The notes under the pieces: model-generated
The model's database searches: none
Seen by the model: the letters and a program-made list of their open reading frames with translations, nothing else
Told to the model about the DNA's origin: nothing
NCBI GenBank assembly: GCA_947650365.1
Contig: OX393552.1
Location: 17,226,775-17,290,774, forward strand
Direction of reading: 5' to 3'
DNA from: Chamaelirium japonicum
Lineage: Eukaryota; Streptophyta; Magnoliopsida; Liliales; Melanthiaceae
DNA length: 64,000 nucleotides
In this document: positions 1-64,000 of the stretch, one piece after another
Layout: each line of letters begins with the position of its first letter
How positions within the stretch are numbered: position 1 is the first letter of the stretch
Translations under genes and position numbers: made by a program

Positions 1-900
1 GTATTTCGGGTTTTGGTTCAGTCAGTTCAACATTTTTAGGGAAAAAGTACTAAAAATCAAGAAAAGTCCAGGTTCATGTCTGACTAGGCTAATTCGGGAC
101 TCGTTTGATTGGTTTGGTTCCGATTCGACTTACTCGGTCTTGACTCGGTTAAATCAGATCCGATACATATTTTTTAGAATTTGATTCAGTTGATTTGCTA
201 AAACCAGATTAAATCAGGCTATATTTTGAGTTTGAAGGGGTGTTTCAATACTGATCGACCAAAACTCACAAATCTTTGACTCTCGGAGCGGTTCGGATCG
301 GCAAAAATCTGAAACAGTGGGATGAACGCCCAAACCATTATTCAATCGAGCCCAGACATACTGCATCCTTCGTTAATTTAGGTCAAAGTTTCCATCTTCA
401 ATCCCCCAAATCTCTTACAAGTCTGTTGTGTGAACTAAAATACGCTTCTTTTGATCAAAGGAAAGAGAAATACCCAATCGAAGATTGATTGATTTGATTC
501 ATGATTCAAAGAGGTTATAAATTATGGGGGTATTTCAGTTTCCTCTTCTACTCAAACATACAAATGTTTGCTTTCACTTTTCACTAAATCAATAAAATAC
601 AATGAACTAATACGGATCAACTATATCCTGTACCAAGGACAATTCAGGAAGTTGTATGAGACATATCTCCCCAACTTTCTCCCTTAAATTTTTATAATTA
701 AATAATCCAATATAAATATATCCAAGTGGATCCAAAAAAAATTTGTCTTTGTTGATAAACTATCCACATATACCTAAGCACATTGCCATTTCATAAAATA
801 TTAATTATGTAATTATTTTTACCTAATATCAACTAAAAGATAAATCAGTGAGATTTTAAATTTCGAGTTGTCTTTTTTTTTTTGTATTTTCAATCCAAAA
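1..900. other. AT-rich non-coding stretch
   Basis: I see no convincing coding frame, RNA gene or terminal repeat here. The first 250 bases are runs related to 'ggttcgg/ttcggttt', a common low-information pattern in plant repeats. The rest is AT-rich. It may be intron or downstream sequence of the minus-strand VIH gene whose first exon lies at 2551-2637, but no later exon was recognised. Confidence 0.5.
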
Positions 901-1310
901 AATTGCCGGTTCGTACAAGTTTGTGTAAGTTCTATCTAAGCAGAGCACTATATATCTTTAGGTTGTGTTCAGCAGCAACAGCATGCATGTATTAATTTGT
1001 CTGATTCGAAATTATCAATATATAAAATTGAAAAATAGCACTATATATCTTCAATTCAACAAATTGCTGGTTCGTACAAGTTTGTGTAAGGTCTATCTAA
1101 GCAGAGCACTATATATCTTTAGGTTGTGTTCAGCAGCAACAGCATGCATGTATTAATTTGTCTGATTAGAAATTATCAGTATATAAAATTGAAAAATAGC
1201 ACTATGTATTAATTTGTCTGATTAGAAATTATCAGTATATAAAATTCAAAAATAGCACTATGTATTAATTTGTCTCATTAGAAATTATCAGTATATAAAA
1301 TTAAAAAAAA
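901..1310. repeat. 161-bp tandem repeat with shorter derivative units
   Basis: A unit starting 'aattgc(c/t)ggttcgtacaag' at 901 recurs at 1062, a period of 161 bp. Its tail, starting 'actatgtattaatttgtc', is repeated about three more times with a ~57-bp period up to ~1310. The copies are highly similar, so the duplication looks recent. No open frame is conserved across units. Confidence 0.8.
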
Positions 1311-2350
1311 GCACTATATATCTTTAGGTAAGTATTCTTCCCTTTTTTATGCTTATTGTCCATTTTGCTGAAAAATAGCAACATTATCAATCTAAGATTA
1401 ATAAGATAAACATTACAAAATCAGATCGTAAGTGATTAGTAGTCATATTCCTACTTAGTTTTGATCCTACTGTTATTTAGTTCGAAGTTCTGAATGGGTT
1501 AGCAAGTGTCGGGGAGTAATCTATATAAGGATAAGGCCTCCACTCAAATTTTAATTCAATATTGATCCAATATGAACGTGCGAGAAGGCTTAAGGGAATA
1601 GGATTTGAGTCCCCTCGGTCTCAAATAGGTATCTACGCTTTTGCAATTAAAAGTTATGGATTTTATTTAACATCTAACAGGTTGTATGGCAACTTCTCCC
1701 CCCAATGGGGATGACATTAAGGTTGACGAGTGGAGCCGTGACAATGCGAAACCATGACCTGGCTCTGGAACAGCATGGAACCATAGTGAGATGCTCCCCA
1801 TAGCTTCAAAATTTCTGAACAAGATCCAGATGAAATATTCCGTTGATATAAATAGGATACTCATCGTATCGAGGTTTTAAAGTTCATCATGGGAGTTTCG
1901 TTTGGACAATAGACCATGATGTCCCGAGGCAAACCTTTTCCAAAAAAACCAGTAGCATGATCTAGAATGAATAATATAAGGAGAGTAGCTACCATTCTAG
2001 CTATATAAAACCATCAATGGTGATCAATATATTTTTCTTTTCCTAATCACTAAACATGATTCGGAATTCTTTCAGTTGCTGCCAATATTTTCAGTGCGAC
2101 AGATTTAGATCACCGCATCGCACGCTTGGCCCTTATCCAACAAACATCACATTATCAATGAATGATCCATCGACGACTGTGATGATCCTTACTATACGAA
2201 GACAAAGAGGTGAGATCGCAATGTTCGATACAGAGAAAACTACATTCATCGTATGGATCGATCTCCATGAGAAGTTGAGAACATGCATAAAGAGAGGCAG
2301 CATCGAACGTTCATTCAATAAAGATCATGAGATGAGTTGAAAAGCCACCT
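1311..2350. other. No gene recognised
   Basis: Short frames on both strands give no recognisable protein. A plus-strand frame at 2056-2340 (94 codons) matches nothing I know and is treated as chance. If the VIH gene is intact this is probably intron 1. Confidence 0.4.
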
Positions 2351-2550
2351 CAAATTCACCAAACGCCTGCAGCCTTTCCAGGATCTGGCGCATCGGAGCA
2401 GAGAACACCTACCAGCAACAACAACAACGAGGAGGAGGAGCAGAACCAGGAATGAAGATCGGCGAACTTAGAGAGCACCGAACCGAACATTGAAACTTCC
2501 GGTGTGATGAAAAAGGATAGCAGTAACGAGAAGAGAAAACGGAAAAGAAC

Positions 2551-2637
2551 CTCCGATCCGCATTTCACCTTCTTTTCCATGACGCAGACCCCGACCTTGA
2601 TCCTGCCTCCGGCGGCGGCGGCGCCGCTCTCCTCCAT
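2551..2637 (-). CDS. VIH: VIH/PPIP5K-type diphosphoinositol kinase, first coding exon (partial)
   Basis: Translating from ATG at 2637 gives MEESGAAAAGG, then RIKVGVCVMEKKVKCGSE. The stretch KVGVCVMEKKVKCGSE is the conserved N-terminus of plant VIH/Vip1-type kinases (diphosphoinositol pentakisphosphate kinases), which make InsP8 from InsP7 in the cytosol and feed phosphate and jasmonate signalling. In the family the next residues are V-F-S-A-P-M; here the frame leaves the family exactly at a GAG|GTTCTT donor (2551/2550), so the exon ends there. The family is about 1000 residues, so this is a tiny 5' part. No second exon was found down to position 1. Either intron 1 exceeds 2.5 kb and the gene continues left of the window, or this is an isolated fragment. 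The family match is by recall, not by search. Confidence 0.62.
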
Positions 2638-2978
2638 GCTCGATCCCCTGCTCCTCCTCTGAATCCCTTTCTAAAGATTCGGAATCGGGATCGGAGATTC
2701 AGAGGAACCCGTACAAGAGATCCGTATCTGGGACTGGGAGACGATACTACAAACAAAAAGGGGGAAGAAAGCGAAATCAAAAGAGAAGCAAACAGTGGCC
2801 TACAGAAGGCATGTATTTATAGAAAAAGGAAAATATCTTTTTTAAAAAAATAAAGAATAAAAAGGGGGCGGTGAGAGGATGCAAAAGAGAGCACCACCCG
2901 CCCTTTTTATCGTTGAAACGTTGAAGTGGGTGGACTGATTCAGCGGCAACATTTGTGCGGATATCACTAGCTAGAATA
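2638..2978 (-). promoter_or_regulatory. Probable 5' leader and proximal promoter of the VIH exon
   Basis: Only 341 bp lie between the VIH start codon and the edge of the inverted-repeat element at 2979. The part next to the ATG is CT/GA-rich on the gene strand, as plant leaders often are. I see no clear TATA box. The transposon stack therefore sits within normal promoter distance. Confidence 0.35.
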
Positions 2979-3778
2979 ACAGTATTGCTAGTTGAACAAA
3001 ATGAGGGACAACCGAGCGGGACAAACACCACGTGAATGGAGAGCTGGCACCTCTTGATTGGCGGGACAATGGGCCATGGGATGAATCCTATGGGAATGGG
3101 AAGCCACCACCATCGGCCGCCACCCCCACCGGCCAGCAGCCACCGCCCATCTCCCCATGGGCTACCCGCCGCCATAGGCCACCACCCCAACTAATCATTT
3201 TCAGTCGTCATCACCCCGTCAGCCACAATCAATCGGCGACACCACCCCGCCATCTGCCAGCCACCACCGTCTCTGGTAAACGTCCATCGCCTCATCGTCT
3301 ACTGTCACTCACTACCACCGCCCATCGTCCACTGCCGTCAAGACGTCAACCACCACCCGCGCACGTGGCACCCCCTCTCGAGAAAATCTTTGGTATAACT
3401 GTGATACCATATCACTAGTATCACAGGCCAATCACAACCACCGGATGATCCTTCATGCACTAGACCAAGTGCATCGTTGCCACAAGATGACAGCCACCAT
3501 GATAGGTGCATTGAACTCCACCCCAACTGCATATCGTAGGTTTCTCTAATTAAAACGGTGATTACAAAACGAGGGGTTGGCTTGAGTGTTTGTGATTGGT
3601 CCTTGATGCCAGATCATCTGGTATCACTGTGGGCATCGAAATTAGCCCACGGGTCGAACCCGATTTTTACACAAAAAAATAGGCCCGCACCCGACGGCCT
3701 TCGGGTCAAACCCGATTTTTTCACGAAAAATGGGCTTGCACTCGATGACCTTCGGGTCGAGCCCGACTCGCTCATGCA

Positions 3779-4015
3779 ACTTGGGCCCGCACACAACGGC
3801 CCACATGCGAAACTTGGGCCCGCACACAACGGCCCGCATGCGAAACTTGGGCCCGCACACAACGGCCCGCATGCGAAACTCGGCCCGCACACAACGGCCC
3901 GCATGCGAAACTTGGGCCCGCACACAACGGCCCGCATGCGAAACTCGCCCGCACACAACGGCCCGCATGCGAAACTCGCCCGCGCACAACGGCCCGCGTG
4001 CGAACTCGGCCCACG
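3779..4015 (+). repeat. 33-bp tandem repeat in U3 of the 5' LTR
   Basis: About eight units of the type 'acttgggcccgcacacaacg' plus 'gcccgcatgcgaa', with some shortened units that lost a few bases. The same array is at 18809-19045 in the 3' LTR. Both strands give long open frames because the unit is a multiple of three; these are not genes. Confidence 0.9.
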
Positions 4016-4523
4016 TGCGAACCCAATTTGCGCGCGCATGGCCCGACCCAAAGCAAACGGGTCCCATCGGACCCGCAACTCGGACACAAAGAGGGGGGCC
4101 CACCGGCCCCCCCTTCTTGAAAACCGTGCCCCCCTCCTCATGAAGGGGTGGGGCCGGCCATAAAGAAAAAAAGAAAAAGAAAAAGAAAAAAAAGAAAAGA
4201 AAAAGAAAAGAAAAGAAAAAGTCAAAACCGCCTTGATGCGGGGGGAGGTGGCGTGGACGTCTACACAACCGTAGATCCGCGACGATCCCTCGATCCAACG
4301 GACAAGATGACGTTGCGTCGCCATCCGATCCAAAAGTGCAACAAAAATAACAACTCGATCTTTAAAGATCAAGTCACAACTAGCCCATAACCACTCCAAC
4401 TAAAAAGGAGGAAATCGGGTTTGTTTCCCCAAATAAGGGAACAATATCTCGATGGTTATGAGGGGAGAGATTGGAGGAAACAAAAAGATTTCAGCAACAT
4501 CTCCCCCAACCGCCCCCCTTTGC

Positions 4524-4533
4524 CTATAAATAG
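4524..4533 (+). promoter_or_regulatory. TATA box of element 1 LTR
   Basis: CTATAAATAG in a C-rich context, a near-ideal plant TATA box; the copy in the 3' LTR is at 19554-19563. It would start the genomic RNA about 30 bp downstream. Confidence 0.75.
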
Positions 4534-4907
4534 AAGGGGTCGGGGAAGGCATCAAGGGTCCGAAAAGTGGAAGACGAAAGAGCGCTACGAAGAAGCTCCA
4601 ACGCTTGAAGACCGAAGGCTTCACGAGGCACGGCAAGCATATCCTACGGGAGTCCTTGGCCCTTCAAGTCCTCATCAACGTGAAGACCTTGCACTCGGAG
4701 ATCAAAGCTTCGACTCCTCGCACGAAGAAGAAAGCGTGGAGAAGAAGACCCGGAGCTGTCATCACCCGATTGCTCCAACGATCTTCATCAGCTCCGAAGA
4801 CGCCATAAGCAAAGGCCGGAGAAGAAGATCGAAGCCGACAACACCCGTCGTCTTCAATCAAGGCATCGACTCCTCGCACGAAGAAGAAAGCCGGGAGAAG
4901 AAGGCCT

Positions 4908-5128
4908 GAAGCCGGTGCTACCCCTGCCGCCTTCGTCAATCAAAAGCCGACGCTACAACCGTCGTGCTAAAGCCGGTGCCACACCCGCCGTCTTCATCAA
5001 CAAAAGCCGACGCTACAACCGTCGCACGAAGATCGGTGCTACACCCGCCGTCTTCATCAACGAAAGTCGACGCTACAACCGTCGCATAAGCATCGGTGCT
5101 ACCCCTGCCGAAAAGCCAAAACCGACGC
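4908..5128 (+). repeat. 60-bp tandem repeat in R/U5 of the LTR
   Basis: The core gacgctacaaccgtcg recurs with 60-bp spacing (about 4949, 5009, 5069), with matching flanking text. It is duplicated at 19938-20158 in the 3' LTR. The related solo LTR at 38476 has a different 70-bp array at the equivalent position. Confidence 0.85.
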
Positions 5129-5789
5129 CACAACCGTCGAGGAAGCCGGAAGAATAAAGAAGCCTTGAAGAAGTAACGCCAGTCGTTCGAGAAGAAGATC
5201 GAGTCGAAGCTAAAGTCAAAGCCGACGCAAGAAGCCAAAGCAAACGCACCGGTAAAGCCCGCGCTAAAGCAACGCACGTGCCAAAGCCAAGCAACTACGA
5301 CGGTCACGAGCAAAGCACCGCACGTTCTAGCCGATACGACGCGAAGTCCGGAAGAACTAAAGCATCGCAAGTCTCTACCCGCCTACGTTCAAGCGCAAGC
5401 GCCAAAGCAAAGCAAACGCCAGAGCCAAGCCAAAGCTACGCCAAAGCCGAAAGCTAAAGCCAAAGCCGAAGCCAAAAACACGATCGACGCCGCGAACCGA
5501 CGATCAAGGACGCCAAGGTCTAGCAAGGATCGAGGAAGACACGAAGACCGAGGAACGAAGCCCAAAGCCTCCCTAGCCGAGAAAGCGCGAAGCACGGACG
5601 GGACAAAATCAACGGCGGAAACTCCTTAGCCTCTCAAGAAATCCTCACCCTGTAAAGACCTCTGTCCTGGGCAACCCCTTCAGAGCTCTCGCACGAACAC
5701 CACGTGGAGACGCGGATCAAAGGGACCCTCCAGAGGATCTCTCCCACAATCTCCTGATCAAAGAAAATTTGTAATCTCGTGTGATCCGC

Positions 5790-5795
5790 AATAAA
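5790..5795 (+). terminator. Polyadenylation signal in the LTR
   Basis: AATAAA 29 bp before the LTR end. In the 3' copy (20820-20825) this would place the transcript end near the LTR border. Confidence 0.5.
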
Positions 5796-5830
5796 GACGA
5801 CCCGAATCTTTTTCTGCGACCACAGATTTC

Positions 5831-5848
5831 TGGCACGCCCAGGGGGAC
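5831..5848 (+). other. Primer-binding site, element 1
   Basis: TGGCACGCCCAGGGGGAC lies six bases after the 5' LTR. It begins TGG, the complement of a tRNA CCA end, as expected for a minus-strand primer site. I do not assign the tRNA species. Confidence 0.7.
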
Positions 5849-5896
5849 CTCCTCTCCTTTCATCCGTACGTTTGAAGGAGTTGCTTCAAGTTCGCC

Positions 5897-8800
5897 ATGG
5901 CCGGAACGAACGACGATACGTTTGCTCCAACAAGCCTCTCACCTATCGCCGAGTCTCCACTACTCCAACACGGCGATCCAGAAAACCCGGTGGATGACAT
6001 TCCCCCGGTAGTACGCGTTTACACTCGGCGTACTCAAACTCTTGCGGACTTCTTCACGCCGGAAACTGCTACCGAAGATGCCCGCCAAGGCGCCAATGAG
6101 GCCTTGGTGCATGAAGAAACAAGCCTCAATCCTGGAACATCTGTCCAGAAATTTGGGGAGGACCAGCCCCAATCCCGAACCCGTTCGGGTTCTCCAGCGG
6201 ACTTTGCACCTCCCTTGCCGGGGGCAAACATCCGTCATCAAGCAGAAGCAAGTCAGCGTAACTACGTCTCCGACGACGATAGCGAGGGTGCAGGCATGCA
6301 ACATCGAGACGTCCTGCGACACCATCCTCCGTCCGCTCTCCAGCTCCAAGTCATGCAAATGGGTGAACACATGGCTCAACTCACCCGACTAATGGAAGAG
6401 AAGGATCGTCACATCAACACCTTGCTTCAGAGGTTGAGTGCCAGGGATGTCGCAACATTCGGTCAACCTCCTGCTTCTCCAGTAGCTGCTCCAGCCCCAT
6501 CTCCAACTCCTGCTCTTGCAGAAGTTGGCCCGGCAACACTAGCAATTACTCCTGCACTTTCCTCGGCCCCCGTGCCGGTCTCGATAGCCGCGCAACCTTC
6601 AGTGGCAGCAACGATGAATGCCCAGCAAATACAAGCACTGGTGGCTGACATGATGCGTTCCCACGGCGGCAGCCTACCTCCGATCACGGCGGCATACTCA
6701 AAGCCTTACACCGCAAGGATCCAGCAGCTGCGCTTCCCTACCGGGTTCCAGCCACCAAAGTTTCAACACTTCGACGGAAAGGGGAACCCAAGGCAACACA
6801 TTGCCCACTTCGTCGAAACTTGCAACAACGCCGGCACATACGGCGACGAGATGGTGAAGCAGTTCGTTCGCACCCTCAAAGGTAACGCTTTTGATTGGTA
6901 TGTTGACCTTCCTCCAGGATCCATTGACAGCTGGGATCAAATGGAAAGAGAATTCCTCAACCGCTTCTACAGCACTCGGCGCATCGTTAGCATGACCGAG
7001 CTTACTGCCGTCAAGCAAAGGAAGGACGAGTCAGTAATCGACTACATCGATCGATGGAGGAATCTCGCCCTGAATTCACGAGACCGTTTGTCGGAAGACT
7101 CGGCTATCGAGATGTGCACCCAAGGCATGCACTGGGGCTTACTCTACATCCTCAAGGGGATCAAGCCTCGGTCCTTCGAAGAACTCGCAACTCGAGCCCA
7201 CGACATGGAGCTCAGCTTAGCAAATCGCGGGGACTCGAAGACCAAAGACTTCCTGAAGGTGGAAAAGAAAGACAAACCGCCGGCACCCAAATCAAAGCAA
7301 GTTAACGTCACCGACATCGCCTCGGCCTCCAAGCCACTCAAAATCAGTGGCAAACCGGATCAAGAAAAGGGAGCTGCTATACCACCGCCTCCATCTCAAA
7401 GACAGTCAAAGATGACTCTAGAAGAACTCGAGGCCAAAGAGTATCCCTTTCCAGACTCGGAAGTCTCCTCCATGTTCGATCAACTACTACAAGAAAAGAT
7501 GATCGAGCTTCCTCCTTCAAAAAGGCCCGAACAGATGCATCGGGTCAACGATCCGCTCTTCTGCAAATACCACCGGCTGGTCAGCCATCCTATTGAGAAG
7601 TGTTTCGTTTTCAAAGAGAAGATCATGGCGCTCGCAAAGCAAGGAAAAATTGAGATCGACTCCAGCGACGTTGCAACGGCAAACATGACATCCATCACCT
7701 TCGGTTCGTTTCAACCGGTACTCGTTGCTACCCACCAGAGAAGGCCCAAGTTGCGCATCAATCGTCAAAGGCCAATTGCGAAGTTAGCTCCACGACGGAA
7801 AGTCTCAAGACGACAGCAGTACGCTCCTAAGCTCGCTGAGGAAGAAACGTCACTGCCCTGGGGGCAACCGTCGTCTACATCAATGTCTCTCTCAAACAAA
7901 GCTATGTCCCAGCGGAATCTCCAGACGAGGTACGAGGAAGGAGACCCGGAGGTCGGTCTGTTAGGCCAGCCCTCAGGTAAATTCGACTACTACGTCCTCT
8001 ATTCCAGACCTTCGTCTGTCTCGATAGAAGAAATCAAGCCCACCGGCTGGGAGTCAGAAGGCGAGCCACCAAGGTCCCCAGAGGAGCAAGGCTCCCCGAA
8101 TCACGGAGAACCCACGAATCTCCAAACAAGGTACGAACAAGGAGACCCGGAGGTCGGCCTGTTAGGCCAGCCCTCAGGTAAATTCGACTACCACGTCCTC
8201 TATTCCAAACCTCCGTCTGTCCCAATAGAAGAAATCAAGCCCACCGGCTGGGAGTCAGAAGGCGAACCACCAAGGTCCCCAGAGAAGCAGGTCTCCCTGA
8301 CCCATGAAGAACCTACAGCTGCCATTCCAGACCTTCACCTTGGTAACGAAGAATCCACTGATGAAGATGCCTGGGTCATGTTGCCCCGCAGACGAAGGCC
8401 ATGGATGCCAAAAAGTCGCAAGCTCGATCGGGTAACAAGGAAGCTTCCAGAACGAAAAACTTACAAAAAGAAAAGTAAAGCTCCAGGAAGGAGGGGATTC
8501 AAAGTACCGCCGGCAGATCCTGATGATCTCCTCCTGCAAAACCCTCCAGAACCGACAACGTTGCAGGAGTTCTTCCCCGATTACTTCCTCCCATCTGATC
8601 AGCAATGCGAAGCCTCCTGTTGCATGGTTGAGATTCACACGGCACCGGAAGAAGAAGATAGGATCAAGCCTTCTGAAGAAAGCAACACCGACAACGAGGA
8701 GGATGATTTCGACAAAGAAAACACTGCTGCTTACGACGAGGCAATTCTGCACTTGCCACTCATAGAAGCACTACACCTCCCAGAGAAAGCTCGTCTAGCA

Positions 8801-11800
8801 ATGGCCGAGGCTTTGACAGACCCAGACAGCTACAAAAGAAAGAAGAAAAATACCGAAAAGGACAAAACTATTGTCTCATGTAACGCAGCAATAACTTTCT
8901 CGGACGAAGATCTGCAGCTCGGAGCACGACTGCACAATCGACCTGTCTATGTCTCGGGATACATCAACGAGAAGCCGGTAAACCGAATCCTGCTGGACTG
9001 CGGCTCCGCCGTCAACATCATGCCTATCCAAACAATGCGCCAGCTTGGCATCACCACCGACCAGCTCTCGCAAAGCCAGCTGGTCATTCAAGGGTTCAAC
9101 CAAGGAGGACAGTCCACCATAGGGATCATTCGTCTAAAACTCTCTATCAGTCAGCTTGACACGACGGTTCTTTTCCACGTCATTGACTGTCAAACATCAT
9201 ACCACCTTTTGCTGGGAAGACCGTGGCTGCACGAAAACGGTGTCGTAGTTTCTACTTGGCACCAATGCCTCAAGTACTACGAGGAAGGTCTGGAAAAGTG
9301 CATTGTTGCAGATGACAAGCCATTCAATGAGGCTGAAGCACACCTCGCCGATGCCAAATTTTATCAAGCAAGGGACCTTGTCGCAGAAGTCCTTCCCGCT
9401 AAAGCTCCTCGAACTCAGAAAACTGAAAGAGTGGAGCAGGACGAAGCTCTGCTAACTCCAAATCCAGTACCACCATCTAAGGCAATACACGAAGTCAAAG
9501 GAGTGCTAGCGCCAAGACGAAGAATGCGCATCAGCTCCAAGCCAAGATCCATGAAGCATACTCCATTACCTGTCCAAGCTACGACAGTCTTACGCCTCAC
9601 GCCTCAGTGGCTTCGCAAAGATAAATCACCACCTTTTGCCTCGCCAAAAGGGATAGTCCAGCCGCTATCGGAAGCTAACGTCATCACTCTGCAAGAGATG
9701 ACACTGCCACTACCCAGCCTGGGGCAAGCTTCAAGCTTGCCAAGATCCATCAATTCCTTCGAATCCAGCCAACTCACATTCAAGCCAAAAGGAAGCTGGG
9801 GGCAAAATGCCGCCAAGCTGTTGTTCAAAGCCGGCTACGACAAAGACAGTGCTGCACATATGAGTACGCTCCTGCCGGCTCCAATACCACACGGGATGAC
9901 TAAGACTCAAGCCCATTTACTCCAGGGTGGCGAGCAGATCCCACCAAATCGGCGAGGCATCGGCTCCCGTCAAACCCCGATGGTCATCAAGATCACAGGA
10001 GAGAAGACCTTCACCTCTAACTACATTGAGGTGAAGTTGGTAGATGAAGCGGAAGAGGGATCGTCAGCCTCCGATGCACGCTCCACCAATGTCGCCAAAA
10101 GAAGACGATATCGAGCTCGGCGTCAGACCGCACCTCAAATGCCAAAGAAGAACGTCAAAAACCAGGCAAGTCAAAATCCCATATCAGTATTCAAAAGACT
10201 TGGGCCAATCAGACAGGCAAAGCGAAGGTCAGTATTCGACCGTTTGGGAAAGCCACCCACTGAGGTGAGAAAAATCATTCCCACCCACCCACCCTTCTCA
10301 TTCTACGATACAGGCGACATCACCGACATTATTCTGGTCTCCGCTAATCACATCACCGTTTCTGACTCTCCAATCGACGCTACTTCTACTTCGGACGACG
10401 AATTGCCCGATGCACCGCCGGTCCTCGAAGAAGGGGGGCAATCTACCGTCGACAATTTGAAAGAAATCAACTTGGGTACACAAGAGGATCCTCGGCCTAC
10501 ATTCGTAAGTGCACTCCTGACTCCCGAAGAGGAGGCCGCATACACCAAGCTACTCCAAGAATATAGAGATGTCTTCGCATGGTCCTACAAGGAAATGCCC
10601 GGACTTGACCCCAAGATTGCAGTACACCAGCTTGCTGTCAGGCATGGAGCTAGCGCCATCAAGCAAGGACAAAGACGCTACCGGCCGGAACTAGTGCCTC
10701 AAATAGAAGGTGAAGTCAACAAGCTCATCGAAGCCGGCTTTATCCGAGAAGTGAAATATCCAACATGGATCTCCAGCGTGGTCCCAGTCAAGAAGAAGAA
10801 CGGCCAGATCAGAGTATGCGTGGACTTCAGGGACTTAAACAATGCATGCCCCAAAGATGACTTCCCACTGCCAATCACAGAACTAATGGTGGACGCAACA
10901 ACGGGCCATGAAGCACTAACCTTCATGGATGGATCCTCAGGCTACAACCAGATCCGGATGGCGCCCAAAGACGAAGAGCTTACGGCATTCCGCACGCCAA
11001 AAGGGATTTACTGCTACAAAGTCATGCCTTTCGGCTTGAAGAACGCAGGAGCTACTTACCAACGAGCCATGCAAAAAATTTTCGACGATATCCTTCATCA
11101 GAATGTAGAATGCTATGTCGACGACCTCGTGGTAAAATCAAGACAAAAGTCAACACATCTTCAAGACCTTGAGCTAATCTTCAAGCGACTTCGAAGGTAC
11201 CAACTCCGCATGAACCCGCTTAAATGCGCATTTGGGGTCTCCTCGGGAAAGTTTCTCGGCTTTGTCGTACGCCATCGAGGCATCGAGATAGATCAAACTA
11301 AGATAGATGCTATCTTCAATATGCCAATCCCGAAAACCGTGCGAGACCTCCGAGGTCTCCAGGGCCATCTAGCATATATCAGAAGGTTTATCGCCAACTT
11401 AGCTGGAAAATGCAGACCCTTCAGCCGCCTCATGAAGAAAGGAGCAGCATTCAAGTGGGATGAAGCTTGCCAGGAAGCCCTCCAAAACATCAGGGATTAC
11501 TTGCTTAAGCCCCCGGTTCTGACAGCACCAGTTCAAGGCAAACCATTGGTCCTTTACATCAGCGCCCAGGAGCAGTCCTTGGGGGCACTCCTGGCTCAAG
11601 ACAACGAGCTAGGCAAGGAAACAGCATGCTACTATTTGAGCCGCACTCTCATCGGCGCGGAGCTAAACTACTCCCCGATTGAGAAGGTCTGTCTGGCGCT
11701 CATCTTCGCTACAAAAAAGCTGCGACACTATATGTTAGCTCACGCCATACAACTCATCTCAAAAGCTGACCCGCTCAAATACATCATGTCAAGACCAGTG

Positions 11801-13741
11801 CTCTCCGGACGTCTGGCCAAGTGGGCTTTGCTCCTCCTTGAGTTTGACATCACCTTTGTCCCTCGTAAAGCGGTCAAGGGTCAAGCTCTCGCAGATTTCC
11901 TAGCAGAATACCCCCTTCCAGCAGAATGGGAACTATCGGAAGATCTCCCAGACGAAGAAGTATTCTGCATCGACATCGCCCCTTCTTGGAAAATGTTCTT
12001 CGACGGTGCGGCCAGGCAAGACGTAGCAGGAGCGGGAGTTATCTTCGTCACACCAAACGACGAAGTACTTCCCTTCTCGTTTCTACTATCAGAACCATGC
12101 TCCAACAACAGGGCAGAATATCAAGCTCTTATCATTGGCCTCGAACTCGCCAATGATATGAAACTTCAAGGGCTCACAATCTTCGGCGACTCTCAACTCG
12201 TCATTCAGCAAATATTGGGGGCATACGAGGTCAACAAAGAAGATCTCGTGCCATTGCACCTACGAGCCCTGAAACTCCTTGGTACACTCAAAGATGCTTC
12301 AATCCAGCATGTTCCCAGAAACCTCAATCAGCAGGCTGATGCACTTGCAAATTTGGCGGCTACACTTCCGTTCCCAGAAAAAAGCCAACTCTTCATCCCT
12401 ATCTGTAAGAGAATGGTGATCACCGAGGAGGGCCTCCCCATGGGGATCCCGGACCAAGTCAACGCAGTACACGTTCTCATGACCGACGAGCTAGATTGGA
12501 GACAACCATTCATAGATTTTCTTGTCCACGGGAAGCTCCCTGAAGATCCAAAGCGTAAAGTCGACATTCGCAGGCGATCTCTGAAATTCTTCCACTTCAA
12601 CAACGAGTTGTACCGTCGAAGCTATGATGGTGCGCTCCTAAGGTGTCTTGCAAAAGAAGAAGCAGAAACAGCACTAGAAGAAGTCCATGCCGGGATCTGT
12701 GGCTCACATCAGTCCGGTCCAAAGCTGCACTTTCGCATCAGGCGGATGGGGTACTACTGGCCCACTATGATCAAGGACTCCCTCGAGTTTGCAAAAAGAT
12801 GCCACACTTGCCAGCTGCATGGCGACTACATCCGTCAGCCTCCGGAACCTTTGCATCCAACCATCGCATCATGGCCCTTCGATGGATGGGGACTCGACAT
12901 TGTCGGCCCGCTACCCAAGTCATCCAAGCAGCATCTTTATATCCTGGCGGCAACAGATTATTTCTCCAAGTGGGCTGAGGCAGTACCATTGCGAGAAGTT
13001 ACCAGGCACTCTGTTATCAACTTCATCCAGAACGACATCATCTTTCGGTACGGCATCCCTCGCTATATCGTTACGGACAACGGGAAGCAATTCAAGAACG
13101 CCGCCGTCAGCCAATTTTGCGCCAAGTTCGATATCAAGCAAAGGTGTTCAACCATGTACAACGCCTCTGCCAATGGCCTAGCTGAAGCTTTCAACAAAAC
13201 ACTCTGCAAACTTTTGGAGAAAGTCGTCTCGAAGTCGAAGAAAGATTGGCATGAACGCATGGGCGAAGCACTATGGGCATATCGCACCTCTTTTCGTACG
13301 CCAACACAGGCGACTCCGTACTCGCTGGTCTACGGAGTAGAAGCTGTCCTCCCGCTTGAACTCCAGATCCCGTCACTCAGGATAGCCGTCCAGGAAGGCC
13401 TCGTCAACGGCGACAACGCTCAACTTCGCCTAGCAGAATTGGAAGCCCTGGATGAGAAGCGCCTCGAAGCCCAGCAACGCCTGGAATGCTACCAGGCCAG
13501 GCTGACCCGAGCCTTCAACAAAAGGATTCGCCCTCGATCCTTCCAAAAAGGAGAGTTGGTGCTTGCAGTCAAACGCCCCATCATCCTTTCGCATCGAGGA
13601 GGAAAGAAGTTCGACGCCAAGTGGGACGGGCCGCACATTGTCAAAGAGGTCTACTCCAACGGCGCGTACCTTCTCACCACGCCAGAAGGGCTTACACTCG
13701 GCCCCATCAATGGCAAGTACCTCAAAAGGTACTATGCCTAA
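5897..13741 (+). CDS. gag-pol: Gag-Pol polyprotein of element 1, 2614 aa, intact
   Basis: One open frame from an ATG in good context (gccATGg). Domains: Gag capsid region about 280-445 (RQHIAHF, FDWYVDLPPGSIDSWDQMER); a C-x2-H-x4-H-x4-C knuckle at C556-H559-H564-C569; a duplicated 67-residue module at 674-807; an aspartic protease with D-C-G-S-A at D1034 and LLLGRPWL near 1103; RT about 1608-1790 with YVDD at 1740-1743; a degenerate first RNase H about 1882-2010 without its usual first acidic residue; a second RNase H with D2036, E2074, D2098 and D2148; integrase with H2264, H2271, C2302, C2305 and catalytic D2334, D2394, E2430 (35 residues between the last two); and a GPY/F-like end (KWDGPHIV). 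There is no chromodomain. All key residues of protease, RT, second RNase H and integrase are present, so the protein may be functional. It would build particles, copy RNA and integrate DNA. Confidence 0.95.
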   Translation: MAGTNDDTFAPTSLSPIAESPLLQHGDPENPVDDIPPVVRVYTRRTQTLADFFTPETATEDARQGANEALVHEETSLNPGTSVQKFGEDQPQSRTRSGSPADFAPPLPGANIRHQAEASQRNYVSDDDSEGAGMQHRDVLRHHPPSALQLQVMQMGEHMAQLTRLMEEKDRHINTLLQRLSARDVATFGQPPASPVAAPAPSPTPALAEVGPATLAITPALSSAPVPVSIAAQPSVAATMNAQQIQALVADMMRSHGGSLPPITAAYSKPYTARIQQLRFPTGFQPPKFQHFDGKGNPRQHIAHFVETCNNAGTYGDEMVKQFVRTLKGNAFDWYVDLPPGSIDSWDQMEREFLNRFYSTRRIVSMTELTAVKQRKDESVIDYIDRWRNLALNSRDRLSEDSAIEMCTQGMHWGLLYILKGIKPRSFEELATRAHDMELSLANRGDSKTKDFLKVEKKDKPPAPKSKQVNVTDIASASKPLKISGKPDQEKGAAIPPPPSQRQSKMTLEELEAKEYPFPDSEVSSMFDQLLQEKMIELPPSKRPEQMHRVNDPLFCKYHRLVSHPIEKCFVFKEKIMALAKQGKIEIDSSDVATANMTSITFGSFQPVLVATHQRRPKLRINRQRPIAKLAPRRKVSRRQQYAPKLAEEETSLPWGQPSSTSMSLSNKAMSQRNLQTRYEEGDPEVGLLGQPSGKFDYYVLYSRPSSVSIEEIKPTGWESEGEPPRSPEEQGSPNHGEPTNLQTRYEQGDPEVGLLGQPSGKFDYHVLYSKPPSVPIEEIKPTGWESEGEPPRSPEKQVSLTHEEPTAAIPDLHLGNEESTDEDAWVMLPRRRRPWMPKSRKLDRVTRKLPERKTYKKKSKAPGRRGFKVPPADPDDLLLQNPPEPTTLQEFFPDYFLPSDQQCEASCCMVEIHTAPEEEDRIKPSEESNTDNEEDDFDKENTAAYDEAILHLPLIEALHLPEKARLAMAEALTDPDSYKRKKKNTEKDKTIVSCNAAITFSDEDLQLGARLHNRPVYVSGYINEKPVNRILLDCGSAVNIMPIQTMRQLGITTDQLSQSQLVIQGFNQGGQSTIGIIRLKLSISQLDTTVLFHVIDCQTSYHLLLGRPWLHENGVVVSTWHQCLKYYEEGLEKCIVADDKPFNEAEAHLADAKFYQARDLVAEVLPAKAPRTQKTERVEQDEALLTPNPVPPSKAIHEVKGVLAPRRRMRISSKPRSMKHTPLPVQATTVLRLTPQWLRKDKSPPFASPKGIVQPLSEANVITLQEMTLPLPSLGQASSLPRSINSFESSQLTFKPKGSWGQNAAKLLFKAGYDKDSAAHMSTLLPAPIPHGMTKTQAHLLQGGEQIPPNRRGIGSRQTPMVIKITGEKTFTSNYIEVKLVDEAEEGSSASDARSTNVAKRRRYRARRQTAPQMPKKNVKNQASQNPISVFKRLGPIRQAKRRSVFDRLGKPPTEVRKIIPTHPPFSFYDTGDITDIILVSANHITVSDSPIDATSTSDDELPDAPPVLEEGGQSTVDNLKEINLGTQEDPRPTFVSALLTPEEEAAYTKLLQEYRDVFAWSYKEMPGLDPKIAVHQLAVRHGASAIKQGQRRYRPELVPQIEGEVNKLIEAGFIREVKYPTWISSVVPVKKKNGQIRVCVDFRDLNNACPKDDFPLPITELMVDATTGHEALTFMDGSSGYNQIRMAPKDEELTAFRTPKGIYCYKVMPFGLKNAGATYQRAMQKIFDDILHQNVECYVDDLVVKSRQKSTHLQDLELIFKRLRRYQLRMNPLKCAFGVSSGKFLGFVVRHRGIEIDQTKIDAIFNMPIPKTVRDLRGLQGHLAYIRRFIANLAGKCRPFSRLMKKGAAFKWDEACQEALQNIRDYLLKPPVLTAPVQGKPLVLYISAQEQSLGALLAQDNELGKETACYYLSRTLIGAELNYSPIEKVCLALIFATKKLRHYMLAHAIQLISKADPLKYIMSRPVLSGRLAKWALLLLEFDITFVPRKAVKGQALADFLAEYPLPAEWELSEDLPDEEVFCIDIAPSWKMFFDGAARQDVAGAGVIFVTPNDEVLPFSFLLSEPCSNNRAEYQALIIGLELANDMKLQGLTIFGDSQLVIQQILGAYEVNKEDLVPLHLRALKLLGTLKDASIQHVPRNLNQQADALANLAATLPFPEKSQLFIPICKRMVITEEGLPMGIPDQVNAVHVLMTDELDWRQPFIDFLVHGKLPEDPKRKVDIRRRSLKFFHFNNELYRRSYDGALLRCLAKEEAETALEEVHAGICGSHQSGPKLHFRIRRMGYYWPTMIKDSLEFAKRCHTCQLHGDYIRQPPEPLHPTIASWPFDGWGLDIVGPLPKSSKQHLYILAATDYFSKWAEAVPLREVTRHSVINFIQNDIIFRYGIPRYIVTDNGKQFKNAAVSQFCAKFDIKQRCSTMYNASANGLAEAFNKTLCKLLEKVVSKSKKDWHERMGEALWAYRTSFRTPTQATPYSLVYGVEAVLPLELQIPSLRIAVQEGLVNGDNAQLRLAELEALDEKRLEAQQRLECYQARLTRAFNKRIRPRSFQKGELVLAVKRPIILSHRGGKKFDAKWDGPHIVKEVYSNGAYLLTTPEGLTLGPINGKYLKRYYA
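7916..8317 (+). repeat. 201-bp in-frame tandem duplication in gag-pol
   Basis: Two 67-codon units (7916-8116 and 8117-8317), each containing NLQTRYE.GDPEVGLLGQPS and EIKPTGWESEGEPPRSPE. They lie between the Gag knuckle and the protease, a region with no known domain. Differences are few, so the duplication is fairly recent. Confidence 0.9.
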
Positions 13742-13761
13742 AAGCAGGGCTACATTCCTTG

Positions 13762-13835
<74 letters not shown>
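13762..13835 (+). repeat. A74 homopolymer just after pol
   Basis: An uninterrupted run of about 74 A starts 20 bases after the gag-pol stop codon. It is followed by 'cttgatccctctcagtaggg', which reads as retrotransposon sequence rather than a gene end. Its length in the assembly may be unreliable. Confidence 0.9.
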
Positions 13836-13837
<2 letters not shown>

Positions 13838-14050
13838 AACTACGTGTGACTTGATCCCTCTCAGTAGGGTACGTAGGCAGCCTGTAAAGGTTCAGTCCAA
13901 ACAAAAGAAAAACACAACCAAGCTCCGCCATTCCAGAATACAAGTCCAAAACAAATAGATGCATGATATTAAGTTATCACCAGATAAAGAAAAGCAGAAC
14001 TACAAGTCTGTTCAACAGAAATGACAAGAAAGAAAAGGAAATGCGACATG

Positions 14051-17000
14051 CTAGTAAAGCGAATCAAATCCTTTGAGACGTTGGAGCAGCTCGCCGTCAG
14101 TAACCTCCATGCGCTCCAACTCTGAAGACCGAGAAGCTACCCGCTCCCGATGCGTCGCCAGCTCGATGCGCTGCTTTGCCAAGTCTGCTCCAGAAGACTT
14201 CTCGATCGTCTCAGCTTTCTCGAAAGATGCGCGAGCAGCCTCTAGCTTCTTCTGCGCCCGAACAAGGCTCGCAGCAGCAAGTGCATGCTGCGCCTCCAGT
14301 CGACGCTCCTCGTCCTCGGCCTTTGCCAGTATCAGGGGGAGGTCATCTTCCATCGAAGCCCGTTTCAAGCAATGAGCTTCACTATCCGCCAAGAGAACAC
14401 GCATCTGTGTCTCAAACAAAGAGCCATCTACTTGGAAGGCCGCCAGACTCTTGCAAAACTCAGACCCCTCGAGGACCCACCAGCTGCTCAAAGCGGCAAA
14501 GCCCTCCTCCTGGAAGGGTGCGAGCGTCGTCTGGATATACTTCCGACAGCTCTCCAAAAGAAGCACAGAAAGAAGGTCTCGAGAACTGCACTTCCCCCTG
14601 ACTGCCTCTGAGTGCACAGGCAAGGTGGGCTCCGGTCCTGAAGACTCAAGTGTAGAAACCGCCTCCTGGACCATCGCCGTGATAACAGTCAGCGGAACCA
14701 CCGGAGCCGAAGGAGGAGGCACAGGCAAACCTCCCGACAAAACGGCTGCGGGAGTAGCCTCTGCCGGAGTACCGGACCGAGCTGGAGGAGTCTGTTCTCT
14801 CCCTACACTGGAGACCTCACCCTCCTCCCCAAAGCCCAACTGCTCCACGTCAATATCATCCAGGTTGACAGCACTGCCGGCAAAATCTGCTCCACACGCT
14901 CTCAAGAGCTCCAAGTTATCCCAGGGAATATCCAGCCCGCCACCTTCGACCAACGTGACTCTAATAGGAGAGCACTCCTGCCCAACCCCCTTTGGGGCAG
15001 ACTCGCAGTCTGGCCCAGCAGACCCTGCCAAAATGAGAGCTGGACAACTTAGCTAACGAAGTAAGAGTGCAAGCACAGACATTCATAAGAAACAAGGAAC
15101 AAGGCATACCTGCAACATCCGAAGAAGATACCCCGGAAGGAGGGATTACCTCATCAGCAAAAAGCCCTGGCTCTCCCTCTCGAGATGGCCCTGCCTCGTC
15201 AGCACCAGTCAAAGCTGCCTCGCACAAGAGGTCCAACTTTCTCCTCTTGGGAGAAGTACACCCACTCCAAGAAGCCTGAGTCTCAGGAAGACTATGAACC
15301 TTGGAGGGCGGAGCCATCTCAACCTCCTGCACAGAAAGTGAAGCCTGGGAAGTACCCTCTCGACGGCCACAAGACTTCTCTGACCATCGCTCCTCGGACC
15401 AGAGACGGCGATCCTCTGACCCCGCCAAAGGGTCAAAAGGAAAGTCAGCCCGTTCACTGCTGGCAAGGACGTCTAGTGGAAGGCTAGCCAAGAGGGGAAG
15501 CACTGACCCATTGACCCAGCGGCGATACTCAGGAGTTGCAGCATCCTTGCCGCCCGACTTAATCCCCGGTGAGAAAGTACACCCAGTAAACCGATCGTAA
15601 AGCGCTCCCCAGAGGCGGTACGCCTCCTGCGGAGTGTAACGTAACCGCAGGCGCAAAGGAGTCCCAGGCAACTCCTGCCGAAAACCCTGCTGACGAGCAA
15701 ACCGGTGGGGAGAGTACCGTGCCACCTCCACTACATCCCCACGACGCCAAACAAGATACCCAGGCCTGCAACTCACCATGCTCCAGTACAAAGGATCGGA
15801 CATCTCCGCCCTATCACATACCAGGGATTTCGTAGAAGGCGCAAGTGCATTTTCCGATACAAATTCGAAGTCAGAAGGGCCCATGCGCCGTAAACACTCT
15901 CGGGCACTAGGCTTCGGACGCTCCCATGCATAAAAAGCGTTCATTACACCTCCCACACAAGGAAGAAAGGGCACCGAGGTCGAAGGTCCACGCGCCGCGA
16001 AGATCCCCTTCGGAAAGTGGAGCCCAATCCAACCATAGAGGTAATGCAGGGGGCAAAAGGAACTGGCTCTGCCTACTTCCCCTCTTGCATTACCCGCACC
16101 CGATAGACTCCAATAAGTGCCGCTAAGCCCGCCATACAACGAGCAGAGGATCGCCGGCGCCAGATTAAGGAACTCTCCAGTCACCATCCGAGCAGCTGCA
16201 AGAAAGGTCCCAGGGCGTACCACATCCCCTTCCCAGGGTAAAGCAAAGCGGCAGAGAAAGAGTACTAACCCCGCTGACCAGTAAACAGCACGCCAGTCAT
16301 CACTACACTCTTCAAGTCCCAAAACTTCCCAGGGACGCTGCGCCCCGGCCATGGAGCACCACTCTTTCTTCAGAGATTCGATCGGTCGCCGGAAAGTACC
16401 AGGCGCCGGCTTCTTTGACGAGGCATATCTCCACATCGGATGACTCGAAGGAGGAGCGTGACGATACTCTCCTCGGAACCAGAAGTCCACCCAATCCGAG
16501 TGAAGTACCCGGTCTGACCGCTCGCGCGCCGCTATAATAGCATACGCCTTAAAAAGCAAAAGGCAAAAGCTAGGAGACTCGTCTGGGTCCGTCAAAACCT
16601 CCAGAGAAGGAACCTCCTCCTGATAATAGCTCCGAACTTCTGGACACCCAGATATGACGTGCACGTCACGAAGGGTGATCCCAATCTCACCAGCTCCGGT
16701 CAAGAAGGTGTTGGTCTCAGGGCACCACTGCTCACACAGAGCCCGGTACATACCATCCGGACGGCTGTACTCCCAGCAAGCCGGCTCCACAAACCTCGCC
16801 AGACGCTCCATCCCTGGCTCTGCCTCTAACGCGCTGGATAGCTCTTTCATCCAGTCCCGGAAACCTCCCAGGTAGGTGACATCTCCACGCGATTGAATCC
16901 CCACACCCCATCGCGTACGGCGGGAACATATCTTCAAAGCAACGACAGGGACCGGAACTGACTCATCTCCAGTATGATGAAACGGTAACCCCAAGCTCGG

Positions 17001-17339
17001 CCGGACAATTTGCCGGGAAGACCCTTCGTCAGTAAGAATGCGCTCGCCAAGTTTTAACACTCGACAAGAGCCGTCGGTCACACCATCCTCGCAAACTCGC
17101 TCGTGCGTCAAAAGCTGAAGCACTGACAGCCCGGTCTCCTGTCTCGAAGCACGGTGATGGGAGACTCGCGCGAAGGGGAAGCAAAGGTACGTACTCCCGT
17201 GGGAAACCGCATCAACAATCCAGCCGGAACCCGGAAAGCTCTCGTAACGACGAGACCTGAAAAAGAAAGAACACAAAGCCCTAGTCAGATGGATTCCGAG
17301 TACAGAAGCAAAGAAATCAAAAGAGGGGGCCTCGAGCAA
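14051..17339 (-). CDS. Antisense gene of element 1: plant mobile domain protein with C-terminal coiled coil
   Basis: Two overlapping minus-strand frames (792 and 326 codons) join through a predicted 85-nt intron (15109-15025) and stay in frame, ending at TAG 14053-14051. The N-terminal part reads as a plant mobile domain (PMD, 'aminotransferase-like'): YLGGFRDWMKELSSALE, then CEQWCPETNTFLTGAGEIG and ITLRDVHVISGCPEVRSYY. A basic PKRRKLD nuclear-type signal follows, then an acidic/proline middle and a coiled coil (LVRAQKKLEAARASFEKAET..). The frame opens with TTG, not ATG, and a strong acceptor (TTTCTTTTTCAG|GTC, AG ending at 17257) lies inside it, so the true start is probably in an upstream exon within 17340-18600. 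PMD antisense genes are known from Tat elements; their role is unknown. The coding part is undamaged. Confidence 0.82.
15025..15109 (-). other. Predicted 85-nt intron of the antisense PMD gene
   Basis: Donor CAG|GTATGCC (intron starts at 15109) and acceptor CATTTTGGCAG|GG (intron ends at 15025) on the minus strand. The phase at both ends joins the two frames without a stop. Both sites fit plant consensus well. Confidence 0.8.
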
Positions 17340-17665
17340 ATAAAAAAGAAGAGAGGGGGGTCACGGCAAAAAGCCACGACCCTCTCCTCCTTCCTCCTGG
17401 TGAAACTAGCAGGGGGGCCTTTAGCAAATAAAGAAAGACAAGAGGGGGGTCATGGCAAAAAGCCACGACCCCCTCTTACTATCTCTCCTGTTAAATCAGC
17501 GAGCAGGGGGCCTTCAGCAAATAAAGAAAGACAAGAGGGGGGTCGCGGCAAAAAGCCACGATCCCCCCCGTCTCTCCTATTAAATATACAAAGGGGGGGG
17601 GGGGCCTCCAGCAAATAAAGAAAGAGATAGGGGGGTCATGGCAAAAAGCCACGACCCCCTCTCTC
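17320..17665. repeat. Four ~90-bp repeats, each with a perfect hairpin
   Basis: Units of the form 'gggggcct..agcaaataaagaaag' followed by an inverted repeat around AAAAA: an arm of GAGGGGGGTC(A/G)(C/T)GGC pairs with GCCACGACCCCCTC. Hairpins lie at about 17351-17387, 17440-17477, 17534-17570 and 17625-17664. The arms are 11-15 bp and vary by compensating or wobble changes. They lie at the 5' side of the antisense gene and before the polypurine tract. Confidence 0.85.
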
Positions 17666-17689
17666 TATCTCTTATTTTACCATGCAGAG

Positions 17690-18330
17690 GAGGGGCGTCG
17701 TCCCCGGTCGCCTACGCCGCTCCGGCAACGGCGCCGCCGGCCCCCGCAGCCTCGGCCGCCGGCCTCCGCGCACTCGCCCGCGCCCGGCTCCGGCCCCCAG
17801 CGCCCCGCGCCCGCGCCGCCGGCCCCCGCGCGCCCTGCGCCCACGCCTCCGACCCCCACGCGCTGCGCCCGCCCTCACGCCGCCGGCCCCCGCGCCCGCA
17901 GCCCGGCCGCCTCCGGCCCCCGCGCCGCCCGCTGCGCCCGCGCCTCCGGTCCCGCGCGCTGCACCCGCAGCCCCGGCTACCTCCAGCCCCCGCGCCGCCG
18001 GCCCCCGCGCCCGCAGCCCCAGCCGCCTCCGGCCCCCGTGCCGCCCGCTGCGCCCGCGCCTCCGGTCCCGCGCGCTGCACCCGCAGCCCCGGCTGCCTCC
18101 GGCCCCCGCGCCGCCCGCTGCGCCCACACCTCCGGCCCCCGCGCGCTACGCCCGCGCCCCGCATGCTGCACCCGCGCCCCGCGCCTCCAGCCCGTGCGCC
18201 GGCCGCCATGGCAGCCCCCGGCCGCACCCGCGCCTCGCTCCCTCCGACTCGCGCCCTCCCGCGCCTTGAACCCGTGCGCCGGCCGCCACAGCAGCCCCCG
18301 GCCACGCCCGTCGCGCCCTCCCGCACCATG
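17690..18330. repeat. Extremely GC-rich degenerate repeat block
   Basis: About 640 bp of C/G-rich text made of variants of 'cgcgccgccggcccccgcgcc', with interspersed 'gctgcacccgcagccccggc'. All frames are open for long stretches and give only Pro/Ala/Arg strings; I treat them as composition artefacts. The base composition is unlike the rest of the element. Confidence 0.8.
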
Positions 18331-18642
18331 CGAAGAAGAGGAAGGAGAAGAAGGAGAGGAAGAAGAAGAAGAAGGAGGAGGAGAAGGATCACCTCGCCGG
18401 CAACCCTCTGCCCTCCACGGGCCGGCGATCTTCTCTCCTCCGCGAACCCCATGCCGTCACCATCTTCATCCTCCGCGGCATCGTTGCGAAGCAAGAAACC
18501 CTAGCAGAGCTCTCAACTCCAAGCCGCCGGGAATCGCCGATAATGAAGAGAAACGAAAGACAGGGGTCCTTTTAAAGACCTAATCCCACACGAACACGCG
18601 ACTCAAGTCCAACCGCTACGCGTTTCCCGCGGGCGCACTCGA
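18331..18642 (-). promoter_or_regulatory. Possible leader/promoter region of the antisense PMD gene
   Basis: On the minus strand this reads CTAGGGTTTCTTGCTTCG followed by ATG-containing GC-rich sequence (18494 downwards). CTAGGGTTT is the telo-box-like motif common in plant leaders. Together with the acceptor at 17257 it suggests a first exon here and an intron spanning the GC-rich block. No TATA box was seen. Confidence 0.3.
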
Positions 18643-18657
18643 ACTTGAGGGGGCACT
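18643..18657 (+). other. Polypurine-tract region, element 1
   Basis: Sequence acttgagggggcact directly abuts the 3' LTR start at 18658. GAGGGGG is the expected plus-strand primer. Confidence 0.65.
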
Positions 18658-20854
18658 TGTGGGCATCGAAATTAGCCCACGGGTCGAACCCGATTTTTAC
18701 ACAAAAAAATAGGCCCGCACCCGACGGCCTTCGGGTCAAACCCGATTTTTTCACGAAAAATGGGCTTGCACTCGATGACCTTCGGGTCGAGCCCGACTCG
18801 CTCATGCAACTTGGGCCCGCACACAACGGCCCACATGCGAAACTTGGGCCCGCACACAACGGCCCGCATGCGAAACTTGGGCCCGCACACAACGGCCCGC
18901 ATGCGAAACTCGGCCCGCACACAACGGCCCGCATGCGAAACTTGGGCCCGCACACAACGGCCCGCATGCGAAACTCGCCCGCACACAACGGCCCGCATGC
19001 GAAACTCGCCCGCGCACAACGGCCCGCGTGCGAACTCGGCCCACGTGCGAACCCAATTTGCGCGCGCATGGCCCGACCCAAAGCAAACGGGTCCCATCGG
19101 ACCCGCAACTCGGACACAAAGAGGGGGGCCCACCGGCCCCCCCTTCTTGAAAACCGTGCCCCCCTCCTCATGAAGGGGTGGGGCCGGCCATAAAGAAAAA
19201 AAGAAAAAGAAAAAGAAAAAAAAGAAAAGAAAAAGAAAAGAAAAGAAAAAGTCAAAACCGCCTTGATGCGGGGGGAGGTGGCGTGGACGTCTACACAACC
19301 GTAGATCCGCGACGATCCCTCGATCCAACGGACAAGATGACGTTGCGTCGCCATCCGATCCAAAAGTGCAACAAAAATAACAACTCGATCTTTAAAGATC
19401 AAGTCACAACTAGCCCATAACCACTCCAACTAAAAAGGAGGAAATCGGGTTTGTTTCCCCAAATAAGGGAACAATATCTCGATGGTTATGAGGGGAGAGA
19501 TTGGAGGAAACAAAAAGATTTCAGCAACATCTCCCCCAACCGCCCCCCTTTGCCTATAAATAGAAGGGGTCGGGGAAGGCATCAAGGGTCCGAAAAGTGG
19601 AAGACGAAAGAGCGCTACGAAGAAGCTCCAACGCTTGAAGACCGAAGGCTTCACGAGGCACGGCAAGCATATCCTACGGGAGTCCTTGGCCCTTCAAGTC
19701 CTCATCAACGTGAAGACCTTGCACTCGGAGATCAAAGCTTCGACTCCTCGCACGAAGAAGAAAGCGTGGAGAAGAAGACCCGGAGCTGTCATCACCCGAT
19801 TGCTCCAACGATCTTCATCAGCTCCGAAGACGCCATAAGCAAAGGCCGGAGAAGAAGATCGAAGCCGACAACACCCGTCGTCTTCAATCAAGGCATCGAC
19901 TCCTCGCACGAAGAAGAAAGCCGGGAGAAGAAGGCCTGAAGCCGGTGCTACCCCTGCCGCCTTCGTCAATCAAAAGCCGACGCTACAACCGTCGTGCTAA
20001 AGCCGGTGCCACACCCGCCGTCTTCATCAACAAAAGCCGACGCTACAACCGTCGCACGAAGATCGGTGCTACACCCGCCGTCTTCATCAACGAAAGTCGA
20101 CGCTACAACCGTCGCATAAGCATCGGTGCTACCCCTGCCGAAAAGCCAAAACCGACGCCACAACCGTCGAGGAAGCCGGAAGAATAAAGAAGCCTTGAAG
20201 AAGTAACGCCAGTCGTTCGAGAAGAAGATCGAGTCGAAGCTAAAGTCAAAGCCGACGCAAGAAGCCAAAGCAAACGCACCGGTAAAGCCCGCGCTAAAGC
20301 AACGCACGTGCCAAAGCCAAGCAACTACGACGGTCACGAGCAAAGCACCGCACGTTCTAGCCGATACGACGCGAAGTCCGGAAGAACTAAAGCATCGCAA
20401 GTCTCTACCCGCCTACGTTCAAGCGCAAGCGCCAAAGCAAAGCAAACGCCAGAGCCAAGCCAAAGCTACGCCAAAGCCGAAAGCTAAAGCCAAAGCCGAA
20501 GCCAAAAACACGATCGACGCCGCGAACCGACGATCAAGGACGCCAAGGTCTAGCAAGGATCGAGGAAGACACGAAGACCGAGGAACGAAGCCCAAAGCCT
20601 CCCTAGCCGAGAAAGCGCGAAGCACGGACGGGACAAAATCAACGGCGGAAACTCCTTAGCCTCTCAAGAAATCCTCACCCTGTAAAGACCTCTGTCCTGG
20701 GCAACCCCTTCAGAGCTCTCGCACGAACACCACGTGGAGACGCGGATCAAAGGGACCCTCCAGAGGATCTCTCCCACAATCTCCTGATCAAAGAAAATTT
20801 GTAATCTCGTGTGATCCGCAATAAAGACGACCCGAATCTTTTTCTGCGACCACA
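18658..20854 (+). repeat. 3' LTR of element 1
   Basis: A copy of 3628-5824 with the same 2197-bp length. Line-by-line comparison showed no substitution or indel. The TATA box is at 19554 and AATAAA at 20820. The flank ATCAC at 20855-20859 is the right target duplication. Confidence 0.95.
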
Positions 20855-20995
20855 ATCACGGTTATACCAAAGTTTTTCTCCAAGTTCATCCCATTATGTC
20901 TCACCAATCAAGGGATACCAGTTGTCCACTCCATGTGGAGTTGTCCCGCTAGGTTGTCGCTCAATTTGTTCAAATAGCATTACTCACTAGTATAT

Positions 20996-23025
20996 GAGGT
21001 TTTTCCCACAACTGCCCAAACTCGCACCTATTAGTAGAAATAGGCTTGGTTGCTTTTTGCATTACTTTTCTAGCCCTCAACACGTGCCGAATGTCACTTC
21101 TGAACAGTTGTTACATTTTTGTGACCGATTTACCCTTAAAGACTAAACAAAATAAATAAAAAGTATGTTCATCTTCTCCGTTTGAATTTTTTCTCGCTTC
21201 AACTGCCTCTCGTCACCGGAGTTCGTTGGGATGATGTTATTTTTCATCCCCAACGTCTTTACATAGCGTAAAATATTTTCTGAGTCATTGTCGTCGAACC
21301 GGTGGCGAGAGGACGGTGGCCAGTGACGGTGGTAGGCGGTAAGAAATGAGAGGTAGAAATAAGAGCCGGAGGCAAGTTTGGCACGGTATACCTTTTTCAT
21401 TTCTCATTAGAATTTAGTGATTTTGGAGGCATTGCAATCCTCGGGTGATCCTCTACGAGATTATTTAGAGACGAGGATAAAATGAAGTCAGTACATCCAG
21501 TAGTTTTTAATGAAAGATTTGATGGATGTAATATAAAATTAGTGAAAAAAATGGAAGAAATGAAAGTCGGAGACAAGTTCGGCATAACTAACGTCTTATT
21601 AGCCACCACCCATTGTCATCGCCGCTGGCTACCACCCTCGCTGCCCCATTAGCCACCGCAGGTGCTTGCCGACGGGGCGACGGAGACGGTCAACCAGTGG
21701 TCGGTGGCCGCCACCACCGACTGGATGGCGTCATCGGCAAGATGTGTCCTCTAGTGGTCGATGACGACGGGTACATTAGTGAAGATGCACCGGAGCATCA
21801 ATAAGGATGCGTCGGCGCATAAATGAAGATGCACCGGTGCATTAGTGAAGATGCATCGGCACATTGGTGAAGATGCTCTAACGCATCAGTGAAGATGCTC
21901 CGGCGCATTCTATTGCAGCTTGCAGTGAAATGCTCCGGCAAATTCTACTGTGTCACGCAGTGAAATGCACCGGTGCATTCTACTACGTCCCGCAATGAAA
22001 GGCAATGGCGCATTCTTCTGCGGCAACAAAGTAAAATGCATGGGAGATAAAAATAAGAGTCGAAGGTAAGTTCGACATGATGTAACTTATTCGTTTCACA
22101 TCGGAATTTAGTGATTTCGGAGGCATTGCGATCCTCGGGTGATTCTCTGTGAGATCGTCCAAATTTGAGCATAAAATGAAGTCTACACCATCGGTAGCTT
22201 TCAATGGAAGATTGGATGGATGCAATATAAAAATAGTAAGCAAGAAGGAAAAAATGGGATATGGAAATGAGATTTGGAGGCAAGTTCAGCACGACACAGC
22301 GACGGCAGGTTGTGGTGGCATCCCCATTGGGTTCATCCCATGGCCCAATCATAGCCATTGAAATACACACACATAATGCGTTGATGCATCAGTAAAATGC
22401 ATCGGTGCGCATGATGCATCAGTGTATCAGTAAAATGCACCGGTGTATCAGTGAAATGCGCCGACGCACAGACACATCAGTGAAATGATATGAAGTATTA
22501 ATATTTCACTGATGCGCCGACCCATGTGCGCCAGAAGCATTTCACGGTGGCCGACACCCCATCAGCCACCACTCACTGCCATCGCCGCCGGCCACCACCC
22601 CACGCTGCCCCATCGGCCACTCACAGTGGCCGATGGGACGACGACGGCGGGCAATCGGTGGAGGTGGTGGCTGACAACAACGGCGGTGGGAGGTGCTCGT
22701 CGGTGGTTGACGGCGGTAGGCGGGTGACGACGGCCAATGGTGGGCTGCAGTCGGTTGTGGTATTGGCATCCCTCGAGAATTAATCCCATGGTCCAGAAAT
22801 GGGATGCACCACGTCTCTTCCTAAAACGTCAGTAATCGAAAGAGTAGACATGATCATGAGTGAAACATAGTCAAATCCCTTTGAAATAAGGAGTGAAGCC
22901 TTTTTATAAGTCTTAGGAGTACTTTAATCCAAAATAAAAAGAAATGATCAAAAAATAATACAAAAAAAAATTGAGTCTATTTCCAGCAATAGGACAGAGT
23001 TGGGAGCCATTTTGGGAAAAACCTC
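20996..23025. mobile_element. Mutator-like element, non-autonomous, copy 1 (2030 bp)
   Basis: Termini GAGGTTTTTCCCA... and ...TGGGAAAAACCTC form imperfect inverted repeats extending about 80 bp. Flanks CTAGTATAT (20987-20995) and CTAGAATAT (23026-23034) are a 9-bp target duplication with one mismatch, the Mutator hallmark. Inside are degenerate ~22-bp repeats built on 'gtgaaatgcaccggtgcatt' (21780-22010 and 22370-22510) and GC-rich 'ggtggccgacgacg' segments. No transposase frame is visible. It shares ends and parts of the interior with 56151-59008. Confidence 0.85.
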
Positions 23026-23034
23026 CTAGAATAT

Positions 23035-23687
23035 TAGCCAACTGTTCCGTTATCGGCTGCAGTAGATGGATTTGTGTATTTGTGTGTCCTCCACCACTAA
23101 ATTGTGTGTGCCACACTGCCACTTCGGGCTAAAATACATTTCTCTGTATTTAAATATGGCTGTGAATCGTCAGGGAATGTTGTGGACTGCCGGGTACGGG
23201 AACCTTCGTGCGGTTTTTTTTATATTTTTATCACTATGGTGGGGCCGTGTGGGATGCACCAAGTATCAAGTACCAACCTCCCCATTCTGGTCCCAGATGG
23301 GTAGAGATTCTGGGACTAAGAATCAAAACAATGTTTGCTGGGCCCATCTAAACAAACCGTGGATAAATTTTAGAGTCAACATGGATGGATGGATAGGAAA
23401 AGAGTTCAGATCTCCTCCAGTTGGTCGGCTCTGGTCGGTGGGCTTGACTCGCATCACAGTTGCATGCAGTCAGCTGGAATATGATCCATTTTCGAATCGC
23501 CATCCATCGTTTAGCTGTGATGCACCCCAGGCCCACTGACAGGGCCAATCGAGCAAAGGAGCCCTGAACTCATGAGAAGAGTATATAGCATTGGGGTTTT
23601 GGCGTGTAAAAGTCAATATCCGACAGTGGCACATCAACAATTTCGTACGGGAAAAATTGAGCTTGCTTGGACGAAATCGGGACAAGT
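23035..23687. other. No gene recognised
   Basis: Unique-looking sequence between the Mutator-like element and the dispersed repeat. Short frames on both strands (up to 157 codons at 23066-23539) have no recognisable motif. Confidence 0.4.
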
Positions 23688-25128
23688 TCTGCGAACAAAA
23701 CAGCAAAAAAGTAGCCCGGGCGACTTTGTGCTAGTTGACGCGTACAGGGTTGCGGGTCGGAGGAGATTTTGAATCCTTTTGCCATGTGTTTGCTCTCCTT
23801 TAAAAGAAGAGTTATGGGTGGCTTTAAGGTTTGTACGAAATTGTTTACGCGGCTAAGTGAGAAGAGATGTAGCTTGTGAGGGAGAAGATAATGAGAGAAT
23901 GTTGGAAAAAGATCCGAAGTCCGAAGACGAAGACCCGAATCTGGACCCGGCCAAACCCAGCAGCCAACACCCAACCCGATTGGCACCCTTGGGGCACCCA
24001 GGGCAAAATTGCGCGGCAGTTTTTCTAAAGGTGGCACCCTTACGACGCCGTTGGAGCTCCCGGCGCGAAGTTGAACGGCTTGTGACCTTTTCGTATGGGT
24101 TTTTCCTTTGTTTTTGGGTTGGTTTGGACCATCGGATAGGTTTTTTGTTGTGGGATGATATGAGAATCTATTCTTAGTATATAAAGGAATAGATCTAGGA
24201 TTTTTATGAGGGAGATCATTATTTTGTTTAGGAGGAGAGACTAGATCGAGAGTCGTTGTTGGGGGTTCTCATTGGAGGGTTCGAGGAACCGTTGTACCGA
24301 CCCACTATGAAGTTTCCCTATGCACTCATGAGTAACTCAAGAGGGGGGAGGGGGGGAGAGGAATTCAACCCACAACCTCCTCATCAAAGCATAAGTTGCT
24401 TACCAACTCCCCTATCCCCTGGTGGGTTCCAAGAACATTGCAGTGTTACTTGTGCTCGTTGCAATGAGACGAGTGCTCGTGCTTGTTTACGGCTAGGTGA
24501 GCTCTTCGACCATTACAATGGTTTGGAGCGCACGGCAATCACACGGAGAACTCACATAGAATTGTGTGAAAGAGAGCCTCAAGCACAAAGAAAGGAAAGT
24601 ACCGGGAGGACAATGGTGGTACGGGTTGCAGGTTAGCCATCTCCACAAAGGACATTGACCATAGTGAAGAGGGATAGAACTCCAAGGGTATCCATTTTTA
24701 TAGTGGTTCGCCCATCTATATAGAGCTGCCTCGATCGACCCCGGTAGCTCCAAGGGGCCGTGGGTGTGCGGTCTATGTGCCAATGTGCAGATTCATGGTG
24801 CACCCGAGCACCACTGCCAAAGCCAATTAGGCATGGGGTTGGTGGTCATTGTCGCCGCCCCTCATGCGCCCTGGCTTGGACTATGGTGGCTTACTGTCAA
24901 TGATCCTTTCGCACCGATCTTGATCTTGCAGATGTCCGGGATGAACAAGACTTCTTCTAATCCGGAAAGGAACCTAAACCGAAGACAGATAGAACATAAT
25001 CGGGAGCCGGCACCGATGAATTAGATTGTTGGTTTGATCTAGGTTGCAATTCATAATCGCATTGATACCATGTTATTTTTCAAGAATATGAATCGCAAAG
25101 CTTGGATCAAAAGAATACTTTTGTCTCA
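23688..25128. repeat. Dispersed ~1.4-kb repeat, copy A (uninterrupted)
   Basis: From 'gaacaaaacagc' to 'aagaatacttttgtctc' this matches 26391-29740, where the second copy is split by a solo LTR. A TATA-like string (agtatataaagg, ~24176) lies on the plus strand. On the minus strand TGGTATCAATGC (near 25068) resembles an initiator-tRNA primer-binding site (usual TGGTATCAGAGC). It may be part of a Copia-type or LARD element in minus orientation, but no LTR pair or coding domain was found. Frames such as 24493-24783 recur in both copies only because the DNA does. Confidence 0.75.
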
Positions 25129-25218
25129 CCAATCCACCTCCTGCCCTCCCCCCCCCCGGCTTCCCCTCCGGCCGTCCACCTCTTGCCCTGCGCACCAACT
25201 CCCTTGTGCGTTCCCTCC

Positions 25219-25221
<3 letters not shown>

Positions 25222-25301
<80 letters not shown>
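25222..25301. repeat. (CT)n microsatellite
   Basis: About 40 uninterrupted CT units, flanked by C-rich sequence (cccccccccggc at 25150). Confidence 0.95.
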
Positions 25302-25303
<2 letters not shown>

Positions 25304-26212
25304 TGCGCGTGATCCCTCCGGTCTCTCTCCCTTGCGATTACAAGCCCTCTTCTCTGTTCGATCACAGCCGTTCGCACGATTTTGCCCTCTGCCCGCCTCC
25401 CCTCTGTGCACAAAATTTTATGCAGACCTCGGTCAAGCCGATTCGATTCGATCCGATCATAGCTGTTCGCAGATTTTGTGCAGACCTCGGCGGGATGACA
25501 TCCCCTCTGCGCGCTCTCAGACGTCTTCCCCTCTCCACGTCGACCCTGTCTCCGATGTGCCTCCTACGCCCTATGCTTGTGCTCTACCGTTGTCTACGCC
25601 CAACGCTCTACCGGCCCGCCTATGCCTTGGCGATCAGCTTCTCTCCCTCTGGCGTCTCTCTCCTTAGCCGTTGTCTTATCCTCTTATTCTCTTTTTCCGA
25701 TCATGATATCCTATCAGAGCTTTGACCCTATTTTTTCTCCTTAGTCGCACAGACCCTCTGATCTTCTCTTTTCAGCCACTCTTCTGCCGGCTCTCGGATC
25801 CTTTTTTCTCCCTCGTCTGTGATGATTGAGATCTTCTACGAGGTGTCAAGTGCTTGCTTTCGGCCGAGTGCTTGCCTCATATGAGGCCTCACACATCCAC
25901 ACATTTCTTAGCCAATCTCTCTCCTTTCGGCCTCCTTCATTGTCGGCTTCCATCACCATCAGTTTCCTCAGCTCTGATCATTAGTGATCATTACCAGTTG
26001 CTCGGTTGACCTGCTTACGGGTTGGTCGGGTTTCCCCAGTTATCCTGCTTGTAGGTCAATCGGGTTTCCATGATGACTTGCTTGCAGGTCCCCCTGGCAC
26101 TATTTTTACTTTACTAAATAAAAATAAAATATTTGATGTTATCTCTTTTATCTCTTTTTCGTTTTTTTATTAAGCAAACTGATGTCGGTTTATACCTTAC
26201 ATCAGTTTGACT
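25302..26212. other. CT-rich then AT-rich non-coding stretch
   Basis: Pyrimidine-rich sequence resembling a leader or promoter-type repeat, then AT-rich DNA. No supported gene. Frames in 25102-25725 are driven by the CT tract. A short inverted repeat AAACTGATGT...ACATCAGTTT occurs near 26177-26209. Confidence 0.4.
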
Positions 26213-26385
26213 TAGATATAGAGTTAATATTAGTCTCACCTTAGTTGCGGTATTGCAATGCTGTGCGTTCCCTCCTTGTATTATCTCATATGTATTACAT
26301 AAGACTACCTCTTCTTATATAAGGAGAGAACGCACACCATTGCAATACCACAACTAAGGTGGGACTAATAGTAACTATATATCTA
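26213..26385. mobile_element. Palindromic MITE-like element (173 bp)
   Basis: Two ~69-bp arms facing each other: the left starts tagatatagagttaatatta and carries ccttagttgcggtattgc; the reverse complement of the right starts tagatatatagttactatta and carries ccttagttgtggtattgc. A loop of ~35 bp separates them. A TATATAAG sits in the right arm. Transcribed, it would fold into one long imperfect hairpin. Confidence 0.75.
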
Positions 26386-26390
26386 ATATC

Positions 26391-29300
26391 TACGAACAAA
26401 ACAGCGGAAAAGTCACCCGAGCGACTCGGTGCTAGTTGGCGCGTATAGGCCTGCGGGTTGGAGGCGGTTTTGAATCCTTTTTGCCATGTGTTTGCTCCCC
26501 TTTAAGAGGAGAGTCATGAGTGGATTTAAGAATGTTATTTATGATGGCTACATGAGAAGAGATATAACTTGTGAAAAAGAAGAGAATGAAAGAATGTTGG
26601 AGAAAGATCTGTAGTCCAAAGACAAAGACCCGAATCCGGACCCAACCAAACACCGCAGCAAACACCCAGCCCAATTGGCACCCTTGAGGCACCCAGGGAA
26701 AAATTGCGTGGTAGTGAGCGGTCTGTGACCTTTTTGCATGGTTTCTTTCTTTGTTTTTGGGTTTGTTTGGACCATTGGATGGGTTTTTGGTTGTGGGATT
26801 GTATGAAAATTTATTCTTAGTATATAAAAGATTAGATCTAGGGTTTTTCTGAGGGAGATCATTATTTTGTTTAAGAGGAGAGATTGGATCGAGAGTCGTC
26901 GTTGTGGGTTCTGATGAGAGGGTTCGAGGAACCATTGTACTAACCCAAATATGAAGTTTCCCTATATACTCATGGGTAACTTGAGGGGGGGGGGAGGATT
27001 CAACCCACAACCTCCGCATCAAAGCATAAGTTGCTTACCCCCCTATCCCCCTGGTGGGTTCCAAGAACATTGCAGTGTTACGTGTGCTCGTTGCAATGAG
27101 ACAAGTGCTTGTGCTTGTTTGCGGCAAGGTGAGCTATTCGACCATTACAGTTGTTTGGAGCGCACAGTAATCACACATAGAGCTCACATAGAATTGCATG
27201 AAAGAGAGACCCAAGCTCAAAGAAAGAAAAGTACCAGGAGAATGGTGGTACGGGTTGTTAGGTCTCCTTATGTTTCCATTAGTTTTTAGCGACTTAAACA
27301 AACCTACTTTACCGGTGTAATAAGTAGCAGTGAGCTAAAGTCGGGAGGGTAGAGCTATGTTTGGCTCTGTTGTGATAAAGAAGTACCGTTGCAGTCAAAA
27401 TAACCACTATCATCATCTTCCACCATGCTCAGTCATGGAATGTACATTTCTAACCCTTTAGAAAAAGACTTTGCTCGGATAATTAGGGTTTGGGTGTATG
27501 ACTAGCTAAACATACACATTCACTTAGTTTCGTTCGATCTTTTTTATCGCTTGCATGCAAGTTCATTACAGTTAAAATGTTAAAGATGTATGGGCATTTA
27601 TTTTAAACTAGAAGTGACAATATGGGCATGTTGGACTTTTATGTTTTATCTCGTTCGGAACAAGGACCATTGCCCTACACTTAGTCTATGTTTAGTAGGC
27701 TAGTCGTGCGCATGAATGTGACTTAGTTTAGAGGTGGGCAAAGGTCCTCTCCGTGAGACCAAAGTCGTGCACACCACTTTGCCTTAGAATTTTTTTAGCT
27801 CAAATATGTGTGCTTGTTGACTAAACTTGTGCACACGACTTTTACAAGTCGTGCTCACAATCCTAGTCGGCCACACACGTACTATTTGATTTCCACCTTA
27901 GCCCCCACATGGGACGGTCCTATAGCACGATGACACGTTAGAAAGTCATATGCACGACTTTAAAGTCGTGCGCACGATCGGATCTAGAATATACTAGACG
28001 GGTTAATTCAGTAGACTTAACCAATCTACTTGTTACACGTGTTGGTCGTGCACACGACTTGGCTGAGATAAACTCTTATAGATAAGAGCTTCTCCTTTGG
28101 TCTTAGCCATCGACCTAAAGGCTCTTTTGAGCTATAAATAGTCCACCCCTACACCCTTCAACTACTAATGAGTTTTTGCATTAGGAGAGAAATTAGAAGA
28201 GAGCTTTTAAGTTAGTGAGATCATCCTTAAACTCCATCTCCTCTCTTCTTTACCTTCTCCTCCTTTCTTCAACCTTCTATCCAAGATCAAATCTATGGAG
28301 GTTGGACTCATACTCATGCTTTTGTATGGTCTCTTGAGTGTCTTCCAACACCTTGAGATCATACAAAGTAGAGAGGCAAAGCTAGCTAAGGATCTATGGT
28401 GTCATTCAACACCTAGATCTAGAACTAGTCTTTGGGGTTTTTTGTAGATTAAGGTCTTTGAAGTTATTAGGCTTAGAAGCATTCATCTAAAGTCTCGAAA
28501 GATATCAAGATCACCTTCTACTTTAGCCATTTCTTAGATCCAAGTGTTTGTTTCTATTTTTCATTTGATTTCCCCCACTTCAATTTGCACATACCGAGTG
28601 TGTTCCCATCGCCGTGTGGAAGGCTCTTACGAGAGCGCTCTGTGATGCTGTTCATGTCGAGCACCCATAGCGACACTGCTCGCTTTGGGGACCGGCCTCT
28701 TTTGGAGTGGAAGCAAGCGAATAAGAGGAGTGAAGAAGCAGGCACAAAAGTCAGCTCAAGTTTAGCACCTATGAAGTAAGAGCGTCGTCTCTACTTCACC
28801 ATCGTCGTGGGTCACGAACCTAGGGGGCTAAAGGCACCTATGAAGTGAGAGCACCGTCTCTACTTCACCGAAGATGAGGGTCGCGGACCTAGGGGGCTAA
28901 GGGATAATCTCTATGTAGTCACTTTTAGATTGCTTGTAACCTTGTTTGCTACTTCATTAGGGAAGCTAGATCCCTCTGTGTGAAGGGTCTAGGACCGGTT
29001 TCGAACGAGGGTGGTTTTCATCCCAATTAAGGGTTTCTACCTTGTATATGCTCTTTAGTGTCATGTCTTGTTGATCATAACTTATAACTTCCATTAATTT
29101 TAGATTGTGCGTTCTAACCCGTGCTTGCATCTGTCCGTTGTGGGGCACACCAACTAGTTTCGTCTAGTTGGTCATATAGTGCACGGTGTATAGTTAGTGA
29201 AGCATAGCCTAGCTAAGGTATTAAGAAAATTTCATGGGTTGCAGTTTAGCTTTCTCCACAAAGGACATGGACCATAGTGAAGTGGACTAGAACTCCAAGG

Positions 29301-29740
29301 ATATCCATTTATATAGTGGTTCGGCCATATATATAGGGCTGCCCCGATCGACCCCGGCAGCTCTGAGGGGCCGCGAGCGTGCAGCCTATGTGCCAATGTC
29401 CAGGTCCATGGTGCATCCGAGCACCACTGCCAAAGCCAATCAGGCATGGGGTTAAGTGGTCATTGTTGTCGCCCCTCATGCGCCCTGGTTCGGACTACAA
29501 TAGCTTACTATCAATTATCCTTCCGCACTGATCTTGATCTAGCAGATATCCGGGATGAACACGACTTCTTCTAATAGGGAAATGAACATAAACCGAAGAC
29601 AAATAGAACATAATCGGGAGCCGGCACCGAAGAATTAGACAGCTGGTTTGATCTAGGTTGCAATTCATAACCGCATTGATACCATAATATTTTTCAAGAA
29701 TATGAATCGCAAAGCTTGGATCAAAAGAATACTATTGTCT
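26391..29740. repeat. Dispersed ~1.4-kb repeat, copy B, interrupted
   Basis: Left part 26391-27255 and right part 29235-29740 together match copy A at 23688-25128, in the same orientation. The break corresponds to one point in copy A (within 'ggtacgggttgcagg', about 24615-24630) and is filled by a 1979-bp solo LTR. Confidence 0.8.
27256..29234. mobile_element. Solo LTR, 1979 bp
   Basis: It begins TGTTAGGTCTCC and ends AAAATTTCA, a TG...CA boundary pair. Flanks are CGGGT (27251-27255) and TGGGT (29235-29239), a 5-bp duplication with one C/T change; copy A of the host repeat shows the empty site. A TATA box, CTATAAATA at 28132, supports plus orientation. No second LTR or internal domain was found, so it is best read as a solo LTR. 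The family is not assigned. Confidence 0.7.
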
Positions 29741-29884
29741 CGATGACAAATAACTTAAGAGCGATGAACAAACCAGAAGAGATGGTTTCCACTATACTGA
29801 AGCAATCCACAGATATTGAAGGTAGGTTCTCATTCTCGACAAAACATGTGGCTACTTAATTTCTTACATAGGGGGGCATCCACC

Positions 29885-30324
<440 letters not shown>

Positions 30325-30726
30325 ATTTCACTACGAATGGATAACGAGAGCCGTTCGATACAAACATAAGAGGCGGTTAGAAAATCTTATGACCAAGAGC
30401 TCTTTGCATTGGGTAGTTATACACCATCCCTTTTCGTCCGTATCTACAAGTTTCTGTGCTTCTCTCTCAACTGTTGCTTGCATCACGGATGGATAGCAAC
30501 GGTTCCAGATACATCACAACTTCCGTGCTTACAAGTCATTTGCTCGGGATTCGCTGTCTCTCATCACAACGGGTCCGGTCCTTCCGAATGCTCTCTTCTC
30601 TCTGTCTCTCTCGATCGGAGCCCATCTCAAGACAAATGGATGATGTGATTGTATGCCACGTCAAACAGACATCAAAGAGATTGTGATCATATGCCACTCC
30701 TCACCCCGATCCGATCTGCACGTCCC

Positions 30727-30771
<45 letters not shown>

Positions 30772-31059
30772 CGATCCCGATCTCTCTCCATGATTCTCTC
30801 AATCTCTCTCCACGATCCCTCTGTTTCTCTCTCAATCTCTCTCCATGATCCGATCTACATGATCTCTCTCCACGATCCGATCTCTCCCGCCTGGCCCGAT
30901 CTCCACGATAGGCCGAGGTTGCAAGAGAGAGAGAGAGGAAGCAGGGAGATGGAGAAAGAGAGGAGAGAAAAGAGAGAGAGATGGCTAATAAGAGAGAAAG
31001 GATCTGGAGCTCCCTGTTGTTGTTGATGCTGTTGCAATAGGCACCGAGAGGGGGGCTCG

Positions 31060-31300
31060 ATCGTGCCCCGCCCGACTGCCACCGCCTCCTCCACTGCTGC
31101 GTCCTTGAGGATCCGAAAGCACGCCTCCAAGATACTCGGCTCCGCCGCGTGCCCTCTCTCCTGGCTCTCCTCCCCGCCGCCGCTGCCGCCGGCGACGGCG
31201 GCCTCGCACAGTCCCGCCATGAAGCTGCTGCTGCGGTCGAATGAGTGCCAGATCAACCGGTCCCCGTGGGATGTAACGCCCTTCCCGTTGTCGAGCTCGA
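31060..31300 (-). pseudogene. Possible coding fragment, unrecognised
   Basis: Minus-strand frame reading LELDNGKGVTSHGDRLIWHS, then FDRSSSFMAGLCEAAVAGG, and continuing to about EACFRILKDAAVEEAV. It opens right after an in-frame TAG that also ends a possible acceptor (GGACCTAG|GGG). The composition looks like a GC-rich plant exon and the segment is flanked by CT/GA tracts as 5' leaders are. I do not recognise the family and the frame runs on into GA-repeat text. It could be chance. Confidence 0.2.
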
Positions 31301-31340
31301 GCCCCTAGGTCCGATCCCCATCCCCATCAACCAAGGTTGG

Positions 31341-31406
<66 letters not shown>

Positions 31407-31978
31407 GTGTGTGTGTGTGTGCGTAGGTCACTGTGTGTGTGTTTTTTTCGTTCCTCAGATCATTCATCAATGGAAGAAAAGGAAGAGAGAGTAGCCGATC
31501 GACAATCGCAGTCCGTCCGTCCACCCATGTTGGAACCCCTCTCCCCCCGCTCTCTCTCTCTTTCTCTACTAGAAGTTTTAAATTTTTAAGCTTATTACAT
31601 ATTTTTTTTCCATACCTGTAGCCCGATCGATGCCTGCAGCCCATGAGCTTGGTGGGGCTTCTGCTGAGGTTTCATGCTCCATTCAATATTTGTTTCCACG
31701 TACAGAGTTCCATTCAATCCATTGCTCTAAAATTTTTGGTCTAATTATCTCACCTATCTTTTATCTTGACTTCAATTACTACAATGCATAACAAAAAAAT
31801 AAAAGGACTTCCACTGTGTTTGATTTTTTCATTTTATTTCGCTTGCTAAAATAACAAAGGAAATTAAACTGCATTTAAAGAATTTATGCAGAAATGAATT
31901 TCTGCAGAAATTGTTTTCTTTATTTTATTAGTGGTAGTTTTGTATTTATCGGGATTTTGAGTCTAATTATCTCAGGTA

Positions 31979-32122
31979 TTGGCATTTTGAATCGGATTTT
32001 GAAATTGACATTTTGAAATGAAAATCCGATTTCAAAATTGCCAAGATTTGAAACGAAATTGGCATTTTGAAATTGCCAAGATTTTGAAATTGCTAAGATT
32101 TCAAAAGCCGATTCAAAATGCT
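31979..32122. repeat. AT-rich nested inverted repeats
   Basis: Repeated 'ggcattttgaaattgccaag' text in both orientations, with outer arms 'ggcattttgaatcggattttg' related to the reverse complement of 'aaaagccgattcaaaatgc'. Probably the remains of a small palindromic element. Confidence 0.55.
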
Positions 32123-32635
32123 CGGGTATTTTTTAACTCGATTTGAAGGGAAGGAGTAGGAAGAGAGCAATGTTGTCTTCTTTTCTATTTTTTCCCCGCT
32201 TGAAGGGAAGGAGGAAGACATATTTATCCACAATGCACCGCCAAGTTTCTTTCTCCATCCAACTTTTGGTTGCCAACTTGATGTGGCGCCCGATCATTGC
32301 CGCCTGTTTGCCTGATAGTTGGGACTAAGTGCAATTCATCAAGATGGATGCAACAAAGGGCTGTGATCGTGCCACCTCATGGTGGCAAGGCCGGGAAAGA
32401 AGCAATTAGGAGATGTGAAGGAATATATCCATTGAATGAAACCATATATTCACTGTATATTCACTGTATTCATCTTCACTGTATTCATTGTTCCATTCTT
32501 CACTGTATTCACTGTATATTCATCTCCACTGTATTTGTTGGGGGTAGCTGAAACTCGCCCAGGAGTTCGCCCCCCCGTGCTCACCAAATCATCTTGACAG
32601 GGAGCGAGATCCACATTGGGCTGAAGGGGCCCTAG

Positions 32636-32990
32636 GCAAAGAGCTCGCTCAGGAGCTCGCCCAAGCACGCTCAGGAGCTCGATCAAGCTCGCGCAGGAGC
32701 TCGCCTAAGCTCGCTCAGGAGCTCGCCAAAGCTCGCTCAGGAGCTCGCCCAAGCTCGCGCAATAGCTCGCCCAAGCACGCTCAGGAGCTCGATCAAGCTC
32801 GCGTTGGAGCTCGCCTAAGCTCGCTCAGGAGCTCGCCAAAGCACGCTCAGGAGCTTGCCAAAGCTCGCTCAGGAACTCACCAAAGCTCGCTCAGGAACTC
32901 ACCAAAGCTCGCTCAGGAGCTCGCCCAAGCTCGCTCAGGAGCTCGCCCAAGCTCGCGCAATAGCTCGCCAAGCTCGCACGAGAATTCGCT
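32636..32990 (+). repeat. 22-bp minisatellite in element 2 LTR
   Basis: About 16 units of gagctcgccnaagctcgctc plus 'ag', with variants gatcaag, gcctaag and gcgcaat. The 3' LTR has a shorter array at 46240-46530. Each unit has two GAGCTC/AGCTCG palindromic cores. Confidence 0.9.
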
Positions 32991-33404
32991 TGCAGTGGCA
33001 GCGGGAGTTAGACCGTCATGCATACAAAGACACCGGCATTGCAGACGTCCCAAGCTCACTCAGGACGAGCTCGCCCTGGCTTCCCACCTGAGGTCGCCCG
33101 CAATAGGGCAGCATGAAGGGCTGCCAGGTGTCGAAATCCCACAGAAGCTACGTGGACAAACGTCCATGGAAGCCCGCCCTAGTCAGTTTGAGACCGCCCA
33201 GACTTGAACAGTCCAGAATAACCACCTGGCAGCAACAAGAAAGATGCTCTCCCCCACTCAAACCGCCTGGCAGGCTCGACGACAAAGAATGTCAGGGGCG
33301 TGAGTTCCAAGGATCGTCAGAGACCCACGCGAGCCAGAACATGGGGGTCTAGAAGGCTCTGGAAAGAATCTCCACGTGTCGGGCAACGGTAGGTCGCCAA
33401 TGTC

Positions 33405-33411
33405 TATAAAT
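33405..33411 (+). promoter_or_regulatory. TATA box of element 2 LTR
   Basis: TATAAAT preceded by a CACGTG-containing stretch (33373) and CCAATG (33398). The copy in the 3' LTR is at 46954-46960. Confidence 0.7.
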
Positions 33412-33607
33412 GCCCACCCCTAGGCTCCAGAGTACAGGTTCGAAACCCTTTTCCCTACCACTTTTGTCTACTACAGCTCACCGTTGTGCACCTGAGACTG
33501 ACTTGAGCGTCGGAGGGTCTGCGCTCCTAAGGGAGCCAGCCGTTCTCACGCTTTTTCTTTGTCTTGCAGGCAGCCCGCACGGACCAGTGAAAAATCCCCT
33601 AAATATT

Positions 33608-33625
33608 TGGCGTCGTCTGTGGGAT
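33608..33625 (+). other. Primer-binding site, element 2
   Basis: TGGCGTCGTCTGTGGGAT, two bases after the 5' LTR. It differs from element 1's site, so the two elements use different tRNA primers or variants. The tRNA is not assigned. Confidence 0.65.
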
Positions 33626-33695
33626 CTTTCGACTGGTTCCTGCGAGAACGCCCGCGACCACGCGGTTGAACGCCGGGGGCTCTCGTAACCCAAAG

Positions 33696-36530
33696 ATGGC
33701 TCCGGCGACAAGGGGACGCAGGCGACCGAGGACCCGTGCGAGGTCTGCGCGCAGCGAACCTCCTGTTGAGACCCCCCAGCCCCATGTCCTGCTCAGTGAC
33801 CAGCTCCTGTTGGAAATGTTGGCCACCCAACGGGCCATGATGGAGGAACTTTCCGGCGGCCAGCCGACGGTCCGGGCCGGCGAAGACGGCATCTCCGGTG
33901 CGACCACCAGCTTCAACATCGCGCCCGCCCACGACCATTCCGGCTCGGCAGGTTTCCCATCCGGAACCCCCGGTCGAGAGAGCGGCCGTGCGCGGGGTGC
34001 CGGAAACCCCGCTTACGAGGTTGCAGAAGCTAGTAACCCAGCGGTCTAGCAACCAGGCGACCTCGCAGGCGACCATCCCTCGCCGCCGTAGCCGGAGCGC
34101 CGATTCTGACGTGTCGGAGGCAAGGTCTCTAGAGCGGGATCGCGACCCGCGCCATCGGTGACGAGGGAAAGAGCCCGCGGTGGCTATACCTTCCGAAGCT
34201 CGAGAGGCAACGGCCTCCCACAGACCAACCGCCACGCTGAAGGAATCCGCGGGCGAACAGCGAGGAGACCGCCGAGCGGTAGCCCCCGAGGGTCGCCGCG
34301 GGGTGGATCCGAACCTCCCTCGAGGGAGCATGCACGGCCGCCTAGGACCTGCGCAGCAGCCTCTGGGAGTTTTTCCCGGGCACTGGCAGCGACCTAACGC
34401 GACGGTAGACCTGCTGGAGGACCTCGCCGCCCACGGGGGTAGCTCGTCCTTCCCGAGCGAGGTGCACCAAGGAGGTTTCCCTCGCCATTGGACCCCGCCT
34501 AAGTTTGTACTGTTCGATGGATCGCAAGATCCAGTCGACCATCTATTGGCTTACCGGAAGCTGTTATTTTTCCGGGACCAAGACCATGTCTTGTGCCGGG
34601 CTTTCCCGAGTAGCTTGACGGGCTCGGCGCTAAACTGGTTTCACAAACTGCCATCGGGCACCATTCCAGACTTCCCTACTCTCTCCAGACTATTTCTGGA
34701 GCAGTACCGCTGCAACAGGCAGCCCCCAAAGAGGATTGAGTCTCTCTTCACCTTGGCCATGGGAGCCCGCGAAACCCTTCGAAGCTTCGCGACGCGCTTT
34801 CGAAGCACCTACCTCGCTCTGGAGGACGCTGTCGGCCAAGATCGCACAACGGTGAGCGCTTTCCGGAACGCCCTCCCCGAGGGAAGCAAACTTCATGACG
34901 CGCTGGTAATCAAGGATCCCCGCACGATGGTCGAGCTCTTCGCCCTTGTCCAGCAACACATCAAGCTCGAAGATGCGGTGTTAGACCGGAAGGGAAAGGC
35001 AGTCGAGCAGTGACCTCCTCCGGCTCTGCGACCTCTCATCGTTAAGGCCGTGGAGAGGCGAAAGGTGCCACTGGTGGTACCTTTGCCCGGATCGCCCGCA
35101 ACTTCTGCCGTACAGCCCGCTGAAATCCCCACGGTGGTCGCTGGAAGGCCGGCGAACTGGCGCCTGCCTCCGGGACCCGGGGAGTAGGATTTCACCGTGT
35201 TAACCCACTCGCCAGGGCAAGTCTTTCACCAGATCCGGAATGAACCTTTCTTTCAGTACCCACCACCCCTGCAGGTCGGGGAGCCCGGCTCTACCGACAA
35301 CACGCGGCGGTGCGCCTTTCATCGCAGCCCCGGGCATCACACCAACAGATGCCGGGCTCTGAAGAACCACCTCGAGGACTTGGTCGCCCAAGGCCATTTG
35401 GATCAGTTCATTTCGCCTCCCAGGAGATTCGAGGTGATACCGGCGTGGGCTCCTAGGGAAGGAGATCGCCCGGGGCCCGCTGAGCCCGCCCTACCTCCAC
35501 CTCCCCCGGGAGGGTCGGCGGTCTGTCACACTATCAGCGAGCGCCTGAGCGGCCCAAGATCCAGCAACGAGGTTCGTCGACAAGTTAGAGAGATGGAGCG
35601 GGCTCAGAAGGTATTCTCCGTTTCTCTAACCCCTGTATTGCTCCAAACACCAAGGATAGAAGCCCGAGACTTCATTTGGTTCTCGGAGGAGGACATGGCC
35701 GGGGTGGTTACCCCCCACAATGATCCCCTCGTCATACGCCTTATGATGGCGAACATCGAGGTAAGGCGGGTCCTGGTTGACCCGGGAAGTGCCGTAGATA
35801 TTATGTTCTTATCGGCCTTCTAGCGAATGGGGTTGAGACAAGTTGACTTGTCTCCCTCAACGGGCTCGCTCACCGGTTTCATTGGCGAGGTCGCTAAGGT
35901 GGCAGGGGAGATAACCCTCACCGTAACGGCGGGCCCGAAGGTACGTCAAGTCCGTTTCACGGTGGTGGATGGGTAGTCCGCTTTCAATGCCATCCTAGGG
36001 CGACCTTGGCTGAGGCAGATGAAAGCGGTGTCCTCGCCTAATCACCAGGCCCTCAAGTTCCCCACCAACGGAGGGGTCGTGGTAATTCGAGGAGACCAGG
36101 TCGCTACTACCAGGTGCGAGCAGGACGTCTTTCACCTCGCAGACGTTGAGGTCGCTGAGGCCAAGAGGCCCGCGCCCTCCTAGCAATTAACGCCCACCTC
36201 GAGCGGGCTCCCTCAAAGCCCGAGAGAGGTCGCCTCGCTTAGATCCCCTACTTCACCCCCGGGTGGGAGCGGCGTGCATCTTGAGCTCGAGGAGAAAGGT
36301 CGCCTACCAAGGTCCCAGAGAGGAAGTTTTCCCGTTGCCGAGCCATTGCAAGAAGTCAACGTCGGTGGCCTGGGCGGACCAAGGATCATCCATCTCGGGA
36401 CCTCGCTAACCAAGGGCGAGGTCCTGGCCCTAACCAACATACTCAGGGAATACCGTGACGTATTCGCTTGGAGCTTCGCGGAATGCCAGGGATTGACCCG
36501 GAGGTCGCCTGTCATCGTCTGCACACCATG
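33696..36530 (+). pseudogene. gag: Decayed gag-protease of element 2
   Basis: It starts at ATG 33696 (MAPATRGRRRPRTR). A frame change falls between 33900 and 34050. The later frame holds the Gag domain (HWTPPKFVLFDGSQDPVDHL, LNWFHKLPSGTIPDFPTL), a C-x2-H-x4-H-x4-C knuckle (CAFHRSPGHHTNRC) and a protease with D-P-G-S-A and ILGRPWL. In-frame stops are TGA 34159, TGA 35011, TAG 35185, TAG 35821, TAG 35974 and TAG 36181. A one-base shift near 36482 separates it from the RT frame. Each stop is one C-to-T step from CAG or CGA. The product cannot be made as it stands. Confidence 0.88.
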
Positions 36531-38475
36531 AAAGAATTCCCGCCGGTCAAGCAAAAAGCTCGGCACATACCTGCTGCGAAGTCCATTGCAGTGGCGGCGG
36601 AGATAAACAAGCTAGAGCGAGCTGGCTTTATACGCGAGGCGCACTTCCCCGAGTGGATCTTCAATATTGTGGCGGTGCCCAAGAAGAGCGGGGCGGTCAG
36701 AGTGTGCATTGACTTCTCCGACCTCAATAAAGCATGCCCGAAGGACGATTTTCCTCTTCCACGGATAGGCGCACTGGTCGACGCAGCTGTCGGGTTCCAG
36801 GTCCTGTCCTTTATGGATGGATATTCTGGGTATAACCAGATACCTCTCCACGTCGACGATCAAGAGAAGACCGCTTTCTATTCTGGGGCGGGCTACCAGA
36901 AGCTATTCTGCTATCGAGTGATGCCTTTTGGACTAAAGAACGCTGGAGCGACCTACCAAAGGTTAGTCACTCAGATGTTTAAGGGTCAGATCGGCAGGAA
37001 TGTCGAAGTTTATGTAGATGACCTTCTGGTGAAAAGTCGAAAGCGAGAGGGGCATGTCGCCGATCTCCGCGAAACCTTCGAAGTGTTGAGAAAGTACCAA
37101 ATGAGGCTAAACCCGGCAAAGTGCGCATTCGGGGTGACTTCTGGGAAATTCCTAGGGTACCTGGTCACCCACAGGGGGATCGAGGCCGACCCTGGGCAAA
37201 TCCGAGTACTTGTCGAAATGCCCGCACCAAGAACCCGGCAGGAGGTCCAAAGGTTGAGCGGGCGAATCGCCGCGCTCAATCGGTTCATCTCCAAATCCTC
37301 AGACAATTGCCGACCTCTTTTCGAGCTACTACGAAAAGGAGCGAGCATTCGTTGGGATGAAAAGTGCGAGCGCGCCTTTCAAAAGATCAAGGACTATCTA
37401 GCGAGCCCGCCAATCCTAGCGGCACCCAAAGATGGCGCCGAGCTTGGCGTATATCTCGCGGTCACAGAGAATGCGGTAAGCGGGGTCCTTGTTGTAGAAG
37501 AAGCAAAGGTGGAGCGGCCTATCTACTTTGTAAGCCACACAATGCTTCCCGCCGAGCTCCGGTATCGACCAATCGAGAAGGTCGCATTGGCCTTGGTCCT
37601 TACCGCGAGAAAGCTTCACCCCTACTTCTCGGCGCACACTGTCAAAGTCATCACGGAGCACCCTCTGAAGAGCGCGCTCTCCAGACCCTCGGTAGCCGGC
37701 AGGCTCTATCGATGGTCCGCCGAGCTCGTCGCTTATGGTTTGGAGTATGTCCCTCGAGTTGCTGTCAAAGGGCAGGCTCTCGCCGATTTCTTGGCGGACT
37801 TCCCCATAGAAGAACCGGTCCAGTACCAGGAGGATGAGCCAACTGAGGCACACCCTGGGAAGGCGAGGTTCTTGGACAACCAAGGCGAGCTTCCTCCAAC
37901 TAAGCATTCAGAGATGGCGGGCTGGAAATTATTCGTCGATGGATACTCCAACGCTTTGGGGGCCGGGATCGGGGTTGCACTGATCGCTCAATTGGTAATT
38001 CTTGAGAAATCAGTCCGGCTGGATTTCGCTGCTACCAACAACAAGGCAGAGTATGAGGCGCTGCTGGCTGGTCTAGAGCTTGCTCAAGAAGTAGGCGCCA
38101 AACGGTTAAAGGTTTTCAGCGATTCCCAGCTGATCATTTGTCAAATCAACGGGGATTATGCCTCCCGGGATACGCGAATGGCGGGCTACGTGGATCTGGT
38201 AAACGAAAAGGCCGCAGAGTTCAAAAAGATCTCCTTCGAGCAAATTCCTCGAGCCGATAATAGGCGAGCTGATGCTTTGGCAAACGCCGCCTCCCTGCTG
38301 GGAACATCAGAAGCTCGCCAGATTCTCATCGAGGTCCAAAATCAGTCTCGGCTCCGACTGATAGAGCTCGCTGTTAACCAAGTCTCTGCCGACGTATCAC
38401 CCGACGGGTGGACCGCCCCCATTCTTTATTTTCTCCAGAAGGGCGAGCTTCCAGAGGGTAGAGAGGAAGCCCGGC

Positions 38476-40813
38476 TGTAGACACACGAATTTCGTCAGAC
38501 CCGAACCTGACTTACGTGTGCCGACGCGGATGCAAATCCGACACGCGGACCCAACTCGCGCGCATTGACGTGGATGCAAACCCGACACGCGGACCCGACT
38601 CGCGCGCGCCGATGCGGACCCGGACCCCACTTCAAGAGGGGCCGGCCCCTACTAGGGTCCGAACCCCATAGGGCCGGCCCTAGTAGAACCCGAACCCCAT
38701 GGGGGGCCGGCCGGCCCTGCAAGGAAAGGGAAGAAAAGGAAAGAAAAGAAAAGAAAGAAAAGAAAAAGGAAAGAAAAGAAAGGAAAGAAAAGAAAAGGAA
38801 AGAAAAGAAAAGGAAAGAAAAGAAAGAAAAGGAAAAAAATACCGCCATGCGCGGGGGGAGGTAGCGTATGACGTCTGCACACACGCGGATCTGCGCCGAT
38901 CCCTCGATCCGACGCACAAGACGAAGCGCCCGATCGCCATCGATTTCGTGCGCAAAGTCCAGCCATAATTGCACCCGCCAGAAAAGGAAAACAACTAAAT
39001 GTTATTCCCCTCATCAATGGATGAATAAAATCCGGGTAATTATGAGAGAGATACAAAAGGGATTTAAAATTAAAAAGTTCCCATATCTCTCTCCCCACCT
39101 CTTTGCCTATAAATAGAGGGGGTGGGGGAAGGAAAAAATGGTCGGGAAATTGAAGACAAAACGCCAGAGCTCTGCAGAAGAGGAAACATTTCTTCATCGA
39201 CCCAAGGCTTCACGAGGCACAGTCAAGCCTGTCCCGAGGGATCGGCTTACTGAAAGTCCTCATCAACGTGAAGACCCTTGCACACGAAGATCATCCCTTC
39301 GACTCCGTGCACGAAGAAGAAAGCTCGGAGAAGAAGAACCCTTCGACTCCGAAGACGCCAGAAGCAAAGGCCGGAGAAGAAGAGGAGCGGCACTACCCCG
39401 TCGTCTCCAACAAGCTTCGACTCCGATCAAGCCCAAAAGCCCGGAGAAGAAGAGGAGCGGCACTACCCCGTCGTCTCCAACAAGCTTCGACTCCGATCAA
39501 GCACAAAAGCCCGGAGAAGAAGAGGAGCGGCACTACCCCGTCGTCTCCAACAAGCTTCGACTCCGATCAAGCCCAAAAGCCCGGAGAAGAAGAGGAGCGG
39601 CACTACCCCGTCGTCTCCAACAAGCTTCGACTCTGATCAAGCCCAAAAGCCCGGAGAAGAAGAGGAGCGGCACTACCCCGTCGTCTCCAACAAGCCTTCG
39701 ACTCCGATCAAGCCCAAAAGCCCCGGAGAAGAAGAGGAGCGGCACTACCCCGTCGTCTCCAACAAATCCTCGATCCCGATCAAGCCCCAAAGCTCGGAGG
39801 AGAGAAGCGAAGCGTCATCACCCCGTCGTCTTCGACTAACACCTGCGCCATCCACGAAGAAGAAAGCCTGGAGCAGATCGTCTGAAGCGTCGCTACCCCG
39901 TCGTCTTCATCAACAAAAGCCGACGCTACAACCGTCGCACGGAGACCGTCGCTACCCTCGTCGTCTTCATCAACAAAAGCCGACGCCACAACCGTCGCAC
40001 GAAGATCGGTGCTACCCCCACTATCTTCGAAAGCATTCTTCGACTCCGATCACGCCAAAGAAGCCCAGAGAAGAAGAGAAGTCCAATCGATACGTAAACC
40101 GTCGAAGCACCGGAGAAGTAGCCCACGTCGTTCGAAGAAGAAGATCGAGTTGACGCCAAAGCTAAAGCCAACGCAAGAAGCCAAAGCAAAGCCCCAGTAA
40201 AGCCCGCGCCAAAGCAACGCAAGTGCCAAAGCCAAGCGACTACGCCGGCCACGAGCAAAAGCACCGCACGTTCTAGCCGATACGACGCGAAGTCCAGAAG
40301 AACGAAAGCATCGCAAGTCTCTCCCAGCTACGTCCAAGTGCAAGCGCCGAAGCAAAGCAAAAGCCAGAGCCACACCGGAGCAAAGCCAAAGCCAAAATGC
40401 CAAAGCCAAAGCCAACGCCAAAAGCTAGATCGACGCCGCGAACCGACGATCAAGGACACCGAGGTCAAGCAAGGAACGAGGAAGACGCGAAGACCGAGGA
40501 ACGAAGCCGAAAACCCCCTAGCCGAGAAAGTGCGAAGCACGGAAGGGACAAAGCAACGGTGGACATTCCTTAGCCTCTCCAAAACCCTCTCCCTGTAAAA
40601 CCCCTGTCCTGGGCAGCCCCTTCAGAGCTCTCGCATGAACACCACGTGGAGACGCGGATCAAAGGGATCCCCCAGAAGATCTTTCCCACAATCCCCTGAT
40701 CAAAACTCGCCGCAACCCGGACTCGCTACACCCGAGCAACCCGGGTCCCGGCCACAATTGTAATCTTGTGTGATTCGCAATAAAGACGACCCGCGCTTTT
40801 TTCCGCGTCCACA
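38476..40813 (+). mobile_element. Solo LTR of the element 1 family inside element 2 pol (2338 bp)
   Basis: It starts TGTAGACAC, ends GCGTCCACA and is flanked by perfect CCGGC copies (38471-38475, 40814-40818). Its order of parts matches the element 1 LTR: 'gggtcgaacc'-like start, AAGAAAAGG tract, CTATAAATAG (39107), tandem repeat, then 'gacgcggatcaaaggga', 'gcaataaagacgacccg' and the end. The sequence is clearly diverged, so it is a sister subfamily. It was left by recombination between two LTRs. Confidence 0.92.
39373..39795 (+). repeat. 70-bp tandem repeat in the solo LTR
   Basis: Six units starting ggagaagaagaggagcggca at 39373, 39443, 39513, 39583, 39653 and 39725. All frames stay open but carry only Arg/Glu/Ser-rich repeats, so I do not call them genes. 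Confidence 0.92.
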
Positions 40814-42106
40814 CCGGCGAGTGGAGAAATACGCTGGTCGCTATCTCATTCGCTGGAATCGCCTTTTTCGAAGATCTTTTGGCGGGCCAAATCTTCGTTG
40901 CATCGAGAGCCCGGAGATCGAAGAAGTTTTGAATTGCATTCACTCTGGCGAGCTGGGAAACCACGCTGGTGGGCGGTCTCTAGCTGCGAAAGTACGGAGG
41001 CAAGGATACTGGTGGCCCACTCTGGAGCAAGATGCCTTGAAGGTCGTACAAAGCTGCATCCAATGCCAGAAGCACGCCACGACAAATCATATACCCGCAG
41101 AAGAACTGCATCCTCTGGCGAGCCCCTGGCCGTTTCAACAATGGGGGCTAGATATTGTGGGACCTTTTCCCGTATCAGCCCGGCAAAGGAAATTCATCTT
41201 AGTGGCTACGGACTACTTCACCAAATGGGTGGAAGCGGTCCCGCTAGCTAAGATAGGTGAGAAGCAAGTGAAAGACTTCCTTTGGAAGAATATTTTCTGC
41301 CGGTTCGGTCTGCCTCGGGTACTTATCACCGACAATGGTCGCCAGTTCGACAATCGCTTGATCAGAAGCTTTTGCGTTGAATATGGAGTCGACCTAAGGT
41401 TCTCGTCCCCAAGGTACCCTCAAAGCAACGGGCAGGCCGAAGCTACGAATCGTGTAATCCTAGACAACCTCAAGAAAAGGCTAGAAGGGAAAAAAGGATT
41501 GTGGGAGCAGGAGCTCGATGGAGTCTTGTGGGCCTATCGCACTACTCCACGTCGCTCAACTAACGAGTCCCCTTTCAGTCTCACTTTTGGTTGCGAAGCC
41601 GTGCTACCCGTAGAAGCCGAGCTGCCCACTGAAAGAAGGCTTGCGTCGGAGGAGGTCGACAACGACAAACTGCTCGCCGACTCCCTCGATCAGCTCGAAG
41701 AAAGACGAGAGCGCGTCAATCTACACCTCGCCGGATATAGACAGGAAATGAAGCGCGCATATGACAAAAGAGTCCGCCATCGGGCATTCAAGGCTGGTGA
41801 CATGGTGATGAGAAAGGTGTTCGCAAACACGCAAGAGCCTAATGCAGGAAAGCTCGTGGCGAACTGGGAAGGCCCCTACATAGTACACGAAGCAGGAAGC
41901 TCGGGGGCTTACCGGTTGATGACCGCTGAAGGCGACCTGTTAGAGCGACCTTGGAATGCTTTGCACCTTCGCAAGTTTTATGCATAAGACCAGGGGATTT
42001 TGTAAATCATCTTCTGAAGAAGTTATGAATGAACGATGAAGGTTTCAACAAAGAATTTAACTCGGAAGCTCGGCGCAGCAAGAGCCCGCATGATCTATAA
42101 AGTGTA

Positions 42107-42440
42107 GTCCGCCGCTGAGTGGACTTAAAGCAAGACCGGGATCCTCAGAGGCAGCCAGTGGGAGACCTTGAGATTCCCGGGGCAGTCCGTCGTTGTGCGG
42201 ACTTAAAGCAAGACCGGGATCCTCAGAGGCAGCCAGTGGGCGACCTTGAGCTTCCCGGGGCAGTCCGCCGTTGTGCGGACTTAAAGCAAGACCGGGATCC
42301 TCAGAGGCAGCCAGTGGGCGACCTTGAGATTCCCGGGGCAGTCCGCCATTGTGCGGACTTAAAGCAAGACCGGGATCCTCAGAGGCAGCCAGTGGGCGAC
42401 CTTGAGATTCCTGGGGAAGTCCGCTGCCTAGTGGACTCTA
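42107..42440 (+). repeat. 78-bp tandem repeat between pol and the antisense gene
   Basis: Units start gtccgc at 42107, 42185, 42263, 42341 and 42419 (last one diverged). Each begins with an inverted repeat, AGTCCGCCGTTGTGCGGACT, forming a 7-bp stem and 6-nt loop. Since 78 is a multiple of three, a 152-codon frame with 26-residue repeats runs through; probably incidental. Confidence 0.92.
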
Positions 42441-42901
42441 AACCTAACCGGGATCCTTCGCGTTCACCTGCCATGAACGGAAGCATCCTGGCGTGGGCAT
42501 ACCCCTCAAAGGGCAAGTCCGCTGAACAGGATCATCGAGGGAAATTAACCGGGCAGGGGGCAGCTAGCACTTATTAGTTTCCTTCAAAAATAAAAATGGT
42601 TTAAGTCTCTGAGTGTAGGGAAGTTTTTGAAGTCATTTGGTTCGCTTATCGTTTTCCGGGCTCAGAGACTATATTTAGTTTTAGCGAGCATGCCGAGTTT
42701 TTCGTTTGCATATACTTTAAAATAAAAAGGTTGAATCGAATTAGCTGCCTCGCCCGGGGTATCACTCTCGAGATCACTGTGAAACTCCTAAAGCGGACTC
42801 ATGAGCGACACAGAGAAAGAAAGAAACGCATAGGCGAGCTCAAAAAGATGAAAATTTCATTGATTGACAAAAATTATAAGAACAATTACAAGGCTGCGAG
42901 C
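42441..42901. other. Untranslated stretch between tandem repeat and antisense gene end
   Basis: It contains 'ccgggcagggggcagctagc' and AT-richer DNA. It probably holds the 3' end of both the sense pol transcript and the antisense mRNA. A minus-strand TTTATTTTAAAG (near 42725) could supply a poly-A signal. Confidence 0.35.
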
Positions 42902-45421
42902 TCAAGGCTTGCTAGTCTCCGCCCCACTGTCGTCCCCTCGGCGTCGCTTCTTCGACCTCTCGGTCTTGTACTTTTCCATAGCAGCCAGGGCGCCTTTCTT
43001 GAGGAGATCGTCCAGCTGGGCTTGGAGGCGACCTTGTTGAGCCCGAAGGCCTTCGGCGTGCGTCTCCTTCAGGGCGGCGATCTCTGTCTTCAGAGCAGCG
43101 ACCTCGCCTTGAAGTTGAGCCGCCTCCTTCCTAGCGGCCTCTCTGGCAGTGACGGCCTCGTCCCGCTCCGCCACGGCCTTTTTGAGGTCGTCGGAGGACT
43201 TGAGCTGGGACGCCTCCAGCTCGGCCATGCCCGACACCAGGGTCGCGACCCTCTGCCGAAGCTCCTCCGCCTCTTTCAGAGCCACGGCGTGCGAAGCCCG
43301 CTGGAGCTCGTGGATGTGCTCGTCCACCTTGCGCTCAGACCCCCGAAGGGAATCGTCGAACAAGGCGGCCAGCGCCTTCGCGGCCCCAGCGACCTCCGCG
43401 GCCAGCGCCTGGCTCTGTTTCTCCGCCTGCATAAGGAAGATGAAAAAGTTAGAGAGAATTAACATTTTTGGCATAAGGGCAGAGAGGGCAAGAGGTACCT
43501 CGGCCAGGCGTTCGCTTATGGAAGCGAAGGGGGCTCGGGCGAAGACGTTGCGGCCCAGCAGCTGCCGCACGTAGTAGGGCGCCCTCCCCTCCTCCGCAGA
43601 GGAGCCCGCGCTGGGACCCCCCGGAGCGTCGGTAGGAGGCGGCACGCCGGGAGAAGGAGTGGGGGCTGGCGCCTCTCCCGGGCGAGCTCCGGCTGCTGGC
43701 GGGCTCGGAGGGTCCGCCCTAGCCCCTTTGGCCTCCGACTCCGAGCTGAAGGACTCAGAGTCGGAGCCAATGTCCACGAAGCTAGGGGACCTGTAGACCG
43801 GGTCCCCCAGGCCTTGCGGGGAGCCCGCTCCCTCCTGGCCCCCTGCAGGAGGCGAGGCCGGAGGGACGGGAGCTGGAGCCGCTGCCGGCGAAGAGGTCGC
43901 AGCGGTGGCGTTGGATTCGCCCTGCTGGACCCCTACCCCGGCGGCGGGAGGTGGAAGCTCCTGCCCGCTCGGTCCCGCCCCTGGTGCGGGAGCTGATGGA
44001 GCCGGGGGCTTCTCCACTTGGGCGGGAGCGACAGGCTCCGCCCGGGGAGCTTGAGGGGCGGGCTCTTCCTCCTCGGAGCCTGATGCCTCCTCCTCGGAGT
44101 CCGTCCACTCGGGCTCCGAGTCCAAGCCCGCCTCCTCTAGCGCTTTTCGCCGTAGCTCCGTCTGGGCGTTCGAAGGCGCGGGCCTCGCACGCTTAGCCTT
44201 CTTCTTCCCGCGGGCCTCCATCTCCGGCGTCAGCACTACTACACGGAGAGGGACGGTCAGATCGCCGGGGAAGTTGCCCATTAAAATCTGAGCCATCCCG
44301 GATTCGACTTCCGTCATGGTTAGCGGGAGGTCGACGTTAGGGTCGTCGGGCTCGACCATTTGAATCTTGCGGCGAACAATGGGAAGTGGGGCAGGTGGCT
44401 GACCTGGGCCGGCGTCCGGGTGAGGAGGTGGTGGAGGCGCGGAGTCCGTTTCCTGGCGGAGCATCTCTATCGTGTCGGGGTCGTTGAGGCGGATGGGCGA
44501 AGCCCGCCTCCGGACCGTCTTCTTGCGGGGGTTGCCTCCCGAACTCCCCGCCCCCTTGCTGGCCCCTTTGAAGGGAGGAGGGACGTTCTGCATCGGCGGA
44601 ATAACACCGATCTCCTCCTCCTTCTTCTTCCGGACGATCTTCTGCTTCAGCAGAATAGCGCCGGTCTTCCCGTCCTTCAGCTGGAAGGCGAAGTCGGGAG
44701 CAGTGATCTTCTCCGGAGTCTGCCCCCCGAGGTAGTGAAGGAACGCCTCGTCCAGAGATCGCTCCCGATCGGGAGCGATGCACTTCTTCTTCCCCGCCCG
44801 GAAGAAGGAGATCTCCCGGAAGACCGCCGTCGGGGGAACCCCGGGGTGAGCCGGGACTCCGCTGTGCCGCCCGCGCCAGTCACCGACCGCCACGAAAGGA
44901 TAGTCCTTCCAGTGGCGGTCCTTGCTCTCGATGGTGGAGAAGGGGAGCACCTCGCCAGGCCGCCCGGCGAGGTAGAAGTAGCCGCAGCCCGCGGTGCTGA
45001 AGACCGGCCCGGGCTTGAGGAGCCACTTTTTGAGCAAGTAGCTCAGTGGGATCCTCGCCTTTAGGGCGGTCTCCAGCTGGGACAACCCGTAGAGTATCCC
45101 CCAGGAGTTTCCTGAGAGCTGGGCGGGGCAAAGCCCCGTCAACTCCAGGAGCTCCCCGGCGAGATGACTCAGGGGGAACCGCAGCCCAGACCACAGCAGC
45201 CCGACAAAAGCTACTGTGCCCTGGGGCGGCCTCCCCGAGAGTGGCATCTCGGTGACGAGGATCTCCCGAGGGAGATCGATCGCCGCCCGGATACTATCCC
45301 CAACGGGCACCCCGATGGGGTTTTGCAGCCAGACCACCGCTCTCTCAACAACGGACTCAGAAGCTTGGACGGTAGCAGCAGCGGCGGCAACAACAGCAGC
45401 AACATCGGCAGCGGAGGCCAT
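42902..45421 (-). CDS. Antisense gene of element 2: PF04195-type domain plus coiled coil, 839 codons
   Basis: An ATG-initiated open frame on the opposite strand to pol. Residues ~60-190 (PLSGRPPQGTVAFVGLLWSG, LRFPLSHLAGELLELTGLCP, AQLSGNSWGILYG) read like the 'putative gypsy type transposon' domain PF04195. Then come Lys-rich, Pro-rich and acidic segments (KKKAKRARP, WTDSEEEASGSEEEEP), a predicted 72-nt intron (43498-43427) encoding a hydrophobic stretch if unspliced, and a long Glu/Ala/Lys coiled coil ending in SKKRRRGDD. The frame has no stop although gag-protease in the same element has six. It is not similar to the antisense PMD protein of element 1 in its N-terminal domain. The function is unknown; basic clusters suggest nuclear location. 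The family call is by pattern recall. Confidence 0.82.
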   Translation of the reverse strand: MASAADVAAVVAAAAATVQASESVVERAVVWLQNPIGVPVGDSIRAAIDLPREILVTEMPLSGRPPQGTVAFVGLLWSGLRFPLSHLAGELLELTGLCPAQLSGNSWGILYGLSQLETALKARIPLSYLLKKWLLKPGPVFSTAGCGYFYLAGRPGEVLPFSTIESKDRHWKDYPFVAVGDWRGRHSGVPAHPGVPPTAVFREISFFRAGKKKCIAPDRERSLDEAFLHYLGGQTPEKITAPDFAFQLKDGKTGAILLKQKIVRKKKEEEIGVIPPMQNVPPPFKGASKGAGSSGGNPRKKTVRRRASPIRLNDPDTIEMLRQETDSAPPPPPHPDAGPGQPPAPLPIVRRKIQMVEPDDPNVDLPLTMTEVESGMAQILMGNFPGDLTVPLRVVVLTPEMEARGKKKAKRARPAPSNAQTELRRKALEEAGLDSEPEWTDSEEEASGSEEEEPAPQAPRAEPVAPAQVEKPPAPSAPAPGAGPSGQELPPPAAGVGVQQGESNATAATSSPAAAPAPVPPASPPAGGQEGAGSPQGLGDPVYRSPSFVDIGSDSESFSSESEAKGARADPPSPPAAGARPGEAPAPTPSPGVPPPTDAPGGPSAGSSAEEGRAPYYVRQLLGRNVFARAPFASISERLAEVPLALSALMPKMLILSNFFIFLMQAEKQSQALAAEVAGAAKALAALFDDSLRGSERKVDEHIHELQRASHAVALKEAEELRQRVATLVSGMAELEASQLKSSDDLKKAVAERDEAVTAREAARKEAAQLQGEVAALKTEIAALKETHAEGLRAQQGRLQAQLDDLLKKGALAAMEKYKTERSKKRRRGDDSGAETSKP
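43427..43498 (-). other. Predicted 72-nt frame-neutral intron
   Basis: Donor GAG|GTACCT (from 43498) and acceptor TTCCTTATGCAG|GCG (to 43427) on the minus strand. The inside is T-rich and codes LSALMPKMLILSNFFIFLMQ, unlike the hydrophilic text on either side. 72 is divisible by three and holds no stop, so spliced and unspliced forms are both open. Confidence 0.7.
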
Positions 45422-45531
45422 TAAAGCAGAAGGGCTAAGGCGAGCTGAAAGCAGAAGCGATCAAGGCGGACTGAAAGCAAAGCAAGGAGGGAGAGCTGTT
45501 TTCACGCGACGGTAAAAATCGCCCCCCATCC

Positions 45532-45542
45532 CCTATTTATAG
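45532..45542 (-). promoter_or_regulatory. TATA box of the antisense gene in element 2
   Basis: On the minus strand CTATAAATAGGGGATGGGG lies about 112 bp upstream of the ATG at 45421. It is as good as the LTR TATA boxes, faces the opposite way and lies in internal DNA, so the antisense gene seems to have its own promoter. Confidence 0.65.
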
Positions 45543-45559
45543 ATAGGTGAGAGGCAGGT

Positions 45560-46126
45560 GAATCGAGCCGCAGTTAATGCCCGAGCGCGCTTGGCGAGGC
45601 GACGTGACGGCAATCGAAACGACAGCTCGCTTCTTTCCAATCGTCAAGCGCCACGTGGGCCACGCGTGGAAAAGGCTGCGCCGGCGCCGACACTATCATT
45701 TACTGACAAAAGAGGAGCGAATCAGAGCGAGACACGTGTCCCACGACAGCCGAGATCTCATAATGAGATTTATCGTATCAGCTTCGTATCTTGGGTCTCG
45801 CGTCGTATTTAAGGTGAAACGACCGCTGGAGATCTGGTGCGAAGCCCAAGCCACAAGATCGCCTGCGGCAGGCGCCCAAGCTCGCCCGACGCAGACCCTG
45901 ACAGCGTGTGACAAGCTCGCGCCTGAAGGAGATCGCTCGTGGCTGACGCTCCCGGTCCGCCCAGCGTTTGTGAAATACTGGCAGTCAAAGCTCTCGGCGC
46001 AGACCGCCCACGGCAGGTGCCCGCAGCCCACAAGGTGGAGGTCGCCAATGACTGGTACTCCCAATCCGACCGTCGTGTGCAATAAGACTCCTGAGCAAGC
46101 ATCAAAGTCTCCTTGGTCGCTCCCTC
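45560..46126. other. Upstream region of the antisense gene
   Basis: Moderately GC-rich, with several ACGTG cores (ccacgtggg 45652, acacgtgtcc 45732). No supported coding frame; a plus-strand 207-codon frame at 45577-46200 shows no known motif and runs into the LTR. Confidence 0.4.
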
Positions 46127-46138
46127 AGGAGGGGGTAA
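46127..46138 (+). other. Polypurine tract, element 2
   Basis: AGGAGGGGGTAA directly precedes the 3' LTR at 46139. Confidence 0.7.
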
Positions 46139-47154
46139 TGTTGGGGGTAGCTGAAACTCGCCCAGGAGTTCGCCCCCCCGTGCTCACCAAATCATCTTGA
46201 CAGGGAGCGAGATCCACATTGGGCTGAAGGGGCCCTAGGCAAAGAGCTCGCTCAGGAGCTCGCCCAAGCACGCTCAGGAGCTCGATCAAGCTCGCGCTGG
46301 AGCTCGCCTAAGCTCGCTCAGGAGCTCGCCAAAGCTCGCTCAGGAGCTCGCCAAAGCTCACTCAGGAGCTCGCCCAAGCTCGCTCAGGAGCTCGCCCAAG
46401 CTCGCGCAATAGCTCGCCCAAGCACGCTCAGGAGCTCAATCAAGCTCGCGCTGGAGCTCGCTTAAGCTCGCTCAGGAGCTCGCCAAAGCTCGCTCAGGAG
46501 CTTGCGCAATAGCTCGCCAAGCTCGTACGAGAATTCGCTTGCAGTGGCAGCGGGAGTTAGACCGTCATGCATACAAAGACACCGGCATCGCAGACGTCCC
46601 AAGCTCACTCAGGACGAGCTCGCCCTGGCTTCCCACCTGAGGTCGCCCGCAATAGGGCAGCATGAAGGGCTGCCAGGTGTCAAAATCCCATAGAAGCTAC
46701 GTGGACAAACGTCCATGGAAGCCCGCCCTAGTCAGTTTGAGACCGCCCAGACTTGAACAGTCCAGAATAACCACCTGGCAGCAACAAGAAAGATGCTCTC
46801 CCCCACTCAAACCGCCTGGCAGGCTCGACGACAAAGAATGTCAAGGGCGCGAGTTCCAAGGATCGTCAGAGACCCACGCGAGCCAGAACGTGGGGGTCTA
46901 GAAGGCTCTGGAAAGAATCTCCACGTGTCGGGCAACGGTAGGTCGCCAATGTCTATAAATGCCCACCCCCAGGCTCCAGAGTACAGGTTCGAAACCCTTT
47001 TCCCTACCACTTTTGTCTACTACAGCTCGCCGTTGTGCACCTGAGACTGACTTGAGCGTCGGAGGGTCTGCGCTCCTAAGGGAGCCAGCCGTTCTCACGC
47101 TTTTTCTTTGTCTTGCAGGCAGCCCGCACGGACCAGTGAAAAATCCCCCAAACA
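46139..47154 (+). repeat. 3' LTR of element 2 (1016 bp)
   Basis: It starts TGTTGGGGGTAG, ends CCCCCAAACA and is followed by GTATT. It carries a shorter 22-bp array than the 5' LTR. Differences outside the array are transitions. Confidence 0.9.
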
Positions 47155-47647
47155 GTATTCACTGTATCCATTGTTCTTCCTGCCTTCCATTGTTCCATTG
47201 TTGCATAACTATTCACTGCCTTCCATTGTTCCATTGGTAGTCTTTTTTTTTTTAAATTCAGCAATCAAATTGTATTCACTGCATTCAACAACATTGTATT
47301 CATTGCATTGTATTCACTGCATTCACTGCATTGTATTCAAATTGTATTCACTGCATTCACTGCATTGTATTCACTGCATTCAAATTGGTAGTCTTTTTTT
47401 TTAAATCCATTGTTTCACTGTATTCAACAGCAATCAAATGGCTATATTCAACTGTATTCAAATGGCATGAGAGCAATCAAAAGGCAGATTCAATGGGCAA
47501 AGCATGAGGCCTCTTTAACAACAGATTCCATGATTTGAAATCCAAATGGCAACAACAAGAGGTGCAGAGCAATGAACAGGGAAGCGAGCTAAGGTCGAGC
47601 AGCCAATCCAGCATTCATTTGTACTGAAGCATGGGTCTTTGCACGAA

Positions 47648-47720
47648 GAGTTTTCCCAACACGGGAATCGAACCCGGGCGGGAGTGCCCACAATGGGTGG
47701 TACCACTACTAGCTGCGTCT
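47648..47720 (-). mobile_element. tRNA-derived SINE-like segment, copy 1
   Basis: The minus strand has a perfect Pol III B box, GGTTCGATTCC (47674-47664), and upstream TAGTAGTGGTACC resembling an A box at normal spacing. The acceptor arms do not pair, so it is not a functional tRNA gene. Confidence 0.45.
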
Positions 47721-48377
47721 AAAGCAACGATGGCAGGGACAAGCATAACATCTGAAACTATAGAAGGGGGGGCGAAGTGACTACATGATGCGGCATAAAG
47801 GTTCCATTTACTGTATTCACTGTATATTCATCTTCACTGTATTCACTGTATCCACTGTTCTTCCTGCCTTCCATTGTTCCATTGTTCCATTGTTGCATAA
47901 CTATTCACTGCCTTCCATTGTTTCACTGTATTCACTGCCTTCCATTGTTCCATTGGTAGTCTTTTTTTAAAAAATTCAGCAATCAAATTGTATTCACTGC
48001 ATTCAACAGTATTGTATTCACTACATTCACTGCATTGTATTCACTGCATTGTATTCAAATTGTATTCACTGCATTCACTGCATTATATTCACTGTATTCA
48101 CTGCATTCAAATTGGTAGTCTTTTTTTTAAAAAAATCCATTGTTTCACTGTATTCAACAGCAATCAAATGACTATATTCAACTGTATTCAAATGGCATGA
48201 GAGCAATCAAATGGCAAATTCAACGGGCAAAGCATGAGGCCTCTTTAACAGCAGATTCCATGATTTGAAATCCAAATGGCAGCAACAAGAGGTGCAGAGC
48301 AATCAACAGGGAAGTGAGCTAAGGTCGAGCAGCCAATCCAGCATTCATTTGTACTGAAGCACGGGTCTTTGCACAAA

Positions 48378-48450
48378 GAGTTTTCCCAACATGAGAATCG
48401 AACCCGGGCGGGAGTGCCCACAATGGGTGGTATCACTACTAGCTGCGTCT
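48378..48450 (-). mobile_element. tRNA-derived SINE-like segment, copy 2
   Basis: Duplicate of the segment at 47648 within the tandem duplication. The B box reads GGTTCGATTCT (48404-48394), one change from copy 1. Confidence 0.42.
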
Positions 48451-48545
48451 AAAGCAACGATGGCAGGGACAAGCATAACATCTGAAACTATAGAAGAGGG
48501 GGGGGGCCGAAGTGACTACATGATGCGGCATAAAGGTTCATCACA

Positions 48546-49344
48546 GCTGTCCCAGCATTCGCACAAGTATACAGGCCCCATGCAACCGATTTTTCGTTTG
48601 TACATCCAATCTAGGCTTAGGAGCTACTATTGCTGTGCGACTGAAGCTGATTTGTATTGTGTCGAACCTGCTCTATGTGCTATATATGTACATTCTCCCT
48701 CAATTATATTGGAGATATTTGGATAAATTCTAAGTTCCTGCATTCTTATCGATATGTCATTTACAATGTCACACATTAAATAGTTTCATCATTTGACCGT
48801 CTTATGACAAAAAATGCTTGGGTTAAATTTTTTTTACCCTTCCCTAATCCTTTTGATCATGGAATTGTAGGATGATAGGAGCAAAGGTTGGCAAGTTCAG
48901 GTAGTAGCTGTATCACTTGGATTTGGTTAGATCCTAATTTTGTTGTAAGAAACATTTGGGAAACTAGGTTATTGGTAGGATGTGAGATTTTCGCGGCATA
49001 TTTTCGGAGCTTTATTTTTTTTCCTTCAATGTATGGTTTATTTGTAGGAATGTGAAATTATGAGATTAATGTGCCCAGCTTTTTAATACACAATTACTAA
49101 CTGAGCAAATGTGTGGTGACTGAATGTGTCAATGTACTCCAGTACTGTGAGCATGTATTGTTTAGCACTAAACGTGAAGGCCACGATATCCTCTCTCTCT
49201 CTCTCACCATTATTATTGTATTAAATGAATCCTTCCTTTTTTTGTGTGGGCTTCAGATTTAAAACAATATATTTTTTCGTTCCCATCGAGTGATTTTATT
49301 ACAGAAAGTGGCCAAGTGTGTTCACTGAAGAGGACGATGGGAGT
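48546..49344. other. AT-rich stretch, no gene recognised
   Basis: Short frames only. A brief (CT)8 lies near 49190. Nothing resembles a coding exon or an element end. Confidence 0.45.
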
Positions 49345-49458
49345 GGGGGGTGGCGATGCCTAAGGGTTGTGTTGCCGCTAAAGGCGATCCGAATGTGTTT
49401 TGCCGCCGAAGGCGACCGTTGTAGTGCCGACAGGCACGGGCATTCATATATAGACTAA
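49345..49458 (+). mobile_element. Helitron-like 3' end
   Basis: GTGCCGACAGGCAC (perfect 5-bp stem hairpin, 49424-49437) is followed by gggcattcatatatagaCTAA and then T. A hairpin shortly before CTRR with a T flank is the Helitron 3' signature. The 5' end was not located. Confidence 0.35.
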
Positions 49459-49655
49459 TCAAATATTACTATTGTTATTTTCGCTCAAAAAATATTATTA
49501 TCACCCTCAAAATATTATTCTCTCGCTTAAAAATATCATCACTTTTAAATTATTATTGCCACCTTTAAAATATTGCCTCTTCCCTCAAAATTTTATCACG
49601 CCCTCAAAATATTTTCGTCGCCCTCAAAATCTTTTGCGTGTTGACAGGCACGGGC

Positions 49656-49659
<4 letters not shown>
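49459..49659 (+). mobile_element. Possible second Helitron-like piece with degenerate repeats
   Basis: It starts TCAAATATTACT right after the CTAA above and holds about eight degenerate 'cctcaaaatattatt' repeats. It ends with gtgttgacaggcacgggcat, nearly repeating the hairpin region of 49424-49443, and then enters a TA microsatellite. The CTRR end is not visible. Confidence 0.3.

Positions 49660-49721
<62 letters not shown>
49660..49721. repeat. (TA)n microsatellite
   Basis: About 30 TA units on the left border of the second palindromic element. Confidence 0.95.
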
Positions 49722-50048
<327 letters not shown>

Positions 50049-50162
50049 ATGCCATAAGGCCGGTTTCCCACTTCATCAAGAAAAGTAGAAAGCGTACTCT
50101 CACTTGAGGAAAGGCAATATGATTAGATGGGATAATCATCATGATTTATTAGTCAACGCCAT

Positions 50163-50400
50163 ACTCTGAAAGCCGTCGGCGGAGACTTGGAAGAAATGGT
50201 GCAGCAAGGAGCAGATCTCAACAAGAAGGATGGAGGGGAGGCCGGGTGGCAGCGGGGGACTGGAAGAGCTGGTGCAGCATGGAGCAGACCTCAACGTCTA
50301 GGATGGAGGAGAGGGACGTGACTCGGGCGGTGAAGATGATCTCCCGTCACCTGGCCTCTAATCAGACGCTCAGGGTGGGCTGCCACAAAATTGACTGCAA
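50163..50400 (+). pseudogene. Possible duplicated ankyrin-repeat gene fragment
   Basis: Two similar segments code GDLEEMVQQGADLNKKDGGE and GLEELVQHGADLNV-stop-DGGE in different frames. xLEELVQHGADLNxxDG looks like one helix pair of an ankyrin repeat. The frame is broken by stops and a shift, and the text around it is not recognisable. The resemblance is short. Confidence 0.25.
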
Positions 50401-51212
50401 ATCCGACGGGCATGTCCGCCGTTTTAACCATTACATTCGGTAGCCCACTGAATTTACTTATACTACGTATTTCACAATAAATATATTATAAACTAAATAT
50501 TATCACTTATGATATGAAGCTCTTGCGGTATGGCTTTCGAGATTGCGAGCTGAGATCAAATTTGGTTGCGAGAATTATAGTTGCACACGCGAGTGGGCCG
50601 AAAATTAATTAATTGTGTGTGGGCATGTCTGCGTAGGGATAACAACGGTGCGGTTTAAAATCTAAAACCGCAATAAATTGTACCGTATAGTGCGGTTTTG
50701 GTTTGCCAAAATATAAAACCGTCGCGGTTTCGGTTTTTGATTTTTGGTGTAGCGGTGATGTTTCGGTTTTGACCAAAACCACATAAAACTGCATCGTTTA
50801 GACCATTTTAGTGATAAATCGTGGTGCACCGTACCGTACCGCATGGTGCGGTTTCAGTTTTATATAATGGTACATCGTTACGGTGCGATACGGTTTCAGT
50901 GTGGCAGTCCGGTACTGCGGTGCACCGTTTCATCCCTAGGCCTGTGTCAAGCCAAGGCTCGAGCCCAGGGATTTTATTTTATTTTTTGTTTTACCAACTA
51001 CCAGGATCCTATTTCGGTGGCCCAAACCCACTACCGTAAAAGCTATCAATTCCAACGGCCCAGCAGATATTGCAATAAATCTGACGACTAGGATGAATTA
51101 GGCTATTGTGACATGCTCTAAAGCAACCATCATTTGTGACGGCTAGACCGCCGATTAAGCATATAAACAGTCATATTTGGCCGTCGATTTTGATCGAATT
51201 TGTTGTAGCGGA
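50401..51212. other. Non-coding stretch with repeated 'gcggtttt' text
   Basis: 50650-50920 is rich in 'aaaaccg/cggtttt' and 'ggtgcaccgtaccgtaccg', a low-complexity repeat type also hinted at in positions 1-250. No gene is supported. Confidence 0.45.
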
Positions 51213-51361
51213 AAAAAAGATTTTTCCATTGCTGAAGATTATCTACTTTGTCAAATAAGGATCATAAGGATCATAACTTAAAAGTACCAGAAAAAAAGAT
51301 TTTCCCATTGCTGAAGATTATCTACTTTGTCAAATAAGGATCATAACTTAAACTACGTACA
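51213..51361. repeat. 79-bp tandem duplication downstream of NPF
   Basis: 'gaaaaaaagatttttccattgctg' text (51211) recurs at 51290 and continues through 'caaataaggatcataac'. Two copies, nearly identical. Confidence 0.85.
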
Positions 51362-51556
51362 AAGAGATCGAATCAACTTTATACTTCATAATAAACAGTT
51401 CGGATCAGTGCCTAACCACAGATCGACCTCCCCCATATCACGTGCTACTGCTACTCTATCCACGTCGAGCCCGCCCAACCTCACTGGCACCCACCTTCTT
51501 CTCTCTCACTCTGAACCTCACGTGCACACGCGCACAGTGTAATTACCTCGCTGCCC

Positions 51557-52999
51557 TCAAGGTGCACTCTCGTTCTCTTCACCCACAGCCACCTCCTTGA
51601 GCTCCTTCCCCGGCTCCGGCACGCCCTTGTAGCGGTAGAAATGGGCGCACACGACAAAGTAGATCAGGTTGACCACCCCCAGCCCGGCGATGATGTAGTA
51701 GAAGTAATCCACCCTGCCGGCGTTGATGTTGTTGTTCAGCCACCCGGTGTTCCGCCGGACCACCACCACCAGGATGCTGCTCATATAGCTGGCCCCCGCG
51801 AGGCTGCAGAAGAACAGCGACCCCGCGAGCGTCTGCATCTGCTCCGGGAACTGCCGGTTGTAGAACTCGATCTGCCCCACCGCGTTGAACGCCTCCGCCA
51901 CCCCCATCAGCGCCAGCTGCGGCGCAAGCCACATCGCGGACATCGGCGACGCCCCGTGGATCCCGCCGTGGGCGACGGCGGAGTCCCTCCGCTTCCGCTC
52001 CACCAGGCCGGCCGCCACCATGGACAGGGCGGAGAGCACCATCCCGGCCCCCTGCCGTTGGAGGAGCGTGATGCCGCTCTCGATCCCGGTGACGCGGCGG
52101 GCGAGCGGGACGAAAAGCTGGTCGTAGACGGGGATGAAGAGGGTGAGGGCGAGGAGGGCGATAATGCCGAGGGACCCCGGGGGGATCTGGAAGTGCCGGC
52201 CGAGGTGGCGGTCCATCGTCAGGGACTGCAGCACTGCGAAGGTCCACTGCTGGGCGAGCGCCACGAAGCAAGTGATTCCAGAGGCCCAGATCGGGATGAT
52301 TCGCATCAGGCATTTGACCTCCTCCACCTGCTGGACGCTGCACAGCCGCCACCTGTCCGCCGGCGAGCCGTCCTCCTTCACTTCGCCGTCGTGCATGATC
52401 GCGGCCTTGTTCAGGGACCTGAACTGAAGGGTAAGGTGGAGCCTGGTTATGCGCGGGCTGCTGGGGGTGGGGTTGTAGAGGAGCGCCGCCTGCTCCGTCG
52501 TGTCGTCGGGGGCGGGGAGTGGGAGGGAGCGTTTCCGGTAGGCGGCGACGAAGACCTGGGCGACGCCGGAGAACACGCTGCCCTCGGCGGGTACATAGAC
52601 GTAGAAGCGGGTGCCGAGGAAAAAGAGGGCGATGGCTAGGAGCATGAGTCCGGTGGGGATGCCGAAGCCGATGGGCCAACTGACGCTGTCCTGGATATAT
52701 ACGACAACGGTCATGGCGACCATGACCCCGGAGGTCGAGGTGCAGTAGTACCAGTTGAAGAAGCTGTTGAGGCCGCGGCGTCCGTCGGCGGTGAACTTGT
52801 CGAACTGGTCGACGCCGAAGGGAAGGCTGCAAGGGCGGACACCACCGGCGCCGACGACCAGGAGCGCCAGGGAGAGGAAGAGGACGCCCAGCTGAGACTT
52901 CGACGGCCCCGGGCACTGCCCCAACTGCAAGAGCTCCGGGCTGCAGCTCGGCGGCCGGAGCTGGGGGATGGTGGCCGTCAGGGTCAGCACCACCATTCC
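51557..52999 (-). CDS. NPF: NPF (NRT1/PTR family) transporter, large terminal exon
   Basis: 480 codons from GGA-ATG after acceptor TGTAAACAG|GGA to TGA at 51557. NPF proteins are plasma- or vacuolar-membrane proton-coupled carriers of nitrate, peptides, hormones or glucosinolates with 12 TM helices in ~580-600 residues. Here I see GMVVLTLTA, GAGGVRPCSLPFGVDQFD, FFNWYYC, WRLCSVQQVEEVKCLMRIIP, then IPVYDQLFVPLARR and GAGMVLSALSMVAAGLVERKR, EFYNRQFPEQMQTLAGSL and YYIIAGLG. That is TM3 through TM12; the first ~100 residues with TM1-2 and the ExxER motif are in exons not found in the 11 kb to the right. The frame has no damage. The sequence looks closest to clade NPF2 to me, but this is tentative. 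GC-rich throughout. Confidence 0.9.
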   Translation of the reverse strand, partial: GMVVLTLTATIPQLRPPSCSPELLQLGQCPGPSKSQLGVLFLSLALLVVGAGGVRPCSLPFGVDQFDKFTADGRRGLNSFFNWYYCTSTSGVMVAMTVVVYIQDSVSWPIGFGIPTGLMLLAIALFFLGTRFYVYVPAEGSVFSGVAQVFVAAYRKRSLPLPAPDDTTEQAALLYNPTPSSPRITRLHLTLQFRSLNKAAIMHDGEVKEDGSPADRWRLCSVQQVEEVKCLMRIIPIWASGITCFVALAQQWTFAVLQSLTMDRHLGRHFQIPPGSLGIIALLALTLFIPVYDQLFVPLARRVTGIESGITLLQRQGAGMVLSALSMVAAGLVERKRRDSAVAHGGIHGASPMSAMWLAPQLALMGVAEAFNAVGQIEFYNRQFPEQMQTLAGSLFFCSLAGASYMSSILVVVVRRNTGWLNNNINAGRVDYFYYIIAGLGVVNLIYFVVCAHFYRYKGVPEPGKELKEVAVGEENESAP

Positions 53000-53090
53000 C
53001 TGTTTACATGCAAATGAGCAGCGGTCAGTACGGGTATTCCATACATAAGTCGCCTGTTTGATGGTCTATAATTTACATCGGAGAAACGCA

Positions 53091-53173
53091 ATTCAGCCCG
53101 AAGGTTTTTTCCATTCTTCTAAGCCAAAATGACATGGCAGCCTACTAGCATCAGAAAAACCTTCGAGCTGAAT
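53091..53173. repeat. Small inverted repeat near the NPF splice acceptor
   Basis: Arms of ~20 bp (53091-53110 and 53153-53173) with one or two mismatches around a ~42-bp loop. Possibly a MITE remnant. Confidence 0.6.
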
Positions 53174-56017
53174 ATCATTTTATTTTATATTGGTATGTGT
53201 TTGGATTGCTAAATGTGTGTGAATACCATGAATAAACATTCTAAATACAACTTGGTATAACAAATAAATCTTTGCATTAACATGTATTCAACTTACTCAT
53301 CAAGGAGGAGTATGTTGTCGAGTATAAAGGATAAATTTTCAAGAATTTGTTTTCAATATAGATTTTATTTGGGTCTGTCTGAACACGACCCGAAGCCCAA
53401 AGACGAAAAATGGGTCGATTTTGGCCTGGGCATGGTGGTAAAACTTTGGGCCGAGTTTGGGCTTAGGAGAGTCACCTAAAGTTTGGGTTGGGTATGGGTA
53501 GTCCATGACCGTGTCCATATATATTTTAAATAAGTTTTTTTTCTTCTAGTTTTTTATTTTCAAAAGTCAAGATTTTAAATCAGGGTTGGAAATAAGCATA
53601 CCCTAACCCGTACAACCCGACCCATCCTTCCAACTTGGGAAAACCCGTGATTGGAATTTTTGCTTGGGTTGGGCAACACGGGCTGGAGGTTGGGTTGGGC
53701 TACGGGTTGTTGGTTCTAGTACTTAGGATGCCTGGCCTAACCTGCCCAAGTTGCAGCCCTAGCATCCAATGTCTCCTATGTCCATTGCTTCGGAACGACT
53801 GTCCGTCAATGGTGCTCAGCACTCGGCACCTATTGGTGCCCTCTGTGCCCATGGCTGTGTTGGAAATAATCCTATGGTTGAGGCCCGTAGCTGAAGCAAA
53901 TGTTAGGTCTGAAGACTGTGGATGGTGTGTACGTGTTACATATCAAAACTTTCATAAAAATGCCTTACACGTTCGTGTAAGAATCTAACACGCATGGCAG
54001 CTACACAATCCCCTAATGTCGATCTAGCGAAAAAATAATCTAGCATGAATATATGTTCTATCTCTACACTAGATTATATCTACATGTCATAACTGATCAT
54101 ACTTCCATGTGGATTCTTTTACCGCGATAAATTTCTTCTTTATTGATGGAGACGAAATCAGATCTGCTCGTAGAGGCTTTGGTGCAACATCCATAACTTT
54201 TGATCCCGAACTATGATTAGGCTGAAATTGAACTAGAGGTAGGGATTTCAAAATGCAACTTTTGCATCAGATCAGAGGTCGTTTGAACTTCTGGATCTCT
54301 CGTGGCAATTGAAACATCGTGGATCTTCTTTACAAATTCTAGACAGCGGGAGATTGCGAGAAATACCTTCTAGTTCACCCGATCTCGCATAATGCATAAC
54401 ACCTCGTTGATAGATCTCTGAGTGCCTTCATGCGATGAGCCTTCTCTGCCTATGAATCACCACACAAGGAAGTCGTCGGTTCGTCTAAACCCAAGCGAAC
54501 ACGCCAGAGGAGAGAAAGAGGAGACACAACAACTAGGGTTTTTCATAGGGCCGACCCCCACTCTCCCATTGTCCATATATAGGGCCTGGCCCCTACACCT
54601 TGTGTAAGCAAGTTATAGGCCGACCCCCCACGATGCTTTCTTCCTTGCGTGTAGCACTAAGTCGGTCCCTTCTTGCCATGTGTGGCCGACCCCCCTTAAA
54701 GTCGGCCCCCCTTGTAAAGCAACAACTCCTACAAGCTAGGGAGGGACCGGCCATGTAGTCTCCTAACACTTAGGGTCGGCCCTCATTAGTCCATGGTCTC
54801 ATCTTAGTTTTCCAAAATAGGCTCATAGCACTAGTTGACCGACCTCTTTGCGTACAGACACACATGGCGCCTTCACATAGGATATCACTAGTGAATTCAT
54901 TATTATCGAGATTGTAAGAACCCTAAATTTTCTCCTATATAAATTGTGAATAAATGATGTTTCGCCTGTATAAATATATATATGATTATCGGGTGTGTTG
55001 GGGTAAAGTAAGGACCCTAACTCTAGTATGAGATAGATTAGGGTGCTATATAAATATTTTAATTAATAAATAATATTTTATTCCTTTTTATCAGACTTTT
55101 TGGTTTGTCTAAGTTTCTGGTTTCGTTTCATGTAAATCCTAAAAATATTTTATGATACGTTTGTCTGTATCTTCGATATCTTTGCTTTGGCGCATCTCGT
55201 GCGCTTAACACACGTTTGTATTAAACGTTATGACAATAGATAGTTTTCGGATAAATTTTCAATATAATTAATCGGGTAATCGAAACCTAGTAAAATTGTA
55301 ACAGTGAGTTCGTCTCACCGATACATTCCCAACATATATTTTGGGGATTTTTCTGACACACCGTAGGAGAGCTACACAACGATATTCGTTTTCGTCGTTT
55401 CCATCATATAGAACGATCAGATGAGTGAAACTTGACTAAAACTGAACCGTTAGTTCCACATAGCCGAGATCTATCCGATGGTAGATCCCGGGCAGAAATC
55501 GGACTTACGGTTTGAGAGTTATGACTTATTATCATTTATAAGATGATTCTCAATAATCGTGTCGGCGGATCATTGGTTTGCGACCCATTAGATAGGTCGA
55601 ACTCGTATGTGAATCCACCCAATGTCCTTACAATTCCCTAGAAAGGCTAATCGGACTATTTGTACCGACTTAGCTAACCTAGCCCTTGTTTGTCTGGTAA
55701 GAAAAACCAAACGGGGGTTCGGTGGTACGTCCTTTCTCCCCCGTTAGAAAGATTTCATGTTCAACTTCCGGTACGGGCACTGTCGAACGAATTGTAATCA
55801 AACCGTCGTGGGTGTACCAATCCCACGACACGTACGAATCCTAATCATTTGATGCCATGAATACCATGTACGTGTGTGCAAATCTTGGCCGTTTATAAAT
55901 AAGCACTTGCGGTTGCTGGCCCCTTCCCGTTTTGATCCCCGGACCCATGAGCCATACTCCGGTGCCTTGTCCTCTTGGCCACCCGGCCGGCCCCAAACCA
56001 GAGAGAGATTGGGAGAG

Positions 56018-56021
<4 letters not shown>

Positions 56022-56056
<35 letters not shown>
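56022..56056. repeat. (GA)n microsatellite
   Basis: About 17 GA units, 95 bp left of the Mutator-like element. Confidence 0.92.
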
Positions 56057-56061
<5 letters not shown>

Positions 56062-57256
56062 CCACCAAAACCGGATTCCCCTCTTCCATCACTGTGCTCC
56101 CATCACGCTTTACCATCCTCGTTGAAAATCAAGGCCCTCCTCCCATGTTAGAGGTTTTTCCCATAATGGCCCACAACTATGTGGTATTGCTGGGAATATA
56201 TCCAATTGCTTTTTGTATTACTTTTCTAGCCTTCCACACGTGCGAAACATCATATTCGAACAGCTGTTGTATTTTTGTGACCATTTTACCCGTAAAGAGT
56301 AAAACAAAATAGATAAAAGTCTGTTCATATTCTCCGTTGATTTTTTTCTCGCTTCAACTGTCTCTCGTCACCAGAGATCGTTAGGATGATGTCATTTTTC
56401 TACCCCGACGCCCTGGCCTTACATAGTGTAAAGTACTTAGTGAGTCCTTGCCATCAAGTCGGCGGTGAGCGGACGGTGGCTAGTAGCGACGGTAGGCGGT
56501 AAGAAATGAGAGATGGAAATGAGAGCCGGAGGCAAGTTCGGCACGGTGTACCATCATCATTTCTCATCATAATTTAGTGATTCTGGAGGCATTGCGATCC
56601 TCGGGTGATCCTCTACGAGATCATCTATAAACGAGGATAAAATAAAGTTAGTATCACTAATAATTTTTAATGAAAGATTGGATGGATGTAATATAAAAAC
56701 AGTGAAAAAAAGTGAAAAAATGAGATGAAAATGCGAACCGGAGGCAAGTGAATGGGTGTCGGCGCCACAGTAAATAGGCGCCAGAATGGGCACCAGCGCC
56801 ACAGTGAATGGGGGTCGGTGCCAGTGAATGGGCGCCAACACCACAATGAATGGGCACCAACGCCATAGTTAATGGGTGTCGGCCACAGTGAATGGATGCC
56901 AGTGAATGGGCGCCGACGCCAGTGAATAGGCACCACGCCAGTGAATGGACACCGGCACCATAGTGAATTGGAGCCGGCGCCATAGTGAGATTCGTGGTGC
57001 GTGTAGATCCAATAGGACAAAAATACTCCAGCACCTGCAGTGAAATGCGCCGGCGCAAGCAGTGATATGCTCTGGCGTCTGCAGTGAAATGCGCCAGCGC
57101 ATTTCACTACAGGCGCCTGTATGGGATTCGGATCAACGGATGAGATTTGGATCAATGGATGGGATTCACAAAAGATTTGGATCAACGAATGGGATTCACT
57201 GGTTGTGCAGACAAAAAAAATCGTTATTAAGATAGTTGCTACAGTAACATCAAATT

Positions 57257-57368
57257 TTTTTGTCCTATTAGCTCTACACCCACCACGAATCTCATCCGTT
57301 GATCTATCGGAATTCCGATGGATCAATGAATGAGATTCGTGGTGGGTGTAGAGCCAATAGGACAAAAG
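57257..57368. repeat. Near-perfect 112-bp palindrome in Mutator-like copy 2
   Basis: Arms of ~50 bp (tttgtcctattagctctaca and tgtagagccaataggacaaa at the outside; acccaccacgaatctcat inside) meet at CGGAATTCCG. Related sequence recurs at 58390-58480. Confidence 0.85.
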
Positions 57369-57951
57369 AAACATCCACCACGAATCTCATCACTTGATCC
57401 ATCGGCACTGTAGCCGGACGCCTTCGGCGGCAACACACCTGTTGGTACTGCAGCAGGCCGTCTTTGGCGGCAAAACACCTGAACGCCTTCAGGAACAAAA
57501 CACTTTCGACGACAACACCGGCATTCATAGGGACACCCATTTTCTCGCCCGATCCGATTGGCACGAAGTGGGTGCCTTCGACGCGACCAACTCCCCCTCC
57601 CCCTATAATCGATCAATCATAGTTGTTTCTGTTCGAACGGATTCCTCGAGATCGACCCGATGGTTTGGGGTGGCCGAAATTTCAGCAGACGGGTTTATAG
57701 CCATTGATGCGAACAACAATCACGGGATGAACGGTTAGGTTTAGTGCAGTTTCAATTAATGATGAATCATGATTTTAGGGATTTAGTGCAGTTTAAATGG
57801 GTTGAGATTTGAAATCAAGGAGAGATCGTGTATTGATTTTTGAACGAATGGTTAAATCTATTCGGTTCATTTTTGTCCAGTCAGCTTGTCTTAGTCAGCT
57901 TTTTTGTTCCATTTTGTCTAGTCAGCGTAAAACTAATGTCATTTGTTATAT

Positions 57952-58355
57952 GGGAATAGGAAACACGATCCTCCCGACCACCCAACATGCCAGTTCTCCC
58001 TTCAAGTTGGGTGCCATATAATAATTTTTAACCATATTTCTTTTTATGGATGGTCAATCCACTCTACTTAGATCAAGATTTTAAAAAAAAATTCTAAAAA
58101 ATAAACTTAAAACAACCCGATCAACGGTCGACAAATTTAACAGTAAACTGTAGCATGCAAATAACCCTTGCTATGGTTAATTTAAAAATGCCACTTGACA
58201 TATTTTTTTTTCAAAATTTTTTTCATGATCATTGTTAGGAGGGATGTACCCACCTTGACTAGTCCCTAACCCCGGTTAAAAAGTGCCATGTGGCACCCAA
58301 ATTGAAGGGAGGACTAGCGTGTTGGGTGGTCGGGAGGACTGTGTTTCCTATTCCC
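57952..58355. mobile_element. 404-bp Mutator-type MITE nested in copy 2
   Basis: Terminal inverted repeats of ~65 bp start GGGAATAGGAAACAC on both ends and share CCTCCCGACCACCCAAC. The flanks are a perfect 9-bp duplication TTGTTATAT (57943-57951, 58356-58364). It is a different family from the host element, whose ends are GAGGTTTTT. Confidence 0.88.
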
Positions 58356-59084
58356 TTGTTATATAGATATATATAGATATGACAAAAAAAACACCCACCA
58401 CGAATCTCATTAGTTGATCCATCAGAATTCTAATGGATCAATGTTGATCCATCGGAATTCAAATCTCTTGTGAATCCCATACACGATATGCGTCGACGCC
58501 TTCAGTCAAATGCGCCGACGCATTTCACTGCATGCGCCATTGATGCCACCCAGTCGGTGGGGGTGGTGGCCGACGACGACGGTGATGGGTGGTGGCCGAC
58601 GAGGTGGCGTCATCAGCGAGAGATGCTCGCCGGTGGTTGACGGCGATGGGTACATCAGTGAAATGCATCGACGCCTGTAGTGAAAGGGTGGTGGCCGACG
58701 GGATAGCATCGTCAGTGAGAGGTTGTCCGCCGGTGGTCGACGGTAACTGGTGGTTGGTGGGGGTGATGGTCGATGACGATGGTGGGTGGTGGCCGCGGGA
58801 TGGCATCGTCAACATTAGTGATTAAAAGGGGAGACAGATCATCACTGGAGCATAGTCAATTCTCTTTAAAAGTGGGAGTGAAGTTCTTTATAAGTTTTGG
58901 GGATACTTGAGTCCCAAACAAAAATAATAGCCTGAAAAGTTATCCAAAACGTAACTGGGTCTATTCCCAACACTACTACTGAGTTGGGGTCATTCTGGAA
59001 AAAACCTCCCCATGTTACCCCTCACCTCTCGCGTACACACTCAATCACCCCTCTCCGTCACCTCTGAACGGCAGAACCAGAGGA

Positions 59085-59133
<49 letters not shown>

Positions 59134-59225
59134 TAGATCAGAGAGAGAAAGAGAGAGGGTTCGGGTAGAGGAAAGGAGAGAGAAAGAGACTTGAAGAGAG
59201 AGAGACAGATCGAAAGAGGAAGAGG
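59085..59225. repeat. GA-rich microsatellite tract
   Basis: (GA)n from about 59085 to 59125, then irregular GA-rich text. Frames here are repeat artefacts. Confidence 0.9.
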
Positions 59226-59720
59226 GAGGCACGCAGCGGTGGCTCCTCCTCCCCGGTGACGGCTCGACCCCTTCACCACTGCCTCCTCGGCGCGGCGCAC
59301 CGGCAGCCCTGACCCCCCTCGATCCCACCTCTGAGGCAAGCCCCTACTCACCCTCTCCTCTTTCCGTTTATGTGAACACCCCGGCCTTTCCGGACCGGGC
59401 TTGAACTCGTCGTCGAACCTCGAGGCTCCCCGACCAACCCAGGCCGTAGATGAGGCCGACCCGAACCGTGCCCCGACCTCCTGTAACTCTGCCGACGACG
59501 CCACGATCAAAGCTCAAACCGGACCCCGGAGTCAGCCGACTAGGATCCGGGCCACCTCAAACCGAATGGACACGGGTGGATCTTCACCGCTCCCTGTTCG
59601 GAATGCCACGGACGGAAAGGCCGGCCGACCACCATGCGAGGCTCGGGAGCGTCGCAAAATCCCCCGCTTTGCAAGGTTCTGTCCAGAGCCAGGAGGGGCA
59701 CGCCTTTCTAAATTAAAATG
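59226..59720. other. GC-rich segment with an unrecognised 106-codon frame
   Basis: A plus-strand frame at 59401-59721 begins MNSSSNLEAPRPTQAVDEAD and has no known motif. Overlapping frames are equally open. The segment follows a GA leader-like tract, so it could be a first exon or gene relic, but I cannot support a product. Confidence 0.25.
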
Positions 59721-62700
59721 ACCTCTAATAGTATATTTAGTAAACTAGTAAGAACCCGGGCAATATCCTAATGAGCTTCATGCACATCATTTGTTAGACA
59801 TTGCAAATGTTAGAAGAAATGTGAAATCTGAAGTGAGTGTGATTCACTATCTTGTTATTTGTTAGAAAGCTTGAGAGAGCTATTAACATCAAATGACCAT
59901 TAAATACCATTGAATGAGTATTTATCATATTTATGGTAGGTTTTTAATTGGATTTAAAAGAGAGCCGTGTTCAGACACGGAAGAAGGATTATGGTTCTTC
60001 AAAAGACATCCACATGTCACAACATGGGAGAGAGGCTTCCATTTTAGTATTATACTATTAAATTAGATTAGTTTTAATTCAATTATAAAATATATTATAT
60101 GATAGTTAGAAATATTTGTATAGGATAGGAGTAGGCAGCCAGTAGCTTGAGTGCGTCCGGACCTCACACATATGCCGGGAAGGCAACTCAGTGGCTGATT
60201 GGTTAGTTGGTTATGCTCGGGCCATAGGAACGTTTGATTTTTGGACATCCAGCTTCCCTCCAGACGCTATGCGACGCTCACGTAATGATTGTAGTGCTTG
60301 CTGTTACGTCCGATGGGTGTCCAAACATTGATGTAGCTGTTACGTCTTATTAATGCAATATGGGTACCAAAAAGAAAAAAAAAATGATAGGGGTGGGCTG
60401 TCCTTTAGACGGATTTAAATGACCAACCCGATCTGACCCGTTTACTCCTAAAACTGACCCGATTACACCCATGAACCCGTTGAAACGGTTTCGGCCGACG
60501 TTTCACCGGTTGGAGTCAGAATTCGACGAAACCCTTGGCGACGGACTCGATTTGACGAGACCTACCTACCGATACTACTGGAACCTTGTGGGTTTGCCTT
60601 TTGAGATTCAGGGGTCCCACTTGACTCTTAAGTCGTGCCTTTCCAAAGGGTTGGACCTATTTTTCCGGGGAAGAGTCCCCGAACACCAAACAAGATCATC
60701 TCATGGATCCCCGTGCTCTTGGTTTAATGCTAGTCTCTTATGGAGGGTCACGTGGCCAATACCAGAGTGTCAAACGTCTACCGAATCCCTATTGAGAGCG
60801 ATTCAGTGATAGCGATATATCAAAATAACTGCCATTTGATCCCCTGTAGAGGGTGAACTAACTCTTTATGTGTAAAACCCTAGTTACGTCGTAATGGCGC
60901 CTTGACGTGTCCACCCTTGATTTATGTTGTTATGACACGCGTACTTGGATTAACGGTTTATCAGGCTACCATGTGGAGTTCGATCGGTAGAAGTCTAACT
61001 CTGAGTAAAAGAGGATGAGATTACTACGGAATCCAAGGCACGCCCCTACACTCCTAGTTTTAGGAATTTGGTTTAACAAATAGGGTCTATTAATTACATG
61101 TTAATTAAGGTTAGATCCATGATAATTTGGATCTAACCCACACTAGTTGAGTTTCATTAACCATTGCTTGAACTAAGGTGTGTGAGCATGTTAAATTAGG
61201 GTTCAGATCTTGTTTGGATTAGGATTTTTCATGCTAGATGATGTTGGACTTATGATAATAAATAATTGAACCTACAACGTAGCACAGTTTCAACGAAGTT
61301 GAACCACCAAGTGTCATGATAGATTCGTTAGTCTTGCGACCCTGGCTATATTGACATAGAGTTATGTCAAAGCCATGTTTAAATGATTGTCGAAACTAAG
61401 TTTCGACGACTCTTCCGAAATGAACGGTAGGTCACCATTACAACAGGATGGTTTTAGATTTGAGATGATATAATTAAGATTTTGAAAGATTTCCAACAGA
61501 TGCATGAATCTAAAAGATGAAATGATGAGTTGATCGGTACCTAATGTAGGCTTAATATTGGCCATGACTTGAATGTGTTATATCATTGTATGTATGTATT
61601 ATACCCGTGTATACATGTTTGTACTTATATATTTGGTCCCCTATTTGTTTGTACTGTGCATGCTAGGATTCCAACATTCTTATGTGATAATAGGTTAACT
61701 AGTGTACACTTGTGTGCCTATACGGTAACGTTAGAATCCTTATATTGCTTAGATGACAGTAGGTCATCTAATGTCAAGTCGAGATCCCGCACCTATCCTT
61801 GGTATAAGGAATTGTGAAACCATACAGTGTCATTGACACTAGTAGGCCAGTACTACAGTACTGAGTCTTGGGGACCTACGGGTCCCAGGCATGGCACTCG
61901 AGGAATGTTGGTTGTTTCACCTAAGAGGCATGCCTTTTTGGACACAAGAAAGTCCGGAGATTGCGAATGTCTTTATCAGGCATGTCGCTGGGAGTAGTGG
62001 TCCGATGAGACATTGGGAGGTGCGCTTGGTCTGTATGACGCCGCTACCAGACCGTGGTTGTGAGGGTACGAGTGCTCGAGAGTGTGCACCGTTGTGGTTT
62101 TTTCGGATCAACGGGCTCGAAGGAAGGCAAGGGTGTGTCCTAGCTTTTGTGTTACTATGGCTTCGACAAGATCCTTATTCTAAGTGCGTTAGTATGGTAA
62201 GCCATGATAGCATATATCGACTATGAGTGATTATGGTTATGTGTTGTTGACTCAAAGACGAGACAAAAATGATATCAGTCGTGGGCTGGTGATCATGAAT
62301 TATATCGATGAGTTATTGAATTGTGTTAAAATGGTTAGGGTTTGTAGCGAATATTGTATGGTTAACAATGATTGATCCAATTAAGGTTATGTATTGCTGA
62401 GGGAGAGCAACACAAAGCGATTTTAGTTGTGTGTAGATGACCTAGTGTCACATTACTAATAGTGATAATAATAGTGGAGTTCCAAAGGATATGGAAAGAT
62501 TAATGAATTGATGTTGTACATTATGAAAAAGAGTTGAGCAGTACTAGTTAATGAATATAAGATGAAATAAAAGGGCAAAAATGAATAATGATAGTTATAC
62601 TTAGACATTATGGCTTTGCTTGGGCATATACTTAATTGATGGTTTAAATATTTTTATTAGCAGTCTTGTTTCGTATTTTTAGTAATACTCTTACGTGACC

Positions 62701-64000
62701 AAGAAGCGTGTCTCATGTCCTTGTTTGGTTAGGGAGCGCGTATCATGATCACTATGAGTATTCTTACAAGAATGGAAGATATTTTTAGGGGTGATCGCTG
62801 CATCACTTCGTTTCTTTTCAAAGTGACTCAGGGTTTGAGAATTATTATGTACTAAATTTAGGTATCAAGGTTCGTTAGCACGAAGTAAGGGCGAAAGGAT
62901 GACAAGTTGCAGCTGGAGCAGCAGTGTATCCTGAAGACTGGAGCGATCATGGAGCTTAGCATGCTAGAGTAGGAGTGGAAGTTGGAGCAGTCGTCAGCCA
63001 TATAGAGGTCAAGAGTTGTATATAGTTGTAAAGCGTTGTATATTGGAAGTCCTGTAATAGTTGTAACCGGTTGTCCATGTAAGTTATAATCTTTTGGTGG
63101 AAATGGACTGAAGCGTTTGAATACTGCATGCTCTCTAATATTAATAACCTAACACTGAGTGTGGGGCCTCTAGGCCAGGTGAGTAGACATGAGGTCCAGT
63201 TCGTCCTACGGGCTGAGTTAAATAAAATATTTTTTTAAAAAAAAAATCATCAAAAATTTTGCACCACGGGTTTTCTATGCGCAGAAAAATCTGGGGAATG
63301 ATAGGGATGTTCTTAGTAAACACATAGGGTTCCCCTAGCAAAGCCAACTAGTCAACTCGCAACATGTACCGGTGCATTGCACCCATATAACGAAGACCAT
63401 TGAAGATTGAAGGTAAGGGATTGACTATGTGTGTCTCCGTACTACCTTGGGGTTGCCCCCTAGTACATACACGCACATACGCATCTACCATGCACTAATA
63501 CGATACACTCACGGAGCGTATTAGAATTTGACTTATTACTTTCTTTAACTGCGTCCTATGAGACGAGGAGATGGTTCGAGGACCGTACATAACGTGGATA
63601 GGGTGGAACCTTCAGGGACGAAGGTTCATGGCATCCAACTTGGACTCAATGGGCACACTACCCGAGTATACCAGACTCTTTAAGTCCGAGTTAACCTACA
63701 TGTCACCCAGAGTGTGGCACAAGTTGTACTCCAATTCCCCCCGGACTTACTATGTTCTCTCGCATACCCCAACTCTTTGCTTAGCAGTGGTAAATCCATT
63801 GTCCCTCCACTTAGTACCATGACCCGACTCGAGTGGTGGAGAACACCATCAGACTCGAGTGGTCATATGACTCGATTCCTTCCATGTTAACTGTATAAAT
63901 CGTACCTCTGATTACCCTGCCGAGTAATCGGATCCGGTCAATAGTCCAACTAATGACCACCAAGCCTGGGTTTAATAGACGTAAGTCAGACCAAGGAACG
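59721..64000. other. No gene recognised, probable old repeat DNA
   Basis: Mixed AT-rich and moderate-GC sequence with short frames only (the longest, about 110 codons at 60471 and 61891, have no known motif). I found no LTR pair, terminal inverted repeat or retroelement domain. Parts such as 60417-60560 and 63600-63830 read like LTR or untranslated retroelement text. Confidence 0.4.

Follow-up and report, generated by a model that had tools for sequence, protein, structure and literature searches.

Antisense accessory genes in two Tat-type retrotransposons of Chamaelirium japonicum: two probable kinds within a generic layout

Two Ty3/gypsy elements, E1 and E2, lie in a 64,000-nt stretch of plant DNA from Chamaelirium japonicum (the window), and in both a long antisense open frame occupies the interval between pol and the 3' long terminal repeat (LTR). 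The best explanation, to which we give a probability of about 0.6, is that these frames belong to two known Tat antisense accessory genes that have only a generic layout in common, with proposed nuclear products and roles. Both gene kinds, one defined by a plant mobile domain (PMD) and the other by a Transposase_28 head, are already described in print: PMD genes have been published from Ogre elements and antisense Transposase_28 genes from Retand elements, so both halves of the pair are of known kinds. The open frames, the PMD, the predicted splice sites, the TATA box of the E2 gene, and the coiled coils were computed here.

E1 is bounded by LTRs of 2197 bp at positions 3628–5824 and 18658–20854 (+ strand), which have no mismatches between them, and by the target duplication ATCAC. 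The single gap in the BLAST alignment of this LTR pair falls, by reading, just outside the LTR. E2 has a 5' LTR of 1070 bp (32536–33605, + strand), a 3' LTR of 1016 bp (46139–47154, + strand), and the target duplication GTATT. The exact LTR ends of both elements were taken by eye from the printed sequence. The whole alignment of the E2 LTRs has 974 matches, 40 mismatches, and one long gap that is mostly in a 22-bp repeat array; outside the array, divergence is ~1.2%, with nine differences that are all transitions. At an assumed substitution rate of 1.3e-8 per site per year, the upper 95% bound on the age of E1 is ~52,000 years, and E2 is ~0.47 million years old, as calculated from its divergence outside the array. 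Elsewhere in the window, a 502-codon open frame (51557–53065, - strand) matches the POT/PTR2 transporter family with 282 bits and is part of an ordinary host gene. Two self-complementary stretches (29890–30322 and 49658–49970) are alike (81.6% over 320 bp), the first containing long TA/AT runs. Rfam yielded no matches in the window at gathering scores.

The gag-pol of E1 (5876–13741, + strand) is a single open frame of 2621 aa that encodes gag, protease, RT, RNase H, RVT_3, and integrase, with RVT_3 located between RT/RNase H and rve. A pure tract of 74 A bases (13762–13835, + strand) begins 20 bases past its stop and is followed by GTACGTAGGCAGCC at 13869–13882, which occurs once in the window. 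The gag-pol of E2 (34162–41987, + strand) is broken: the frame changes near 36459, an LTR-like insert is present, and there are five in-frame stops, some of which could represent the natural division between gag and pol. Here RVT_3 follows RT/RNase H and precedes a separate integrase frame. The criterion for Tat elements is that RH and integrase are separated by an additional RNase H (PMC6317226), and by this extra RNase H and their domain order both elements are of the Tat type (Ogre/Retand type). An earlier note on this DNA had called them Tat elements, and the position of RVT_3 between RT and integrase, the paired LTRs, and the target duplications bear it out. Identity between the two is 42.6% for RT–RNase H and 40.3% for integrase, which places them in separate lineages within Tat. 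Pieces of the insert in E2 pol (38481–40763) are 77–88% identical to the E1 LTR, from which it follows that the wider family of E1 has inserted into E2.

Within Tat, the two elements differ in how they compare with the described lineages. The Ogre polyprotein lies mostly in two frames (PMC6317226), split by an intron-like region, whereas E1 has gag-pol in one frame; we therefore do not file E1 as Ogre and call it simply a Tat element that carries the PMD kind of gene. An orchid element near Ogre likewise has a single frame (PMC9289625). Reported ranges for Retand elements are 315–1,194 bp for the LTR and ~2.9–6.6 kb for the interval from pol to the 3' LTR (PMC11963269). The E1 LTR is outside this range, and E2 is within both, its LTRs being 1070 and 1016 bp long and its interval 4151 bp. 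E2 thus has interval and LTR lengths like those of Retand elements (RIRE2, Grande, Retand), as well as the same place for the antisense gene and tandem repeats on the pol side (in E2, 78-bp repeats at 42106–42424, + strand, between pol and the antisense gene). No relatives of E1 or E2 were confirmed by scans of viral and prokaryotic sequence collections with exact short peptides, a scope that says little about plants.

The antisense frames are far longer than expected by chance. Measured from stop to stop, they span 799 codons in E1 and 852 codons in E2, and the longest frames among 300 dinucleotide shuffles of each pol–3' LTR interval reached 413 and 367 codons, respectively. The long opposite-strand genes claimed in the earlier note are thus not chance frames. 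Plus-strand frames in the same intervals (352 codons in E1 and 285 in E2) exceed the 95% points of the shuffles (256 and 278) but are still below the shuffle maxima. The antisense gene of E2 has no stop and no frame break, in contrast to the damaged gag-pol of the same element. Selection on the gene was considered as a cause of this difference and dropped as suggestive but not significant, with six point lesions in 5541 bp of gag-pol and none in 2445 bp of antisense gene (P = 0.07, or 0.11 conditional).

In E1, the main exon of the antisense gene (15110–17256, - strand) encodes a PMD at ~16757–16122. The domain scores 60.4 bits against a Pfam cut-off of 34.9, so the PMD head named in the earlier note is confirmed. 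The first in-frame ATG, at 16850, is a candidate start, and the frame has no ATG upstream of it. A predicted intron of 85 nt (15025–15109, - strand, phase 1) joins two frames at residue 580–581, counted in the spliced product from ATG 16850. The last exon (14051–15024, - strand) adds ~323 residues, of which the first ~145 are modelled mostly without regular structure; this disordered stretch is followed by the C-terminal coiled coil. The long helices of the model begin at residue 781, ~200 residues past the intron, and the heptad runs at residue 813. The model of this tail, built from a single sequence, has a mean pLDDT of 54.4.

Further upstream, position 17257 is the end of a pyrimidine-rich predicted 3' splice site, and a TAGGGTTT motif precedes an ATG at 18481. 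Together they make an exon on the 5' side of the GC-rich repeats likely, and the E1 gene probably has an additional, predicted 5' intron. The repeat region, at 17324–18194, includes tandem repeats of 93 bp together with a repetitive stretch of very high GC content, and is probably within this 5' intron or the promoter region. No TATA consensus was found in the E1 interval between pol and the 3' LTR.

In E2, the first exon (43499–45421, - strand) starts with the ATG at 45421 and encodes a head at ~45208–45083 and a low-complexity middle. The predicted intron (43427–43498, - strand) is 72 nt long, in phase 0, and free of in-frame stops; it comes after residue 641, within the first part of the helical region. 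The last exon (42902–43426, - strand) encodes the coiled coil, and its 174 residues, which precede the stop, are nearly all helical in the model. A single-sequence model of the whole unspliced frame has a mean pLDDT of 44.6 and is confident in the coil region only. The E2 intron is a multiple of three in length, and its retention would add 24 mostly hydrophobic residues. A membrane helix formed by the retained intron was dropped as an explanation, the T-rich intron sequence being a simpler cause of the hydrophobic residues. A TATA box (TATAAAT, 45535–45541, - strand, starting at 45541) is 120 bases above the ATG and is the sole match to the pattern in the pol–3' LTR intervals of both elements. 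Two CACGTG motifs are further upstream.

The E2 head matches PF04195 (Transposase_28) with 14.1 bits (E = 0.058), under the gathering cut-off of 26.2, and for that reason is called only Transposase_28-like here. Six positions are conserved in Transposase_28, namely G21, P25, L34, P46, N47, and F55 (Vicient 2025, PMC11963269). Four of the six are present in the E2 head at the place matched by Pfam, which is unique in this respect among 779 places in the E2 protein; four of six are also reached at one of 868 places in the E1 protein. The head is probably a diverged Transposase_28, which leaves the PF04195-type assignment of the earlier note with a weak match in its favor and a score short of the cut-off.

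Other parts of the layout described in the earlier note were recovered to different degrees. Both proteins have a low-complexity middle, although it is weaker in E1, and both end in a coiled coil marked by heptad runs and confident helices at the C-terminus. Basic clusters, which had been ascribed to both, are several in E2 and a single one (KRRK) in E1. A small intron is predicted in the 3' part of each gene, and both introns are short, GT-AG, and T-rich, with a GC content of 0.43 (E1) and 0.40 (E2) compared to 0.56–0.67 for the exons. The claim that they occupy the same position beside the coil fails: the E1 intron is in phase 1 and 200–230 residues before the coil, and the E2 intron is in phase 0 at the start of the coil. 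No equivalent of the predicted 5' intron of E1 is visible in E2.

Both genes nevertheless run in the same order from head through low-complexity middle and short intron to coil, as they would if the two had inherited a common coiled-coil tail and swapped heads. We aligned the proteins and their parts and compared the scores with shuffles. The heads score 34, less than the average shuffle, and 206–223 of 300 local shuffles reach this value. The coils alone are at shuffle level, with a score of 51 reached by 184–225 of 500 shuffles, depending on which of three kinds was used, and by 149 of 500 for a reversed control; a slightly different cut of the coils gave 42–51 of 300. Longer segments exceeded the shuffles slightly. 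Tails taken from the intron scored 69 (7–26 of 500) and tails taken from residues 740 and 600 also scored 69 (16–38 of 500), while the linkers scored 84 (13–34 of 500). The full proteins scored 118, which was reached by 1–3 of 200 local shuffles and 0 of 300 global shuffles, a weaker control, since global shuffling evens out local composition. As several segments were tried, these small fractions are a hint and not proof, and similar base composition of the linkers and helices can yield such scores. The weak excess in the longer tails and whole proteins makes a distant relation of the tails conceivable, but the intron basis for it is gone, since the introns agree neither in phase nor in distance from the coil.

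Structural comparisons point to generic coils. The best match of the E1 tail to solved structures has an E value of 0.45, and the E2 tail matches a bacterial protein (E = 0.02) and designed coiled-coil peptides (E = 0.042 and weaker); the E2 matches are generic coil. When both models, whose quality is poor except in the coils, were searched against the PDB with Foldseek, no match reached E ≤ 0.001. Up to E 10 there were 292 matches for E2 and 42 for the E1 tail, and the best of them (for E2, among the first 50 of the 292) are long-helix proteins. No solved-structure relatives of either head were found up to E 10, and the heads are not comparable by fold because pLDDT is low and only the coil region is confident. 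Given these weak and generic matches, we regard inheritance of a common tail as very unlikely. Still less credible is its fuller form, in which an ancient Tat accessory tail of linker and coil exchanged PMD and Transposase_28 heads within a nuclear counter-silencing family whose PMD members mimic MAIN/MAIL1. No paper comparing the tails or introns of PMD and Transposase_28 genes was found in a literature search that covered few subscription papers.

The preferred reading, two known accessory genes with a generic layout, fits the described relatives of each gene. Extra genes of Tat elements, according to Steinbauerova et al. in 2011, reportedly fall into two broad groups. According to Neumann et al. 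(2019, PMC6317226), 57% of Ogre elements have a PMD and 23% of Retand elements have Transposase_28; antisense Transposase_28 genes were reported in 97% of recent Retand clusters (Vicient 2025, PMC11963269). Ikeda et al. (2017) described PMD-A clades A1 and A2 as Gypsy-only (PMC5418596), and the E1 gene is like these Ogre/Gypsy PMD genes in having a PMD above the Pfam cut-off in a Tat extra gene. A coiled-coil tail like that of the E1 gene is not mentioned in the portions of the published descriptions covered here. Unlike the Transposase_28 genes of Retand, E2 has a head under the PF04195 cut-off with four of six conserved positions. Among the antisense products of Retand there are 11 Smc matches, to which the coiled coil of E2 is comparable, and tandem repeats adjoin pol in those elements (PMC11963269). 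Grande gene 23 and PvRetro13 ORF2, the latter carrying an SMC domain (PMC7264820), are antisense genes between pol and the 3' LTR as in E1 and E2, a likeness drawn from published descriptions. For the Grande gene, an own promoter and a nuclear product are reported (Vicient and Casacuberta 2020, PMC7264820). The view of the earlier note that both are antisense accessory genes, probably of a nuclear kind, agrees with these relatives (PMC7264820, PMC11963269, PMC6317226).

It has been suggested that antisense RNA could regulate the element through double-stranded RNA, as an alternative to a protein or alongside one (PMC7264820). Applied to E1 and E2, the RNA itself would pair with genomic RNA and act on the element in this way. 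Frames of ~800–900 codons, a recognised domain, and predicted splicing that joins frames point instead to a protein, and we consider action by the RNA quite unlikely.

The nuclear product of Grande (PMC7264820) could also be cited for convergence, in which different captured heads came to serve one nuclear role with the coiled coil as oligomeriser in both; the two genes sit in the same place in their elements, point the same way, and both encode a coil, all of which is consistent with it. Nuclear proteins often have a disordered linker and a coiled coil, however, so a shared role is not needed to explain the likeness; function is known for neither gene kind, and two genes are too few to show convergence. 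We hold this reading to be doubtful, if worth keeping in view.

Under the reading of two known accessory genes, the gene of E1 is of the PMD kind, which is known mainly from Ogre elements, and that of E2 is probably a diverged form of the Transposase_28 kind known from Retand. Each gene would most likely be transcribed from an antisense promoter of its own, as in relatives, and each transcript would be spliced at the predicted sites in its 3' part, with probable additional splicing of the E1 transcript near the 5' end. By analogy with relatives, each product may be located in the nucleus, where it could oligomerise via the C-terminal coiled coil. The likeliest role for the PMD kind would be interference with the host silencing route of the related PMD proteins MAIN/MAIL1, and the Transposase_28 kind may regulate the element while bound to DNA or chromatin. 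Host MAIN and MAIL1 silence transposons (PMC5418596) and interact with PP7L (Nicolau et al. 2020, PMC7156037); they are encoded by host genes and share the PMD family with the E1 protein, a comparison that covers the domain only. Anti-silencing by PMDs captured by MULE transposons has been raised as speculation (PMC5418596), and accessory proteins of Vandal elements protect them from silencing (PMC11728184).

Antisense accessory genes are widespread in Tat elements. In the pair described here, two known kinds of head occur with an intron position that is not common to both and a tail that is not clearly so. Because E1 is a very recent copy in which gag-pol and the PMD gene are both open, its family offers a practical way to determine whether PMD proteins encoded by elements counter the MAIN/MAIL1 silencing route.
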